Origin: Actinocorallia sp. API 0066
Lineage (GTDB): Bacteria > Actinomycetota > Actinomycetes > Streptosporangiales > Streptosporangiaceae
Direction: 5' to 3'
DNA: 64,000 bases
Assembly (NCBI RefSeq): GCF_020991275.1
Contig: NZ_JAJLQY010000002.1
Location: 620,001-684,000 of the forward strand
Position 1 is the first letter of the stretch; every line of letters starts with the position of its first letter. A program made the position numbers and the translations under genes. Of the stretch, positions 1 through 64,000 are shown piece by piece. Below the pieces are notes generated by a model. The model was not told where the DNA came from and searched no databases. It saw only the letters and a list, made by a program, of their open reading frames with translations.

Positions 1-1
1 G

Positions 2-2500
2 ACGCCCGTCCAGTGGCCCGCGGCGCCCGGAGGCCCCGACCGCAACCCGATCCGCTATCTCGGTGCGGACGGGAAGCCGGTGTTTCCCACCGCGTCCGGT
101 CGCGGGGTGTTCTTCGCCCGCCCGCACCAGCCCGCCCGCGAGATGCCGGACGACGACTACCCGTTCGCGCTCAACACGGGACGGCTCCAGCACCAGTGGC
201 ACACCCTCACCAAGACCGGAAAGGTCGGCAAGCTCAACAAACTCAACCCCGGCCCGTTCGTCGAGATCCACCCCGACGACGCCCGCGCGCTCGGCCTCGC
301 CGACGACGACGCGGTCGAGGTCGCCTCACGCCGCGGCAAGGCGATCCTGCCGGCCGTCGTCACCGACCGGGTCCGGCCCGGCTGCTGCTTCGCCCCGTTC
401 CACTGGAACGACCTGTTCGGCGAGTACCTGAGCGTCAACGCCGTCACCAACGACGCCGTCGACCCGCTGTCCTTCCAGCCGGAGTTCAAGGTCTGCGCCG
501 TGTCACTCGCCAAGTCCGCCGTCGCCGTCGTGGTGGCCCAACCGCAGGAGGATCCCATCGAGACCGCTCCGGTACCCGCGCGGCAGGCGGCGCCGGTCGC
601 CCTGGGAGTGGATCCGGTGCTCGCCGGGATCCTCGGCGTCGGCGACGTCCCGCAGCCCGTCCTCGACGAGCGTGAACGCCACTACCTCGCCGGGTTCCTC
701 ACCGGAATCGGACCGGAGGCGGCGGGCGTGCCGGTCCTGCCGTCCGGCGCGCCGCTCCGCCCCGAGCACGCGCTGTGGATCGACGGCCTCCTCGCCGGGA
801 GGTTCTCCCGGACGGCGTCCGACGGCCCGATCGCGGCTCTCGCCGGTGCTCCGGCCGAGCGGTCCGGGCCCGACGCGCCCACGGCGGGCCGTGCGATCAC
901 CGTGCTGTGGGCGTCGCAGACGGGCAACGCCGAGGAGTTCGCGGCCGCCGCAGCACAGCGGCTCACCGCCGAAGGGCACCAGGTCACCCTGCTCGGCATG
1001 GACGACGCCGACCCGGCCGCGCTGCCGTCGTCCGACGCGCTGCTCATCACCAGCACCTTCGGCGACGGTGACGCTCCTGACAACGGCAGCGCCTTCTGGG
1101 ACGCGCTCGCCGCGACCGAGGCACGCTTCGACCATCTCCGCTACTCCGTTCTGGCCTTCGGAGACTCCTCCTACGGGGATTTCTGCGGCCACGGCCGCCG
1201 CCTCGACCAGCGTCTCGAAGAACTCGGCGCCACCCGCCTGTCGCCCCGCGCCGACTGCGAACCCGAGTTCGAGACCACCGCCAACGCCTGGCTCGACCAG
1301 GTTCTCGGCTCCCTGACCGACGCCCCGCCCGCGACGTCGTCGGCGTCCGCCATGCCGCGCACCCCGCCGTCCGCCCCGGCGCGTACCGGCCCGACGGCCG
1401 TGGCCGCCCCGCTGGTCGGCAACCAACTCCTCAGCCTCCCCGGAGCCGCCAAGGAGGTCCGCCAGTTCACCTTCGACCTCACCGGCACTTCGCTCGACTA
1501 CCAGGTCGGTGACGCGCTCAGCGTCCGGCCCGCCAACGACCTGGGCCTGGTCGCGGAGTGGCTCGAACTCACCGGCGTCGACGGGCAGACCCCGGTGGAC
1601 CTCGACGGGCCCGGCACCGTCCCGTTCGGGGAGGCGTTGCATCTGCACCTCGACATCACCAAGATCACCACGGGGTTGCTCGGGTTCCTCGCCGACCGCA
1701 CCGACGACCGCCTTCTGCGCAAACTGCTCCGCCCGGACAACAAGGGCGAACTCGCCCAATGGGTATGGGGTCGCCAGGCCGCCGACGTCCTCGCCGAACA
1801 CCCCGTCGCCGCGACCGCACAGGAGTGGGCCACCACCCTCAAGAAGCTCCAGAACCGGATGTACTCCATCTCCTCAAGCCCCCGCACCGACCCGACCAAG
1901 GTCTCCCTGACCGTCTCCGTCGTCCGCTACGAGAGCGCCATCGGCCGCGCGCGCAAGGGCGTCTGCTCCGCCTTCCTCGCCGACGCGGACCCGGGCACAC
2001 CCGTTCCCGTCCACGTCCAGCCCGCCCCCCACTTCCGTCCCCCGGCCGACCCCGACACGCCGATGATCATGATCGGCCCCGGCACCGGCGTCGCCCCCTT
2101 CATCGGCTTCCTGGACGACCGCCGCGCCCAGGGCCACCCCGCGCCCAACTGGTTGTTCTTCGGCGAACAGCACCAGGCCACCGACTTCTACTACCGTGAC
2201 GACCTCACCGCGCTCCGCGACGACGGCATCCTGGACCGGCTCGACACCGCCTTCTCCCGCGACCAGCGCACCAAGATCTACGTCCAGGACCGCATGCGCG
2301 AACACGGCCACCGCCTGTGGGACTGGCTGGAGAACGGCGCCCACTTCTACGTCTGCGGAGACGCCTCACGCATGGCCAAGGACGTCGACCAGGCCCTCCG
2401 CGACATCATCACCACCCACGGCGGCCTCACCGACCACGCCACCGACGCCTACGTCAAACGGCTCTCCACCGAAAAACGCTACGTCCGCGACATCTACTGA
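2..2500 (+). CDS. Nitrate reductase / sulfite-reductase-type flavoprotein fusion, C-terminal part (5' end outside window)
   Basis: The frame is open from the left edge, so this is the 3' part of a longer gene. The first ~170 residues are the end of a molybdopterin oxidoreductase (molydopterin dinucleotide-binding domain with the NTGRLQHQWHT and FAPFHWNDLFG stretches, as in assimilatory nitrate reductase). A flavodoxin domain follows (ASQTGN FMN loop, TSTFGDGDAP), then a CysJ-like FAD-binding domain (RMYSISSSP, GVCSAFL) and an NADPH-binding domain (IGPGTGVAPF, YVCGDASRMAKDV), ending in the typical aromatic tail. Fusions of this kind are annotated in actinomycetes as bifunctional nitrate reductase/sulfite reductase flavoprotein subunit alpha: NADPH electrons pass FAD to FMN to the Mo centre in the cytoplasm. 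Physiological substrate is inferred (nitrate most likely). No neighbouring nir/nas gene is visible on its 3' side. Confidence 0.9.
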   Translation, partial: TPVQWPAAPGGPDRNPIRYLGADGKPVFPTASGRGVFFARPHQPAREMPDDDYPFALNTGRLQHQWHTLTKTGKVGKLNKLNPGPFVEIHPDDARALGLADDDAVEVASRRGKAILPAVVTDRVRPGCCFAPFHWNDLFGEYLSVNAVTNDAVDPLSFQPEFKVCAVSLAKSAVAVVVAQPQEDPIETAPVPARQAAPVALGVDPVLAGILGVGDVPQPVLDERERHYLAGFLTGIGPEAAGVPVLPSGAPLRPEHALWIDGLLAGRFSRTASDGPIAALAGAPAERSGPDAPTAGRAITVLWASQTGNAEEFAAAAAQRLTAEGHQVTLLGMDDADPAALPSSDALLITSTFGDGDAPDNGSAFWDALAATEARFDHLRYSVLAFGDSSYGDFCGHGRRLDQRLEELGATRLSPRADCEPEFETTANAWLDQVLGSLTDAPPATSSASAMPRTPPSAPARTGPTAVAAPLVGNQLLSLPGAAKEVRQFTFDLTGTSLDYQVGDALSVRPANDLGLVAEWLELTGVDGQTPVDLDGPGTVPFGEALHLHLDITKITTGLLGFLADRTDDRLLRKLLRPDNKGELAQWVWGRQAADVLAEHPVAATAQEWATTLKKLQNRMYSISSSPRTDPTKVSLTVSVVRYESAIGRARKGVCSAFLADADPGTPVPVHVQPAPHFRPPADPDTPMIMIGPGTGVAPFIGFLDDRRAQGHPAPNWLFFGEQHQATDFYYRDDLTALRDDGILDRLDTAFSRDQRTKIYVQDRMREHGHRLWDWLENGAHFYVCGDASRMAKDVDQALRDIITTHGGLTDHATDAYVKRLSTEKRYVRDIY

Positions 2501-2637
2501 ACCCGGCGGTTCCAGCTCCGGTGCCCGACACCACAACGCTCCCGGTGCCTGGAGACGAGCGGGACGGCGGAGCGCTGTCGGCAGCCGCAGACCGCACGGA
2601 CAGATGGATGTCCGTTCGCCGTGGCTTAGGCGGTCGC

Positions 2638-2780
2638 TCAGACGGTCTGGACGATGACCTCGGCGGAACCGTCCGGGTTCAACGGCGCCTTGCGGCCGGT
2701 GAGGGCGGGCCCTGGGTCGGCGGTGCGGGTGAACCGACAGCCCTGGGCAGGTGCCACGGGCCGGTACGGGTTGAGGTTGC
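2638..2780 (-). pseudogene. 3' fragment of an unidentified gene
   Basis: Reading leftwards, about 46 codons ending at a TGA show strikingly high third-position GC and a protein-like sequence ending NPDGSAEVIVQTV. Upstream the reading runs straight into the MerR-type promoter at 2777-2808, where coding character stops. I see this as the surviving C-terminus of a gene truncated when the metal-resistance locus was acquired. Product not recognised. The alternative is a fortuitous open frame in GC-rich DNA. Confidence 0.35.
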
Positions 2781-2808
2781 ATCCTGTACCTGGGTACAGG
2801 CTTACCGT
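2777..2808 (+). promoter_or_regulatory. MerR-type promoter/operator
   Basis: A TTGCAT -35 (2777-2782) and TACCGT -10 (2803-2808) are separated by 20 bp, the overlong spacer typical of promoters activated by MerR-family regulators. The spacer holds a perfect inverted repeat, CCTGTACC-TG-GGTACAGG (2783-2800), whose GTAC half-sites resemble mercury-type MerR operators. It faces the small Cys-rich and MerT-like genes. Confidence 0.75.
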
Positions 2809-2853
2809 CGTTGGTGAAGGGCTGCCGCAGGGGTGGCCGGGAGGGGGTTGGTG

Positions 2854-3070
2854 ATGTGCGGACCTGGATGCGGGTGCGGCCCGGTTGCTGAGGAGGTGCC
2901 GGACGGAGCGGTGAAGGCGCGGCTGGACGCGTTGGCGGAGCCGTCCGCCGAAGGATCGAGCGGGCTGCGCCGACCTGGTGGTGCGCGCCCAGGTGGGCTG
3001 CTGTCCGATCCCCTTCACGTCTCTGGCGCGGCTCGAACGCCGTCCCGATCCTCTGGAGGGCCGCTCATGA
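2854..3070 (+). pseudogene. Small cysteine-rich metal-locus ORF, apparently frameshifted
   Basis: An ATG at 2854 follows a strong GGGAGGGGG site and starts MCGPGCGCGPVAEEV. High third-position GC holds in this frame only to about 2955; beyond that the frame with coding bias is the next one, which reads ADLVVRAQVGCCPIPFTSL and stops at TGA 3068-3070, overlapping the ATG of the next gene (ATGA). A single-base change near 2950-2970 would join both halves into a ~70-residue protein rich in cysteine (CGPGCGC and GCC motifs). Either a true frameshift mutation or a sequencing error. Likely metal binding, by composition and position only. Confidence 0.5.
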
Positions 3071-3366
3071 TGAGGAAGCCGGTGTCGTCGAAGGCGGGGG
3101 CGGGGGCGGGGTTGGGTGTGCTGGCGGTGCTCGCGTGCGTGGCGTGCTGCGCGTTGCCGGTCCTGATCGCGGCCGGGGTGGTGTCGGGTGCTGGTGCCGC
3201 TGTGCTGGTTGAGCGGATGCCGTTGGTCGCCGCGCTGCTGGGTGCGGCTGCCGTCGCGGTGTTCGCCCTGGCCGCCCGGCGCCGCAGGCACGCGACCGGC
3301 TGCGGTTGCGCTGGCACGCGCCAGGAAGAAGGCACGGCCTGCTCGTGCGCGGGTACCCGCCTCTGA
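3067..3366 (+). CDS. MerT-like small membrane metal-transport protein
   Basis: 99 residues with two predicted membrane helices (about residues 10-35 and 45-65). The first carries the cysteine pair in CVACCALPVLIAAG, the hallmark of MerT/MerF/MerC-type mercuric uptake proteins, in which vicinal cysteines pass Hg(II) across the membrane. The C-terminus is again cysteine-rich (GCGCAG, CSCAG). The ATG lies behind CTGGAGGG and overlaps the stop of the preceding frameshifted ORF, suggesting translational coupling. The MerR gene begins 58 bp downstream. No mercuric reductase (merA) or lyase (merB) is seen, so the metal is inferred; other soft metals are possible. Confidence 0.6.
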   Translation: MMRKPVSSKAGAGAGLGVLAVLACVACCALPVLIAAGVVSGAGAAVLVERMPLVAALLGAAAVAVFALAARRRRHATGCGCAGTRQEEGTACSCAGTRL

Positions 3367-3377
3367 CCGGAGGGGTT

Positions 3378-3409
3378 TTGACCTTCGAGTCGGCTCGAAG
3401 GTTTAGCCT
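3378..3409 (+). promoter_or_regulatory. MerR-type promoter/operator of the regulator gene
   Basis: TTGACC (-35, 3378-3383) and TAGCCT (-10, 3404-3409) with a 20-bp spacer containing the perfect inverted repeat CCTTCGAG-TCGG-CTCGAAGG (3382-3401). It is placed for autoregulation of the MerR gene starting at 3425. The half-sites differ from those at 2783-2800. Confidence 0.75.
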
Positions 3410-3424
3410 GTGCGTGTGGCCGCC

Positions 3425-4123
3425 ATGAGGATTTCCCAGTTCGCGGAGCGCAGTGGGGTCCCGGCGACGACGTTGCGCTACTACGAGGCGGAAGGGCTGC
3501 TGCCCGCTGAACGTACTCCGTCGGGATACCGGATCTACCGGGTCGAGGCGCTGGAGCGGCTGGCGTTCATCGTCGCCGCCAAGCACCTCGGCCTCGCCCT
3601 GGAGGAGATCCGCGAACTGCTGACCGTCTGGCAGGACGGGCCGTGCTCCCAGGTCCGGGCCGCGTTGCGGCCGATGATCACCGCCCGTCTCCGCGACGCC
3701 GAGCACCGCGCCGCCCAACTGGAGGTCTTCGCCGCCTCGCTGCGCGACGCCCTGGCCCGCCTGGACGCCCTGCCGGACCGGCACACCTCGTGCGATCCGT
3801 CCTGCCCGTTCCTCACCGGCCAGACCATGCCGGACCCCACGAGCGCAGACCACTGGAGACAGGCTCTGGACGGCGCCTCACGCACCCCCGTCCCAGGCGG
3901 CTGGCGCTTCATCCTGCCCGCCGGGCGCGCCCCGGCCGTCGCCGAACTCGCGGTCGCGGAGCAGACCCGCCACCCCGCCCTGAACATAGGTCTCCACCTG
4001 CACGCCCCCCACCTGCACCTGGAGATCACCACCAACCCCGGGCACAACGACCTGATCGACGAACTGCTCGGCACCACCAGCCACCCACCTCCTGAAACAC
4101 CCCGGACCAACCAGGACCACTGA
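3425..4123 (+). CDS. MerR-family metal-responsive transcriptional regulator
   Basis: 232 residues from ATG 3425; upstream in-frame GTGs at 3410 and 3416 fall at or before the expected transcription start of the 3378-3409 promoter, so the ATG is preferred. The N-terminal winged helix (MRISQFAERSGVPATTLRYYE, residues 1-70) is classic MerR, followed by a dimerisation helix and candidate metal ligands in GPCSQV and CDPSCPF. Unlike short MerR proteins it carries an extra C-terminal region (~residues 140-232) with several histidines (GLHLHAPHLHLEI) that I do not recognise. Expected to twist the 20-bp-spacer promoters into active form when metal binds. Confidence 0.85.
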   Translation: MRISQFAERSGVPATTLRYYEAEGLLPAERTPSGYRIYRVEALERLAFIVAAKHLGLALEEIRELLTVWQDGPCSQVRAALRPMITARLRDAEHRAAQLEVFAASLRDALARLDALPDRHTSCDPSCPFLTGQTMPDPTSADHWRQALDGASRTPVPGGWRFILPAGRAPAVAELAVAEQTRHPALNIGLHLHAPHLHLEITTNPGHNDLIDELLGTTSHPPPETPRTNQDH

Positions 4124-4455
4124 CCGTCGCCCCTTCCTCCGTGCTGTTCCCCGCCGCCGCCCTGTTCGAGATCGGCGCCTGCTCGGCCTCCAACCGGGCC
4201 AGCGACGACCCCAGATCGCCGTTCCGCACCGACACCATCGAGTCACTCACGCCGCACCCCTTCCGCCACCCGGACGAGGACGGGCCGTCCGCCCTCCTGG
4301 GAGGCGGGTCAAGACCCGAAGAGCCGCCTGCGGAGCGCGTCACAGCCGGGACGAATCCGTGAGAGCCAGGTTGCGCCCCGCCAGGCCAAAGCGACAACCG
4401 CCCCACCCGGGAGGGCGCGGCCCCTGCCGCGAGTGATGACACCGAGGTGCCGGGA
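4124..4455. other. Intergenic region without a supported gene
   Basis: Between the MerR gene and the convergent DM13 gene. Both strands are open in places because of GC bias, but no start with a ribosome site and no recognisable domain was found. The segment around 4340-4382 weakly resembles the hairpin at 36859-36894. Confidence 0.5.
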
Positions 4456-4974
4456 TCAGACGCGGGTGAGCGCTGCCGCGCCGAAGGAGACGTTGAACCG
4501 GTCGCACCAGATGCTGACGCTGGGGTAGTCCGACCAGTCGACGTCCGCGGGCAGGGGGTAGTTCTGGTTCCCCCGGTTGCCCTTCAGCTCGGCCAGGTTC
4601 ACGTACTTCCCGTCGTCGAACACGTGCCAGCCCGCCCGGCCTTCGAGCACGGGCGCGTCGCTCAGCCAGACGCGCAGATCCGGCCCGTTGCTCGTTTCCA
4701 GCCCCTCCAGCCGCAGCGTGTGACTGCCGTCCGCGAGACGGATGATCTTCGCGGTGCCCTCGGTGGTGTGCTCGTGGCTGACGAAGGTCCCCCGGGCCAC
4801 CGTGACGGGTCCTGCCGCCCCGGGGCTCAGCGTCGCGGTGGGAACGGCGACGGGCGGATCCTCCCGCACGGTCTCGTCCACCCAGAGCTTCCAGGGCTCG
4901 AACACCGCGAGCGCGCCCACCAGCAATGCCGCGCCGACGACTGACAACACGGCCATAACCCTACGGCGTTTCAT
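4456..4974 (-). CDS. DM13-domain secreted/membrane-anchored protein
   Basis: 172 residues starting at ATG 4974 behind GAGGGAG; the frame stays open upstream but without signal. An N-terminal signal anchor (MKRRRVMAVL then a hydrophobic run, residues 7-25) precedes an extracytoplasmic DM13 domain (residues ~60-170) with GTAKIIRLADGSHTLRLEG, LRVWLSDAP and a single core cysteine in SVSIWCDRFNV. DM13 domains are proposed electron-transfer or redox modules with a conserved cysteine; function in actinomycetes is not established. Monocistronic and convergent to the MerR gene. Confidence 0.8.
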   Translation of the reverse strand: MKRRRVMAVLSVVGAALLVGALAVFEPWKLWVDETVREDPPVAVPTATLSPGAAGPVTVARGTFVSHEHTTEGTAKIIRLADGSHTLRLEGLETSNGPDLRVWLSDAPVLEGRAGWHVFDDGKYVNLAELKGNRGNQNYPLPADVDWSDYPSVSIWCDRFNVSFGAAALTRV

Positions 4975-5315
4975 CGGGCTGTTTTCTCCCTCGGGGGGCG
5001 ATGCCTTGCGAGTGCGTGACGTCGGATGGTCCCGCAACGCTACGTCGAGCGATGAGGTTTCACCATCACGCCGGACTTGAACTAGATGTAGCTGACAAGG
5101 CCCGACTCCTGCGGGTTCCTCGGGCCGTCGGGACGACACGGCGCGTTGTCGACGGGATGACTCAGGATTGCTTCCGGTAGCGGCGCGCTATTTGCGTTTT
5201 CTGGTGATGTACCAGGTGCCGGCGATGGTGAGGAGGGCGAAGAGGTTGAGGCCGACGCCGAAGGTGACGAGGATCCAGATGCGTTCGTGGAGCTTGAGGT
5301 TGCCGCGGCTGCCGG
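4975..5315. other. Intergenic region with a possible small membrane-peptide remnant
   Basis: Mostly non-coding. On the minus strand an open stretch (about 5330 to 5188) ends with a convincing single membrane helix (FGVGLNLFALLTIAGTWYI) plus RKRK anchor, but it has no ATG/GTG/TTG start clear of the neighbouring oxygenase gene, whose stop lies at 5316 in another frame. It may be a relic, or be expressed by an unusual start; I cannot decide. Confidence 0.25.
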
Positions 5316-6083
5316 TTAGGTGGGTGGTATTAGGTCGCTTTGGCTTAGGGTGTAGGTCAGGGGGGGATAGGTGAAGGTTGTTTCGGTGTTTTCGCGGCGG
5401 CGGAGGGTGTAGAGTTCTTGGCTCTGGTTGTTGTTGGCGAGGGTGAGGGGGGTGCCTTGGGGGAGGTGGGGGTGTTTGTTGTGGAACTGGATTAGGGTTT
5501 TTGAGGTTCGGAAGGTGAGGCCTAGCCATTGGTTGTTGGTCTGGACGGGTGGGGATAGGATGATCTTGTGTCGGAGTCTTTGGTTTGACTTGATGGAGAA
5601 TATGATGACGCTGTTGTGGGTTAGGGGGACAGTGAACTGCTCTCCGGTGGGTTCCTTGGGTTCGAAGATTAGTTTTCTTGGTGGGGATGCTTCGGGGTGT
5701 GAGTAGCAGGAGAAGACGGCGATGAACGAATCGTCGGCCAGATCCAGGGCCTGGTCGGAATGGCTGCCCATGGTTCGGTAAGTGTCGGTGTAGTTCTCGA
5801 TTAGGGCGTTGTTGAAACTGGCGGGGAGTCCGGCGTGTGTTTGGATTTGTTGTGCCAGGCGTTCGTGTATCGGGCGGAAACGCTGGGTCGGGTTGTTGTA
5901 CCGGGTGGTGGTGCGGACTAGGGGCACGTTGCCGGTCTCGTCGATTCGGGTGAGTACCGCGCCTCGGCGGCCTTTTCCTACGTCTTCTAGATGGGCCGAC
6001 GTGGATAGTTCTGCGAAGAGATCCTCGTTGGTCGGCAGTGCGTAGGAGAGGATCTCGTCCCGGAGGTTAGGCACGGGGGGCAA
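5316..6083 (-). CDS. AlkB-like 2-oxoglutarate/Fe(II) dioxygenase
   Basis: 255 residues. The C-terminal half has a double-stranded beta-helix signature: H108-x-D110 (SHSD), distal H172 (RLRHKI) and the 2OG-binding R192 (GLTFRTSKT), spaced as in AlkB-fold oxygenases. The ATG at 6083 lies inside the end of the preceding gene (17-bp overlap), so the two are translationally coupled. It is homologous to that gene in the catalytic core. Base composition is distinctly lower in GC than neighbours, with CTA/ATA codons late in the gene, suggesting separate origin. As last gene of the leftward tailoring operon it probably hydroxylates or desaturates the alkaloid; nucleic-acid repair is the alternative for an AlkB fold. 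Confidence 0.7.
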   Translation of the reverse strand: MPPVPNLRDEILSYALPTNEDLFAELSTSAHLEDVGKGRRGAVLTRIDETGNVPLVRTTTRYNNPTQRFRPIHERLAQQIQTHAGLPASFNNALIENYTDTYRTMGSHSDQALDLADDSFIAVFSCYSHPEASPPRKLIFEPKEPTGEQFTVPLTHNSVIIFSIKSNQRLRHKIILSPPVQTNNQWLGLTFRTSKTLIQFHNKHPHLPQGTPLTLANNNQSQELYTLRRRENTETTFTYPPLTYTLSQSDLIPPT

Positions 6084-7326
6084 GGTAGTCGCCCTCGTTC
6101 ATGCTGAAGAGGAACTCCTCGCCGTAGTCGATGAACGACGAGTTCCGGTTCTCCTCGGCGTACAGCGCGCGTAGCCGGTCCATTCCCGCCTGTGTGGGCG
6201 GTGCGAGTTCCACCAGATCGCCGGCCGTGTTGAGGAACGTGCGGCCGTTGCGGTGGACGGCTTCCGCCTTTGAACAGCGCACGACGTATCCCAGGCGGAC
6301 GGGGAGTGACTCGGCGGCCAGGGTCGAGGGCCGGATCTCGTGGGTGTACAGGCGGTTGGTGGACAGCGGCATGAAGAACACGGAGCCGGGATAGAGGGTC
6401 AGGGTGAACTGCGCGGGGAGCCCATTGTGTTCTCCGGCCGGGTCCTTGAGGCGGAAGCGGAGGCTGGTCAGTCCGCTGGTGCCCTGAATTCCGTGGTCGA
6501 AGGTGTCTTCGGCCATGGGCCGCAGCCTGTCGAGTCCTTCGTAGAAGGTGCAGAACGCCATGATGCCGTTGGCGGGCATGTCCTTGGTCTTGTCGGCGTG
6601 AGACGAGATCTTGGCTTTGGACTGCTTGCGTTCCGCCGTGGCCGGCGTGTTGTGGTAGATCTGCGCGAGGACGTGGTTCAGCGGCGCCTGGTCCCGGAAG
6701 ACGGCGGCGGCCTCCTGGTTGAGGGCGTCGACGATGGACGTGTCGGTCGCGCGGAAGCCCTCGGTCGGGCCCGAGAGATTGGTGGAGCACCGGAGCAGCC
6801 GGAAACGCAGGTCGTCGCCGTCCCGCGTGACGGGCGTCAGATAGATTCCGCTGCGATGCGCGGTTCCGGGTTTGGTGGACTCGGTGAGCGACTGGAACTC
6901 GTGCTCCTCGCTGATCCGTTTGAAGTACCCGTCGTCGAGGTCGAAGAAGCGGCGGTAGTACACGCCGAGGCCGTGCACGCGGACGGGAACCCTGCCGAGA
7001 TCGACGAGAATCCACGGGTCGTCCGCGCGATGGCCGTGGGAAAGCTCCCGGACGACGAACACCCGCGCGGCCGCCGACAGATGGCCGCCGCTGATTCTGG
7101 AGATGTCGCCGCACAGGTAGACGTTCTTGTGGGCGAGGTCGAGTGAACCGGACGCGAGGTCCTCGGGCGTGACGACGGTCCCGAAGAAGTCCCTGACCGC
7201 GTCGTCGTCGTGCGACGTCGAAGGCGCGACCAGGATGTTGCGCGAGTCCTCGACCCAAGCCTCTGTGATGTCCATCGAATCGCGCCCGTCACTCGTACTC
7301 TCGGATACGCGAACGTTACCAGACAC
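6067..7326 (-). CDS. 2-oxoglutarate/Fe(II) dioxygenase, paralogue of the downstream AlkB-like protein
   Basis: 419 residues from GTG 7326, six bases after the carbamoyltransferase stop; ATG 7275 (codon 18) is an equally plausible start. The C-terminal half carries H243-x-D245 (SSHADK), H329 (YTHEI) and R350 (YVVRCSK), aligning motif for motif with the next gene's oxygenase (GSVFFMPLSTNRLYTHEI versus NSVIIFSIKSNQRLRHKI). The N-terminal ~220 residues are an extra region I do not recognise. Predicted to catalyse an O2- and 2OG-dependent oxidation of the cluster product. Confidence 0.65.
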   Translation of the reverse strand: MSGNVRVSESTSDGRDSMDITEAWVEDSRNILVAPSTSHDDDAVRDFFGTVVTPEDLASGSLDLAHKNVYLCGDISRISGGHLSAAARVFVVRELSHGHRADDPWILVDLGRVPVRVHGLGVYYRRFFDLDDGYFKRISEEHEFQSLTESTKPGTAHRSGIYLTPVTRDGDDLRFRLLRCSTNLSGPTEGFRATDTSIVDALNQEAAAVFRDQAPLNHVLAQIYHNTPATAERKQSKAKISSHADKTKDMPANGIMAFCTFYEGLDRLRPMAEDTFDHGIQGTSGLTSLRFRLKDPAGEHNGLPAQFTLTLYPGSVFFMPLSTNRLYTHEIRPSTLAAESLPVRLGYVVRCSKAEAVHRNGRTFLNTAGDLVELAPPTQAGMDRLRALYAEENRNSSFIDYGEEFLFSMNEGDYLAPRA

Positions 7327-7332
7327 GCATGT

Positions 7333-9333
7333 TTATTTGACGTGGGGGCGCAGGGCGATGAGGCGGGCTTGCCACAGCCTGAGGAGTTCGGCCCTGAGGT
7401 CGTCGGTCAGTTCGGCTTCGCGGGCGGAGAGGGGGACGGATTCGTCCACCCGCTGGAGAAGGTTGTACATCTCGGGGGAGATCGCTGTTCTCGGGCCGTC
7501 CACATAATCCAGGTGGATCTCGTGGGTCGCGGAGTCCGCGGGCGCTCCCGGGGTCCGGTGTTCGGTGAGGCGGGCCGTCGGGGGGAAATGGATGGTCAGG
7601 TGGTCGATTCCGGGGGGCGTGGAGGTGCGGTGGATGAGGAAGTCCTCGATGACGACGTAGTCCAGGTCGGTGGTGAGGTAACAGGTGAGGATGTCGTCGA
7701 CGGTCTGGACGATGGGTTCGGCGTTGTTGTTGAAGGAGGTGTTCAGGAGGACGGGCGTGCCGGTCAGGGCCCCGAAGGCGGAGATCAGTCGGTGGTATCT
7801 GCTGCTGGTTTCCTCGTCCACTACCTGGAGGCGGGCGGTGCCGTCGACGTGGGTGACGGCGCCCAGTTCCGCTCGCCGTTCCTCGCGGACGGGGAGGACG
7901 AAGGACATGAACGAGTAGTCCGCGGTCGTGTCGGGGAACGCGAAGTAGGTGGGGGCGGCGTCGGCGGTGACGGCCGGGGCGAACGGGCGGTAGGACTCGC
8001 GGTTCTTGATCATCTTGTTGATTCGCGTCTGGTTGCCCGGGGGGCGCGGGTCGGCCAGGATGCTGCGGTTGCCGAGCGCGCGGGGCCCGAACTCGGAGCG
8101 GCCCTGCGCCCAGCCCAGGACGTGTCCGTCGGCCAGGAGCCGGGCGGCGCGCGTGACGATGTCGTCGACGCGTTCGACGCGGACGCAGGGGCCCCAGGCG
8201 CTGATCCGCCGCTCGATCTCGGTGGGCGAGCCGAGTCCGGGGCCGAAGTCGGCGCGGCGCAGGCGACGCCGGGGGAGGGGTGCTCCGGTCAGCCGCCGCT
8301 CGGCGAACAGCGCGGCGCCCTCGGCCGCTCCGGCGTCGTGGGAGGCGGGGTGGACGTACACCTCGTCGAAGAGTCCGGAGCGCAGAATGCGGCCGTTGAG
8401 GCTTGAGTTGTGGGCGACACCGCCGCTGAGGACGGCGTCGCGGACGCCCGTCGCGCTGACCCAGTGCCGCAGCACGTGCAGGACGATGTTCTCCAGCGTC
8501 TCCTGGAGCCCCGCCGCCAGGTCCATGTGGTCCTGGGTGAACGGCTGTCCGCCGCGCCTGGGCGGGACGCCCCTGGCGAGGAACGCCGGGCCCAGGACGT
8601 TCTGGCCGGGGCCGCCGGGCGCGAGGTCGAAGTCCCCGTCGGGACGCAGCGTGTACAGCGACTCGAAGACCTCACGGAAAGTCTCGGCGCGGCCGTACGG
8701 GGCGAGCCCCATGACCTTGTACTCGTCGCCGAACCCGTAGCCGAGCTGCATCGTGCCGTACAGGTACAGGTAGCCGAGCGACTTGGAGAAGGGATAGTCG
8801 GCGAGGCGCTTCAGTTCGCCGTCCTTGCCGAAGTAGACGCTGATGCATTCTTCCTCGCCCTGGCCGTCCACGACGAAGACGAGCGCTTCGTTCATTCCGG
8901 AGCGGGCATAGGCGGACGTCCCGTGTGTGGTGTGGTGCGGTGCGAAGTGCAGTTCGTCGGCGCGGAGTCCGGTGCCGTACTGTTCCTCGAACCATCCGCT
9001 GATCAGTTCCCGCGCGTAACGCGTCGGTGTCCGCCGGTGTTGCAGGTAGAGGTGGTTGAGTGAGTCGTCCACGAACTTCTCGGTGAAGTAGTAGCCGACC
9101 GCGTCGATCTCCCGGACCGAACGTCCGGCGAGTTCCAGGCAGGCGCGAATGGCGTGCGCCGGGAACTTCGTCGTCTTCTTGATGCGGTTGAACCGCTCCT
9201 CCTCCGCCGCGGCCAGGAGGACGCCGTCCTCGACCAGGCAGGCGGCGGCGTCATGGAAGTCGCCCCAGTGGAGCTGCGGGACGAGGTCGCGGTCCGCGGG
9301 GGAGAAGTTGCCGCTGAGGCCGAGTGTCAGCAT
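7333..9333 (-). CDS. NodU/TobZ-family O-carbamoyltransferase
   Basis: 666 residues from ATG 9333, a start set by homology to NodU (MLTLGLSGNF) and by a 7-bp overlap with the upstream methyltransferase. The N-terminal Kae1/ASKHA-like domain includes HDAAACLVEDG, AAAEEERFNRIKKT, VVDGQGE and GGVAHNSSLNG; the C-terminal region has GRSEFGPRALGNRSILADPR and NTSFNNNAEPIV. The family transfers carbamoyl from carbamoyl phosphate via carbamoyl-adenylate to a hydroxyl group of a natural product (tobramycin, novobiocin, Nod factor). The acceptor here is inferred to be a polyketide-derived hydroxyl. Full length for the family; no key motif missing. Confidence 0.9.
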   Translation of the reverse strand: MLTLGLSGNFSPADRDLVPQLHWGDFHDAAACLVEDGVLLAAAEEERFNRIKKTTKFPAHAIRACLELAGRSVREIDAVGYYFTEKFVDDSLNHLYLQHRRTPTRYARELISGWFEEQYGTGLRADELHFAPHHTTHGTSAYARSGMNEALVFVVDGQGEEECISVYFGKDGELKRLADYPFSKSLGYLYLYGTMQLGYGFGDEYKVMGLAPYGRAETFREVFESLYTLRPDGDFDLAPGGPGQNVLGPAFLARGVPPRRGGQPFTQDHMDLAAGLQETLENIVLHVLRHWVSATGVRDAVLSGGVAHNSSLNGRILRSGLFDEVYVHPASHDAGAAEGAALFAERRLTGAPLPRRRLRRADFGPGLGSPTEIERRISAWGPCVRVERVDDIVTRAARLLADGHVLGWAQGRSEFGPRALGNRSILADPRPPGNQTRINKMIKNRESYRPFAPAVTADAAPTYFAFPDTTADYSFMSFVLPVREERRAELGAVTHVDGTARLQVVDEETSSRYHRLISAFGALTGTPVLLNTSFNNNAEPIVQTVDDILTCYLTTDLDYVVIEDFLIHRTSTPPGIDHLTIHFPPTARLTEHRTPGAPADSATHEIHLDYVDGPRTAISPEMYNLLQRVDESVPLSAREAELTDDLRAELLRLWQARLIALRPHVK

Positions 9334-10349
9334 GGCGTCGCCTTTCCGATCGTCTCGCGGGGCCGGTCGAGGGTGCGCACGCGGCGGCGGTGCTCGGGGC
9401 TGAGCCGGTCGTAGGCGCCCGGCGCCCAGGCCAGCAGGAGGAGGCCGGTGGGCCTGGTCACCAGCTCGGCGGCCCGCCAGCGCGGTTCCAGGGGCAGTTC
9501 CCGGTACAGCTCGGCGACGGTGCCGTCGGTGGTGTGGTCGCCGATGTCGAACACGGGGAGGCCGTCGACGCCGTCGATCTCGAAGGACGTGAGCGCGCGG
9601 TCGGGCACCGACATCCCGGCGAGCTGCACGTGCCGCCACCCGCCCTGACGCAGCAGGTCGAGCATCTCCGCCAGCCGGTACTCGCGTACGTACGGGGTCA
9701 GGAGGGCGTCGGCGAGGATGGAGTCGTAGGCGGCGGGGGAGATGTCGCCGAAGTCGTGCCGTTCGTCGATGTACCAGTCCTCGTTCAGCGACGGGCAGAC
9801 GCGCTTGGCGAGGTCGAGGCGCCGGTCCGGGGGCAGGTCGCGGCCCAGGGTGAGGACGAGTTCACGCTGGAGGCTCTCGTTCATGGTGCCGATGCTGTTG
9901 TACAGCCACAGGATCAGCAGTCCGGTGTCCGCGAGGGCCGAGCGAAGGTTGGCCAGGGCCGGGAGCGGGTCGGGGATGTGGTGGAGGACGCCGCAGCACC
10001 AGATGAGGTCGTACGGGCCGTCGAGGGGTGCCGTGCCGAGGTCGCCCTGCCGGACCGTGGCGTTCGTGACGCCCGTCTCGGCGAGGTAGTGGCGGGCCAG
10101 GTCGAGCGCGCCGGGGGCGAGGTCGATCCCGGTGACGTGCGCGTCGGGGAACTCTCCGGCCAGGCCGAGGAGCCGGTTCCCGGTGCCGCAGCCCGCGTCG
10201 AGGACGCGCCATCCCGACGGGTCGAGCCCGTGGAATCGGATGAGGCCCCCGATGGCCTCCATTCCGCTCGACGGATGCGCGGCGTCCGGGAGCGGAAAGG
10301 GAAATCGTGTGTAGTGCTCGGCCACCTCGGATGAGACATCGTGCAGCAT
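9327..10349 (-). CDS. SAM-dependent methyltransferase (class I)
   Basis: 340 residues from ATG 10349, preceded by GGGGAGGGG at good spacing; the frame stays open further upstream without support. Class I fold with SAM motif VLDAGCGTGNRLLGLA, acidic VTGIDLAPGAL, and WCCGVLHHIPDP as motif IV. The C-terminal ~140 residues form an extra substrate-binding or regulatory region. First gene of the leftward operon (methyltransferase, carbamoyltransferase, two oxygenases) with overlapping stop/start to the carbamoyltransferase. Target atom (O, N or C) cannot be told from sequence. Confidence 0.75.
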   Translation of the reverse strand: MLHDVSSEVAEHYTRFPFPLPDAAHPSSGMEAIGGLIRFHGLDPSGWRVLDAGCGTGNRLLGLAGEFPDAHVTGIDLAPGALDLARHYLAETGVTNATVRQGDLGTAPLDGPYDLIWCCGVLHHIPDPLPALANLRSALADTGLLILWLYNSIGTMNESLQRELVLTLGRDLPPDRRLDLAKRVCPSLNEDWYIDERHDFGDISPAAYDSILADALLTPYVREYRLAEMLDLLRQGGWRHVQLAGMSVPDRALTSFEIDGVDGLPVFDIGDHTTDGTVAELYRELPLEPRWRAAELVTRPTGLLLLAWAPGAYDRLSPEHRRRVRTLDRPRETIGKATPC

Positions 10350-10438
10350 TTCCGGAATCCCCTCCCCGTCGCCGCGCTCGGCGGTCTCCGACAGTAGGCC
10401 GCCGGTCGGTACATCACGGCGGCGTGTTCGGCCTTTGG

Positions 10439-10456
10439 CGCGTTCTTGGGAACGCG
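10439..10456. promoter_or_regulatory. Inverted repeat in divergent promoter region of the biosynthetic cluster
   Basis: CGCGTTC-TTGG-GAACGCG, a perfect 7-bp inverted repeat, sits in the 230-bp gap between the leftward tailoring operon (10349) and rightward core operon (10580). Its position suits an operator controlling both; no cluster regulator is encoded nearby, so the binding protein is unknown. Confidence 0.4.
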
Positions 10457-10579
10457 GGAAAGCTCTTTTGGCAGACGCCGCGAGGAACATCGACGCGCCG
10501 AACCCGGCGTCCCCGTGACTCGGCGTGTCCCTTCCTACGCTGGTCGTGATCATGGAAGTCGGCGCGGGGAGGGGTTCTG

Positions 10580-11425
10580 ATGCGCGGTGGGACGGTGGTC
10601 GAGCGGTTCGGGCTCGCGGGGCGGAGGGCGCTCGTCACGGGCGCGTCGCGGGGCATCGGCCGGGCCGTCGCGGTGGCGTTCGCGGAGGCGGGGGCCGACG
10701 TGGCGCTCGCCGCGCGGGACGTGGAGGCGCTCAAGCGGGTGGCCGAAGAGGTCGAGGGCCACGGTCGGAGCGCCGTCGTGATCGACTGCGACCTCGCCGA
10801 CTCCGCGCGGGCCGAGGCGATGGTGAAGGCCGCGGTGGACGGCCTCGGCGGGCTCGACGTGCTGGTCAACAACGCGGGGGTGATGCGCTGCGTGGGCCCG
10901 TTCACCGACCTGGACGAGGCCGACTGGGCCGCGACCCTGGGCGTGAACGTCGGCGGCGCGGTCGCGACGTGCCGGGCCGCCGCGCCGTTTCTGGCGGCGG
11001 GCGGCGCGGGCTCGGTCGTCAACGTCGCGTCCATCATGGGCCTGGGCGGCATGCCGTTCGCGGCGAGTTACGCGGTCAGCAAGGCGGCGCTGATCTCCCT
11101 CTCGCAGGCACTGGCGATGGAGTGGGCGGCGCACGGCGTGCGGGTCAACGCGCTGGCCCCGGGGTGGACGCACACCGCCAAGACCGACGCCGTCAGCGGC
11201 GACCCGGCGGCCTTCGACGTCGCGGTGGCGTCCGTCCCGGCCGGACGCTGGGCGGACCCGGACGAGATCGCCGCGGCCGCGCTCTTCCTGGCCTCCGACG
11301 CCGCCTCCTACGTCACCGGGCAGTGCCTCGCGGTGGACGGCGGCTGGAGCGTCGATCTCGCCGGTCCCGGACTGCGCGGGATGCTCGCCGCGCTGGGCGG
11401 CCGGACGCCGGTCGGCGACGGCTGA
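10580..11425 (+). CDS. Short-chain dehydrogenase/reductase (cluster SDR)
   Basis: 281 residues, ATG 10580 behind GGGGAGGGG. Classical SDR: TGASRGIGRAV cofactor loop, NNAGVM, catalytic Ser in NVASIMG and Y-x-x-x-K in SYAVSK, C-terminal YVTGQCLAVDGGWS. First gene of the rightward operon; by context likely oxidises or reduces a hydroxyl/ketone of the alkaloid. Substrate unproven; generic FabG-like activity cannot be excluded. Confidence 0.85.
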   Translation: MRGGTVVERFGLAGRRALVTGASRGIGRAVAVAFAEAGADVALAARDVEALKRVAEEVEGHGRSAVVIDCDLADSARAEAMVKAAVDGLGGLDVLVNNAGVMRCVGPFTDLDEADWAATLGVNVGGAVATCRAAAPFLAAGGAGSVVNVASIMGLGGMPFAASYAVSKAALISLSQALAMEWAAHGVRVNALAPGWTHTAKTDAVSGDPAAFDVAVASVPAGRWADPDEIAAAALFLASDAASYVTGQCLAVDGGWSVDLAGPGLRGMLAALGGRTPVGDG

Positions 11426-11539
11426 CGCGCGGCGGGGCGGACCGGAAAGGGAATCGGAAGCGCCCCATGCCGTCGTTTGACCGGCCAGGTGATCTTGGTG
11501 TGGTGCAGTCGAGTCCGGCACACGGACGAGGAGGCAGGC

Positions 11540-13111
11540 ATGACCCATCAGGATGTGCTCGACGACAGGCCGGAGGCCCCGGCGGGCCCGGACGGCACGC
11601 CGGTCCTCGAGGTGACGGGCAGGCTGACGACCGCGGACCTGGAGACCGCCGCGCGCGGCCCGGTGCGGGTGGCGATGGCCGACGACACCGCCGAGCGCGT
11701 CGCCGCAGGGCACGCCTACATGCTGTCGTGCGTCGCGGAGGGGCGTGACATCTACGGGGTGACGACGGGGTTCGGGAACCTCGTCGGTTTCGCCGGGCGC
11801 GCGACGGCGCACGAGCAGAGTGAGGGTTTCCTGAACTTCCTGACCGCCGGGCACGGCCGGGACCTGCCGCCGGAGGTCATGCGGGCGACGCTGCTGGCCC
11901 GCGTGTGGTCGCTGGCCAAGGGCCGCTCGGCGGTGTCCCCGGCCGCGCTGCGGACGCTGGTCGCGGTCCTGGAGACCTCGTTCGCCCCAGCCGTGCCTCG
12001 GATGGGTTCGGTCGGCGCGAGCGGCGACCTCATCCCGCTCGCCTACGCGGTGCGCGCGATGCAGGGCCAGGGCCACGCCTACGTGGACGGTGTGCGGGTG
12101 CCCGCCGCCGAGGCGCTCGACCGCTGCGGGGTCGGCCCGCTGCACCTGGCGGGGCGTGACGCCGTCGCGCTGGTCAACGGCACCTCGGTGACGTCGGCGG
12201 CGGCGGGCCTGGCGCTGGCGAGCCTCGCCCGCTCGGTGAACACCGCGGTCACCCTCACCGCGCTGCTCGCCGACCTGCTCGGCAGCGATCCGGGTTTCGC
12301 CGCCGCGCCGACCCTCGCCGCGTTCGGCCACCGGCACGGCGAGGACGTCGCCGCCGCGCTGCGCGCCCTGCTGGACGGGACGGCGCCGACCGGTGCCCGG
12401 CCGCTCCAGGAGCCGTACAGCATCCGGTGCAGCCCGCAGCTCATCGGCGCGGCGGCGGGCGCGCTCGACTACGCGGCGACGGTCGTCGGCGACGACCTCA
12501 ACGGGATCAACGACAATCCGCTGTTCTTCGCCGAGGACCGGGTGGTCACGCACGGCGGCAACTTCTTCAGCCAGCCGGTGGCGTTCGCGGCGGACTCGAT
12601 GTCGACGGTCGCCGCGCAGCTCGCCAACCTCGCCGAACGCCAGCTCGACCTGCTCACCGACACGCACCGCAACAGCGGCCTGCCGCCGATGCTGGCGACG
12701 GAGCCGGGCAGGCAGCACGGGGTGGTCGGCATGCAGATCGCGGCGACCGCGACGGTGGCGGCCATGCGCCGCGCCGCGACGCCGATCTCGGGCCAGAGCC
12801 TGCCGACGAACGGCCACAACCAGGACGTGGTGCCGCTGGGGACCCAGGCCGCCCTCACCGCGCTGGAGCAGGCGGAGCATCTGCGCTGGGTGCAGGGCGC
12901 GCTGGGCGTGGCGCTCCGGCAGGCCGGACACCTCAGCGCGCGGGGGGCCACCGCGCCCGCGTGCGCGGCGGTGCTGGGCGAGCTGGGTGGGGCGGTCGCG
13001 CCGATCGATCCGGACCGTCCCCTCGACGTCGACGTCCAGCGGGCGGCCGCGCTGCTCGACCGGCTCGCGGCGCGGCGGGCGCCCTGGCGCGGCGCACCAG
13101 CCGGTGCTTGA
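11540..13111 (+). CDS. MIO-type aromatic amino acid ammonia-lyase/aminomutase, probably phenylalanine-specific
   Basis: 523 residues from ATG 11540. The MIO prosthetic group forms from A160-S161-G162 (GSVGASGDLIPLAY); the inner loop has the catalytic tyrosine Y72 in YGVTTGFG. The selectivity position reads F100-L101 (LNFLTAG), the Phe-Leu pair of phenylalanine lyases rather than His-Leu (tyrosine) or Ser-His (histidine). Other family blocks: LVNGTSVT, PYSIRCSPQ, NDNPLFF. Predicted to give trans-cinnamate, or beta-phenylalanine if an aminomutase; sequence alone does not separate these. In this operon it most likely supplies the starter acid to the CoA-ligase domain of the third PKS rather than degrading histidine, since no hut genes are present. 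Confidence 0.85.
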   Translation: MTHQDVLDDRPEAPAGPDGTPVLEVTGRLTTADLETAARGPVRVAMADDTAERVAAGHAYMLSCVAEGRDIYGVTTGFGNLVGFAGRATAHEQSEGFLNFLTAGHGRDLPPEVMRATLLARVWSLAKGRSAVSPAALRTLVAVLETSFAPAVPRMGSVGASGDLIPLAYAVRAMQGQGHAYVDGVRVPAAEALDRCGVGPLHLAGRDAVALVNGTSVTSAAAGLALASLARSVNTAVTLTALLADLLGSDPGFAAAPTLAAFGHRHGEDVAAALRALLDGTAPTGARPLQEPYSIRCSPQLIGAAAGALDYAATVVGDDLNGINDNPLFFAEDRVVTHGGNFFSQPVAFAADSMSTVAAQLANLAERQLDLLTDTHRNSGLPPMLATEPGRQHGVVGMQIAATATVAAMRRAATPISGQSLPTNGHNQDVVPLGTQAALTALEQAEHLRWVQGALGVALRQAGHLSARGATAPACAAVLGELGGAVAPIDPDRPLDVDVQRAAALLDRLAARRAPWRGAPAGA

Positions 13112-13212
13112 GAATTACAGCGCACGGTTGTTACATGATCACCGTACGTGGTCGGCTTCTGTCCGGCCATCGCCGATCGGCCTCCACGGGGGCCGCGAGG
13201 GAGATCCACCGT

Positions 13213-13761
13213 ATGAACGACACCCAGCGCGAGCGGTTCAGCCGCCTCTTCGACCACCTGGACGCCGACGGCTCCGGCGCCATCGAGTGGCAGGACTTCG
13301 AGATCCTGGCGGGGCAGATCCTCAGCCGCACCGAGACCGAGCCGACCTCGCCCAGGGCCCGCGCCCTGCACGACGCCTACCGGACCGGCTGGGAGGCCCT
13401 CACCAGCACCGCCGACCTCGACGGGGACGGGCGGGTGACCCGCGAGGAGTTCCTGTCCCGGATCGACGACCCCGACGAGGGCCCGCGCTCGCTCCGCGCC
13501 GCCATCCACGCGGTGGGCGAGGCGGAGTTCCAGGCGATCGACACCGACGGGGACGGCAGGGCCACGCTCCCGGAGCTCCTGCGCGTGCTGGACGCCAAGG
13601 GCGGCTCGTCCAAGCAGGAGGCCGTCGCCGCCTTCGAGGCGCTGGACACCGACGGCGACGGCTCGATCTCGCTGGACGAGTACCGCACCGCCTGGGAGGT
13701 CTACTACCGGGCCGACGACCGGGACCAGGCCCACCGCGAACTCAACGCGATCTTCGCCTGA
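13213..13761 (+). CDS. Four-EF-hand calcium-binding protein (calerythrin-like)
   Basis: 182 residues with four EF-hand loops: DADGSGAIEWQDF, DLDGDGRVTREEF, DTDGDGRATLPEL and DTDGDGSISLDEY, each with the expected Asp/Asp/Asp-Gly/Glu ligand pattern except the third, which ends in the weaker position 12. No signal peptide, so cytoplasmic. The layout matches actinobacterial calerythrin/sarcoplasmic calcium-binding proteins. It lies between the ammonia-lyase and a methyltransferase gene in the same direction; whether it serves the pathway or is a passenger is unknown. Confidence 0.85.
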   Translation: MNDTQRERFSRLFDHLDADGSGAIEWQDFEILAGQILSRTETEPTSPRARALHDAYRTGWEALTSTADLDGDGRVTREEFLSRIDDPDEGPRSLRAAIHAVGEAEFQAIDTDGDGRATLPELLRVLDAKGGSSKQEAVAAFEALDTDGDGSISLDEYRTAWEVYYRADDRDQAHRELNAIFA

Positions 13762-13842
13762 CTCCGCACCGGGCATGGCCCGGACCGCGCGCCGCACCGG
13801 CCGGTCCGCGCCATGCCCACCACCACCGAGCCGAGGAGCCGC

Positions 13843-14865
13843 ATGACCACCGCAGTTCAGCCCGCCCGCCCGGACTCGTTCGTGCACGGACCTTCGGCGG
13901 GGCACTTCTCGTCCTACATCGTCGCGGTCGCCCTCTCGGCCGCCTGCGAACTCGGGATCCTCGACGTCCTCGCCGACGAGGGCGCCTACCGCCTGGACCG
14001 GGACGACCGGGAACTCGACCCGGTGGTGGTGGAACGCCTGCTGAACGGGCTCGTCTGGGGCGACGTCGTGCGGGTCGCGGACGGGGTGGCGCGGCCGGGC
14101 CCCGGGTTCGCCGACGCGTACGCCGCGCGCGGCTACTTCTACTGGATGGTGCGCGGCTGCGGCGCGCTGTTCAGCGAGGCGCCCAGGGTGGCCCGGCGCG
14201 ACCAGCGCGACGGCGCCTTCTACCGCCGCGACATGCGCGCGGTCGCGGTCGGCTCGCACCTGATCGCCGACACCGCCGTGGAGGGCCTGTACGACGCGCT
14301 GCTGGCCGAGCGGGAGTTCGGCGCCCTCGCCGACCTGGGGTGCGGTTCCGGCCGACGGCTGACGCGGGTCGCCGGGGGCCGTCCCGGCGTCCGGGGGATC
14401 GGCGTGGACATCGCGCCCGCCGCCGTCAAGCTCGCCGCCCGGTCCATCGAGGACGCGGGGCTCGCCGACCGGATCACGGTCTGTGAGGCCGACGTCCTGG
14501 ACCTGCCCGCGATCCCCGGCGGCGAGCGCGTCGACGTGATCACCTGCTCCTTCATGGGGCACGACTTCTGGCCCTACGACCGGTGCGTCCGGACGCTGCG
14601 CGGGCTGCGCCGGGCGTTCCCCAACGCGGGCCGCTTCCTGCTGTGCGACGTGGCGCGCGCCACCCGGCGGCCCGGCCCGGACACCCCCCTCTTCACGCTC
14701 GGGTTCGAGCTGGTCCACGCCCTGATGGGTGTCTACCTGCCGACCCGCGACGAGTGGTTCGCCGCGTTCGCCGCGTCCGGCTGGCGCTGCGTCGCCGCCC
14801 ACGACGTGACGGCCCCGCCCGGCGGCGTCATGTTCGACCTCGAACCCGTCGCGGCGCATGGCTGA
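13843..14865 (+). CDS. SAM-dependent methyltransferase (O-methyltransferase-like architecture)
   Basis: 340 residues from ATG 13843, chosen over ATG 13813 because of the GAGGAG site. The N-terminal half is helical with a winged-helix-like region (AACELGILDVL), as in dimeric small-molecule methyltransferases; the Rossmann core has LADLGCGSGRRLTRVA, GIGVDIAPAAVKLA and the unusual CSFMGHDFWPYD in place of the usual motif IV. The gene overlaps the imine-reductase start by 8 bp. Predicted to methylate a pathway intermediate, possibly at N or O; target not determined. Confidence 0.75.
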   Translation: MTTAVQPARPDSFVHGPSAGHFSSYIVAVALSAACELGILDVLADEGAYRLDRDDRELDPVVVERLLNGLVWGDVVRVADGVARPGPGFADAYAARGYFYWMVRGCGALFSEAPRVARRDQRDGAFYRRDMRAVAVGSHLIADTAVEGLYDALLAEREFGALADLGCGSGRRLTRVAGGRPGVRGIGVDIAPAAVKLAARSIEDAGLADRITVCEADVLDLPAIPGGERVDVITCSFMGHDFWPYDRCVRTLRGLRRAFPNAGRFLLCDVARATRRPGPDTPLFTLGFELVHALMGVYLPTRDEWFAAFAASGWRCVAAHDVTAPPGGVMFDLEPVAAHG

Positions 14866-15745
14866 GCCCGTCGCGGTCCTGGGTCTGGGCCTGATGGGTT
14901 CCGCGCTCGCCGGGGCGTTCCTGCGGCGCGGGCATCCGACGACGGTCTGGAACCGCTCGCCGGAAAGGGCGGCGCCCCTCGTCGCGCGGGGAGCGCTGCG
15001 GGCCGGGACGGTCGCCGAGGCGGTCTCGGCGGGCGGTCTCACCGTCGTCTGCCTCAGCGACAACGACGCGGTCTCGCGGACGTGTGAGTCCGCCGGACGC
15101 GCGTTTGACGGCCGGACGCTGGTGAACCTCACCTCCGGCACGTCACGGGAGGCCCGAGGGCTCGCCGCCTGGGCTGCCGACCAGGGCGCGGCGTACCTCG
15201 ACGGCAAGCTCCTGGCGACCCCCGACACCGTCGGCGGGCCCGACACCGCTGTCCTCTACGGCGGCCGCCGCGAGCCGTTCGACGCCCACCACGCGACCCT
15301 CCGGGCGATCGGCGGCGGCCTCACCCGGCTCGGCGACGATCCGGGACTGCCCGCGCTGTACGACGTCGCGCTCCTGGACATCCTGTGGGCGAGCCTGAAC
15401 GGGTTCCTGCACGCGTCGGCGCTCGTCGCCACCGAGGACGTCAGGGCCGGGGAGTTCGCGCCGTTCGCCGACCTGCTGTTCGCGGCCCTGCCCTCGTTCG
15501 TCGCCCGCTGCGCCCGGCAGATCGACGAGGGAGCCCACGCGGCCGAGGACTCCACCCTGGAGACGCACCTCCCGGCGGCCCGGAACCTCGTCGCCGAGTG
15601 CCTGGCCAGAGGCGTGGACGCCGACCCGCCCAGGCGGCTCAGGGCCGTCATCGAGAAGGCGATCGCCCAGGGCCACGGCAAGGACGGTTACGCCAGCGTC
15701 GTCGAGCAGTTCAGGAAGGCCCCGCTGGAGCACGGCGGCGGGTGA
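14858..15745 (+). CDS. Imine reductase (IRED) family NADPH oxidoreductase
   Basis: 295 residues. The N-terminal Rossmann domain has GLGLMGSALAGAF and an NRSPERA segment suited to NADPH; it then shows the IRED hallmarks LDGKLLATPDTVGGPDTAVLYGG, LGDDPGLPALYDVALLDILWASLNGFLHASAL, with D169 at the position of the catalytic acid in aspartate-type IREDs. Length and two-domain, swapped-dimer plan fit the family. IREDs reduce cyclic imines; this gene sits in an operon whose PKS ends in a thioester reductase followed by a transaminase, the chemistry that makes cyclic imines. Beta-hydroxyacid dehydrogenase is the less likely alternative because the family lysine is absent. Confidence 0.85.
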   Translation: MAEPVAVLGLGLMGSALAGAFLRRGHPTTVWNRSPERAAPLVARGALRAGTVAEAVSAGGLTVVCLSDNDAVSRTCESAGRAFDGRTLVNLTSGTSREARGLAAWAADQGAAYLDGKLLATPDTVGGPDTAVLYGGRREPFDAHHATLRAIGGGLTRLGDDPGLPALYDVALLDILWASLNGFLHASALVATEDVRAGEFAPFADLLFAALPSFVARCARQIDEGAHAAEDSTLETHLPAARNLVAECLARGVDADPPRRLRAVIEKAIAQGHGKDGYASVVEQFRKAPLEHGGG

Positions 15746-15772
15746 CCGCACAGGACCGGGGGTGATGTCCAC

Positions 15773-18700
15773 ATGGCCGACGAGGAACAACTGCGCCGCT
15801 ACCTCAGGCGGGCCGTGGCCGACGCGGTGGAGAGCCGCCGCGGCCTGCGCGAACTCCAGGACCGGACGCGCGAGCCGATCGCGATCATCGGCATGTCCTG
15901 CCGCTACCCGGGAGGGGTGGCCTCGCCCGAAGAGCTGTGGCGCCTGGTGGCCGACGGCGTGGACGCGGTGTCCCCCTTCCCCGACGACCGGGGCTGGCCG
16001 CTCGGCGACCTGTACGACGCCGACGCCGACGCGCCCGGCAGGTCCTACGTCCGGCACGGCGGCTTCCTCACCGGCGCCGACCTGTTCGACGCCGGGTTCT
16101 TCGGCATGTCGCCGCGTGAGGCGCTGGCCACCGACCCCCAGCAGCGGCTCCTGCTGGAGACCGCGTGGGAGGCGGTCGAACGGGGCGGAATCGCCCCCGA
16201 CTCCCTGCGCGGCAGCCAGACCGGCGTCTACGTCGGGATCATGTACAACGACTACGGTTCCCGCCCGTTCCCGCCCGCGCAGGGCTACGAGGGCCACCTG
16301 TTCAGCGGCAGCGCGGGCAGCGTCGCCTCGGGACGGCTCGCCTACACCTTCGGGTTGGAGGGCCCGGCCGTCACCGTGGACACCGCGTGCTCGTCCTCCC
16401 TCGTCGCGCTGCACCTCGCGGTGACGGCGCTGCGCCGGGGCGAGTGCGACCTCGCGCTGGCGGGCGGCGTGACGGTGCTGGCCACGCCCAGGCCGTTCGT
16501 GGAGTTCTCCCGGCTGCGCGGCCTCGCGCCCGACGGCAGGTGCAAGCCGTTCGCGGCGGCCGCCGACGGCACCGGCTGGGCCGAAGGGGCGGGGCTGCTC
16601 CTGCTGCAACGGCTGTCCGACGCGCGCCGCGACGGCCGCCGGGTGCGCGCCGTCGTCCGGGGCAGCGCCGTCAACCAGGACGGCGCGTCCAACGGGCTGA
16701 GCGCGCCCAGCGGCCCGGCGCAGGAGAAGGTGATCCGCCGCGCGCTGGCCGACGCCGGGCTTACGGCCGCCGAGGTGGACGTTGTCGAGGCGCACGGCAC
16801 GGGGACGCCGCTGGGAGACCCGATCGAGGCCCGCGCGCTGCTGGCGACCTACGGGGCCGGGCGTCCGGTGGATCGGCCGGTGTGGCTCGGTTCGTTGAAG
16901 TCGAACATCGGGCATGCCGCTGCGGCGGCCGGGGTGGGCGGTGTGATCAAGATGGTGGAGGCGCTGCGGCACGGCGTCCTGCCCCGCACCCTGCACGCCG
17001 AGGAGCCCACGCCCCGCGTCGACTGGGCGGGGGGTCCGCTGTCCCTGCTCGTGCGCGCGCGGGACTGGCCGAGGGACGGGCGTCCGCGCCGCGCCGCCGT
17101 CTCCGCGTTCGGTTTCAGCGGCACCAACGCGCACGTCGTCCTGGAGGAGGCGGACGACGCCGAGGTGCCCGCGCCCCGGTCGTCGGCGGGCGGGTTCCCG
17201 GTGCCGTGCGTGCTGTCGGCCAAGACGCCGGAGGCGGTGCGGGAGCAGGCGCGACGGCTGGCGGACCTGCTCGCCGAGGACCCGCGCGTCGGCCACGCGG
17301 ACGCGGCGTTCTCCTCGGTGACGACGCGGGCGGCGCTGCCACACCGGGCGGTGGTGATCGCGGCGGACCGGGAGGAGCTGCGCCGAGGACTCGCGGAGAT
17401 CGCCGAGGACGGGCTGTGTTCGATGGGGACGGTGCGCGGGGAACGGCAGGACGGGCGCCTCGCCTTTATGTTCACGGGTGGGGGAGCGCAGCACGCGGGG
17501 ATGGCCGGGGGCCTTCGTGCCGCTTTCCCGGTGTTCGCGGCGGTGTTCGACGAGGTGTGTGCGGCGTTGGACGTCCATCTGCCGGGTCCGCTGCTTGCGG
17601 TGGTCGAGTCCGGGGAGGGGCTTGACCGGATCGACTACACGCTTGCCGCCACGTTCGCGGTGGAGGTCGCCCTGTACCGGCTCTTCGAGGACTGGGGCGT
17701 GCGCCCGGACTTTCTCGTTGGGCACTCCCTGGGCGAGATCAGCGCCGCCCACGTCGCCGACGTGTTCTCCCTCGCCGACGGCGCCGCCCTCGTCACCGCC
17801 CGGGGACGGATGATGCTCGCGCTGTCCGAAGGCGGGGCGATGGCAGCGGTGCAGGCGGCTGAGGACGAGGTGCGCCCGACGCTGGACGCGGCGGGCCGCG
17901 CGGTGATCGCCGCCGTCAACGGGCCCCACGACCTCGTCGTCTCCGGGGACGCGGACGCGGTGCTCGCCGTGGCCGCGCACTGGGCGGACCGTGGCAGGTT
18001 CACCCGACGGCTCCCGATCGGCTGCGCCTCGCACTCGCCGCGCATGGACCCGATGATCGGCGAGTTCCGGTCCCTGATCGGCGGCCTCGCACCCCGCCCG
18101 CCGCGCCTGCCCGTCGTCTCCACGGTGACCGGCGACATCGAACCCGACGACCGGTGGACGTCCCCGGACTACTGGGCCGAGCAGGTCCGCCGTCCGGTGC
18201 GTTTTCTGGACGCGGTGCGGACGCTGGAGTCCCTCGGTGTGACGACGCTGTTGGAGGTCGGTCCCGGTGACGTGCTGGCCGCGATGGCCGCGACCGGTGC
18301 CGAGAAGGCGGTGGCGATCCCCGCGCTGCGTCACGGGGAACCCGAGGCGCGCTGTGCCGTCAGCGCGCTGGGCGCGCTGCACGCGCGCGGGGTGACCGTC
18401 GACTGGGAACGCCTCTTCGCCGGGACCGGGGCCCGGCCCGTCGAGCTGCCGACCTACCCGTTCCAGCGGGAACGCCACTGGCTGAACCCGGACTCCCTCC
18501 CAGCCGAGAGCGACACACACCGGTTCGTCGGCCCTGCCGCAGGCCCGGCGGATCCGGCGGACACCGTCGTGTCCGGGTGGCCCGCCGAGATGAGCGACGC
18601 GGAACGCGGGCGGCGGGTGCTCGACCTCGTCCGCGCGGAGGCCGCCGCCGTGCTCGGGCTGCGCGACCCGGCCACGGTCGACGTCCGGCTGCGGTTCCGC

Positions 18701-19078
18701 GACCTCGGGTTCGACTCGCTGACGGCGGTCGCCCTGCGCAACCGGCTGGGCGCGGCCTGCGGCTTCCGGCTGCCGGTGACGGCGGTCTTCGACCATCCGA
18801 CCCCGGCCGCGCTCGCCGACCTCCTGCTCGCGCGGATCGCGCACGGCGAGGCACCGCCCTCGCCCGTGCTCGCCGCGCTCGATCGGCTGGAGGAGGCCCT
18901 GGCGGCGGCGTCGGAAGTGGACGGCAGGGCGGCCGCCGACCGGCTCCGGGCGCTGCTGCGGCGGCGGCCGGACGAGCCGGACGACCCCGCGCCCGACCTC
19001 GCCGCGGCCTCGGCCGACGAACTGCTGGCGCTCATCGACCGCGAACTGGGCGGCGCCGCGCCGCACCCGCCGCACTAG
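15773..19078 (+). CDS. Type I PKS, extension module KS-AT-ACP (no reductive domain)
   Basis: 1101 residues. N-terminal docking helix ([15 protein letters not shown], to ~residue 30); KS ~35-460 with C206/H341/H381; AT ~565-865 with active S652 in [14 protein letters not shown] with phosphopantetheine serine S982 (GFDSL); C-terminal docking segment ending in [13 protein letters not shown]. The AT upstream block ([15 protein letters not shown]) is malonyl-like while the specificity tetrapeptide reads CASH rather than HAFH or YASH, so malonyl-CoA is likely but not certain. With no KR the beta-ketone is kept. Docking ends on both sides place it in the middle of the assembly line. Followed after 21 bp by the next PKS. 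Confidence 0.92.
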
Positions 19079-19099
19079 GTAAGGACACGAGGCACCGAC

Positions 19100-22000
19100 A
19101 TGGCCGACGACGAGAGGCTGACCGACTACCTGAGGTCGGTCACCATGGAACTGCGCAGGGCGCGCGGCCGCATCGCCGACCTGGAACGGCGGGAGCCCGT
19201 CGCCGTCGTGGGCATGGCGTGCCGCTACCCGGGCGGGGTCGCCTCGCCCGGCGACCTGTGGCGGCTGGTCGCCGAAGGCCGCGACGCCATCACGGAGTTC
19301 CCGGCCGACCGGGGCTGGGACCTCGACGGCCTCTACAGCGCCGACCCCGACGCGCCGGGCACCTCCTACACCCGTGCGGGCGGCTTCCTGGCGCACGCGA
19401 CGGAGTTCGACGCGGCGTTCTTCGGCATCTCCCCGCGTGAGGCGCTGGCGATGGACCCGCAGCAGCGGGTCCTGCTGGAGACCGCCTGGGAGGCGTTCGA
19501 ACACGCGGGCCTCGACCCGGCGGCGCTGCGCGGCACGGCGGTCGGCGTCTTTGTCGGCGCGTCGGAGCAGTCCTACCTGGGGCTGCGCGGCCCGGCCGAG
19601 CTCGAAGGCCACCTGATGACAGGCAGGTTCGGGAGCGTCGCGTCGGGCCGGATCTCCTACACGTTCGGGCTTGAGGGCCCGGCGATCACCGTGGACACCG
19701 CGTGCTCGTCGTCGCTGGTCGCGGTGCACCTCGCGGTGCGCTCGCTGCACGCGGGAGAGTCGTCGCTCGCGCTCGCCGGAGGCGTGACGGTGATGGGATC
19801 GCCCGGCGGGTTCGTGGACTTCGCCAGACAGCGCGGGCTCGCCCCGGACGGCAGGTGCAAGTCGTTCGCCGCCGGGGCCGACGGCACGAGCTGGGCGGAG
19901 GGGGCGGGCCTGCTCCTGTTGCAGCGGCTGTCGGACGCGCGGCGCGACGGGCACCGCGTCCTCGCGCTGCTGCGAGGGTCGGCGCTGGGCCAGGACGGCG
20001 CGTCCAACGGCCTCGCCGCGCCGCACGGGCCCGCGCAGGAGAGGGTGATCCGCCAGGCGCTCGCCGACGCGGGGCTGGGGACGGCCGACGTGGACGCGGT
20101 CGAGGCGCACGGCACCGGCACCCGTCTCGGCGACCCGATCGAGGCGGGGGCGCTGCTGGCGACCTACGGCGCCGGGCGTCCGGCGGATCGGCCGGTGTGG
20201 CTCGGCTCGTTGAAGTCGAACATCGGGCATGCCGCTGCGGCGGCCGGGGTGGGCGGTGTGATCAAGATGGTGGAGGCGCTGCGACACGGCGTCCTGCCCG
20301 GCACGCTGCACGTGGACCGGGCGACGCCGCTCGTCGACTGGTCGGCCGGGTCCGTCGAGCTGCTGACCGAGCGGCGGCCGTGGCCGGAGACGGGACGGCC
20401 GCGCCGGGCGGCGGTGTCGGCGTTCGGGGTGAGCGGCACCAACGCGCACGTGATTCTGGAGGAGGCGCCCGAGCCCGACGCGGACACCGAGGCGGGTCCC
20501 GCGACGCGGCTCCCGGCGGTGCCGTGCGTGCTCTCGGCCAAGACGCCGGAGGCGTTGCGGGAGCAGGCGCGGCGGCTGGCGGCGCTGCTCGCCGGGGATC
20601 CGGGCGTCGGCCTGCTGGACGCCGCGTACTCCACGGCGACGACGCGGGCGGCGCTGCCGCACCGGGCGGTGGTGGTCGCGGCGGACCGGGCGGAGCTGAT
20701 CCGAGGGCTCGACGGGATCGCCGAGGAGGCCACGGACGCGCTGCGCGGGCAGGAGCAGGACGGGCGGCTTGCGTTCATGTTCACCGGTGGGGGAGCGCAG
20801 CACGCGGGGATGGCCGGGGGCCTTCGTGCCGCCTTCCCGGTGTTCGCGGCGGTGTTCGACGAGGTGTGTGCGGCGTTGGACGTCCATCTGCCGGGTCCGC
20901 TGCTTCCGGTGGTCGAGTCCGGGGAGGGGCTTGACCGGATCGACTACACCTTGGCCGCCACGTTCGCGGTGGAGGTCGCCCTGTACCGGCTCTTCGAGAG
21001 CTGGGGCGTGCGTCCGGACTTCCTCGTTGGGCACTCCCTCGGTGAGATCAGCGCCGCCCACGTCGCGGGCGTCCTGTCGCTGCCCGACGCGGCGGCGCTG
21101 GTGACCGTCCGGGGACGGCTGATGCTGTCCGTGTCCGGCGGCGCGATGATCGCCGTCCAGGCCGCCGAGGACGAGGTGCGCCCGACGCTGGACCTCGACG
21201 GCGGGGCCGTGATCGCCGCCGTCAACGGGCCCCGCGACGTTGTCGTCTCCGGCGCCGAGGACGCCGTGCGCGCGGTGGCCGCCCACTGGGAGGCGCGCGG
21301 CCGCCAGGTCAAGCGGCTGCCGATCGGCTGCGCCTCGCACTCGCCTTGCATGGACCCGATGATCGAGGAGTTCCGCGCGTCCCTTCGCGGCCTTGCCTTC
21401 CACCCGCCGCGCGTCCCGATCGTCTCGACGGTGACCGGGCGGGCGGAGCCGGACGACCGGTGGACGTCCCCGGACTACTGGGCCGAGCAGGTCCGCCGTC
21501 CGGTGCGGTTTCTGGACGCGGTGCGGACGCTGGAGTCCCTCGGTGTGACGACGCTGGTGGAGATCGGGCCCGGTGACGTGCTGGCCGCGATGGCCGAGAC
21601 CGGTGCCGAGAAGGCCACGGTGATCCCCGCGCTGCGTCACGGGGAACCCGAGGCGCGCCGCGCGGTGAGCGCGCTGGGCGCGCTGCACGTGCGCGGCGCG
21701 GGTGTCGCCTGGCCCGCGTTCTTCGCCGGGAGCGGCGCGCGCCCGGTGGAGCTGCCGACCTACCCGTTCCAGCGGGAGCGCTACTGGCTGCGGCCGCTCG
21801 CGGAGGGGCGGGCGGAACAGGGCGCGCACCCCTACGCCGACCCGCCCGTCATCCTGGCGGGCCGCGACGAGGTGGTCTGCGCCGCGACGGTGTCGGCCAG
21901 GTCCGCGCCCTGGCTCGCCGGGCGCACCCGGAGCGGCGCTCCGGTCCTCCCGGCGGCGGTACTGCTCGACCTTGTGACGTGGGCGGGCGACGAGGTCGGG

Positions 22001-25000
22001 TGCGCCGTCGTCGACGAGCTTGTGCTGGCGGGCCCCGTCGTACTGCCCGACCGGACGGCCCTGCGGCTCCAGCTCGTCCTCGGCCCGCCGGACGAGACGG
22101 GCGGGCGGGGGTTCACCGTCCACGCGGGCCTCGCCGAGGACCGGCCCGGCTGGACGGAGTGCGCCTCCGGCACGGTGCGCCGTGGCGTCGGCGGACCCGC
22201 GTGGGACCTCGCCGCCTGGCCGCCCCCCGGCGCCGAGCCCGTCACGCTGGGGACGGAACACGGCCGCCTGACGGCGGTGTGGCGCGCGGACGGCGACGTG
22301 TACGCCGAAGCCGTCCTGCCTCCCGGCACCCCGGTCGACGGGTTCGGGCTGCACCCCGCGCTGCTGGACGCCGTCCTGCACCACCCGGACACGCCGGGCG
22401 AGGTGGACCGGCTCCGTGACGTCCGCCTGCACGCGGTCGGCGCGACCGCCGTCCGCGCCCGGTTCGCCGCCGACGGGACGGTACGCGTGGCGGACGCGGC
22501 CGGACGGCCCGTCGCGTCCGTCGGCGCCGTCGGCGCCCGCGAGGTCGCGGCGGAAGAGGTCGCGACGGTGCGGGCCCGTGACGCGCTGTTCCGGATCGCC
22601 TGGCACCCGGCCGCCCCCACCCCCCGGACAGACGACGGGCGCTGGGTCCTCCTCGACGTCGCGGGCGAGGCCGCCGTGCCGTGCCCGGACGTGCGTGCCG
22701 CCCTGGGCGACCCCCCGGTGTTCGGCACCCTGGACGCGGCGCTTCGCGCGACCGGCGCGGGCGCGTCCCTGGTCGTCCCCTTCCGGTACCCGCCGGGCGG
22801 CGACGTGGTGGCCCGCGTCCACGACGCGACGCGCCGGGCCCTGGAACTCGTCAGGGCGTGGGCCAGGGACGACCGGGCCGCCGACCTGCCCCTCGTTGTG
22901 GTGACGCGGGGGGCGGTGCCGACGGAGCACGGCGGCGTGTCCGACCTGGCTGCCGCCCCGATCTGGGGCCTGCTGCGGTCGGCGCAGACCGAGATGCCGG
23001 GCCGCGTCACCCTGGTCGACCTGGACGGCGACCCCGCGTCGGCGGCCGTCCTGCCCGCGCTCGCGGCGTCCGGCGAGCCGCAGGCGGCGGTCCGTGGCGG
23101 CAGGGTGCTGGTACCGCGCCTGGCCCGCCTCGGGGCCGCCGCCCCCGCCGCGCGCGAGGTGTGGCGGCGGGACGGCACCGTGCTGATCACCGGAGCCACC
23201 GGCGCCCTGGGAAGGCTGTTCGCGAAGCACCTGGTCCAAACCCACGGGGTCGCCCGCCTCCTGCTGGTGAGCCGCCGTGGTCCCGCCGCGCCCGGCGCGG
23301 CGGCCCTGGCCGCCGAACTCAGCGCGCTCGGCGCGAAGGTCGCCTTCGCCGCCTGCGACGTCGCCGACCGCGCGGCGCTCGCCGCCGTCCTCGCCGCGCT
23401 CCCCGGTCCGCTCACCGCTGTTGTGCACACGGCGGGCGTCCACGACGACGGGCTGGTCACCGCGATGAGCGCCGACCGGCTCGCCGCCGTGCTCCGGCCC
23501 AAGGTGGACGCCGCGTGGCACCTGCACGACCTGACGCGCGGCCACGACCTGTCGGCCTTTGTGCTGTTCTCGTCCATCGGCGGCGTTCTCGGCGGCGCGG
23601 GGCAGGCGAACTACGCGGCGGCCAACACCTTCCTGGACGCGCTCGCCGAGCACCGCGCCGGACTCGGCCTGCCCGCGACGTCGCTGGCCTGGGGACTGTG
23701 GGGGGACGCCGGAGGCATGGAGAAGGGTTTCAGCGAGGCCGACCGCACCCGGATGTCCCGCTCCGGCCTGCGCCCCGTCACCGCGACCCTCGGCCCGCGC
23801 ATGCTCGACACGGCGCTCGGTGAGGCGCACGCGGCTCTCGTCGCGACCCCGCTGGACCTGGCTGCGCCGCGCGCCCGGCGCGGCACGGTACCGCCGCTGT
23901 TCGGCGACCTGGCCGGGCGCACGGCCGGGCGGGACGTGCCGGTGGACGCCGTCGGCGCCGAGTCGCTGGCCGAGCGGCTGGCGGACCTGCCCGAGGAGGG
24001 CAGGCACGCGCTCGTGTCCGGCCTTGTCCGCGCTGAGGCGGCGCGTGCGCTCGGCCACGCGGGCCCCGACGCCGTCGGCCCCGACAGCCGCTTCACCGAC
24101 CTCGGTTTCGACTCGCGGATCTCCGTCGACCTGCGCAACCGGCTCGCGGCCGCGACCGGGGTCCGGCTGCCCGCCTCCGTCGTCTTCGAGCACCCCACCT
24201 CGGCGGAGCTGGCCGACCGGCTGTGCGCCGAACTCCTCGGCACCGCGTCCGCCCGCACCGTCGACTTCGCCGCCGGGGTCCGGCTGGACGAGGACGTGCG
24301 GCCCGCCCGCGTGACGCACCCGGCGGTCACCGAACCGGGCGAGGTCCTGCTGACCGGCGCGACCGGATTCCTCGGCGCGTTCCTGCTCCGCGACCTGATG
24401 CGCACGACGCGCGCGCGGGTGCGCTGCCTGGTGCGCGGCGCCGACCGCGCCGACGCCGAACGGCGGCTGCGCGAGAACCTCGCGTGGTACCGGATCGGCG
24501 ACGAGGTCGACCCGGCGCGGCTCACGGTCGTCGTCGGCGACCTCGCCGCCCCGCGACTCGGCCTCGCCGAAACGGAGTTCGACGACCTCGCGCGGCGTGC
24601 CGACGCCGTGTACCACGCCGGGTCCGTCGTCAACTGGCTCCTGCCCTACGCGGCGCTCGAAGCCGCCAACGTCGGCGGCGTCCGCGAGATCCTGCGGCTG
24701 GCGGCCCTGCACCGGACCGTCCCGGTCCACTACGTGTCGAGCACCGGTGTGTTCGCCGACGCCGCGAAGGGCGGCCCGCCGCTCGCCGCCGACGCGCCGA
24801 CGGGGCCGCCGGAGGCGCTGTCCAACGGGTACCGGCAGAGCAAGTGGACGGCCGAGCGGGTCATCGAGATCGCGCGCGAACGGGGGCTGCCCGTGACCGT
24901 CTACCGGCCCGACTTCCTCTGGGGCGACCAGGCGGGCGGCGCCTGCCAGACGCGCGACTTCGTGTGGCTGAGCCTCAAGGGCATGATCCAGGCCGGAGGG

Positions 25001-25462
25001 GCGCCCGCCGGACTGTCCGGGACGGTGCACATGGTGCCGGTGGACTACGCCGCCGCCGCGATCGTGGCGCTGTCCCGCAGGCCGGAGGCCGTCGGCCGGA
25101 CCTTCCACCTGTACGGCCGGGACGGCGTCGAGTACCGCCATCTTGTGGAGCGCCTCAGGGCGGCGGGCTACCGGCTGCCCGAGCGGGACCCGGCGTCCTG
25201 GCGGGCCGCTGTGCTGGCCGACCCCGGCAACGCGGTACGCCCCCTGCTCGACGTCTTCCTGCGCGTCCTGGACGGCGGCATAGGCACCCCGCCGGTCGAC
25301 GTGACGGAGACCGAGGCGGCGCTCGCGGGCACCGGCATCGGGTGCACGCCCCTCGACGACGGGCTGTTCGCGAAGTCGGTGGACTTCTTCGTCGCGTCGG
25401 GCTACCTGCCCGCCGCGCCGCGCCCCGCCGACCGGGCGCGGGAGCGCGCCGCCGCCCTGTGA
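19100..25462 (+). CDS. Type I PKS, terminal module KS-AT-DH(degenerate)-KR-ACP-thioester reductase
   Basis: 2120 residues. N-terminal docking coiled coil (residues 1-32); KS with C202/H337/H377; AT with S646 (GHSLGE), same CASH tetrapeptide as the preceding PKS; a DH-like region (~900-1170) whose catalytic-His motif reads [13 protein letters not shown], lacking the histidine although D1090 (LLDAVLHHP) remains; KR with TGATGALG, S1492 and Y1505 and an HDD triplet suggesting B-type stereochemistry; ACP S1672; C-terminal reductase (~1745-2120) with TGATGFLG and Y1911/K1915 (YRQSKW). The reductase releases the chain as an aldehyde. No C-terminal docking, as expected for a last module. The expected beta product is a hydroxyl because DH looks dead. 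Confidence 0.92.
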
Positions 25463-25503
25463 CCCGCTGTGCCCACGACCCTGTGACGACCCTGGAGGCG
25501 ACG

Positions 25504-28500
25504 ATGCGTGTGGATCTCAGCCCGGTGACCGCGGTGCTCGGGCAGGCGGGCCGGTCCTGCGCCGGTCCCGCGCTGCGGTACGAAGGCGCCGAGATCGGCT
25601 ACCCGGCCCTCGCGGACCGGGCGGGGCGCCTCGCCGGGGTGCTCGCCGCCGGAGGCGCGGCCGGGGGCTGCCGCGTCGCCTACCTCGGGCGCAACAGCCC
25701 GACCCTCCTCACGACCCACCTGGCCTGCGCGTGGCTCGGCGCGGTCTTTGTCCCGGTGAACCCCCTGCTGCGGCCGGACGAGCTCGGGGAGGTCCTCACC
25801 GACTGCGACCCGCACACCCTCGTGGTGGAGCCCGAGCACGTCGCCGAGGTGGAGGCGGTCCACGCGTCGGGGCACCGGCGACTGCTGCTCGTCGACGACG
25901 ACCCCATGGCGGGCCCGGTGGATTCCGGCGTCCCCTCGGAGTTTTCCTGGACGCCGCTGCGCGCCGCGCTGGCCGAGGCCGACCGCCCGGAACCCGTCGC
26001 GTGCAAGGCCGACGACCTGGCCGTCCTGCTGTACACCTCCGGCACGACCGGGCGGGCCAAGGGCGTCCGGCTCACCCACGGGAACCTCTGGTGGAACGGC
26101 GTGAACGTCGGCTGGGCCACCGGCACGACCGGCCGCGAGGTCAACCTCGCCGTCACCCCGCTGTTCCACATCGGCGCGCTGAACTCCTTCACTCTGCGCG
26201 CCCTCGCCCACGGCGGGACGACCGTGTTGCGCCGGGCGTTCGACCCCGACGTGATCCTCGCGGACCTGGTCGAGCACCGGGTCGGCACGCTCCTCGGGGT
26301 GCCGTCGGTGTACGCGGCGGTGGCCAGGACGCCGGGTTTCGCCGACGCCGACCTGTCCGGGCTGCGCGTCGCGGTGGTGGCGGGCGCGCCGGTGCCGCCC
26401 GCGCTGATCGAGGAGTACGCGGCGCGCGGCGTCCTGCTCCGGCAGGCGTGGGGGCTCACCGAGACCGCGCCGTTCGCGACGCTCCTCCCGGCCGACCAGC
26501 GCAAGTCCGGATCGGCGGGCCTCCCCATGCCGTTCACCCGGATCCGGCTGGTCGACCCGGAGACCCGCGCGCCGGTCACCGAGCCGGGGGCGCGCGGCGA
26601 GGTCTGTGTGCGCGGCCCGAACGTCACCGCTGGGTACTGGCGGGCCCCCGACGCCGACGCGGCCGCGTTCGCCGACGGCTGGTTCCACAGCGGGGACATC
26701 GGCGAACTCGACGCCGACGGCCACCTGTACCTCGTCGACCGCCTGAAGAACATGGTCATCACCGGCGGCGAGAACGTCTACCCGGCCGAGGTCGAGCGGG
26801 CCCTGGCCGGGTGCCCCGGCATCGTGGAGGCGGCGGTCGCGGGGGTTCCGCACGAGACGCGGGGTGAGGCCGTCGTCGTCGTCGCGGTCCCGGCCGAAGG
26901 CGCGCGGCCCACGCTCGACGGCGTCCGCGCCCATCTCGCCCCCCGGCTCGCCGCCTACAAGCTGCCGGTGCGCCTGCACCTGGTCGGCGCGCTGCCGCGC
27001 AACGCCACGGGCAAGATCGACCTCGCGGCGCTGCGGGCCCTGCTGCCCGCCGGGCCACCGCCGTCCCCCGACGTCGCGGGACGACGGCTCGAAGACCTCG
27101 TGGAGGAGGCGACCGCCGCCGCGCTGGGGCACACGCCGCCGGGGCTGCGCGCCGGTGCCGCGTTCGCCGACCTCGGTGTGGACTCGCTCGCCGCCGTCGA
27201 CCTCCGCGACCGGCTGGCCGAGGCGACGGGGATCGCGCTGCCCGCGTCCCTCGTCTTCGACCACCCCACTCCCGCCGCCGTCACCGAGCACCTCCGGTCG
27301 CGGCTCCGGGGTCGGTCCGACCGCCGTGATCCGGCCGTCGGCGCGTTCGCCGAGCCGATCGCGATCGTGGGGATCGGCGTGCGGCTGCCGGGCGGGGTGA
27401 GCGGCCCGCAGGCGCTGTGGGAGTTGCTGGCGCGCGGCGGCGACGCGATCTCGGAGTTCCCGGCGGACCGGGGCTGGGACCTGGCGGCCCTGCGCGACCC
27501 CGGCTCGCCCGGCGGCTCGGCCACCCGGCACGGCGGCTTCCTGCGCGAAGCCGCGCTGTTCGACGCCGAGTTCTTCCAGATCGCGCCGCGCGAGGCGCTG
27601 GCGATGGACCCGCAGCAGCGCCTGCTGCTGGAGACCTCGTGGGAGGCGCTGGAGCACGCGGGGATCGACCCGGTCTCGCTGCGCGGGCTCGACGTGGGCG
27701 TCTTCCTCGGCCTGTTCGCCAACGGGTACACCGAACGCCTCCCGGCCCGCGTGGACCTGGACGGCTACCGCACGACCGGCGGGCTTACGAGCATGGCGGC
27801 CGGGCGGCTCGCTTACGTGCTCGGGCTATGCGGCCCGGCCTTGGTCGTCGACACCGCGTGCTCGTCGTCGCTGGTCGGGCTGCACCTCGCCGTCCGGGCG
27901 CTGCGGGCGGGCGAGTGCACGATGGCGCTGGCCGGGGGCGCCACGGTGATGGCGGGCCCCGAGGGCTTTGTGGAGTTCTCGCGGCAACGCGGGCTTGCCC
28001 CGGACGGACGGTGCAAGTCCTTCGCCGACGCGGCCGACGGCACCGCCTGGGGGGAGGGCGTCGGCGTGCTGGTCCTGGAACGCCTGGCGGACGCCCGCCG
28101 GGCCGGGCACGACGTGCTGGCGCTCGTCCGGGGCTCGGCCGTCAACCAGGACGGTGCGTCGAACGGGCTCACCGCCCCGAACGGCACCGCCCAGCAGCGG
28201 GTGATCCGCCGCGCGCTGGCCGACGCGGGCCTGTCGCCCGCCGACGTCGACGCGGTCGAGGCGCACGGCACCGGCACCGTCCTCGGCGACCCGATCGAGG
28301 CCGAAGCGCTGCTCGCCTGCTACGGGCGGGAGCGGAGTGAGCCGCTGTTCCTCGGGTCGCTGAAGTCGAACGTCGGCCACACCCAGGCGGCGGCAGGGGT
28401 GGCTGGGGTGGCGAAGATGGCGCTTGCGCTGCGCCACGGTGTCCTGCCCCGCACGCTGCACGTCGACCGCCCGTCCGGGAAGGTCGACTGGTCGTCGGGC

Positions 28501-31458
28501 TCGGTCGCCCTGCTGACCGAGCGGGTCGCCTGGCCTGAGCGCGGGCGGCCCCGGCGCGCCGCCGTGTCGTCCTTCGGGATCAGCGGCACCAACGCGCACG
28601 TGATCCTCGAACAGGCACCGGCGGAGACGGCGCCGCCGGAACCGGAGGAGGCGGACGGGCCGGTGCCGGTGGTCGTGTCGGCCCGGTCGGCCCGTGCCCT
28701 CGCCGAGCAGGCCGGGCGGTTCGCGGCGGCCCTGGACGCGGGCGTCGGGCTCGCCGACCTCGCCAGATCCGCGACGGCGAGAACGGTGTGGGAACACCGC
28801 GCGGTGGTCGTGGCGGCAGACCGCGACCAGGCCCTCGACGGCCTGCGCGCGCTCGCCGAGGGCCGGGACGCCGCGTCCGTGGTCGGCCCGGCGGAAGGCG
28901 GGCCCGGCCGTACCGTCTTTGTCTTCGCGGATCGCGCCGCGCCGTGGCCGTCCGACCCGTCGTGGTCGGCCGAACCGGCGTTCGCCGCCCGCCTGGCCGA
29001 ATGCCGCGCCGCCCTGGCCCCCCACCTGCCCGGTTCCGGGTGGGACGGCCCGGAGAACGCCGGGCCGAGGGACTTCGCCGTGATGCTCTCCCTCGCCGCG
29101 CTCTGGCGTTCCCACGGCGTGCGGCCGGACGCCGTCATGGGCACCGGAACGGGGGAGATCGCGGCGGCCTGCGTCTCCGGCGCGCTCTCCCTGGCCGACG
29201 CCGCCCGCCTCGTCGCCGCCCGGTCGCCGGTGCCGCACCCCGCACCCGGTGACGGCGAGCCGGTGGGGGAGGCGGTTGCGGTGCGCGATCCCGAGGTGCC
29301 CTGGTACCGCGCGACGGGCGACCGGGTGCGCGGCGGCGGACACCGGTTCGGCGCTCCGGCGGCACTCGGGGACGCCGCCCGGACGCTGGCCGCGCGCGGA
29401 TTCGGCGTGTTCGTCGAGATCGGCACGGGCCCGGAGGCGTCGGCCGTGCGGGAGTCCCTTGCCGGGACGGAAGCCGCCGGGTGTGGGGGAGGGGACGGCG
29501 GAGCCTTCGTCAGCGCGCTGGCGGAGGCGTTCGTCCTGGGCGCGAAGGCCGACTTCACGCCGACGCTGCGCGGCAGGGGCCGGACGGTGCCGCTGCCGAC
29601 CTACCCCTTCCAGCGGAGTCGGTACTGGTGGAACTCCCAGGGTTCCGCCGGACCTCCGGCCGAGGGCGACGCCCCGGCGCTGTTCCACGTGGCCTGGACG
29701 CGCGTCGGAACGCCCGGCGCCGGGCCCCGGACGGCCACCGTGACGCGGGCGCAAGATCTCGCGGCGGTCGCCGCTGGGGCAGTCCCCGTGCTGCTGCCGG
29801 AAGACGGCGGCGCGTCGCCGGACCCGACTTCGTCGGGAGCGCCTCCGGTTCTGGCGCGGGCGGCGGTCAACCGGGTGCTCGACGTGCTCAGGGCGTTCCT
29901 GGCGGAGCCCGGGGGCCGGGGACGGCGGCTCGTGGTGGCCACTCGGGGCGCGGTGGCCGTCGCCGACGGCGAGTCCGTGGACCCCGTCGGGTCTGCGGTT
30001 TGGGGGGCGGTGCGGGCGGCGCAGCGGGAGCACCCCGGCCGGTTCGCACTTGTTGATCTTGACGAGTACACCGAGGCGTCCCTCGCCGTCGCGGCGTCGG
30101 CCGAAGAACCAGAGACAGCCGTGCGCAGCGGTGCGGTCTGGGCGCCCCGGCTCCGCCGGGCCGGGCTCGCGGAGGCGCCGGGACGTCTCGACCCCGGCGG
30201 CACGGTCCTCATCACCGGGGGCACCGGCGCGTTGGGCGGGCTGGTGGCCCGGCACGTCGTGGTGGCGCACGGGGTGCGTAGCGTGCTGCTGGCGTCCCGC
30301 CGGGGCGAGGCGGCGCCGGGCGCGGCGGAGCTGCGGGCGGAGCTGCGGGCGCTCGGCGCGCGGGTGGACCTCGCCGCCTGCGACGTCGGCGTCCGGGACC
30401 AGGCGCGGGCGCTGCTCGACCGCGTCCCGCACGACGCGCCGCTGACCGCGGTGATCCACACGGCGGGTGTCCTGGACGACGCTGCCGTTGGCGCGATGGA
30501 CGCGGACCGCGTCGACCGGGTCTTCCGGGCGAAGGCCGACGCCGCGATGTGGCTGGACGAACTCACCCGAGGTCTGCGCCTCGACGCCTTTGTCCTCTTC
30601 TCCTCGGTCGCGGGCGTGCTGGGCACCGCGGGGCAGGCCAACTACGCGGCGGCGAACGCCTTCCTCGACGGGATCGCGCACGCCCGCCGCGCGCGGGGCC
30701 TGCCCGCGACGTCCCTGGCCTGGGGTCTCTGGGACGTCGAGGGCGGCATGGGCGGGCGGCTCGGGAAGGCCGAGCTGGATCGCCTCTCCCGCACGGGCCT
30801 GCGCCCGGTCGCCGGGGCGGACTGCCTGCGGCTGCTGGACTCCGCGCTCGGCCAGGGCGCGCGTGATCACGCGGTGCTCCTGCCGATCGCGCTCGACCTG
30901 CCCGTCCTGCGCGGGCAGGCCGACGCGGGCCGGTCGCAGGCGGTGTTCGGGGAGCTGGTCCCGCCGCGTCGGCCGAAGTCCGTGCCGACCGGTGCCGCGC
31001 CCGTCCGGCCCGGCGACCTCCTCGACCTGGTGCGCGCGGAGGCGACCGCGGTCCTCGGCCGGGACGGAACCGAGCCGATCGGGGTCGAACAGTCGTTCGA
31101 GAGTGCCGGGATCGACTCGATCACCGCGCTGGAACTCCAGGAACGCCTCAGCGAGGCGACCGGTGTGGATCTTGTCGAGACGCTGGTGTTCGACCATCCG
31201 ACACCGGCCGCCGTCGCCGCGCACCTGCGGGCCCGGCTGGCCGCCCGCACCCGGCTCGCCGCGCTCGGCGCGCTGGCGGACGCGCTCGCCGAGCCGCCCG
31301 CCGACGAGGCGGAACGCCGCCTGGTCGCCGACCGCCTGCACGCGTTCCTCGACCGTCTGGGCGTGCCCCGCACCCCCGCGCCGGAGACCGCCGGACCCGC
31401 CGACCTGGACGCGGCGAGCGACGACGAACTTTTTGCGTTCATCGAGCAGAGCCTGTGA
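25504..31458 (+). CDS. Type I PKS, loading and first module: CoA ligase-ACP-KS-AT(degenerate)-KR-ACP
   Basis: 1984 residues from ATG 25504 (GGAGG five bases upstream). Acyl-CoA/aryl-CoA ligase domain (~1-510) with [26 protein letters not shown] and NATGKI; ACP S561; KS C786/H921/H959; a shortened AT (~1137-1375) in which GHSxG is replaced by GTGTG (T1214, G1215), so no acyl-enzyme can form; KR with TGGTGALG, S1701, Y1714 and LDD (B-type); ACP S1872; C-terminal docking segment ([13 protein letters not shown]). No N-terminal docking helix, so it starts the line. The ligase probably activates cinnamate or a related acid from the ammonia-lyase; the extender must be loaded in trans. Confidence 0.9.
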
Positions 31459-31483
31459 ACCGCAGCGCGAAGGAGCCACCACC

Positions 31484-33064
31484 ATGTCATCCGCCGTCAT
31501 CACGGCCGGGACCGACCCGGCCCGAACCGACCTCGCCGAACCGCACATGGCCGAGACCCTGGCCGTGCTCGGCCTGGCCGTCGAATACGTCCGGGCTGAG
31601 GGCGACACCCTCTACTACCGCGACGGGCGGGGCGAGGAGAAAGCGGTGCTCGACCTCGTCGGGGCCTTCGGCGCGACGATCCTCGGCCACCACGACCCCG
31701 ACGTCGTCGCTTACGCCAGGTCCCTGCTGGACGCCCGGCTGCCGGTGTACGCCCAGTTCTCGCTCCACCCCTACGCCGACGCCGTGGCACGGCGACTCAA
31801 CCGCGTCCTGGAACGTGAGTTCGGGGAGGCCGAACCCTACTTCGCGGTCTTCGCCAACAGCGGCGCGGAGGCCAACGAGGTCGCCCTCAAACACGCCGAA
31901 CTCGACAGGGTGACGCGGCTCGCCGAACTGCGCGAGACGCTGCGGGCGAACCGGGCGAAGGCCAGGACGGCGCTGGCGGAGGGCGGCGCGGTCCTGGCGG
32001 ACGACGCCCGCGCGGCGCTCGGCGTCGACGGCGCGGAAGCCCTCCTGGACGCCGCCGCGCGGGCCGAGACCGAGCGGCTGGCCGCGCCTCCCGTCCTGCT
32101 GGCCCTGGAGGGCTCCTTCCACGGCAAGCTCGTCGGGAGCGTGCAACTGACCCACAACCCGGCCTTCCGGCTGCCCTTCGGCTCGCTCGCCGCGCGGTGC
32201 CTGTTCGTTCCGGCGGACCGTCCCGACGAGCTCGCACGGATCGTGGAGGGCGAGCGCAGGACGGTGGTCGACTTCGCCGTCGACGCCGGAGTCGTCCGGG
32301 TCGTCGAGCGCGAGGTGCCGGTTTTCTGCGCGTTCGTCCTGGAACCCGTCCAGGGGGAGGCGGGCATCAGGGCGCTCAGCGAGGAGACCGCGCGGACCGT
32401 CCAGCGCGTCTGCGCGTCGGTCGGCTGCCCGATCGTCGTCGACGAGGTCCAGTCCGGCATGGGCAGGTGCGGGTCCTTCTTCGCCAGCGCGGCGATCGGC
32501 CTCCGGGGCGACTACTACACCCTCGCCAAGAGCCTCGGCGGCGGTGTGGCCAAGGCCGCGGTGACCCTTGTGCGCGCCTCCCGCTACCGCCGCGACTTCG
32601 ACCTGATCCACAGCTCGACCTACGCCAAGGACGGGTTCTCCACCCGGATCGCGGGAAAGGTCATCGACCTCCTTGAGGCGGACGGCGGCGCCGCCTACCG
32701 CCTCGCGGCCGCGCGGGGCGCGGCGCTGATGACGGAACTCCGCGCCGTCCAGGCCGCCTACCCGGACGTCGTCAGGGACGTCCGGGGCAGAGGGCTGATG
32801 GCCGGGCTCGAGTTCCACGACCAGTCGGCGTCGGCCGCGCCGGAGATCCGCGCGCGCGCCGACATGTTCGGCTACTTCGCCTCCGGGTACCTTCTGCGCG
32901 CCCACGCGATCCGCGTCTTCCCGACGGCCAGCGCCGTGCACACCCTGCGCTTTGAGCCGTCGATCCGGCTCACCGACGCCGACATCGCCCGCACCGGCGC
33001 CGCGCTGCGCGACCTGTGCGGCGTCCTGCGCGCCCAGGACGCGGCGCGGCTGCTCGACCGGTAG
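31484..33064 (+). CDS. PLP-dependent class III aminotransferase (PKS-associated)
   Basis: 526 residues, ATG 31484 behind AAGGAG. Fold type I class III signature: FANSGAEANEVALKHAE, GSFHGK, D320 in VVDEVQSGMGR and Schiff-base lysine K349 in LAKSLGGG. A ~60-residue helical insertion (about residues 150-205) distinguishes it from ornithine/GABA aminotransferases and is seen in aminotransferases attached to PKS clusters. Last gene of the rightward operon, 25 bp after the first-module PKS. Expected to convert the aldehyde released by the terminal reductase to a primary amine, which then cyclises. Confidence 0.88.
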   Translation: MSSAVITAGTDPARTDLAEPHMAETLAVLGLAVEYVRAEGDTLYYRDGRGEEKAVLDLVGAFGATILGHHDPDVVAYARSLLDARLPVYAQFSLHPYADAVARRLNRVLEREFGEAEPYFAVFANSGAEANEVALKHAELDRVTRLAELRETLRANRAKARTALAEGGAVLADDARAALGVDGAEALLDAAARAETERLAAPPVLLALEGSFHGKLVGSVQLTHNPAFRLPFGSLAARCLFVPADRPDELARIVEGERRTVVDFAVDAGVVRVVEREVPVFCAFVLEPVQGEAGIRALSEETARTVQRVCASVGCPIVVDEVQSGMGRCGSFFASAAIGLRGDYYTLAKSLGGGVAKAAVTLVRASRYRRDFDLIHSSTYAKDGFSTRIAGKVIDLLEADGGAAYRLAAARGAALMTELRAVQAAYPDVVRDVRGRGLMAGLEFHDQSASAAPEIRARADMFGYFASGYLLRAHAIRVFPTASAVHTLRFEPSIRLTDADIARTGAALRDLCGVLRAQDAARLLDR

Positions 33065-33069
33065 GAACG

Positions 33070-33102
33070 CGGCGGCCTGCCGTTCAGGCGAGCAGGCCGC
33101 CG
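33070..33102. terminator. Bidirectional hairpin between convergent genes
   Basis: CGGCGGCCTGC (33070-33080) pairs perfectly with GCAGGCCGCCG (33092-33102), 11-bp stem, 11-nt loop, directly after the aminotransferase stop and overlapping the 3' end of the convergent SDR. No clear T-run, as usual in actinomycetes. Confidence 0.65.
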
Positions 33103-33821
33103 TCCACGACGTACCCCGCGCCCGTGACGAACCTGGCCTCGTCCGAGGCGAGGAACAGCACCACGGCGCTGACCTCCTCCGGCGCGCCGATCCGGCCGAG
33201 CGGCGACATCCGCTTCATCATCAGGACGGCTTCCTCGCTCCCCGGCGCGTCGTGCAGCATCGCCGTGTCGATCGGCCCCGGATGCACCGAGTTCACCCGG
33301 ATGCCCTTGGGGCCGAACTCCTTGGCCGCGACCCTCGTCATCCCGTAAGCGGCGAACTTCGACGCGGTGTAGCCGACGGCACCGGCCTCGCCGACCAGCG
33401 ACGAGATCGAACAGATGTTGACGATCGAGCCGCGCCCGCCGCGCGCCATCGCCCCGGCGACGGCCTTCATACCGAGGAACACCCCAAGCGTGTTCACCTC
33501 CCACTCCCCCCGGAACCGCTCCTCACTCATCCTCTCGATCGGCTCATGGACCGCCGTCCCCGCGTTGTTCACCAGGATGTCCACCGCCCCGAACGTCTCC
33601 TCGGCCGTAGCGACAACCCGCGCCCAGTCATCAGCCGACCGCACGTCATGCCGAACGAACACCGCCCCCTTCCCGATCCCCGCCGCGACCTCCGCCCCCG
33701 CCCCGTCCACGTCGGTCAGCACCACCCGGGCCCCCTCACCCGCCAGCACCCGCGCATGACACGCCCCCATACCCCGAGCCCCCCCGGTCACGATCGCGAC
33801 CCGCCCCTGAACCCTGCCCAT
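33084..33821 (-). CDS. Short-chain dehydrogenase (hydroxysteroid/FabG-like family)
   Basis: 245 residues from ATG 33821 (MGRVQGRVAIVTGGARGMG). SDR motifs: TGGARGMG, NNAGTA, Ser in NICSIS, Y-x-x-x-K in YTASK, C-terminal GAGYVVDGG. Sequence style matches actinobacterial '3-alpha/20-beta-hydroxysteroid dehydrogenase' annotations, which are mostly unproven. Convergent with the PKS operon; could be a late tailoring oxidoreductase or unrelated metabolism. Confidence 0.8.
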   Translation of the reverse strand: MGRVQGRVAIVTGGARGMGACHARVLAGEGARVVLTDVDGAGAEVAAGIGKGAVFVRHDVRSADDWARVVATAEETFGAVDILVNNAGTAVHEPIERMSEERFRGEWEVNTLGVFLGMKAVAGAMARGGRGSIVNICSISSLVGEAGAVGYTASKFAAYGMTRVAAKEFGPKGIRVNSVHPGPIDTAMLHDAPGSEEAVLMMKRMSPLGRIGAPEEVSAVVLFLASDEARFVTGAGYVVDGGLLA

Positions 33822-33922
33822 ACCCGTCCCCCGATCCCCCGCCCGGACGGCCGCCCGGACCAGCGGATCATCGCGCACCCGACCCCACCCCGCCTACCGG
33901 ACACGCGCCGAACGTCCGAGCA

Positions 33923-34519
33923 TCAGGTCCAGGGCCAGGATGTGAGGGCCAGGGCGGCGACGGCTTCCAGTTCGGTGCGGGTGGCGCCGTCGCGGGCCTG
34001 TTGGGCCATGCCCTGGAGGGTCACGCTGGTGAAGAGGGCGAGGGAGTGGGGGTCGGTGTCGGAGGGGAGTTCTCCGGCGCTGGTCGCGGACTTGATGAGG
34101 TGTTCGAAGGCTTTGACGTCGGAGGCGCGCAGGGTGCGGAGGGCCTGTTCGACGTCGGGGGAGCTGCAGTTGACGGCGGCGCTGATCACCAGGCAGCCGG
34201 GGGGACGGTCGGGGCGGGTGTACTCGGAGGCGGCCTCGCGCAGCAGGCGTTCCACGCCGCGTCTGAGGGTCGGTTCCTCCACCAGCGCCCTGGCCATGAA
34301 CGCGTGATACGTCCGGCCGTAGGACCGTACGACCTCGTCGAACAGCTGCCGTTTGCTGCCGAAGGCCGCGTAGAGGCTGGGGGCGCCCATGCCCATCGCG
34401 GCGGTCAGCTCCGCGATGGAGGTCGCCTCGTAGCCGCGGTCCCAGAACAGGACAAGGGCCTGTTCCAGGGCGGCGGCGCGGTCGTATCCCCTGGGGCGTC
34501 CCCGTCGCGTCGTGCTCAT
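33923..34519 (-). CDS. TetR/AcrR-family repressor
   Basis: 198 residues. N-terminal helix-turn-helix (GRPRGYDRAAALEQAL ... TSIAELTAAMGMGAPSLYAAFGSKRQLF, residues ~7-50), C-terminal ligand domain with TetR_C-like PGCLVISAAVNCSSP. Divergent from the SDR at 34598 with a 78-bp gap containing two inverted TAGCGATCG-type sites, so it very likely represses itself and the SDR/quinone-reductase/MDR operon. Not obviously part of the alkaloid cluster. Confidence 0.88.
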   Translation of the reverse strand: MSTTRRGRPRGYDRAAALEQALVLFWDRGYEATSIAELTAAMGMGAPSLYAAFGSKRQLFDEVVRSYGRTYHAFMARALVEEPTLRRGVERLLREAASEYTRPDRPPGCLVISAAVNCSSPDVEQALRTLRASDVKAFEHLIKSATSAGELPSDTDPHSLALFTSVTLQGMAQQARDGATRTELEAVAALALTSWPWT

Positions 34520-34530
34520 CCACGAATTCT

Positions 34531-34582
34531 ATATCGATCGCTAGAAAACGTGCTACGGTTCAAATTCTGTAGCGATCGTTCG
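34531..34582. promoter_or_regulatory. TetR operator pair in divergent promoter
   Basis: Two copies of TAGCGATCG(A/T)T in opposite orientation: ATATCGATCGCTAG at 34531-34544 (reverse complement) and GTAGCGATCGTTCG at 34569-34582. Each is centred on the palindrome CGATCG. The arrangement suits a TetR dimer pair covering both promoters. Confidence 0.6.
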
Positions 34583-34597
34583 AAAAAGGGAGCAGGG

Positions 34598-35371
34598 ATG
34601 GGAACGCTCGAAGGCAAGACGGCGCTGGTCACCGGCGGTAGCCGCGGCATCGGCCGGGGGATCGCCGAGCGGCTGGCCGCCGACGGGGCGCTGGTCGCCG
34701 TCCACTACGGGAGCAACCAGGCCGCCGCCGACGAGACACTGGCCGCGATCAGGAACGCGGGCGGCACCGCGTTCCTCGTCCGCACCAGGCTCGGCGAGCC
34801 GGGCGACGCCGAGGCGCTCTGGGCGGCGTTCGACGAGGGCGTCGTGGAGTTCACCGGCACCCGCGGCGTGGACATCGTGGTCAACAACGCCGGTGTCATC
34901 ACCTACGCGCCCATCGGCGACACCACCGACAAGGAGTTCGACGAGGCTTTCGCCGTCAACGTCAGGGCGCCGTTCTTCATCCTCCAGCACGGCCTGTTCA
35001 GGCTCCGCGACGGCGGCCGGATCATCAACATCTCCTCCGCGACGGCCCGGATGGCGCTGCCAGTGACCATCGCCTACTCGATGACCAAGGGCGCGCTCAA
35101 CACCCTGACCCACACCCTCGCCCTGGAACTCGGGCGGCGCGGCATCACCGTCAACGCGGTCGAGCCCGGCGTCATCGACACCGACATCGCCTCATGGCTG
35201 GCCGACCCGCAGCTCCGGGAGCGGGCCGCCGCCCTGTCGGCGTTCGGCCGGATCGGGGCCCCCGCCGACATCGCCGACGTCGTGGCCTTCCTCGCCTCGC
35301 CCGACGCGCGCTGGATCACCGGCCAGACCATCGACGCGACCGGCGGCACCCTCCACGGCTTCACCCTCTGA
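34598..35371 (+). CDS. Short-chain dehydrogenase under TetR control
   Basis: 257 residues, ATG 34598 after GGGAGCAGGG. SDR motifs TGGSRGIGRG, NNAGVITYAP, Ser in NISSAT and YSMTK active site; C-terminal WITGQTIDATGG. Divergent from the TetR gene and followed after 4 bp by a deazaflavin-type reductase and an MDR oxidoreductase, so the three form a redox operon probably answering to an electrophile or quinone-like inducer. Substrate unknown. Confidence 0.85.
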   Translation: MGTLEGKTALVTGGSRGIGRGIAERLAADGALVAVHYGSNQAAADETLAAIRNAGGTAFLVRTRLGEPGDAEALWAAFDEGVVEFTGTRGVDIVVNNAGVITYAPIGDTTDKEFDEAFAVNVRAPFFILQHGLFRLRDGGRIINISSATARMALPVTIAYSMTKGALNTLTHTLALELGRRGITVNAVEPGVIDTDIASWLADPQLRERAAALSAFGRIGAPADIADVVAFLASPDARWITGQTIDATGGTLHGFTL

Positions 35372-35375
35372 CGCC

Positions 35376-35826
35376 ATGACGTCGCACGGAGACTACGAGC
35401 CCAGCCCGTTCCGGCGGATCCGCGACCAGGTCGCGCGGTACGAGGCGACCGACGGCCGCGAGGGCGGCACGCTGGAGGACAGACCGGTCATCATCCTCAG
35501 CCACCGCGGCGCCAAGACCGGGAAGCTCCGCAAAACACCGCTGATGAGGATCGAGTACAACGGCGGCTACCTCGCCGTCGCCTCCTACGGCGGCGCGCCC
35601 GACCATCCCGTCTGGTACTACAACCTGCTCGCCCATCCGCTCGTCGAGGTACGCGACGGCGCGACCTCGCGGGCGTTCCGGGCCCGCGAGGTGTCCGGCG
35701 CCGAGAAGGCCGAGCTGTGGAAGACGGCCGACGCGGCATGGCCGCACTTCCCCGAGTACCGCGCCAGGACCGACCGGGAACTTCCCGTGTTCGTCCTGTC
35801 CCCGACCCCTGACCAGGAGACCTCCG

Positions 35827-35846
<20 letters not shown>
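35376..35846 (+). CDS. F420-dependent nitroreductase/quinone reductase (DDN-like)
   Basis: 156 residues with the DDN/FDOR-A split-barrel signature: LSHRGAKTGKLRKTPLMRIEYNGGYLAVASYGGAPDHPVWYYNLLAHPLVEV. Members of this family use deazaflavin F420H2 to reduce quinones or nitroaromatics. Overlaps the next gene by 20 bp. Requires F420, consistent with an actinomycete host. Confidence 0.85.
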
Positions 35847-36846
<1,000 letters not shown>

Positions 36847-36858
36847 CCAACCCCCGCC

Positions 36859-36894
36859 CGGGACGGAACCCTGCCAGAGCCGGGTTGCGTCCCG
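36859..36894 (+). terminator. Hairpin terminator after MDR operon
   Basis: CGGGAC (36859-36864) pairs with GTCCCG (36889-36894) and inner AACCC pairs with GGGTT, giving a two-step stem immediately downstream of the MDR stop, before the convergent TerD gene. Confidence 0.55.
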
Positions 36895-36974
36895 GCGCCC
36901 CTTTGTTGGTTCCGCCAGCCCATCCGGAACACCGACAACCGTCCGCTTCAGCGCCGACGAGGGGGAGGGTGGGG

Positions 36975-37559
36975 CTACTGGATGGCGTAGCGGATGAGGG
37001 CGGGGCGGTCGCCCTGTTTGATTTTGCCGGTGCGGTTGAGGACTTCCAGTTGCCAGGAGTCGCCGTTGCGGAAGGCGCGGCAGATGGCGTTGGCGTTGTC
37101 GGTGCCGAGGAGGGACGGCCAGATGTCGGCTACCTGGGTGGAGGAGCCGCCGGTGGCGTCGTAGACCTTGAAGGAGACGTTGTTGGCCTTGTCGAAGGAG
37201 CTGCCGCGTTTGAAGGCGGCGGCGATGAAGACGATGGAGGTGATCTGGGCGGGGACGTCCGCGAAGGTGACGTGGACGGTCTCGTCGTCGCCTTCGGCGG
37301 CGCCCGTCTGCTCGTCGCCCGAGTGCTTCACCGAGCCGTTGCCGAGCGGGTCCAGGGAGTCCAGGCCGGCGAACCGTACGGGGTCCGAGCCGTGGATGAG
37401 CACGGCGACCAGGTCGAGGTCGACGCCCTTCTTGCGGCGGGCCCGGCCGATGAACCCTCCGCTGGACCCGGCGGACGGATCCCAGGAGACCCCGACGGCG
37501 AGGTGCGTGATGCCGGTGAGGTCGGCCGCGCCGTCGTCCTTGGTGAGCGTGATGGTCAT
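36975..37559 (-). CDS. TerD-family stress protein
   Basis: 194 residues, ATG 37559 behind AAGGAGAG. TerD fold with LAVGVSWDPS, KKGVDLDLVAVLI and TSIVFIAAAF; the acidic DLDLVA and DDETVHV stretches form the calcium sites of this family. Cytoplasmic; associated with tellurite and envelope stress. The GlsB gene precedes it 30 bp upstream in the same direction. Confidence 0.85.
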   Translation of the reverse strand: MTITLTKDDGAADLTGITHLAVGVSWDPSAGSSGGFIGRARRKKGVDLDLVAVLIHGSDPVRFAGLDSLDPLGNGSVKHSGDEQTGAAEGDDETVHVTFADVPAQITSIVFIAAAFKRGSSFDKANNVSFKVYDATGGSSTQVADIWPSLLGTDNANAICRAFRNGDSWQLEVLNRTGKIKQGDRPALIRYAIQ

Positions 37560-37589
37560 GCGTCTCTCCTTCGTTCGGGTGGTCGCGGC

Positions 37590-37853
37590 TCAACCGCGCC
37601 GGTAGGTCTTGGCCGCCGCGGTGACGCCGACGGCCGCGAGCCCCACCTGGAGCGCCAACTCGATCCAGTCGACGCCCCGCGTGTCGGCGACGCCGAGGAC
37701 ACTGGCGAAGGCCGTGCCGACGAGCGCGGCGACAACGCCGATCACCATCGTGAGCCAGATCGGGATGGACTGCTTGCCGGGCACCACCAACCGCCCGAGC
37801 GCTCCGATGATCACGCCGATGACCAGCGCGGAGATGATTCCGGTGACTGCCAC
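37590..37853 (-). CDS. GlsB/YeaQ/YmgE-family small stress membrane protein
   Basis: 87 residues starting at GTG 37853 behind GAGGA; upstream codons lack coding character. Three hydrophobic helices with GVIIGALGRLVVPGKQ and the WLTMVIGVVAALVG block typical of transglycosylase-associated (GlsB) proteins. Function in the family is poorly known, linked to general stress. Probably cotranscribed with the TerD gene from a promoter near the inverted repeat at 37933-37956. Confidence 0.75.
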   Translation of the reverse strand: MAVTGIISALVIGVIIGALGRLVVPGKQSIPIWLTMVIGVVAALVGTAFASVLGVADTRGVDWIELALQVGLAAVGVTAAAKTYRRG

Positions 37854-37932
37854 GAGCTGTCCTCCTCGGGTCCGCGCGCCGTGGTTCCGTCCACGGCGGG
37901 CCCGCACCCGGCGGTCCCCCCGCCGCGCGCAG

Positions 37933-37956
37933 TTGCTACTACACTAGTAGTAGCAA
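37933..37956. promoter_or_regulatory. BlaI/MecI-like inverted-repeat operator
   Basis: TTGCTACTA-CACTAG-TAGTAGCAA, a perfect 9-bp inverted repeat upstream of the GlsB/TerD genes. The TACTACA...TAGTA core resembles operators of BlaI/MecI-type repressors; no such regulator gene is in the window. Confidence 0.5.
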
Positions 37957-38187
37957 ACATATCCGCTCCCTTCCCCCTCTTCACCCGGGTGTCAACAGAC
38001 GGCCACCCCCCGGCCGCCTCCAAAGCCCGAACCCGGCCGTGCTCGGCGGGATCGCGGGTCGGGTGAGCCATCGGGATTCTTATCGGTCGTATTGGGGAGC
38101 CTATTTTGTGGGGTAGGTGAGGGCGCCTACGTTGAGGACCTCGGCGGCTGAATGTCGGTTCGTCGCTGACAACAGAGGGGGGTTCGC

Positions 38188-38871
38188 ATGTCGAAGGTGC
38201 TTTTTGTGGTGACCGGGGCCACCTACTGGACGTTGAACGACGGGACACGGCACCCGACGGGCTACTGGGCGGAGGAGCTGTTGACGCCGTACCGGGCGTT
38301 GACCGGTGCGGGGCACGAGGTCGAGTTCGCCACGCCCGGCGGCGTCACACCGGTCGTCGACCAGGGCAGCCTGGCGCCCGACGCCAACGGCGGCGAGGAC
38401 GTCGCGCCGGAGCTGGCCGGGATCGCCGGGCTGGAGTCGCCGCTGAAGCTGGACGAGGTCGACCTTGCCGACTACGACGCGGTGTTCTACCCCGGCGGGC
38501 ACGGCCCGATGGAGGACCTGGCGGTGGACGCCACCTCGGGTCGGCTCCTCGTGGCGGCGCTGAACTCCGGTAAGCCGCTCGCCGTGGTGTGCCACGCGCC
38601 CGCCGCGCTGCTGGCCGCCACGCTGGAGGACGGCACCTCGGCGTTCCGGGGCCGACGGATCACCGCGTTCTCCAACGAGGAGGAGCGCCAGGCCGGGCTC
38701 GCCGACAGGGCGGTCTGGCTGCTGGAGGACAGGCTCCGCGAGATCGGCGCCGACGTGTCGGTCGCCGCCCCCTGGACGCCGAACGTTGTTGTCGACGGCA
38801 CCCTGGTCACCGGCCAGAACCCGATGTCGTCCGCCCTGATCGCCGACGAACTGCTGAAGCGGCTGGCCTGA
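38188..38871 (+). CDS. DJ-1/PfpI-family protein (Hsp31-like glyoxalase/deglycase type)
   Basis: 227 residues, ATG behind AGAGGGGGG. Class I glutamine-amidotransferase-like fold with YPGGHGPMEDL, nucleophile elbow AVVCHAPAAL and the N-terminal TGYWAEELLTPY containing the conserved glutamate. Matches Hsp31-type members acting on methylglyoxal or protein glycation. Monocistronic, followed by a strong terminator. Confidence 0.85.
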   Translation: MSKVLFVVTGATYWTLNDGTRHPTGYWAEELLTPYRALTGAGHEVEFATPGGVTPVVDQGSLAPDANGGEDVAPELAGIAGLESPLKLDEVDLADYDAVFYPGGHGPMEDLAVDATSGRLLVAALNSGKPLAVVCHAPAALLAATLEDGTSAFRGRRITAFSNEEERQAGLADRAVWLLEDRLREIGADVSVAAPWTPNVVVDGTLVTGQNPMSSALIADELLKRLA

Positions 38872-38908
38872 CCCGGCGGGGAGCCGCGCGGCGAACGCCC
38901 TCTTCGAC

Positions 38909-38953
38909 AGCCCGCTCTGATCCGCCACCGACGCGTGGCGGTCAGGGCGGGCT
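38909..38953 (+). terminator. Strong hairpin terminator after DJ-1/PfpI gene
   Basis: AGCCCGC-CTGA-CCGCCAC pairs with GTGGCGG-TCAG-GCGGGCT across a 6-nt loop, roughly 20 bp of stem with two opposed mismatches, 38 bp after the stop codon. Confidence 0.75.
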
Positions 38954-39099
38954 TCGGCGTTCTGGCGGCGCGGTGGACGGGTAGCGGGGGGTCGTGCTTT
39001 TGGGCGACCTCATCTTGGTGTTCCGAGGTGGGGAGGCTCGCCGGGGGTGGTGTGGTGGCGGTGATGGGGTTCGTTGAGGGCGGGTCTGTTCGGGGCTAG

Positions 39100-39118
39100 T
39101 TAGGTTAGGGTAACCTAA
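39100..39118 (+). promoter_or_regulatory. DtxR/IdeR iron box upstream of dehydroshikimate dehydratase
   Basis: TTAGGTTAGGGTAACCTAA differs from the 19-bp DtxR/IdeR/DmdR consensus at one base and is centred ~105 bp before the start codon at 39214. It predicts iron-dependent repression. Confidence 0.85.
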
Positions 39119-39213
39119 CCCCGCGTGCCCGGTGGAGATCGTCGGTGGCGGGTGAGCGTGGCCGTCGGCGGGTGTTCGGGCTGCCCTTTAGCGACTAGTG
39201 AGGCTGGGGAACG

Positions 39214-40056
39214 ATGAAGTTGTGCATCGCGACGGTGTCGATCGGCGGAAGTCTCATCGAGAAGATCGGGGCGATCGGGGCGGCGGGGTTCGACGGGCTG
39301 GAACTGCTGGATGAAGACCTGAGGAAGTCCGGGATGTCGCCGGAGGAGTGCGCGAGTCGTTGCGCCGACCTGGGGCTCGCCATCGAGCTGTACCAGCCGT
39401 TCCGGCGGGCGGAAGGGGTTTCCGGGGACGAGTTCCGGGAGGTGCTGGCCCGCTTCCGGGGCGAGTTGGAAGTGATGCGCGGGCTCGGCGCCGAGTCGAT
39501 CCTTGTGGTGTCCAACACCGACGCGGACGCCGACGCCAGCCGTGACCTGTCGGCGAGCCAGCTCGCCGCGCTGGGGGACGCGGCGGCGGAGTACGGGATG
39601 ACGGTGATGTTCGAGGCGCTCGCCTGGGGCACCCACATCAGCCGGGTCGCCGACGCGTGGGAGACGGTCCGGTACGCGGACCATCCGAACGTCGTCCTGG
39701 TGGTGGACACGTTCCACCTGTACGCGGCGGGGGAGGACGTGTCGGTGCTGGCGGGGCTGCCGCGTGACGCCGTCGCGTTCTTCCAGGTGGCCGACGCGCC
39801 CTGGCTGGAGATGGAGGTCATCCAGTGGAGCCGCAACCACCGGTGCTTCCCCGGCGAGGGCGAGTTCGACGTCCTCGCGCCGGTCGCGGCGGCGGTCGCC
39901 TCCGGTTATCGCGGGCCGCTGTCACTGGAGATCTTCAACCCCGGCTACCGGGAGCGCCCCGCCACCGAGATCGCCAAGCTCGGCGCCGACTCGCTGCGCC
40001 AGCTCGTCGCCGACCTCGCGAAGCGGGCCCCGGAGGGTCAGGGCTGGGCGCGGTAG
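39214..40056 (+). CDS. 3-dehydroshikimate dehydratase (QuiC/AsbF-type TIM barrel)
   Basis: 280 residues. The whole protein follows the dehydratase pattern: IATVSIGGSLIEKIGAI...AAGFDGLELLDEDL, ELYQPFRRAEG, MFEALAWGTHI, VVDTFHL, FFQVADAPWLEMEVIQWSR, RCFPGEGEFD, with the metal-binding Glu/Asp/His/Glu set of xylose-isomerase-like barrels. The enzyme converts 3-dehydroshikimate to protocatechuate (3,4-dihydroxybenzoate). The perfect iron box upstream points to siderophore supply rather than quinate catabolism. It ends 19 bp inside the convergent AraC gene. A generic sugar-phosphate isomerase is the fallback annotation. Confidence 0.75.
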   Translation: MKLCIATVSIGGSLIEKIGAIGAAGFDGLELLDEDLRKSGMSPEECASRCADLGLAIELYQPFRRAEGVSGDEFREVLARFRGELEVMRGLGAESILVVSNTDADADASRDLSASQLAALGDAAAEYGMTVMFEALAWGTHISRVADAWETVRYADHPNVVLVVDTFHLYAAGEDVSVLAGLPRDAVAFFQVADAPWLEMEVIQWSRNHRCFPGEGEFDVLAPVAAAVASGYRGPLSLEIFNPGYRERPATEIAKLGADSLRQLVADLAKRAPEGQGWAR

Positions 40057-40790
40057 CGGTCGAGGTATTCGGTCGGGGAGATGCCGAAGTGGCTCTTGAA
40101 GACGCGGCGGAAGGCGTTCGCGTTCGTGTAGCCGACCCGGTGCGCGACGGCGTCGGGCGCCGCGTTCGAGCGCAGCAGGATCGCGGCCGCCTCCATCCGG
40201 TTGCGGATGCGCCACTGCCGCAGCGTCATGCCGGTTTCGGCGAGGAACGTCCGCTCCACGGTACGGACGGACGTGTGCACCGATTCGGCGAGTTTGTCCA
40301 CACCACGGATGTCGCCGGGGTTGAACCGCAGCGCCTCGGCGATGGTCCGCGCCGGTTCGCTGGACGGCATCGGCAGCACCGCCGACAGCACCGGGCTCTC
40401 CTCGATGAGGGCGAGGATCTGCCGGGCCAGGTTCGGCGTCGGTTTGATGATCGTGTTCCACGACACCGTATACGCCAGCATGAGCGTCTGGAGGTCCCGG
40501 TCGACGGTGACGAGGGTGGGTTCGGTCAGCGTGGTGGCGGTGTCGGCGGCCTCGAAGAACAGCGGCATCGTCACCGAGTTGGTCTGGACCGTGAACTCGT
40601 GTCGCACGCCGACCGGGATCCACAGCGCGTGCCCGGCCGTCAGCGTGCGGCCGCCGCCGTCGACGACGAGGTCGGTGTCGCCGCAGACCTGCCACAGCAG
40701 CACGTGCAGGTGCTCTTCGTGCTGCTCGGGGATGGTGACGGCGGGCATCCAGATGCGCCAGGGCGCGTCGCCGTACGTGCGCTGAGACAT
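40038..40790 (-). CDS. AraC-family transcriptional regulator with cupin sensor
   Basis: 250 residues from ATG 40790 (GGGGAGC upstream). N-terminal cupin-like domain (EEHLHVLLWQVCG...GHALWIPVGVRHEF) and a C-terminal double helix-turn-helix (~150-245; LAESVHTSVRTVERTFLAE, VGYTNANAFRRVFKSHFGISPTEY). Divergent from the siderophore uptake operon, sharing a 150-bp region with an iron box, so it probably activates that operon on sensing a siderophore, as YbtA/AlcR-type regulators do. Confidence 0.85.
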   Translation of the reverse strand: MSQRTYGDAPWRIWMPAVTIPEQHEEHLHVLLWQVCGDTDLVVDGGGRTLTAGHALWIPVGVRHEFTVQTNSVTMPLFFEAADTATTLTEPTLVTVDRDLQTLMLAYTVSWNTIIKPTPNLARQILALIEESPVLSAVLPMPSSEPARTIAEALRFNPGDIRGVDKLAESVHTSVRTVERTFLAETGMTLRQWRIRNRMEAAAILLRSNAAPDAVAHRVGYTNANAFRRVFKSHFGISPTEYLDRYRAQP

Positions 40791-40859
40791 GCTCCCCACC
40801 TCGTGTCGGTTCTGTCGCATTCTGCATGACGTCTGTCGGAAACGGTGCACTGCTCAAAG

Positions 40860-40878
40860 TTAGGTTCGCCTAACCTTA
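40860..40878 (+). promoter_or_regulatory. DtxR/IdeR iron box of siderophore uptake operon
   Basis: TTAGGTTCGCCTAACCTTA matches the iron-box consensus at 16 of 19 positions, lies 63 bp before the substrate-binding-protein start and between two divergent genes, so it can control both. Confidence 0.8.
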
Positions 40879-40940
40879 TGCCGGGCGCACGCCGCATCCG
40901 TACCCCCAGACGGCGTTGCCGGAATAACCGAGAGGGACCC

Positions 40941-42029
40941 ATGATCAGCTCCACACTCCGCCGCGGCACGCGCTGGCGCCTGACCCCCGCCATCGTGCTG
41001 ACGACGCTCCTGGCGCTCACCGGCTGCGCCTCGACCGACGACGGCGCCAAGCCCGACCCGGCGGCCAGCGCGCCCGTCGGCCTGCTCCCGGCCGCCGAGG
41101 GCACCACGCAGTACCCGCTGACGCTGACGACCTGGGCGGGCGAGACGACCCTCCAGCAGCGCCCCGAGCGGATCGCCGTCATCGGCCTGAACCCCAACGC
41201 GGACGCGCTCCAGGGGCTCAACGTGACACCGGTCTACACGCTCACCGACGAGCCCGCCGCCCCCTGGCGCGACACGGCCTGGCTGGGGAAGGTCGAGAAG
41301 GTCGACACCGCCACCCGGCGCGACCCGATCAACTTCGAGGGCATCGCCGCGGCGAAGCCCGACCTGATCGTCGCCGTCGGCGCGCTGGAGGGCAAGCCCG
41401 ACTTCAAGAAGCTCGCCGACATCGCCCCGGTGCTCGACACCAAGGAGGAGGACGGCGTCTCCTGGCAGGACCTCCAGCGTCTGGTCGGCCAGCCCCTGGA
41501 CCTCAGCGCCGCCGCCGAGAAGCTGGTCACGGCCGCCGAGCAGGCCCTCACCGACGCCGCCAAGGCGCACCCGGAGTTCGCCGGCAAGACCATCACCATC
41601 GCGAACGACTACGGCCCCCAGTACGGCCTGTCCTACTACACGGTGGCCGACACCTTCACCGAGGACGTGATGCTGAAGCTGGGCTTCGCCGCGAACCCGA
41701 ACGCGAAGAGGTTCGTGGACGAGGACGTCGTCTCCGACGAGAACCTGGGCCTCCTGGACGCCGACATCCTGGTCGTCACCTACGTCAGCGACGAGGTCCG
41801 CAAGGCCCGCGAGGCCAAGCCGCTCTTCAAGTCCATCAAGGCGGTCGCCGACGGCCGGTACGTCCCGCTCACCCTGGTGAAGGACGAGCCGACCAAGCTC
41901 GTGAACACCGCCGGGCAGCAGGTCGACAACGCCGTCTGGGTGCTGCGGGCCGGTGCCAGCTCGGTCAGCCTGCCCTGGGCCGTCAAGGTCGTCACCGAGC
42001 AGTGGCTGGCCGGGGCCAAGCTGTCCTGA
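40941..42029 (+). CDS. Siderophore ABC transporter substrate-binding lipoprotein (FepB/FhuD type)
   Basis: 362 residues, ATG after GAGAGGG. Lipoprotein signal: charged start, hydrophobic core and lipobox LALTGC (Cys ~residue 27). The mature part is a class III periplasmic-binding fold with QQRPERIAVIG, AAKPDLIVAVG and a long central helix. Binds a ferric siderophore outside the membrane and delivers it to the FecCD permeases encoded next. First gene of an iron-box-controlled operon of seven genes. Confidence 0.92.
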   Translation: MISSTLRRGTRWRLTPAIVLTTLLALTGCASTDDGAKPDPAASAPVGLLPAAEGTTQYPLTLTTWAGETTLQQRPERIAVIGLNPNADALQGLNVTPVYTLTDEPAAPWRDTAWLGKVEKVDTATRRDPINFEGIAAAKPDLIVAVGALEGKPDFKKLADIAPVLDTKEEDGVSWQDLQRLVGQPLDLSAAAEKLVTAAEQALTDAAKAHPEFAGKTITIANDYGPQYGLSYYTVADTFTEDVMLKLGFAANPNAKRFVDEDVVSDENLGLLDADILVVTYVSDEVRKAREAKPLFKSIKAVADGRYVPLTLVKDEPTKLVNTAGQQVDNAVWVLRAGASSVSLPWAVKVVTEQWLAGAKLS

Positions 42030-42109
42030 CCAGGATCGCAGGAGGTGCCGGGGCCGGGGCCGCGACGGTCCTGGCCCCGGCACCCTGAACGTCATCGGAA
42101 GAGAAGGCA

Positions 42110-43165
42110 GTGCCGCCCACCTCCCCACCCCAGCCGCTCGTGAAGGGCGCGCCCGTGGCCGTCCCGTCGCTGTACGGACGTCGTGCGGCGGGCCTGCTGG
42201 TCATCCTGGCCGCGCTCGGGATCACCGGGCTGCTCAGCGTCTCCTTCGGCGCGAACCCGCTGCCGCCCGTCCGGGCGTGGGAGGTGCTGTGGAGCCGGGA
42301 CGGCTCGGAGGCGTCGCACATCGTGTGGACGGTCCGGATGCCGCGCACCCTGCTCGGTGTGCTCGTCGGCGCGGCGTTCGGGGTGTCGGGCGCGCTCCTG
42401 CAGGCGCTGACCCGCAACCCGCTCGCCGACACCGAGATCCTGGGCGTCAACGCGGGCGCCGGGTTCGCCGTCACGATCGGCGTCGGGTTCTTCGGCCTGA
42501 CCAGCATCCACGGCTACCTGTGGTTCGCCTTTGTCGGCGGGGCGGCGGCGATGGTCCTCGTCTACCTGATCGGCTCGGCCGGGCGCGCGGCGGCCTCACC
42601 CGCGGTGCTCGTGCTGGCGGGAGTGGCGCTGACCGTGATGCTCAACGGGTTCTCCACGTTCCTGACGCTGATCGACGAGGAGACGTTCCGGGCGCTGCGC
42701 AGTTGGAAGATCGGCGCGATCGCGGGCATCGGCCTGGACGAGACGGTCGCCGTCCTGCCGTTCCTCCTGCTCGGTCTGCTGATCGCGGTCCTGCTCGCCG
42801 GGCCGTTGAACTCCATCGCGCTGGGCGACGACCTGGCGGCGTCCCTGGGCACGAAGGTCGGCCGCACCCGGGTCCTGGGGATTCTCGCGGTCACCCTGCT
42901 GGCCGGTGGCGCGACCGCGTTGACCGGCGGCATCGGGTTCGTCGGGCTGATGGTGCCGCACATCGTCCGCTGGTTCACCGGGCCTGACCAGCGGTGGATC
43001 ATCCTGTACTCGGCCCTGGCCGCACCCGCCCTGGTGCTCGCCGCCGACGTCATCGGACGGGTGATCGTCCGGCCCGGAGAGATCGAGGTGGGCATCGTGA
43101 CCGCGGTGGTCGGGGCGCCGGTGCTGATCGCGCTGGTGCGGCGGAGGACGGCGAGCGGCCTGTGA
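42110..43165 (+). CDS. FecCD-family siderophore permease (subunit 1)
   Basis: 351 residues from GTG 42110 (GAGAAGG upstream). About nine to ten membrane helices; VRMPRTLLGVLVGAAFGVSGALLQALTRNPLADTEILG segment in pieces and GFVGLMVPHIVRWFTG coupling loop are signature FecCD features. Stop overlaps the next start (GTGA). Confidence 0.92.
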   Translation: MPPTSPPQPLVKGAPVAVPSLYGRRAAGLLVILAALGITGLLSVSFGANPLPPVRAWEVLWSRDGSEASHIVWTVRMPRTLLGVLVGAAFGVSGALLQALTRNPLADTEILGVNAGAGFAVTIGVGFFGLTSIHGYLWFAFVGGAAAMVLVYLIGSAGRAAASPAVLVLAGVALTVMLNGFSTFLTLIDEETFRALRSWKIGAIAGIGLDETVAVLPFLLLGLLIAVLLAGPLNSIALGDDLAASLGTKVGRTRVLGILAVTLLAGGATALTGGIGFVGLMVPHIVRWFTGPDQRWIILYSALAAPALVLAADVIGRVIVRPGEIEVGIVTAVVGAPVLIALVRRRTASGL

Positions 43166-44235
43166 ACAAGAGCAGCATCGCCTTCGGATACCGCTCCCGC
43201 ACGGTACGGAACCGTCTGTTCTCCGGCCGGGCGAGCGTCCGGCTTCTGACGGTCTCAGCCGTTCTGTTCCTGGTCGCCGTCGGGCTCGCCGCCGTCGCGC
43301 TGACCCACGGCGACTACCCGCTGACCCTCCAGCAGGTGTTCGCGACGCTGTTCGGCGGCGAGCGGGGCTTCGAGTGGACCATCGTCGCCGGGTGGCGGCT
43401 GCCGATCGCCATCGCCGCCGTCGTCTTCGGCGCGCTGCTCGGCATCGGCGGCGCCATCTTCCAGTCGCTGACCCGCAACCCGCTCGGCGCGCCCGACGTG
43501 ATCGGGTTCGACGCGGGCGCGTACACCGCCGTTGTCGTCACCATCCTGGTGATTGACACGCGGAGCTACTGGTACATGGCGTCGGCGGCGCTCATCGGCG
43601 GGATGGGGACGGCGTTCGTCGTCTACGTCCTGTCCTACCGGCGCGGCATCCAGGGCTTCCGCATGATCATCGTGGGCATCGGCGTCGCGGCGATGCTCGC
43701 GTCGGTGAACACCTACCTCGTCTCCCGCGCCGAACTGGACGACGCGCTCTCCGTGGGGTACTGGGGTGCGGGCTCCATCGCCCGCGTCACCTGGGCCCCG
43801 ATGATCCCGGCCCTCGTGATCGCCGCGGCCATCGTCGTCTCGGCGGTCCTGCTCGCGCCCGCGATGCGCCGCCTGGAGCTCGGTGACGACGCCGCCGTCA
43901 CGCTCGGCACGCGGCCGGGAGCCGCCCGGCTCGGGCTGATCGTGACGGGCGTCGCGACGGTCGCCGTCGTCACCGCCGCCGCCGGGCCGATCAGCTTCAT
44001 CGCCCTGGCGGCACCCCAGGTCGCGCGCCGCCTGACCCGCTCGCCCGGCGTGAGCCTGCTCGCCTCGGCCGCGATGGGCGCCGCCCTGCTGTCCGGCGCG
44101 CACCTGCTCTCGCTGCTCATCGCGCAGGCGTACCGGCCGGTGCCGGTCGGGCTGATCACCGTGTGCCTGGGCGGCGGCTACCTGATCTGGCTGCTGATCC
44201 GCGAAACCCAACAACGCTACGGGCTCGCCCGATGA
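43162..44235 (+). CDS. FecCD-family siderophore permease (subunit 2)
   Basis: 357 residues from GTG 43162, overlapping the previous stop. FecCD features WRLPIAIAAVVFGALLG, SLTRNPLGAPDVIGF and ISFIALAAPQVARRLT. Pairs with the preceding subunit to form the transmembrane channel. Its stop overlaps the ATPase start. Confidence 0.92.
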   Translation: MNKSSIAFGYRSRTVRNRLFSGRASVRLLTVSAVLFLVAVGLAAVALTHGDYPLTLQQVFATLFGGERGFEWTIVAGWRLPIAIAAVVFGALLGIGGAIFQSLTRNPLGAPDVIGFDAGAYTAVVVTILVIDTRSYWYMASAALIGGMGTAFVVYVLSYRRGIQGFRMIIVGIGVAAMLASVNTYLVSRAELDDALSVGYWGAGSIARVTWAPMIPALVIAAAIVVSAVLLAPAMRRLELGDDAAVTLGTRPGAARLGLIVTGVATVAVVTAAAGPISFIALAAPQVARRLTRSPGVSLLASAAMGAALLSGAHLLSLLIAQAYRPVPVGLITVCLGGGYLIWLLIRETQQRYGLAR

Positions 44236-45164
44236 GCCCGACGGAACGAACGAAGGGCGAGATGACCGACTCATCCGGGAAGGCGGACCCTGCGGGGGGC
44301 CGTCCCCGTGTTGTCGTCGAGGACGCCACCATCGGCTACGACAAGCGCACCATCTCGGACAGGCTGTCCGTGGCGATCCCGGACGGGTCGTTCACCGCGA
44401 TCATCGGCCCGAACGGCTGCGGCAAGTCGACCCTGCTGCGGGCGCTCGCGCGGGTGCTCACCCCCAGCACCGGAGCCGTGCTGCTCGACGGCAAGGAGAT
44501 CAGCTCCTACAAGTCCAAGGAGGTCGCGCGTCGGCTCGGGCTGCTGCCCCAGTCGTCACTCGCCCCGGACGGCATCCGGGTCGCCGACCTCGTGGCCCGA
44601 GGCCGCGCCCCGTACCAGAACCTGATCCACCAGTGGCGCCCGTCCGACGAGGACGCCGTGGCGGCGGCACTCGCGGCGACCCGGCTGACCGAGCTGTCGG
44701 GACGGCTGGTGGACGAACTCTCGGGCGGCCAGCGCCAACGGGTGTGGGTCGCGATGCTGCTCGCCCAGGACACCCCGATCATGCTCCTCGACGAGCCCAC
44801 CACGTTCCTGGACATCGCCCACCAGTACGAGCTGATGGAACTGTTCCGCACCTTCCACGACGAGGGCAAGACCATCGTCTGTGTCCTGCACGACCTCAAC
44901 CAGGCCGCCCGCTACGCCGACCACCTGATCGTCATGCGCGACGGACGGATCATCACCACCGGCACGCCGCACGACGTCATCACCGCCGACCTCGTCGAGG
45001 ACGTGTTCGGGCTGCGCGCCCTCGTCGCGCCCGACCCCGTCACCGGCACCCCCAGCGTCATCCCGCTCGACCCGCGCACCGCGACGGTACGCCCGGTCGA
45101 GCCGCACGACGCCGACCCGAACCACGTATCACCCCTACCGCGTCGACAGGAGAGCACCCGATGA
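44232..45164 (+). CDS. Siderophore ABC transporter ATP-binding protein (FepC type)
   Basis: 310 residues from ATG 44232 (ATGA overlap); ATG 44262 behind GAAGGGCGAG is an alternative. Walker A GPNGCGKST, Q-loop LLPQSS, signature LSGGQRQR, Walker B IMLLDEPTTFLD and H-loop VLHDLNQAARYAD are intact. Energises the FecCD pair. Confidence 0.93.
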   Translation: MSPTERTKGEMTDSSGKADPAGGRPRVVVEDATIGYDKRTISDRLSVAIPDGSFTAIIGPNGCGKSTLLRALARVLTPSTGAVLLDGKEISSYKSKEVARRLGLLPQSSLAPDGIRVADLVARGRAPYQNLIHQWRPSDEDAVAAALAATRLTELSGRLVDELSGGQRQRVWVAMLLAQDTPIMLLDEPTTFLDIAHQYELMELFRTFHDEGKTIVCVLHDLNQAARYADHLIVMRDGRIITTGTPHDVITADLVEDVFGLRALVAPDPVTGTPSVIPLDPRTATVRPVEPHDADPNHVSPLPRRQESTR

Positions 45165-46042
45165 ACCGCGACAGGCTACCGAGGTTCACCGGCCCGAACC
45201 GGACCGGCGAACTCCAGTTCAACTACATGGACCGGCTCGTCCGCCGCGACCTGCGGGTGGCGCGGGTCGAGGACATCACGCCGCGCTACCGGCGCGTCGT
45301 GCTGGCGGGCGACGACCTCGCCGACGGGTTCCCGATCGCGCCGTTCTCGCCCGACCACGTCCGGGTGTTCTTCCCCAACCCCGAGACCGGCGAGCTCGTC
45401 GCGCCCCGCGAGCAGCCCGACGGCAGGTGGGTCAACGAGGGCGGCACCGGAGAGGCGATCCACCGCGACTACACCGTCCGGGCCTGGGATCCCGAGGCAC
45501 GTGAGCTGTCGCTGGACTTCGTGCTGCACGGCCACGGCTTCGCCAGCCGGTGGGCGAGCCAGGCGACGCCCGGCGACCCGATCGTCGTCAACGGCCCCAG
45601 CTCGAACTGGCGGCTCCCGCAGAACTACCCGCGCTACCTGGCCCTGGGCGACGAGACGGCGCTGCCCGCGATCGCGCGGATCATCGCCGAGGCGCCCGCC
45701 GAGGCGCACGTCACCGCACTGATCGAGATCCCCGACGCCAGCGAGGAGCAGAAGCTGACCGGCCCGGCCGAGCTGGACCTGCGTTGGATCCACCGTGACT
45801 CCGCCCCCGTCGCCGAGGGACATCTCAGCGCGCTGGAGACCGCGCTCCGGGCGTGGCGGCCCCCGGCCGACCCCGGCACGCTGTTCGCGTTCGCGGCGGG
45901 GGAGACGGAGTCCGTCAAACCGATCCGGCGCCACCTGCGCACCGAGGTCGGCCTCACCAAGGACCAGGTCGTCGTCGACGGGTACTGGAGACGCGGCGTG
46001 GGTGGCTTCGACCACCACGACGCCGACATCGATGACAACTGA
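45161..46042 (+). CDS. Siderophore-interacting protein (FAD-dependent ferric-siderophore reductase)
   Basis: 293 residues, ATG overlapping the ATPase stop, GACAGGAG upstream. SIP/ViuB family: ITPRYRRVVLAG, FSPDHVRVFFPN, HRDYTVRAWDPEARELSLDFVLHG (FAD-binding), FASRWASQATPGD, and C-terminal DGYWRRGVGGFDHH. It reduces ferric siderophores in the cytoplasm to release iron. In mycobacterial IrtA this domain is fused to the exporter-fold ABC transporter; here it is separate but directly precedes one. Confidence 0.9.
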   Translation: MNRDRLPRFTGPNRTGELQFNYMDRLVRRDLRVARVEDITPRYRRVVLAGDDLADGFPIAPFSPDHVRVFFPNPETGELVAPREQPDGRWVNEGGTGEAIHRDYTVRAWDPEARELSLDFVLHGHGFASRWASQATPGDPIVVNGPSSNWRLPQNYPRYLALGDETALPAIARIIAEAPAEAHVTALIEIPDASEEQKLTGPAELDLRWIHRDSAPVAEGHLSALETALRAWRPPADPGTLFAFAAGETESVKPIRRHLRTEVGLTKDQVVVDGYWRRGVGGFDHHDADIDDN

Positions 46043-47771
46043 CGTGACCGGGGAACGCGCCTGGGGCAGGTTCGAGGCCCCCGCCGTTCCCGACGACGAA
46101 CCACGGCTGCGCGTCGACCCGTCCTGGACGCCCGCCCAGCTGACCCGGGCCATCATCGGGTCGGTCTGGAAGTACGTCCTGGTAGGTGCCAGCCTGCGCA
46201 CCCTGTTCAACGTCACGAGCGTGCTGCTGCCCGTCGCGGTCGGCAAGCTCATCGACACCGCCGTCGCCCCGGCCGTGGGCGGCGCGAGCGCCGGGGAGAT
46301 CGCCGGGCCGCTCGCCCTCTGGACGTCCGTGCTCATCGCCCTGTACGCGTTGATGAACGTCGGCTTCCGGTTCGGCGGCCGGGCCGGGTGGTACGGGGTG
46401 CAGCGCGCGCACTTCGAACTCTCCCAACACACCCTGAGACGGGTGCTCGACGAGCGGGACCTGGGCGCGTCGGCGCACCCGCCGGGACGGCTGCTCTCAC
46501 TGACGACCTCCGACACGTTCCAGGCTTGCCAGTCGGTGTACGTCTCGGTCTATCCACCCGGTGAGCTGATCGGGCTGCTGGCCGCCGCAGGTGTGCTGTT
46601 CTGGGTGCATCCCGCCCTCGGTGTCGGGACCATCCTGGTTCTGCCGCTCGTGCTGGGGCTGATGCATCTTGCCGCCTATCCGCTGCGGCGGCGCAGCAAG
46701 TCCGAACAGGCGGGCCTCGCCGACGCCGCCGCCGAGGCGGCCGACCTCGTCGCCGGGTTCCGCGTCATCCAGGGGCTGCACGCCCAGCCCACCGCCACCG
46801 ACCGGTACCGGAAGGTCAGCCGGGACGCGCTGCGCGCCAGCCTCGCCGCCCGCTCCACCGAGGCGGCGTTCGAGGGCGCGAGCACCGCCATCGGCAACGT
46901 GTTCGCCGCCGTCGTCACCATCGGGGCGGCGCTGCTGGCCTTCGGCGGGCACATCACCGTCGGGCAGGTCGTCATGGTGTCGTCCATCGCGATCACGCTG
47001 ATCGGGCCGCTCGACGCGCTGATCTCCGTGCAGGGCTCGATCTGGGCCATGTCGCAGGCGTCGGCGGAACGCGTCCTCGAACTGCTCGCCAGCCCGCGTC
47101 AGCGGACCAGCCCGGCGGCGGGCGCTCCCGACGGGGCGGCGGTCCTGGAGTTCCGGGACCTCGCCCTGACCGACGGCCTGGTTCTCGACGGACGTGTCGA
47201 TCCCGGCGAGTTCGTTGTGCTCGACCTGCCGCACGCCGCCCGAGGCGCGCTCGGCGACCTCCTGACGCTCCGGGCCACGCCGTCCGCCGGAGAGATCACG
47301 TTCGCCGGGCTCGCCCCCGCCGAACACTCCTCAAAACACTGGCGCGAACGGGCGCTCGTCGCCCCGCACACCCCGGCGCTGCTGCCGGGCACGGTGCTGG
47401 ACAACGTGCGCGCGACCGGCGACGAGCCCGTCCCGGCCGACGCCGCGCTCACCGCCCTCGCGGTGGCGGCGCTGACGGCCGAGGAACTGCCCGACGGCTA
47501 CCACACCGCCGTCGGCTACGGCGGATGGCAGCTCTCCGGCGGGCAGCGGCAGCGGATCGCGCTGGCCCGCGCGGTCGCCGCCGACGCCGAACTGCTGGTG
47601 CTCGACGAGCCCACCACCTCGGTGGACGCGGTCACCGAGCAGGCGATCGCCACCGCCGTCCGGGCCCGCCGGGCCGGGCGGACCACCCTCGTGCTGACCT
47701 CGGCGCCCGCCTTCCGGGCGGTCGCCGACCGGGTCATCACCGGCAGACGGGAAACGAAGATCGATGTCTGA
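46032..47771 (+). CDS. Exporter-fold ABC half-transporter with degenerate Walker A
   Basis: 579 residues from ATG 46032, overlapping the SIP gene. N-terminal six-helix membrane domain (~35-320); C-terminal ATPase domain (~360-575). Signature LSGGQRQRIALARA and Walker B LLVLDEPTTSVD are intact, but the Walker A position reads LDLPHAARGALGDL without the GK(S/T), and the H-loop histidine is replaced (LTSAPAF). This subunit therefore contributes its signature motif to a single working ATP site with the partner encoded next. Context with SIP suggests siderophore import like IrtAB; siderophore export is the alternative. Confidence 0.85.
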   Translation: MTTDVTGERAWGRFEAPAVPDDEPRLRVDPSWTPAQLTRAIIGSVWKYVLVGASLRTLFNVTSVLLPVAVGKLIDTAVAPAVGGASAGEIAGPLALWTSVLIALYALMNVGFRFGGRAGWYGVQRAHFELSQHTLRRVLDERDLGASAHPPGRLLSLTTSDTFQACQSVYVSVYPPGELIGLLAAAGVLFWVHPALGVGTILVLPLVLGLMHLAAYPLRRRSKSEQAGLADAAAEAADLVAGFRVIQGLHAQPTATDRYRKVSRDALRASLAARSTEAAFEGASTAIGNVFAAVVTIGAALLAFGGHITVGQVVMVSSIAITLIGPLDALISVQGSIWAMSQASAERVLELLASPRQRTSPAAGAPDGAAVLEFRDLALTDGLVLDGRVDPGEFVVLDLPHAARGALGDLLTLRATPSAGEITFAGLAPAEHSSKHWRERALVAPHTPALLPGTVLDNVRATGDEPVPADAALTALAVAALTAEELPDGYHTAVGYGGWQLSGGQRQRIALARAVAADAELLVLDEPTTSVDAVTEQAIATAVRARRAGRTTLVLTSAPAFRAVADRVITGRRETKIDV

Positions 47772-49539
47772 GGTCACCGTGGACGGGCGCCGGACGCTGC
47801 CCGTCGCGTCCGGCCGCACGGTCGCGGCCCGCCTGTGGCGGATGCTCGCCGGACGCCGTCTCGCGCTGGGCGGGATCGTCGCGCTGTTCCTGGTCGAGGC
47901 GGGCCTCGCGCTCGTCTTCCCACTCGTCATCGGCAGCCTTGTCGACACCGTCATCGCCGCCGACGGGTCGGGTGTGCCGGGGTCGTTCTGGTGGCAGGTC
48001 GGGCTGCTCGCCGTGACCTCGGTGGCGGCCGGGGTGGTGGCCTGGGTCGCGATGCGGGCGCTGGCCCGGCTCGCTGAGACGCTCGTCGCCGAGCTGCGGG
48101 AGAGCTACGTCGGGGCGGCGCTCGACCTGCCGCGCGCGACGGTCGAGGCGGCCGGGACCGGCGACGTCGTCACCCGCGCGTCCGACGACATCGCGCAGGT
48201 CTCCGGCACGCTGCCCGAGGTGCTGCCGCAGCTCACCGTCTCGATCCTCACCATGAGCCTGGTCGCGGGCGCCCTCGCCGTGCTCGACCCCTGGTTCCTG
48301 GTGGGCTTCTCCCTCACCATCCCGCTTTACGGCCTGACGGTCCGGTGGTACCTGCGCACGGCTCCGGCCGTCTACGTCGCCGAGCGCGCCGCCGAGTCCG
48401 CCCGGGGCCACGACGTCCTGGGCACCCTCACCCAGCTCCCGACGGTGACGGCACACCGCCTGGAACACCGCCAACTGGCCCGCATCAAGGCGGCGACCTG
48501 GCTGACCGTCCGGTGGGCGATGCGCACCCGAATCGTGCAGAACCGCCTGTTCGGCTACCTCAACGTCGCCGAGGCCCTGGGCCTACTAGCCGTCCTGGGC
48601 ATAGGCGTCCGCCTGGCCCTGACGGGCGAGACCACCACCGGCGAAGTCACCGCCGCCGCCCTCCTCTACCTCCGCACCGTCGCCCCCATCGCCGAACTCC
48701 TCTTCCTCCTCGACGAACTCCAGTCCGCCCTGGCCTCCCTGAGCCGCATCATCGGCGTCACCACCCCCCCAGAACCACTCACTCCGAACAAGGCCACGCT
48801 CGTAAAGCACCCGGCCTCGGGCCCGAGCGAACACGGCGCGGCCGTCGAGCTGAGGGGTGTGGATTTCGCTTATCGGGCGGGACGGCCCGTGCTCTCCGCG
48901 ATCGACGCCCGGATCGAGCACGGGACGGTGCTCGCCGTGGTCGGCGCGACGGGGTCCGGCAAGTCCACCGTCGCCGCGCTGATCGCCGGGATTCACGAAC
49001 CCACGGCGGGCGACGTCGTCCGCCGGGTCGATCCACGCCGAATCGTCACCGTCACCCAGGAGACCCACGTGTTCGCCGGGACGGTGCGCGACAACCTCAC
49101 CCTAGCCGCCCCCGACGCCTCCGACGCCCAGGTGCGCACCGCCCTGAAACAGGTAGCCGCCGACCACATCGTCGACCTCCTCCCCGACGGCCTGGACACC
49201 GAGGTAGGCGACGGCGGCCACCCCATCACCCCCGCCCAGGCCCAACACCTGGCCCTGGCCCGCCTGGCCCTCGCCGACCCCCTCCTCGTCATCCTGGACG
49301 AGGCCACCGCCGAAGCCGACACCGCCGACACCGCCGTCCTGGACCAAGCCACCGCCACCATCACCAAGGGCCGCTCCGCCCTCGTCATAGCCCACCGCCT
49401 CTCCCAAGCCCGAACCGCCGACCAAATCCTCGTCCTGGATTCCGGCCACCTAGTCGAAACCGGCACCCACACCGACCTCATCACCACAAACGGCCGCTAC
49501 GCCACCCTCTGGACCGCCTGGTCCACCAACCGCCCCTGA
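47764..49539 (+). CDS. Exporter-fold ABC half-transporter with degenerate signature motif
   Basis: 591 residues, 8-bp overlap with its partner. Six-helix membrane domain, then an ATPase domain with intact Walker A GATGSGKST, Q-loop VTQETHVF, Walker B LLVILDEATAEAD and H-loop IAHRLSQA, but the signature is ITPAQAQHLAL rather than LSGGQ. The defects of the two subunits are complementary, giving one consensus and one dead site in the heterodimer. Last gene of the iron operon, followed by a strong hairpin. Confidence 0.87.
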   Translation: MSEVTVDGRRTLPVASGRTVAARLWRMLAGRRLALGGIVALFLVEAGLALVFPLVIGSLVDTVIAADGSGVPGSFWWQVGLLAVTSVAAGVVAWVAMRALARLAETLVAELRESYVGAALDLPRATVEAAGTGDVVTRASDDIAQVSGTLPEVLPQLTVSILTMSLVAGALAVLDPWFLVGFSLTIPLYGLTVRWYLRTAPAVYVAERAAESARGHDVLGTLTQLPTVTAHRLEHRQLARIKAATWLTVRWAMRTRIVQNRLFGYLNVAEALGLLAVLGIGVRLALTGETTTGEVTAAALLYLRTVAPIAELLFLLDELQSALASLSRIIGVTTPPEPLTPNKATLVKHPASGPSEHGAAVELRGVDFAYRAGRPVLSAIDARIEHGTVLAVVGATGSGKSTVAALIAGIHEPTAGDVVRRVDPRRIVTVTQETHVFAGTVRDNLTLAAPDASDAQVRTALKQVAADHIVDLLPDGLDTEVGDGGHPITPAQAQHLALARLALADPLLVILDEATAEADTADTAVLDQATATITKGRSALVIAHRLSQARTADQILVLDSGHLVETGTHTDLITTNGRYATLWTAWSTNRP

Positions 49540-49544
49540 CCCCG

Positions 49545-49572
49545 CCGGGCCGACGCAAACCCGTCGGCCCGG
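49545..49572 (+). terminator. Hairpin terminator after the siderophore operon
   Basis: CCGGGCCGACG (49545-49555) and CGTCGGCCCGG (49562-49572) form a perfect 11-bp stem with a 6-nt loop starting 5 bp after the ABC stop codon. Confidence 0.8.
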
Positions 49573-49708
49573 GTTCCCCCTGGCCTCCGGCGCTCCTGCC
49601 CACGCCGCACGAGCGACCGAAGCGGTCGCGGCCGGGTTCACCCAAGGCGAGCAGAGGCCCAGGATCAAACGAAGGCCCCGGATTCCGGAGTCGGGCACGT
49701 GCTCCTTC

Positions 49709-50872
49709 TCAGCCCGCGCGGTGCAGCCGCTGGCCCTGGGGCGTGACGGTGAGGCGGTAGCTGTCGCGTCCGGGGCGGCCCGCGCGGAGCCAGCCGAGGT
49801 AGGCGGCCTCAACCAACGACCACAGGGGGACGTCGGCGCTCTGCCGGACGTCGAAGCGCTCCGCGTCACGCGTCCAGTAGACGTCGGCCCAGCCCTCACC
49901 GCCGGGCCTGGCGACGGAGACCCGCTGCCGCCAGGCCGCGCCGTCACGCTCCCAGCCGGTGTCGAGCACAAGCGGCCCGGTGGCCTCGGTGATGGCAAGC
50001 TGCGCACCCGGCTCGGCCTGCGCGACGAGCCGCGGGTCAAGCCCGGTCACGGTGTCGGTGGCCGCGCCCTGCCGCTCGATCCCGTCGACCCGCTGGCTCC
50101 GCAGCATCATGAAGCCGCCATCGCCGGTGAGTCGACCGACAGCGGTTCCATCACCGAGAACGTCAAGAGCCAGGAGGTGGCCCCAGGCTCCGGCCCACGG
50201 CATCCACGGCAGCACGACCAGGCCGCCGGGCCGGGTCTGCTCGATCCAGGCAGAAGGGATGTCGCGGACGCCTGCTGTGACGTGAATCCGGTCATAGGGG
50301 CCGCCGTCAGGATGCCCGGCGGTGCCGTCGCCGATGACAAGGCGCGGCTCGCGCCCGGCTGCGGCGAGGTTGCTCGCGGCGGTGTCGGCGAGCCCGTCGT
50401 CGATCTCGATGGTGGTGACGGCTTCGTCGCCGAGCCGCCACGCCAGGACCGCGGACGTCCAGCCGGTGCCGGTGCCGACGTCCAGGACGCGGTGGCCGTC
50501 GCGCAGGCCGAGGGCGTACAGGAAGCGGACGGCGACCGTGGGCGCCGACAGCGAGCAGGTCGGCGGCGCGGTGGTGTCGGTGACGTCGGCGTTCCCGTCG
50601 CTCCGCTGGGTGATGATGGAGGCGTCCTCGTAGACGGCGTTCCACCAGTCCGTCGTGTTCGAGCGGCGGTCGATGGGTCGGCTGGCGCCGTGCCGGCCCT
50701 GCGCCTGGGCGTAGCCGGTGTCGGGCACAAAGAGGTGGCGCGGGACCTCGTGCAGCGCCGTCCGCCACAGGCGACTGGCATGGTCGCCGTCGTTGATGAC
50801 GCCTGCGGCGGCGAGGTGGTCGCCGAGTCCGGTGGCGCGTTCCCGGAACCGCACCGAGGTCCACACGTCCAC
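49709..50872 (-). CDS. PCMT-like methyltransferase (FxLD-system type)
   Basis: 387 residues from GTG 50872, with AGGAG just upstream overlapping the end of the radical SAM gene. Protein-L-isoaspartate methyltransferase-like core: EVPRHLFVP, SLSAPTVAVRFLYALGL, VLDVGTGTGWTSAVLA, VTTIEIDD, YDRIHVTAG and PGGLVVLP. A ~160-residue C-terminal extension matches that of the methyltransferase at 61932, placing both in the group found with FxLD and related RiPP systems, some of which methylate aspartate to form isoaspartate. It is cotranscribed with a radical SAM enzyme, so peptide modification is the likely role. Confidence 0.75.
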   Translation of the reverse strand: MDVWTSVRFRERATGLGDHLAAAGVINDGDHASRLWRTALHEVPRHLFVPDTGYAQAQGRHGASRPIDRRSNTTDWWNAVYEDASIITQRSDGNADVTDTTAPPTCSLSAPTVAVRFLYALGLRDGHRVLDVGTGTGWTSAVLAWRLGDEAVTTIEIDDGLADTAASNLAAAGREPRLVIGDGTAGHPDGGPYDRIHVTAGVRDIPSAWIEQTRPGGLVVLPWMPWAGAWGHLLALDVLGDGTAVGRLTGDGGFMMLRSQRVDGIERQGAATDTVTGLDPRLVAQAEPGAQLAITEATGPLVLDTGWERDGAAWRQRVSVARPGGEGWADVYWTRDAERFDVRQSADVPLWSLVEAAYLGWLRAGRPGRDSYRLTVTPQGQRLHRAG

Positions 50873-50880
50873 GGGGTCTC

Positions 50881-51756
50881 CTAGTTCTTGCCGGGGGCGG
50901 GCGGGGGGAAGTCGTTGGGCTGGCAGACCTGGCCGCCGGGGTCGCAGCCGGGCGTGCGGCTGGGCTCGCAGTTCCCGTCGCCGTTGGGGAGGCAGGTGAC
51001 GGGGTCGCAGGGCCCGGCGTGCACACCTTCCCGTGGCGGGACGAGCCTGTCCAGCAGCCCGGCCAGCCCTTCGGCGCGCACGTCGCCGAACGCCTGGGCG
51101 CGGGACATCGGGCAGCCCGCGACAGCCCCGTCCGGCAGGATCCCGGCGACGCCGTGGCCGCAGTTCCCGCACAGTTCGGAGATCTGGCCGCCAAGCCTGC
51201 CGCCGGTCGGCCGTCCGATCATCCGCATCCGATCGACGCCGATCTCCCGGACCCCGAGCCGGGTGAGCAGGGCCTTGGCTTCGGTGACCCGCTGGTCGGG
51301 CAGGACCCGCACGATTCCGGCCCGAACCGGGATGTTCAGGGCGAGCGCCCGCTCAAGGGTCGCGACGGTTCGGCCAAGGGTTCTCCGCCCGGTGATCGCG
51401 GCGTGCTGGTCGGGGTCGTCGCTGTAGAAGGAGGTCGCGATCGAGACACCCGGCCGGGCGAGGTAGCCCCAGGTCGTCCGAGGGATGTGGACGAGGTTGC
51501 TGTACACCTCCACCTGTCGGCCGCAGGTCAGGGCATAGGCCAGCAGCACTTCGAAGGACGGCGAGAGGGTGGGCTCGCCTCCGATGAACTGGATCGCGGG
51601 AATGCCGAGCGCGGCGGCCTGGTCGATGACGCCCATCCAGTCGATGGTCGTCATGATGCCGTGCCCGCGGTCAGGCCCGGAGTCGGCGTAACAGTGGGCG
51701 CAGGCAAGCTGACACCTACCGGTGATCTCCAACTGAAGCAAACGCACTGAGTTCAA
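50881..51756 (-). CDS. Radical SAM/SPASM-like peptide-modifying enzyme
   Basis: 291 residues from TTG 51756, set by AGGAGG six bases upstream. The [4Fe-4S]-SAM motif is C15-x3-C19-x2-C22 (CQLACAHC), followed by FIGGEPTLSPSF. A second cluster region begins LCGNCGHGVAGILPDG...GCPMSR and the C-terminal ~45 residues hold five more cysteines (CDPVTC, NC, GC, VC), ending FPPPAPGKN, consistent with auxiliary iron-sulfur clusters of SPASM enzymes. The partner methyltransferase follows 8 bp later. Substrate unknown; a ribosomal peptide is likely, but no precursor is identified. Confidence 0.8.
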   Translation of the reverse strand: MNSVRLLQLEITGRCQLACAHCYADSGPDRGHGIMTTIDWMGVIDQAAALGIPAIQFIGGEPTLSPSFEVLLAYALTCGRQVEVYSNLVHIPRTTWGYLARPGVSIATSFYSDDPDQHAAITGRRTLGRTVATLERALALNIPVRAGIVRVLPDQRVTEAKALLTRLGVREIGVDRMRMIGRPTGGRLGGQISELCGNCGHGVAGILPDGAVAGCPMSRAQAFGDVRAEGLAGLLDRLVPPREGVHAGPCDPVTCLPNGDGNCEPSRTPGCDPGGQVCQPNDFPPPAPGKN

Positions 51757-51783
51757 GAGCTGCCTCCTGATCGAACACGTCGG

Positions 51784-52074
51784 CTACAGCGCCAACGCCA
51801 TCGCCGTCAACAAATAGGGCGCGGCCTCCCGCGCGGAAAGGCGATCGAAGTCCTTGCCGTCAGCCCGCGCCAACGCCACGGTCAGGCGCATCCGCGCTTC
51901 CTGGAACACGTCATACGCGTCGGCCGTGCCAGGCGGCCAGCCCTCACGGCCAAACGCCAGCACCTCACCCATGTCGGTGCCCGCCGCCTCTGCGGTGTGG
52001 TGAAGGATCAGGAGGGCTCGCCGAGCTTCGGCGACTTGGCTGTCGACGGCCTCAGGCCAGTGCCGGTTCGTCAC
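51784..52074 (-). CDS. Hypothetical protein in radical SAM operon
   Basis: 96 residues from GTG 52074, which overlaps the stop of the ATPase-like gene (GTGA). Mainly helical (VDSQVAEARRALLILHHTAEAAG), no cysteines, ends in PYLLTAMALAL. Not recognised. Tight coupling on one side and 27 bp to the radical SAM gene on the other argue that it is a real operon member, perhaps an adaptor; it does not look like a classical RiPP precursor. Confidence 0.6.
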   Translation of the reverse strand: MTNRHWPEAVDSQVAEARRALLILHHTAEAAGTDMGEVLAFGREGWPPGTADAYDVFQEARMRLTVALARADGKDFDRLSAREAAPYLLTAMALAL

Positions 52075-52787
52075 GGCGTTCGTGCCTCCGTGGGTCTGGA
52101 GTCGGCGGCGCGGCAGCAGGGCGGGCCCCCGGCCAGATAGGACTGTGCGGACTGCGCGGTGCAGAAGGCGCGGGCGGCGCGGTGCCGGGCGGAGACGGCG
52201 TCCGCCTCCAAGGCGGCCTCAAGTTCTCCCCACGTGGCGAAGGCGAGGGATTTGTCGGGCTGGTCCCGACGCGTGGCGGTCCATACGTCTTCGCCGTTCC
52301 GGACCGTCCACCAGCCCGGGTAGCGCAACTCCAGCCGCGCCAGCACCACCCCGTCCTGAAACGTGCCCGTACGTCGGTTTCCTCTGCCCTCCGGGTGGGC
52401 CAAGGGCGGCGGCGCGTGCCGGTAGACGGCAAGGCTCACGGTGGTGCCGTGGCGGCGGGAGACGCTGACCTCGTCGGCGAGCCGCCGCACCGCTCCCAGC
52501 CCGAAGCCCTCCTCCCACACCTCGGTCCCATGGTCGTGGACCGTGGTCCGGACCGCCCGCGACTCGACCCTGACGGTAGCGGTGACCGGCGGCACCCCGT
52601 GCCGAACGGCGTTGACCGCGATCTCCTCCGTCGCCGTCACCAGCCGCATCGTCGCCCCGGCCGAAAGCCGGTGGACCTCCGCCACCCGCCGAACCACAGC
52701 CCTCAACACACACGTGGATTCGACAGCGTGCAGCAGCAGCACGGTGGGCCGCGCGCACAGCACGCCGTCGTAGGAGCTCAGCCGCAT
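52071..52787 (-). CDS. RsbW-like HATPase (anti-sigma kinase fold) with C-terminal WxxR domain
   Basis: 238 residues, ATG 52787 overlapping the preceding gene by 10 bp. Residues ~20-130 are a GHKL ATPase of the anti-sigma type: MRLVTATEEIAVNAVRHG (N box) and GFGLGAVRRLADEV (G box). The C-terminal part (ARLELRYPGWWTVRNGEDVWTATRR...) resembles the domain of the 53158-53625 protein (PGWTLWRSDKGTWMATRH). Such ATPase proteins are common regulatory partners in actinomycetes, here within the radical SAM operon. Confidence 0.75.
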   Translation of the reverse strand: MRLSSYDGVLCARPTVLLLHAVESTCVLRAVVRRVAEVHRLSAGATMRLVTATEEIAVNAVRHGVPPVTATVRVESRAVRTTVHDHGTEVWEEGFGLGAVRRLADEVSVSRRHGTTVSLAVYRHAPPPLAHPEGRGNRRTGTFQDGVVLARLELRYPGWWTVRNGEDVWTATRRDQPDKSLAFATWGELEAALEADAVSARHRAARAFCTAQSAQSYLAGGPPCCRAADSRPTEARTP

Positions 52788-53161
52788 CCGCGCACCCTCC
52801 CTCGACGGCGCGCGTCCATGCGCAGACGACGGGCACGCCGCGGCGGCCGGACGGCAGCCTCGGCGAGCGTGCGCAGGCCACGCTCGTAGCTTCCGACGAT
52901 CATGCTCGCCAGCCCAGACGGAATCCCCTGCTGCCGCAGAACCCGCTCAGCCGCGGTAACCGCCAAGAGTTGCGCGACCTCAGGCCGCAAGGCGGCGCAG
53001 CCCTGCGCCCCTGCCAAGCCCCGCAGCGTCAGCTCCAACCGGCCGACCAGCGTGTCAGTGGTGCCGGTGAGCATCGCCGCGCTCTCCAGCGCGCCCCGCA
53101 TCGCGGCCGCGGCGAGCCCGGCGGCCTGGGAGACGCTGAGCGTCGCCGGAGGCCGGGTCAC
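52778..53161 (-). CDS. Hypothetical helical protein in radical SAM operon
   Basis: 127 residues; ATG 53161 overlaps the upstream stop (ATGA). Alanine/leucine-rich helices with a strongly basic C-terminus (RRARRLRMDARRRGRVRG). No domain recognised. Conserved overlap at both ends supports expression. Confidence 0.6.
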   Translation of the reverse strand: MTRPPATLSVSQAAGLAAAAMRGALESAAMLTGTTDTLVGRLELTLRGLAGAQGCAALRPEVAQLLAVTAAERVLRQQGIPSGLASMIVGSYERGLRTLAEAAVRPPRRARRLRMDARRRGRVRGCG

Positions 53162-53625
53162 GGCCCCGTCCCGGGCGTCTGGCCGGAGCGCGCGCGGCGG
53201 CGGGCGATGACGCGGGCGGTGGCGTCCGTCAGCCAGTCGGGGTCGCCCGTGGTGACGAGCCGCTGGCCGTCCAGGAGCAGGGCGACGTGTTCGCCGCTCA
53301 CCTCCGCGACGATCTTGATCGAGGCGCCGACGACGAGCCCCCCTCCAGACCAGTCGGACTGGATGCCGTGACGGGACATCAGATAGGACGCGAGCTCGAT
53401 GAGCACGTGGTGCGCGCGTGCCTCATCGATGAGCGCCTGGCCGCGCAACGCCTCGTGGAGCTCTTCCTCGGTCGTGCCGAAGACCGTCATGGCAAGCCCG
53501 GCGTACATCTGCTCATCCGTGAGATCGTCGTGCCGAGTGGCCATCCACGTGCCCTTGTCGGACCGCCAGAGAGTCCAACCAGGCCAATCGGTTCTGGACT
53601 GGGGCCGTTCCTTGGACGCGTACAC
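53158..53625 (-). CDS. Hypothetical protein with WxLWRSDxGxWxATR domain
   Basis: 155 residues from GTG 53625 behind AGGAGG. Residues ~10-50 carry PGWTLWRSDKGTWMATRHDDLTDEQM, a motif frequent in actinobacterial regulatory proteins of unknown role, related to the C-terminus of the ATPase-like protein two genes on. First gene of the leftward operon that ends with the PCMT-like methyltransferase; divergent from the TPR regulator at 53770. Confidence 0.65.
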   Translation of the reverse strand: MYASKERPQSRTDWPGWTLWRSDKGTWMATRHDDLTDEQMYAGLAMTVFGTTEEELHEALRGQALIDEARAHHVLIELASYLMSRHGIQSDWSGGGLVVGASIKIVAEVSGEHVALLLDGQRLVTTGDPDWLTDATARVIARRRARSGQTPGTGP

Positions 53626-53769
53626 CGTCAGCGCCTCCTGGTAGCGATTTGGTTGCGTCCAGTCAATTGCGGTGCAGGCCCTGTCGCCATGGGGATACTG
53701 GGAGTACGCAGGGGCATCTCGGGTTACCCCTGCGTGCCCCAACTTGGACCGTCGCGAAGGGCTTGCGCG

Positions 53770-55077
53770 ATGAGTAGGGATGACACGCTGAAGGCGTGGG
53801 CACGACGACTGAAAAAGCACCGGACCGACCGGCTGTGGTCCGAGACCGATCTCGCCACGGAGATGAAGAAGCTCCGCGCGGATCTGCCGTCTGTGGACAC
53901 GCTCGCCCGCACGATTCGCAGGTCCTGGGAGACAGGGGCGCACCTGCCCACCCCCCGGTACCGGATGCTGCTCGCCCGAGTGTTCGCGACCGATGAGGAC
54001 GCGCTGTTCGGCGACAACGAGCCGGTCCTCACGCCCGCAGATGTGGACGACGACGTGAGGCGCCGCGAGCTCCTCGGCCTGCTCGGCATCGCGGCCGCCG
54101 CGCCCATCGTGGGCGGCTTCGAGCCGCTGCGGGTGCGGATCAACGAGGCGCTCACCGGAGCACCGACCGTCGCCGACGCCGACGAGTGGGAGCGGGTCGC
54201 CGCTGATTACGCCCTAGAAGTCGGCCGGGTTCCTACGAGCCAGGTGCTGCCGGACCTCCTCACCGACTTCGCCGAGCTCGGCACGGCGCTCGGCGCAGCG
54301 AAGGGCCTCGTCAGGCACCAGCTCCTGCGCGCTTCGGCTGAGCTGGCCGCGCTGACGGCGATCGCCCTGTCTAGTGCCGCCGACTATCGGGCATCGAACC
54401 GGTGGTGGCGCACTGCGGCGCGGGCAGCCGATGAGAGCGGCGATCGGACCACGTCCTCCTTGGTGCGTGGCCGACATGCCGTCTTCAGCCTGTACGACCG
54501 TCGACGCTCGCCAGTCGACGTCGTCGCCATCGCGGGCGAGGCCATCACGGTGGCGGACAACCAGCCCTGCGTAGGGGTCGTCAGCGGGTACGCCGCCACG
54601 GCGCAGGCGTATGCACGTCTGGGCAGGCACGATGCCGCGTCCGCAACGGTGGAAGCGTTGCAGGACCTGTTCGGGCGGCTGCCGGATCCGGTGAAGGCGG
54701 CCCGGGCCGGTCAGTGGGGGTGGGGAGAACAGCGCCTGCACCATGTCCTGAGCGACGTCCACACGCATGCCGGGGACATCGAGCGAGCGTTCGCAGCCCA
54801 GGATGCGGCGTTGCGCCTCTACCCCGTGACGGGCTCCCTGGGGCGGACTCAGGTCGAACTCCACCGGGCCGGTTGCCTCATCCGTGCCGGCGACGTTGAT
54901 GAGGGCGCGAAGCACGCGGTTCGGGTGTTGCGGGCGCTGCCGCCTGATCGGCGGAGCGATGGCCTGGTTCGAGCCAGCGCGCTGACGGCGCTGACGATGG
55001 GCGAACCGATGGTTGCGCATCGACCCGCGTTCCGGGAAGCGTATGAGGTTCTCACCCTCGAACCGGGAGACCTCTGA
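53770..55077 (+). CDS. XRE/TPR-type transcriptional regulator
   Basis: 435 residues. N-terminal region (~1-80) is helix-turn-helix-like (LPSVDTLARTIRRSWETGAHLPTPRYRMLLARVF), then a short hydrophobic stretch (LLGLLGIAAAAPIVGG) and a C-terminal all-helical TPR-like part (SGYAATAQAYARLGRHDAASATVEAL). This plan is typical of actinobacterial regulators placed beside RiPP or signalling loci. It is divergent from the radical SAM operon (145-bp gap), so it probably controls it. Confidence 0.75.
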   Translation: MSRDDTLKAWARRLKKHRTDRLWSETDLATEMKKLRADLPSVDTLARTIRRSWETGAHLPTPRYRMLLARVFATDEDALFGDNEPVLTPADVDDDVRRRELLGLLGIAAAAPIVGGFEPLRVRINEALTGAPTVADADEWERVAADYALEVGRVPTSQVLPDLLTDFAELGTALGAAKGLVRHQLLRASAELAALTAIALSSAADYRASNRWWRTAARAADESGDRTTSSLVRGRHAVFSLYDRRRSPVDVVAIAGEAITVADNQPCVGVVSGYAATAQAYARLGRHDAASATVEALQDLFGRLPDPVKAARAGQWGWGEQRLHHVLSDVHTHAGDIERAFAAQDAALRLYPVTGSLGRTQVELHRAGCLIRAGDVDEGAKHAVRVLRALPPDRRSDGLVRASALTALTMGEPMVAHRPAFREAYEVLTLEPGDL

Positions 55078-55634
55078 TGGGCCTTGTCTTCAGCCGCTAC
55101 GGTTCCGTCGAAACACTTCAGATCGCCGACGACGTCATCGTTCCGCTGTGGGAGGCGACCCACGCCGACGTGATCGACCGGCCCTTCTACTCGACGGATC
55201 GGTTCGTCGAGCGCCTTCGCGGTTACGCGGGGGCGCCGACGTTCGAGTTCGTCATCGCCTACCGTGATGGCACCGCGCTGGGCCTCGCGTTCGGGTACGG
55301 GCTCGTCACCGGGCGGTGGTGGGAGGGCCTGGAACCGTCGATCGAGCTCCCCGAGGGGTTCACCGACGAGCGCGGCGGCGGCCGAACCTTCGCCTTCAAC
55401 GAGCTGATGGTCATCCCGGAGGCACGCGGCCAAGGCGTGGCGCACGCCCTACATGACGAACTGCTACGCGGCCGACCAGAGGAGCGGGCGACGTTGCTGA
55501 CGCGCGAGGACAACGTCTCAGCACAGTCCGCCTACGCCCGATGGGGATGGCAGAAAGTCGGCAAGCTGAAGCCATATCCGGACTCCCCGAACTTCGACGC
55601 CTTCGTCCTGCCACTTCCGCTTCCGCCGCACTAG
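55077..55634 (+). CDS. GNAT-family acetyltransferase
   Basis: 185 residues; ATG 55077 shares its A with the upstream TGA. GNAT fold with FAFNELMVIPEARGQGVAHALHDELL (acetyl-CoA loop ARGQGVA) and the late SAQSAYARWGWQKVGKLKPYPDSPN. Downstream of the TPR regulator. The last ~130 bp are duplicated at 57214-57342. Confidence 0.85.
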   Translation: MGLVFSRYGSVETLQIADDVIVPLWEATHADVIDRPFYSTDRFVERLRGYAGAPTFEFVIAYRDGTALGLAFGYGLVTGRWWEGLEPSIELPEGFTDERGGGRTFAFNELMVIPEARGQGVAHALHDELLRGRPEERATLLTREDNVSAQSAYARWGWQKVGKLKPYPDSPNFDAFVLPLPLPPH

Positions 55635-55642
55635 ACGACCCG
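55506..55642 (+). repeat. Direct repeat, copy 1 (3' end of acetyltransferase gene)
   Basis: This ~137-bp segment recurs at 57214-57350 with about ten substitutions and the same length, including the stop codon and the bases just after it. The second copy adjoins an IS1380 remnant. Confidence 0.85.
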
Positions 55643-55806
55643 CGCCGGGAGCTGGTCGCGAACATCCACCCGTACCACCAGTAGGAGCTTGGCGTAGCGA
55701 TGCGGGCGTTTTTAGCGGACGATGACGCGCGTGCCGTCCGGCCAGCGGTTGGCGTTATATATCGCGGCCTGTGAGAAGAAGAATTCGTGAGGGAGGTGGG
55801 ACGCGT

Positions 55807-56592
55807 TTACTTGTAGGCCGCGCTGATCGAGTCGTTCGGGGTCGCGGCGATGGCTTCGATGAGATCGTGGGACAGCAGGGCCGCGATGAGGTCCGCCGAG
55901 CCGGCCACGTGGGTGGAGTCGAGATCGATCTCGGTTGCGACGCACCAGGCGTGGTCTTCAGGCCAGAAGATGCTTGGAGACTGGGGGAAGAAGTGGCCAT
56001 CCCGGTAGTTGCCCAGAACCGTCACGGAGTTGAGGGGGCCGGTCATAAGCGCGTAGTCACGCGTGGGCATGCGCACACGGGGGGCGCTGAGGACATCGGT
56101 GAGGAAAGCCGGAGGCGAAGAGGAGGAAGGAGCCTCGTCTCCGGGACCCTCAGCCCGTAGTTCCGCGCCGTCCCTCTCCGGTGTCAACCATCCCCAGCCT
56201 TCCCACACACAGAACCAGCAGGTCTGTGGCGTAGAGGTGTGATCGGCGAGGAGTGCGCAGAGGGCCGCAAGTTCGGTCTCGGGAAGGTGGCCGATGCGGG
56301 GCGACTCATCGAAGGGGGAGTCTCCGGTCTGGCCGCCAGGCGCGCGGTCGGAGATCTCGGAGAACAAGGACTCGGCATGCAGTTCACGCCCCGACCAACG
56401 CGCGATCGCATCCCAGCGTACGGGCTGCTCGTCAGAAGACTCGGCGGGGTGAAGGACACGGGCATATGCGTCGTATCCGCGGGGAACCAGTGAGGCAACG
56501 TTGTACTCGCTGAGCGCAAGCCGGTCAAAGAGCCACGCAGCGGGCTTCGTGTTTTGGGCAACGACCGGATACGGCGTGCACGGGTTCAACAT
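55807..56592 (-). CDS. Conserved actinobacterial hypothetical protein
   Basis: 261 residues, ATG 56592 behind AGGAGGATGAGGAG. Contains the blocks QTCWFCVWEGWG and SPSIFWPEDHAWCVATEIDLDSTHVAGS and ends ATPNDSISAAY, a pattern I associate with a widespread hypothetical family in Streptomyces and relatives, function unknown. Cytoplasmic, no membrane segment. An inverted repeat (56616-56630) precedes it. Confidence 0.7.
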   Translation of the reverse strand: MLNPCTPYPVVAQNTKPAAWLFDRLALSEYNVASLVPRGYDAYARVLHPAESSDEQPVRWDAIARWSGRELHAESLFSEISDRAPGGQTGDSPFDESPRIGHLPETELAALCALLADHTSTPQTCWFCVWEGWGWLTPERDGAELRAEGPGDEAPSSSSPPAFLTDVLSAPRVRMPTRDYALMTGPLNSVTVLGNYRDGHFFPQSPSIFWPEDHAWCVATEIDLDSTHVAGSADLIAALLSHDLIEAIAATPNDSISAAYK

Positions 56593-56615
56593 GCAAGCAC
56601 TCTCCTCATCCTCCT

Positions 56616-56630
56616 AACATCCGTGATGTT
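56616..56630. promoter_or_regulatory. Inverted repeat upstream of hypothetical gene
   Basis: AACATC-CGT-GATGTT, a perfect 6-bp inverted repeat 24 bp upstream of the ATG at 56592, overlapping or adjoining its ribosome site; possible operator. Confidence 0.35.
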
Positions 56631-56889
56631 GTGAGTACCGCTGCCCTTGTAATGCCCCCGAAGTGGGTGCTGATTGGCTCTCCGTAGAACCTTCTGGGCT
56701 TCCTTCACCTCTCTAAACAGAAGACTAGACCGTTCGCCCACTACCGGGCTGCCGGTTTTCGACTGAAAGACCCGGATCTCTGATCGGAACTCGACTGCGT
56801 CAGACGCCCATTCGCAGGTGCCGGGCATGAACGACACTAGCCTCGATCTTTCGTGATGTTGGTCGGGGTCGCGTAGTGACCCGACCAAC

Positions 56890-57213
56890 GCCGCTTTTCA
56901 GCTGGTGGGGCAGCGTAGTGTCCCGGCTGTCGCGCCGGGTGTGCGGGGTTCCACGGGCCCTGGTGGTGCCACACGTGCTCCCGAGCCGCACGCAACCGCG
57001 CCAGCACCTTCGTCCCGCCATCGGCCAGAGTGCTGACCAGCCGAGATACCGTCGGATCCGACGCCACCGGCCCGAACACCTCCGGACACTCGCGCAGAAC
57101 CGCGATGTCCGCCAGGCAGTCGCCGCCCAACGCGACCGCCACCGCCAGATTCGCGAAGACCTTCCCCGGCTCATGGACCGCCCGGCCCTTCCGCCACGGC
57201 GCGAGAGTCTCAA
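56890..57213 (-). pseudogene. IS1380-family transposase N-terminal remnant
   Basis: Reading leftwards, LAPWRKGRAVHEPGKVFANLAVAVALGGDCLADIAVL and VFGPVASDPTVSRLVSTLA (given in parts) match the N-terminal region of IS1380-type transposases. Only ~90 of ~450 residues remain; the reading then loses similarity near a degenerate stretch with repeated GTCACTACGC-like words. No intact inverted repeats found. Confidence 0.7.
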
Positions 57214-57342
57214 GAGGACAACGTCTCAGCACAGTCCGCCTACGCCCGATGGGGATGGCGGAAAGTCGGCAAGCTGAAGCCAGATCCGGACTCCCCGAAC
57301 TTCGACGCCTTCGTCCTGCTACTCCCACTTCCGCCGCACTAG
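57214..57342 (+). pseudogene. Duplicated 3' fragment of the GNAT acetyltransferase
   Basis: Encodes a near copy of the last ~42 residues of the 55077-55634 acetyltransferase (EDNVSAQSAYARWGW, KVGKLKPDPDSPN) up to the same stop, without a start. It abuts the IS1380 remnant, indicating an insertion/recombination event. Confidence 0.85.
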
Positions 57343-57505
57343 ACGACCCACGTCGGGAAGCCAGTCGTCACGGGTGGCAGTGCCACGCTCTCGATGTAGC
57401 GCTATCCACTAATGAAGAGGAATTCTAGACGTAGTGCTTCTGTGTACGGATAGCCTGACCCTCGACGTTCGCCGTACGGGGACGTCGCCGAGCACGGGAG
57501 AGCCG

Positions 57506-58381
57506 ATGATCAGCCCCTACGTCCGCCGTCTCCGACTTGCCGACGAGCTCATCCGCGTACGGACCGCGAAGAAGATCACCCATGACCAGCTCGCCAAGAT
57601 GATCAAGGGCCATCGTCCGACGATCAGCAAGCTGGAGAACGGCCACATCGCTCCCAATCTTGATGACGTGTTCAAGATCCTGGAGGCTCTTGAGGTCACC
57701 GGGGATGAGTGGGAGCTGATCGTCCGGATCGCCCGTGAGGCGGCCGAACGCGGCTGGTGGGAGCTCAAGGCCAAGTCCATGGGCGAGCGGCAGGCTCTCT
57801 ACGCCAACCTGGAGGCAGGGGCGAACCGCGTCCGCGAGTTCCAGCCCGCCGTGGCGCCCGGCCTGCTGCAGAGCCAGGAGTACGCCGGCGCCAGGCTGAA
57901 GGCGGGCTGGACCCAGGGCAAGGACGGAGTGACCATCGAGGGCATCCTCGACGGGCGGAAGGGCCGCCAGCGGATGTTCAACCGGCCCAGCGGCCCGCTG
58001 TATGAGGTGATCCTCGACGAGGTCTTCGTCCGAAGGGCCTCCGCGCCCCCGGAAGCCCTGGCTCGCCAGTTCCAACTGCTGGCGGAGAAGGCCGCCGAGC
58101 AGAGGATCAGCCTGCTGATCCTGCCCTTGGACGCCGTCATCCCGACCTTCGTCGTTCCAACCGTCACGTTCTCGATGTACGACTACCCCGAAGACCCGCC
58201 GGTGGTGGCCGTGGAGAACGTCGGCGCCGACTACGTGGCCACCAGCCCCGAGGAGGTCAGCCGCTACGTCGACCGGTACAACCTGCTCCGCGATGCCTGC
58301 CTCACCCCGAACGACAGCATCGAGCTCTTGATCACATCAGCAGACCGGCTGCTGACCAGCCCAGAGAAAGAAACGACATGA
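57506..58381 (+). CDS. XRE-family regulator with DUF5753 domain
   Basis: 291 residues from ATG 57506 (GGGAGAG upstream). N-terminal helix-turn-helix (~10-70; ITHDQLAKMIKGHRPTISKLENGHIAPNLDDVFKIL), then the DUF5753 domain (EFQPAVAPGLLQSQEYA ... LYEVILDEVFVRR). This class is very abundant in actinomycetes and is nearly always paired with a DUF397 gene, as here (4-bp overlap). It lies convergent to the lanthipeptide operon and may regulate it. Confidence 0.88.
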   Translation: MISPYVRRLRLADELIRVRTAKKITHDQLAKMIKGHRPTISKLENGHIAPNLDDVFKILEALEVTGDEWELIVRIAREAAERGWWELKAKSMGERQALYANLEAGANRVREFQPAVAPGLLQSQEYAGARLKAGWTQGKDGVTIEGILDGRKGRQRMFNRPSGPLYEVILDEVFVRRASAPPEALARQFQLLAEKAAEQRISLLILPLDAVIPTFVVPTVTFSMYDYPEDPPVVAVENVGADYVATSPEEVSRYVDRYNLLRDACLTPNDSIELLITSADRLLTSPEKETT

Positions 58382-58575
58382 ACCGCGAGCAGTTCCCCAC
58401 CTGGCGCAAGTCGACCTACAGCGACCACGACGCCAACTGCGTCGAAGTCGCACCAGGCTCCCGGGGCGCTATCGGAGTGCGCGACAGCAAGGACCCCCAC
58501 GCGCCCCACCTTGTCTTCACCCCGGTCGCATGGCGGACCTTCCTCACCGCCGCCCGCCGCACCCAACGGCGATAA
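58378..58575 (+). CDS. DUF397 small protein
   Basis: 65 residues; ATG overlaps the XRE stop. Typical DUF397: WRKSTYSDHDANCVEVAPG, IGVRDSKDP and VAWRTFLTAAR. Acts with XRE/DUF5753 regulators, possibly as an antagonist; exact role uncertain. Confidence 0.9.
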   Translation: MNREQFPTWRKSTYSDHDANCVEVAPGSRGAIGVRDSKDPHAPHLVFTPVAWRTFLTAARRTQRR

Positions 58576-58624
58576 GCACCGCACCACGACCAAGCACGGG
58601 CCGGATCGGTATCGACGGGTGCCG

Positions 58625-61624
58625 TCACGGTGATGTTGTCGACCGGTTGAGGGCGAGAAGGTCGGCGGCCAGGGCGGTGGCGATGCGTTCGGCGTCGGCG
58701 TCGCCCAGCAGCCGATTGGCGTGCATGTGGGTGAGGGCCCCCGCGCCGGTGGGGCGCTGCGTTGGTCTCACCGCGGCCCGGTAGGCGGTCAGGGCGGTGT
58801 GGCGGGCCGTCCACAGGTCGGTGGCGGAGCCGGCCCACACCGTGTCCGGCGGCATGGTGCCGTCGTGCTGCCGTCCAGCGGCTCGTACGGCTGCGCGCAG
58901 GGACTGGAAGCGGCGGCGGGCGGTCCGGTCGAGGTGGTGGCGGTCGAGGGCTGCGGGGTCGCCGTCGGCGATGGCGGTGGTGATCGCGGCGGCGGACAAC
59001 GCCGCAGCCACGACCCGCTGTTCAGAGTCACCGGTCGTGGGCAGCAGCGCCAGGACCAGGCTGCTGTCTGCGGCGAAGACCCGCTCGGCAGCGGCGATCG
59101 CGTCGGTGCCGCCGTAGCGTTCGATCTCCTGGTCGTAGGACTGGACGGTGAAGGCGCTCGCCAGGTGCTGGCGCTTCAGCTCAGCGCACCATTCGGACAG
59201 GACCGGTAGCACCACGCCGCCCAGGGCCGCGGGTTGTCCGTGGAAGCGGATCCTCAGGTGCGGCCCGTGCACAGGGTCGGTGTAGCGCAGCCAGAAGCAC
59301 GACGCGAAATGGCCTTCCAGCTCCCGGTTGACCACTGCGAGCTGCTCCAGGACCTCGTCCTGGCAGGTGCGGGGAGCAGGCAGGTGCAGCGACAGCCATG
59401 GCCCGCCGGGCAGGAACAGACCCTCATCGGCGGTGCGGGGCGGCGGGTGTGCGCGTGCCCCGTTGACGCCGGGTGACGGGCGCGGACGAGGTTCGACGGG
59501 GATCACGAGTTCGAGCACATGCCGCCCGCCGGGCCCTGTGGCGACGGCCTGGACGGCATCGGGTCCGCCGGGAGGTTCGCAGACCGCACGCAGACCGCGG
59601 CGGACGTAGCGGCGCAGCAGTTCCCGGTCATCGGCGCGGCGCAGGTCCAGCGGGAGGCGGTGATCGCCGTCGTCGGTGACCACCACGTCCGGCGGTGCGG
59701 GCAGCGTGGTCGTCCGCCACGCCTGCAGCGCCTGTCTCCACAGGTCGGCACCGTGGGCTGCCTCGGCGAGCGAGGGCGGCAGGAACCAGCGGGCGGGGGT
59801 GAGGATCGTCCGGCCGTAGCGGATGCGCGGCTGGAACGGCCCGGCGGCGGTCGGCCCCCAGCACCAGGGAGTCAGCAGAACGGTTCCCGAATGTCCCAGC
59901 AGCTGCAGGAACCGGGCGATCGGCGGCAGCAGGTGGGCTGCCAGCCGCGAGTACAGCACTGGGATGACCTGCTGGTTGTGGCGGACCGACCAGCACGTCA
60001 GCCGACGGCCGTCCGACACCAGGTGAAGGTCAGCCAGATCGACATCGAGAACGGGGTCAAGGTCACCGGGGCGGTCGGCGACCCCGACCGGGATCCGGTA
60101 CCGGGTGAACCCGGTGGGCGGGGCGAGAGCGGCGGCGTTGGGGACGCAGGCATCGGCGACGATTTCCGCGATCAACGGTCCGGGGCCGTCGTTGGACGGG
60201 CCGGGCCAGGCGTCGGGCAGCAGACGGGCGAACCGGCCGATCGTGGTGCCGGCCCGCTGCGGCCCCGGCGGGACCACCGCCAGTTCCCACCGTCCCGCCG
60301 CCAGCGCGTCGGAGCTGGAGGAGATCACCCGCACACTGATCTCGGCCGGGCACGCCGGAAGCCCACCTCGGCCGCCATCCAGCCGGGTCAAGGTCGCCTC
60401 GTCCAGGATGATCTCGGTACGGCCGCCCGTCAACGCGCCGGCGACCAGCTCCGCCAGGGCATGGTGGCGGCGCTCGGCTGCCAGAGCGTGTTTCTCGGCG
60501 GCCTGCTCGTCCGGTCGGCGGTGGGGTTCGATGCGGTGGCTGTCGATACCGAGGCCCGTCGCGGCGTCGGTCGCCTCCAGCAGCGGCACCAGACGGCCGG
60601 GCCGGTACCGGGTGACGAACCGCTGGTGCCACTCGGCCAGTTCGATCATCGGGTCAGTAGCCCGCCACAACGCCGTCGCCGCTCGGGCGGCCTCCGCCAG
60701 CAGGGCGGCGGGAACGGCGATGTCGGCGTCGGCGGCGACATCCACGCTCAGCGGCCGGTCGACCAGGCACAGGCCGTCCGCCACGTCGCGGGCGCGCACC
60801 AGCAGCGGCAGCCGGGCCGGGTCGCCGACCCGATGCCGGTCCGCGTCCGAAAGGAGCCTCCGTAGCCGCGTGAGATGCGGTGCCGCGGCGTGCTCGGGAC
60901 CGATCTTGCCGGCCAGATGGCCCAGCGGGTCCTCGGTGATCCGCGCGGGCAGCAGGTCGGCCAACAGAAACCCGCCGCGCACCAACTCCAGCAGAGCGGC
61001 CCGCACGACGGAGGCGGGCACGGGCCAGCGCCGCATCACCGCATCGACCACGCCGGACCCGGACGCTCCAGAAGAGCACAGCCGCAGGATCTCCACGCTG
61101 GCCGCCGTGGCACGGACGGTGACGCGCCGCGTCCGCCACACGTTCTCCAGCGCCTGGCCCCGGCGCACGATCAGATTGCTGGCCGTCAGATGCAGCCGGT
61201 CCACGAGCAGGGGCCCGACGTCGGGGTCGGCCATCACCTGGTCGCAGAACGCCGCCAACCACGCCCCGCTTGGGTTGGTGCGGCCCCGATGCGCCTCGCC
61301 CAGCCGCAGCAGGTCCGGTTCGTCTTTCCCGGCGATGCGCGCGGTGGCCACCGCGGAGAACGCTCCATGCGGCGTCGGTCTCCACCGTGACCGCAGATCG
61401 TAGGCGCGGCGAGTCAACTCCCGGCGGCTGGGCGCGGCCGCCGGGCCGGTCGAAGACGCCGTCGGGGCCTGCCGCGACGCCAGGAACATCGCCTCTGCGA
61501 GGACCCCGTCGGGCGGTCCGGCAGGGCCGGGTTCGGCGGGACGCAACGGCAGCCGCGCCAGCACCGCGGGCGCGCTGGGGATCACGAAGGCCGCTGCCGT
61601 CGGGCGGCGACCCCCGATCAGCAC
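58625..61624 (-). CDS. Lantibiotic dehydratase (full-length LanB with SpaB-type C-terminal domain)
   Basis: 999 residues from GTG 61624, which overlaps the last codons of the precursor gene. The N-terminal ~700 residues are the glutamylation domain (YDLRSRWRPTPHGAFSAVA, LTASNLIVRRG), the C-terminal ~250 the glutamate-elimination/thiopeptide-type domain (WLSLHLPAPRTCQDEVL, GPHLRIRFHG, QSYDQEIERYGG). LanB uses glutamyl-tRNA to glutamylate Ser/Thr of the precursor, then eliminates to dehydroamino acids. Translational coupling to the FxLD precursor makes it the partner enzyme. No LanC is found in the window. Confidence 0.9.
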   Translation of the reverse strand: MLIGGRRPTAAAFVIPSAPAVLARLPLRPAEPGPAGPPDGVLAEAMFLASRQAPTASSTGPAAAPSRRELTRRAYDLRSRWRPTPHGAFSAVATARIAGKDEPDLLRLGEAHRGRTNPSGAWLAAFCDQVMADPDVGPLLVDRLHLTASNLIVRRGQALENVWRTRRVTVRATAASVEILRLCSSGASGSGVVDAVMRRWPVPASVVRAALLELVRGGFLLADLLPARITEDPLGHLAGKIGPEHAAAPHLTRLRRLLSDADRHRVGDPARLPLLVRARDVADGLCLVDRPLSVDVAADADIAVPAALLAEAARAATALWRATDPMIELAEWHQRFVTRYRPGRLVPLLEATDAATGLGIDSHRIEPHRRPDEQAAEKHALAAERRHHALAELVAGALTGGRTEIILDEATLTRLDGGRGGLPACPAEISVRVISSSSDALAAGRWELAVVPPGPQRAGTTIGRFARLLPDAWPGPSNDGPGPLIAEIVADACVPNAAALAPPTGFTRYRIPVGVADRPGDLDPVLDVDLADLHLVSDGRRLTCWSVRHNQQVIPVLYSRLAAHLLPPIARFLQLLGHSGTVLLTPWCWGPTAAGPFQPRIRYGRTILTPARWFLPPSLAEAAHGADLWRQALQAWRTTTLPAPPDVVVTDDGDHRLPLDLRRADDRELLRRYVRRGLRAVCEPPGGPDAVQAVATGPGGRHVLELVIPVEPRPRPSPGVNGARAHPPPRTADEGLFLPGGPWLSLHLPAPRTCQDEVLEQLAVVNRELEGHFASCFWLRYTDPVHGPHLRIRFHGQPAALGGVVLPVLSEWCAELKRQHLASAFTVQSYDQEIERYGGTDAIAAAERVFAADSSLVLALLPTTGDSEQRVVAAALSAAAITTAIADGDPAALDRHHLDRTARRRFQSLRAAVRAAGRQHDGTMPPDTVWAGSATDLWTARHTALTAYRAAVRPTQRPTGAGALTHMHANRLLGDADAERIATALAADLLALNRSTTSP

Positions 61625-61788
61625 TTCGTGTCGCTGGTGCAGCCGTCGTTGGTGCAGTCCGCCGAGCAGGTGTTCGGAAGGTCCTCATCGGGCTCCCCGA
61701 CACGCAGGTCGAGCCGGAACAGATCGGCTGTGGCCTGGTCGAAGTCCGGGAACGCACCTTCGGGGCTGGCGTCAGTGATGTCGCTCAT
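61618..61788 (-). CDS. FxLD-family lanthipeptide precursor
   Basis: 56 residues from ATG 61788. The leader contains F24-R25-L26-D27 (FRLDLRVGEP), the FxLD motif recognised by class I enzymes, after an acidic N-terminus. The C-terminal core holds four cysteines (41, 45, 50, 56) and Ser/Thr at 40, 42, 46, 51, 52 and 54 (NTCSADCTNDGCTSDTKC), enough for several thioether rings. It also has Asp-Gly-free NDG, a candidate isoaspartate site for the nearby PCMT-like enzyme. The stop overlaps the LanB GTG. No clear Shine-Dalgarno; the transcript may be short-leadered. Confidence 0.9.
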   Translation of the reverse strand: MSDITDASPEGAFPDFDQATADLFRLDLRVGEPDEDLPNTCSADCTNDGCTSDTKC

Positions 61789-61795
61789 ACCCGGA

Positions 61796-61825
61796 GGCTA
61801 CGGAAGCTAATCGGGCTACGGAAGC
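61796..61825. repeat. Tandem direct repeat in FxLD promoter region
   Basis: GGCTACGGAAGC occurs at 61796-61807 and again at 61814-61825, an 18-bp period, directly upstream of the precursor and between divergent genes. Possible regulator-binding site. Confidence 0.5.
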
Positions 61826-61931
61826 CAGACGGTTAGCTGTTGCGGGTCAGCGACCAGTAGCGGCCACGGAGGGTCGGCAGTCGTTGTCGGGATAGGCCAC
61901 GGCCAGTGTCGTCGTTCGATACTTTGTGGCC

Positions 61932-63152
61932 ATGGTGAACGCCACGGAGGTGAGTGACGAGGCTGGCCGGCTTCGTGCTGCGATGGTTGAGGCGTGGCCG
62001 CCTCTGTCGGAGCGGGTCGATCGGGCTATGCGCGCTTTGCCGCGTGAGCGGTTTCTGCCCGGAGTTCCGTTGGAGCGGGCGTACGCCGACGACATCATCA
62101 CCACCCACCGCGACACCGACGGCACCGTCCTGAGCTGCACCACCCTGCCGAGTTGCGTGGCGACCATGCTGGAGCGACTCGACGTGCGGCCCGGCCACCG
62201 TGTTCTGGAGATCGGCGCCGGAACCGGCATCAACGCGGCCCTGCTGGCCCACCTCGCCGGGCCGGACGGCCACGTCACCACCATCGACGTCCTGCCCGAC
62301 GCCGCCGACCGGGCACGCCGACATCTGGTCGGCGCCGGCTACGCCAATGTGGAGGTCATCTGTGGCGACGGCGCGGACGGCCACCTGCCGGGCGCACCCT
62401 ACGACCGGATCATCGTCACAGCCGGGGCCTGGGACATCCCACCCGCCTGGACCCAGCAGGCCGCGCCCGACGCCCGCATGGTGATCCCGCTGCGCATCGC
62501 CGGCTTCACCCACGAAGTCACCCTCCACCGAGGCCAGCAGCCCGGAGGGCCGCTGTGGACCAGCAGCCACTCCCGCCTCTCGGGGTTCATCAAGATGCGC
62601 GGAGACGGCCACCACGGCGAACGCGACGTCCCCATCGTGGCCGGCGGCCAATCCGAACTCCGCGTAGAAGCCGACCTCACCCTCGACCAGGCCGCGCTCG
62701 TGCGCGCCACCAGCGGCCCGCCCGCGCGGCGATGGACCGGAGTGCGGACCGCCGACCTGCGGCTGCCGGGCCTGGAATTCTGGCTGGCCCGCCCGGGCGG
62801 CCTCTGTCGCCTCATCAACCGCCGCCCCGGCCACGGACTCGCCCCCGCCACCGGACAAGGCGGTAGCCTCGCCGTCCTGCACCCCACCGGCGACACCTTC
62901 GCCTACCTCACCCTCGGCCCCGCCCAGGACGGCGACACCAAGCGCGAACTCGGCGTCTACGCCTACGGAGCGCACAGCGACCTGCTGGCCGACCAAGTCG
63001 CCGCGCAGATCCAAGAATGGGGCGCTGAGCAGGCGCCCGCCGCCACGTCGATCGAGATCCACCCCGCGGAAGCACCCACCCCGTCCCTGGACGAGGCCCT
63101 GCTCACCGTCGCCAAGGACCACACCCAGATCGTCGTACGCACCTCGCGATAG
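61932..63152 (+). CDS. PCMT-like methyltransferase, FxLD system
   Basis: 406 residues from ATG 61932 (GTG 61926 also possible; no strong ribosome site). Isoaspartyl-methyltransferase-like: ALPRERFLPG, TTLPSCVATMLERLDV, VLEIGAGTGINAALLA, VTTIDVLPDA, YDRIIVTAGAWDIP, then a long C-terminal part (RTADLRLPGLEFWLARPG, LGVYAYGAHSDLLADQVAAQIQEW) characteristic of FxLD-system methyltransferases. Divergent from the precursor. By analogy to OlvS-type enzymes it probably methylates a core Asp to give succinimide/isoaspartate. Confidence 0.85.
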   Translation: MVNATEVSDEAGRLRAAMVEAWPPLSERVDRAMRALPRERFLPGVPLERAYADDIITTHRDTDGTVLSCTTLPSCVATMLERLDVRPGHRVLEIGAGTGINAALLAHLAGPDGHVTTIDVLPDAADRARRHLVGAGYANVEVICGDGADGHLPGAPYDRIIVTAGAWDIPPAWTQQAAPDARMVIPLRIAGFTHEVTLHRGQQPGGPLWTSSHSRLSGFIKMRGDGHHGERDVPIVAGGQSELRVEADLTLDQAALVRATSGPPARRWTGVRTADLRLPGLEFWLARPGGLCRLINRRPGHGLAPATGQGGSLAVLHPTGDTFAYLTLGPAQDGDTKRELGVYAYGAHSDLLADQVAAQIQEWGAEQAPAATSIEIHPAEAPTPSLDEALLTVAKDHTQIVVRTSR

Positions 63153-63379
63153 AAGCCAAACAGGCACAGCGGGCTGCGGAGCAACGGCTAACGCGCGGGC
63201 CGGGGGAGGCCCCGGCGGTCACGATGATCCGGTCGTTGGGGGTGTCCTGCGGGACGCGCTGATGCCGTCGCCCAGGACGACGCGCCCCTGGCCGTACCCG
63301 GCTTCGGCCAGGGAGCGCCGCGCGCCGTCCCCGATGGCGACGGGTGTGGTGTGGGTGGGTCGCGTAGTGAGAGTCGGGG

Positions 63380-63616
63380 TCAGGTGTTCTGGAGGGTTTG
63401 GAGGACGGTTAGCCAGTGGGTTAGGCGTTGGTCTTCGGCGAGGGTGATGTAGTCGATTTGGGGGAGGCCGGCTTCTCGCCATTTTTGGACTAGTTCCATG
63501 AGTCGGACGGAGTCCATGCCCTGGTCTCGGAGGTCGTCGGTGGGGTCTAGGTCGGTGGGGTTCAGGTAGAGGAGGTCGGCTATGTCGGCTCGGGCTTGGG
63601 CTTCGGTGATTTTCAT
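63380..63616 (-). CDS. Stand-alone aryl-carrier-type acyl carrier protein
   Basis: 78 residues; ATG 63616 overlaps the upstream hydrolase stop (ATGA). Phosphopantetheine site in DLRDQGMDSVRLMELVQKWRE (given in part), which resembles the ArCP at the C-terminus of isochorismatases such as EntB more than PKS ACPs. It probably carries an aryl acid for an NRPS or siderophore synthetase encoded to the right. Third-position GC is lower than in neighbouring genes. Confidence 0.75.
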   Translation of the reverse strand: MKITEAQARADIADLLYLNPTDLDPTDDLRDQGMDSVRLMELVQKWREAGLPQIDYITLAEDQRLTHWLTVLQTLQNT

Positions 63617-63999
63617 GGGGTTTCTTCTTTGGTGAGTAGGTGGACTAGGGCGGGGACCCACTGGCGGGTGTGTTCGGGTTCGACTATGACTTGCAGGTGG
63701 CTGGCCGCTATGGGGACCGTCCTCAGGTTTGGGAGGAAGGGGGACCACATGGCGGCTAGTTGCTCCGGGTAGTCCGCTTGTTCGGCGTCTTTGGTGGCGG
63801 CTACCAGGAGGGTGGGGACGTTGAGGGTGCCGTGTGTGGGGGTCATTAGGAGGGAGTCGGTTCGGGCGGCGGCGATGGCTACGGCGCGGCGTTGGGTGGG
63901 GCTTAGGCCGCTGAAGATGCGTTCGGCTAGGTCTGGGCCTTCGTTTTCTTCTAGCTGGTTGGCTACTTGGTCTTGGAGGGTGACGTCGGCTAGTAGTTC
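63613..63999 (-). CDS. Alpha/beta hydrolase (thioesterase-like), C-terminal part; continues beyond window
   Basis: The frame is open from the right edge to TGA 63613; ~128 residues are visible. NVPTLLVAATKD...DY and the later AASHLQVIVEPEHTRQW contain the acid and histidine positions of a hydrolase/thioesterase triad; the nucleophile lies outside the window. Could be a free-standing type II thioesterase or the terminal domain of an NRPS. Codon choice (CTA, GAA, CAA, GTA) is unlike the window average, as in the coupled carrier-protein gene. Confidence 0.6.
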   Translation of the reverse strand, partial: ELLADVTLQDQVANQLEENEGPDLAERIFSGLSPTQRRAVAIAAARTDSLLMTPTHGTLNVPTLLVAATKDAEQADYPEQLAAMWSPFLPNLRTVPIAASHLQVIVEPEHTRQWVPALVHLLTKEETP

Positions 64000-64000
64000 G

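Follow-up and report, generated by a model that had tools for sequence, protein, structure and literature searches.

A 12-gene cluster in the genome of Actinocorallia sp. API 0066 probably encodes an aryl-primed polyketide pathway to a piperidine alkaloid that is O-carbamoylated and methylated, a reading of the sequence that we hold with moderate confidence. The cluster lies in a 64,000-nucleotide stretch of DNA (here, the window). The initial annotation had proposed a similar route from aryl acid to piperidine. This logic is supported, and it is strengthened by a same-genus genome (G014), by homology of the release genes to a related cluster, by a His-to-Phe change in the ammonia-lyase, and by decay of the module 2 KR; its assignment of two 2OG oxygenases to the pathway does not stand.

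Extent and conservation of the cluster

By sequence comparison, the conserved unit is the 12-gene cluster at positions 7333 to 33821 (Table 1), narrower than the 5316 to 33064 of the initial annotation. All 12 genes are present in G014 in identical order, and the flanks of the cluster differ between the two genomes. The genes listed initially are real and most of their reading holds: the MIO ammonia-lyase, the CoA-ligase-loaded PKS, the thioester reductase, the class III aminotransferase, the imine reductase, and two methyltransferases are all in place. That list omitted three conserved members, namely two SDRs and an EF-hand protein. No transporter or regulator gene was found within the unit. 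Gene set, domain states, conservation, and homology can be read directly from these data.

Table 1. Features of the cluster and of the adjoining gene pair, in window positions
Feature	Position	Strand	Basis or remark
2OG-oxygenase-like gene	5316-6083		Pfam 35.7 bits, cut-off 31.2; outside the cluster
2OG-oxygenase-like gene	6067-7275		no Pfam match at E 0.001; HxD..H..R pattern by eye; outside the cluster
O-carbamoyltransferase, GdmN/NovN type, 666 aa	7333-9333	-	both carbamoyltransferase domains
SAM methyltransferase 1 (MT1)	9327-10349	-	Pfam Methyltransf_25; G014 orthologue 79%
SDR oxidoreductase 1	10580-11425	+	Pfam adh_short_C2; G014 orthologue 86%
MIO lyase for aromatic amino acids, Phe specificity predicted	11540-13111	+	Pfam Lyase_aromatic 405 bits
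EF-hand protein	13213-13761	+	Pfam EF-hand; fast-evolving
Methyltransferase 2 (MT2), O-methyltransferase-like	13843-14865	+	Pfam; G014 orthologue 88%
Imine reductase (IRED)	14858-15745	+	RedAm-like_C 143 bits, cut-off 27
PKS1, module 2	15773-19078	+	docking-KS-AT-ACP
PKS2, module 3 and release	19100-25462	+	docking-KS-AT-DH(dead)-KR-ACP-TD
Terminal thioester reductase domain (TD)	about 24350-25429, in PKS2	+	NAD_binding_4 212 bits
PKS3, loading and module 1	25510-31458	+	aryl CoA-ligase-ACP-KS-AT(dead)-KR-ACP
Dead acyltransferase of module 1 (PKS3)	28897-29529	+	catalytic motif lost
Class III aminotransferase (AmT)	31484-33064	+	arp-like/cpk-like/CrmG lineage
SDR oxidoreductase 2	33084-33821	-	convergent, last conserved gene; G014 orthologue 85%

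The 2OG-oxygenase-like pair (oxyA-oxyB) adjoins the cluster, and we rejected it as a source of tailoring enzymes. Its two genes stand side by side in all 14 other loci compared, with neither a carbamoyltransferase nor MT1 in the surrounding 1.5 kb or so, and oxyB has no match in G014 at E 1e-10. Since the pair is not co-conserved with the cluster, we place it outside. The AlphaFold model of the protein encoded at 6067-7275 has a mean pLDDT of 41, too poor to help.

The full gene combination is rare among the genomes searched. Across 345 genomes of the order, the aminotransferase matched nine, including its own (E 1e-60), and other cluster genes occurred only in G014 and the genome of origin. 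The 20-kb stretches of the seven remaining genomes contained no lyase, IRED, methyltransferase, or carbamoyltransferase match above 80 bits. MT2 matched only its own genome among 396 sampled from the phylum (E 1e-40), a sample that does not show G014 and probably excludes it. Comparison with actinomycete genomes, suggested in the initial annotation as a check, yielded G014 and an arp-like Streptomyces cluster with homologs of the three release functions, which we describe below.

Starter supply and the assembly line

The MIO lyase keeps its Ala-Ser-Gly triad intact, as GASGD, in the window and in G014. At the selectivity site, both proteins have Phe-Leu, while the ten other aligned relatives all have His-Leu; the alignment omitted L001, a third MIO paralogue of the same genome that the motif filter missed. 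According to the available portions of two reports, His89Phe converts a Tyr lyase into a Phe lyase (PMC9002059, PMC8773403), and a figure legend likewise points to the significance of this site (PMC3992019). It is an imperfect predictor: the accessible part of PMC8773403 states that Phe occupies this position in HALs too, and that in a true Streptomyces TAL the residue is Tyr. The second motif, which is given in the same legend (PMC3992019), reads NGHNQDVV here; it contains Gln and not Glu, a difference that separates such lyases from HAL.

The lyase scores 205.9 bits against the NCBIfam PAL equivalog (cut-off 519.15), and it likewise falls below the cut-offs of the HAL, TAL-type, and aminomutase models. 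Its best solved relatives are chains 2o6y and 2o78, which, judging by the aligned residue, we take to be the TAL of Rhodobacter sphaeroides and the H89F variant of that enzyme; that wording, H89F, was not found in open-access papers. The window lyase shares the Phe of the switched form, but here the change is natural and lies inside a biosynthetic cluster. Searching the contigs of named relatives for a MIO lyase returned one locus, on a 4.2-kb MAG contig, the other match being a weak SDR only.

The loading ligase of PKS3 has a feruloyl-CoA synthetase as its best solved relative (8weu/8wev, 344 bits). Its stretch PLFHIGALN, which we read as presumably 4CL-like, has no acidic residue for an amine.

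Across modules 1 to 3, the domain logic initially described (KR, no KR, KR) agrees with our results: the KRs of PKS3, with its catalytic Tyr, and of PKS2 are intact, PKS1 has none, and the DH of PKS2 lacks its His. What that account overlooked is the state of the acyltransferases (ATs). The module 1 AT has GTGTGE in place of GHSxGE, with loss of the catalytic Ser, and about 75 to 80 residues including the second His motif are missing; the G014 domain is likewise dead (GTGIGE). Between the two genomes, dN/dS is 0.40 for the dead AT, 0.24 and 0.26 for the living ATs, 0.40 for the living TD, and 0.43 for the module 3 KR. Since the latter two living domains score as high, this ratio, a simple Nei-Gojobori estimate at high GC over hand-picked stretches, does not by itself separate dead from living domains.

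In module 2, the catalytic Tyr of the G014 KR is replaced by His, and in the window the whole DH-KR loop is deleted at about nucleotide 18578 (residues 935 and 938 align to G014 residues 933 and 1597). Given these two losses, the module 2 ketone is expected to be retained. Both intact ATs, in modules 2 and 3, carry CASH, a motif linked in print to ethylmalonyl. By comparison, every AT matched by pattern across eight comparison loci has the malonyl-type HAFH (14 of 14 in L044, L046, and L047, of which L044 and L046 overlap; 3 of 3 in L017, L020, and L021; no match in L019 and L022). Judging by this motif, ethyl branches at C2 and C4 of the product are possible.

Release, tailoring, and the proposed pathway

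The best solved relative of the TD is 8v1x (445 bits), a code with no mention found in open-access papers, and that of the aminotransferase is CrmG (466 bits). The IRED matches an R-imine reductase (3zgy, 279 bits) and a reconstructed ancestral imine reductase (8jku, 300 bits). Compared with their homologs in an arp-like cluster on NZ_CP108089 (Streptomyces sp. NBC_00250), the TD and the aminotransferase are each 59% identical and the IRED 50%. A TD 57 to 61% identical occurs in five of the seven other aminotransferase-positive genomes; in G086, G106, and G223 it lies 24 to 30 kb from the aminotransferase on the same contig. The IRED does not consistently accompany the other two, because the matches in these three genomes lie away from the TD-aminotransferase region. 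G336 has no IRED match, and only in G037 is an IRED match (47%) close to the TD, on a contig other than that of the aminotransferase stretch.

The carbamoyltransferase had been labeled NodU-type. This label should be replaced: the NodU equivalog is missed (123.6 bits, cut-off 1000), and the protein matches NovN (9s2t, 802 bits) and GdmN (7vyj, 786 bits) over its full length. Its gene overlaps that of MT1, and the two are likely cotranscribed. The dimerization domain match of MT2 falls below its cut-off. The EF-hand protein is 66% identical to its G014 counterpart, with a dN/dS of about 1.2; neither it nor the two SDRs have a place in the pathway proposed here.

From these features we infer substrates, module order, cyclization, tailoring sites, and product. 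The MIO lyase would convert phenylalanine to cinnamate, which the CoA-ligase domain of PKS3 would place on the first ACP. With its AT dead, module 1 would add an extender unit that is presumably delivered in trans, and the KR of this module would leave a hydroxyl. Module 2 would add one unit and keep the ketone, and module 3 another, reduced to a hydroxyl by the KR and left there by the dead DH. The terminal domain would release the chain as an aldehyde and the aminotransferase would turn this into an amine; closure on the C5 ketone would give a six-membered cyclic imine, which the IRED would reduce to a piperidine. The predicted core is 2-(2-hydroxy-4-phenylbut-3-enyl)piperidin-4-ol, C15H21NO2 with malonyl units throughout, which may then receive an O-carbamoyl group at one hydroxyl and one or two methyl groups on O or N.

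The dead module 1 AT, CASH where the comparison loci have HAFH, the inconstant IRED, and the lack of a SnoaL-type cyclase all run against this pathway. The loss of the catalytic Ser and of a long segment from the module 1 AT, common to both genomes, would also be compatible with passage of the chain through module 1 unextended. Modules 2 and 3 alone would then extend cinnamoyl, whose carbonyl would become the C5 ketone, and the shorter chain could still close a six-membered ring, giving 2-styryl-4-hydroxypiperidine (C13H17NO if malonyl-derived). We regard this as unlikely: the module 1 KS retains Cys-His-His and the KR its Tyr, the two genomes share 89% identity in this KS and 85% in this KR against 66% in the dead AT, and an idle KR would be expected to decay like that of module 2. 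Very improbable, in our view, is a starter of beta-phenylalanine made by an aminomutase, whose own nitrogen would close on the module 2 ketone into a likewise six-membered ring, a 2-aryl-4-hydroxypiperidine in which the aldehyde end supplies another amine. Lyases and aminomutases of the MIO type share a fold, and the solved relatives of the enzyme include AdmH and a tyrosine aminomutase. Yet the aminomutase models are far under their cut-offs (264.9 of 800 and 266.2 of 501 bits), a weak argument because the PAL, TAL-type, and HAL models fall short too; the nature of the loading ligase also speaks against an amino starter, as does a CoA-ligase-like match near 8 of the 10 loci of lyase relatives.

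The release genes could act together without forming the C5 ring, or the IRED could be a reductive aminase or serve another imine, leaving an open-chain amine or one of another ring size. Its family also contains reductive aminases, as one molecule name among the structure matches shows, its partnership with the TD and aminotransferase varies elsewhere, and the two extra SDRs could alter oxidation states. We regard this outcome, too, as unlikely, given the argimycin precedent with the same three functions and the specific retention of the module 2 ketone. Finally, the minus-strand carbamoyltransferase-methyltransferase pair might belong to a separate neighboring pathway, as its divergent orientation and the GC content of the carbamoyltransferase gene (68.6%, against 75% for 7333-33878 overall) could suggest. 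We consider this improbable, since both genes occupy the same place in G014 at 78 and 79% identity, respectively, while the adjoining genes differ.

Relation to known alkaloid pathways

The cluster has features expected of a polyketide-alkaloid pathway: a C-terminal thioester reductase on a modular type I PKS and a class III aminotransferase from the lineage found in argimycin- and coelimycin-type clusters. Our literature search for the gene combination led to papers on argimycin P (arp, Streptomyces argillaceus). In the parts of these sources available, argimycin biosynthesis requires the PKS and the aminotransferase, and the role of the imine reductase ArpDHII is shown through feeding of a deletion strain carrying ArpDHII (PMC5820336). 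The arp cluster, as far as those texts extend, and the arp-like cluster of NBC_00250, by sequence, share with the window a type I PKS with terminal thioester reductase, a class III aminotransferase, and an imine reductase, and the argimycin route also passes from piperideine to piperidine. In contrast, argimycin has KSQ-type loading with a malonyl-derived starter (accessible part of PMC5300972), more modules, ATs predicted to be malonyl-specific, and two SnoaL-like cyclases, and the structural genes listed there include no ammonia-lyase, carbamoyltransferase, or methyltransferase. The window has CoA-ligase-ACP loading and three modules, with no SnoaL-like cyclase among its 12 genes (Pfam, E 0.001).

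Reductive release and transamination, as here, also operate in coelimycin P1 (cpk) and streptazone biosynthesis, where the chains are polyenes that undergo later oxidations and are not known to have an aryl starter. The plasmid cluster of Streptomyces sp. RerS4, taken as cpk-like, has a TD and an aminotransferase 57% and 55% identical to those of the window and no IRED match within the stretches compared. CrmG acts in the biosynthesis of caerulomycin, a bipyridine from a PKS-NRPS line, and the acceptors of GdmN and NovN are an ansamycin and an aminocoumarin, respectively. The plant alkaloids sedamine and lobeline have a 2-(2-hydroxyarylalkyl)piperidine skeleton like that of the proposed core. 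Their route begins at a lysine-derived piperideine, whereas the ring proposed here would come from polyketide carbons. An aryl-primed alkaloid line had no match in the open-access literature, searched by titles and abstract starts, with subscription journals, preprints, and MIBiG outside the search.

As a more specific and tentative proposal, the cluster could make a bacterial, polyketide-built counterpart of sedamine and lobeline: a phenylalanine-primed, possibly ethyl-branched, O-carbamoylated 4-hydroxypiperidine assembled by three modules. The module 1 extender would be borrowed, and the lyase would descend from a His-bearing, tyrosine-type ancestor through a natural His-to-Phe switch. Most likely, the cluster combines established alkaloid-forming machinery with an aromatic starter, and its product is undescribed; the predicted masses make that product directly testable. 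The pair of genomes captures PKS remodeling, with a KR lacking its catalytic Tyr in one and excised in the other, and an AT that died while the remainder of module 1 stayed intact. If our reading is correct, the polyketide alkaloids compared here would gain an aromatic starter and a compact three-module line yielding carbamoylated piperidines.

Extent of the cluster and its neighbors

We called genes from codon-position GC and start context and checked them against Pfam, NCBIfam, and PDB. The window (bases 620001-684000 of contig 12 of the 7.0 Mb genome G000; GC, 72%) contains 12 genes whose orthologues stand in identical order in G014, a genome of the same genus. Since these orthologues are kept while the genes flanking both ends are not alike, we set the limits of the candidate alkaloid cluster as tabulated. 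When 345 genomes of the order were searched with the aminotransferase, nine, the window's included, matched at an E value of 1e-60 or better; among these nine, the remaining cluster genes were seen only in G014 besides the window. MT2 had no match outside its own genome among 396 genomes sampled in the phylum.

The initial annotation had counted two 2OG-oxygenase-like genes, about 60 bases from the carbamoyltransferase, as cluster members. Their proteins are 23-26% alike to one another, and their GC is below that of the surroundings. Of 342 genomes searched in the order, 27, the window's own among them, have a match to the gene at 6067-7275; G014 has none. Among 15 loci fetched, the two genes are adjacent in all 14 from other genomes, with neither a carbamoyltransferase nor MT1 within about 1.5 kb of the pair in any. 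They are a conserved pair separate from the alkaloid cluster, and we withdraw their assignment to it.

Elsewhere, the window encodes an uptake set of the iron-siderophore type, made up of a binding protein, two FecCD permeases, an ATPase, and a siderophore-interacting protein; next to it come two ABC transporter genes, which have membrane and ATPase domains. A lantibiotic dehydratase gene, with N- and C-terminal domains, adjoins a PCMT-like methyltransferase gene; together they likely form a RiPP cluster.

Features of the window and further loci in G000, with identity to G014 orthologues
Feature	Position	Strand	G014 identity	Remarks
Candidate alkaloid cluster	7333-33821			12 genes
Carbamoyltransferase			78%	
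MT1			79%	
SDR1			86%	
MIO lyase			87%	
EF-hand protein	13213-13761		66%	
MT2			88%	
Imine reductase (IRED)			83%	
PKS1			83%	across first 936 aligned positions
PKS2			81%	
PKS3			76%	
Aminotransferase			81%	
SDR2			85%	
2OG-oxygenase-like gene	5316-6083	-		GC 57%; overlaps next
2OG-oxygenase-like gene	6067-7275	-		GC 66%
Siderophore uptake set and ABC transporter genes	40941-49539			
Lantibiotic dehydratase	58625-61351	-		
PCMT-like methyltransferase	62070-63152	+		
Thioester-reductase-type domain	G000:C40:292104-293231			
Thioester-reductase-type domain	G000:C12:208579-209649			
Second MIO lyase (L040)	G000:C33:56029-57480			

Starter unit and assembly line

The two best solved relatives of the MIO lyase, which we take to be two forms of R. 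sphaeroides TAL, have His and Phe, respectively, at the selectivity site in the printed alignment. In our 12-row alignment, this site reads Phe-Leu in the window and G014 lyases and His-Leu in all 10 other relatives (nine places in genomes and one MAG contig; 55-61% identical). In the Rhodobacter enzyme, His89Phe is described as a switch to phenylalanine (PMC9002059, PMC8773403), and one published alignment gives Phe or His for PALs and His for TALs, with Glu at a second site in HALs and Gln in others (PMC3992019). HALs with Phe at the selectivity site and a true Streptomyces TAL with Tyr there are also described (PMC8773403). The second site of the window lyase is Gln. Under these published site rules, therefore, the window lyase reads as a PAL, if not beyond doubt, and the relatives with His-Leu could belong to either class, TAL or PAL. 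For 8 of these 10 relatives, there is a CoA-ligase match close to the locus. For the ligase domain that loads PKS3, feruloyl-CoA synthetase scores highest (344 bits), against 199 bits for 4-coumarate ligase and 134 bits for a peptide synthetase. G000 carries a second MIO lyase, 58% identical and with His at the selectivity site, which adjoins a ketosynthase-type gene and, by tblastn, a CoA-ligase-like stretch; this region is possibly another aryl-primed pathway.

Because the sole loading domain is in PKS3 and the sole release domain, a thioester reductase (TD), in PKS2, we infer the module order PKS3-PKS1-PKS2. All three KS domains have Cys-His-His, and in PKS3 and PKS2 the catalytic Tyr of the KR is intact. 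In the DH of PKS2, His is replaced by Arg in the window and falls in a three-residue gap in G014. Module 2 would keep its ketone in both genomes, since the KR Tyr of PKS1 is His in G014 and the window PKS1 lacks the DH-KR stretch altogether (residues 935 and 938 align to G014 933 and 1597). Two more thioester-reductase-type domains in G000, 42% (C40) and 40% (C12) identical to that of PKS2 and each with one stop read through, possibly belong to further reductive-release lines.

The module 1 AT is dead: GHSxGE is replaced by GTGTGE in the window and GTGIGE in G014, and about 75-80 residues, including the second His motif, are gone. Module 1 could thus pass the chain through without extension or be supplied in trans. 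Between the two genomes its AT is 66% identical, its KS 89%, and its KR 85%. At 0.40, the dN/dS of this AT exceeds the values for the living ATs (0.24 and 0.26) but not those for the TD (0.40) and module 3 KR (0.43); as the ratio is not distinctive, the case for a working module rests on identity and the intact residues. We favor a working module 1 fed in trans over pass-through; in thiotetronate synthesis, the fatty-acid malonyl transferase has been proposed to supply an AT-less loading module (PMC5518548). In modules 2 and 3, the AT motif is CASH, which has been described as distinct from HAFH (malonyl) and YASH (methylmalonyl) and as fitting ethylmalonyl (PMC5518548). Ethyl branches in the product are possible. 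Ethylmalonyl-CoA requires crotonyl-CoA carboxylase/reductase, found above the model cut-off at two places in G000 and one in G014; sub-cut-off matches occur in most control genomes and are hence uninformative.

Predicted alkaloid-forming and tailoring genes

The TD, aminotransferase, and IRED are 59%, 59%, and 50% identical to those of a cluster on a plasmid of Streptomyces sp. NBC_00250. This cluster combines three PKS genes with genes for an imine reductase homologue, acyl-CoA dehydrogenase, flavin reductase, aminotransferase, and NTF2-like proteins, a content like that of the argimycin arp cluster. In S. argillaceus, argimycins are reported to require PKS and aminotransferase, and nigrifactin fed to a deletion strain with arpDHII restored gave the reduced product (PMC5820336, PMC5300972). 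A plasmid cluster of Streptomyces sp. RerS4 has a TD (57%) and aminotransferase (55%); the parts of it that we retrieved contain no match to the IRED.

All nine aminotransferase-bearing genomes of the order have a TD match at an E value of 1e-40, with identity of at least 57% in seven, window and G014 counted. In the genomes other than the window's and G014, the TD lies 24-30 kb from the aminotransferase in three (G086, G106, and G223) and, in split assemblies, on another contig in the remaining four. IRED matches occur in eight of the nine; window and G014 aside, IRED is close to the TD only in G037 (47%), and in G086, G106, and G223 it lies elsewhere. This distribution counts against a fixed trio of TD, aminotransferase, and IRED.

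Full-length similarity of the carbamoyltransferase to NovN and GdmN makes O-carbamoylation of the predicted product likely. For MT1 and MT2, the methylated atom could be O or N. The operon also includes a calcium-binding-type EF-hand protein, the least conserved of the 12 and fast-evolving (dN/dS about 1.2), whose place is kept in G014.

Overall, the core of the pathway initially read here is sound, although that reading overlooked the extender units and the dead AT. No earlier description turned up in the open-access papers searched. The cluster is not categorically new; it is of the polyketide alkaloid type, with a predicted aromatic starter.
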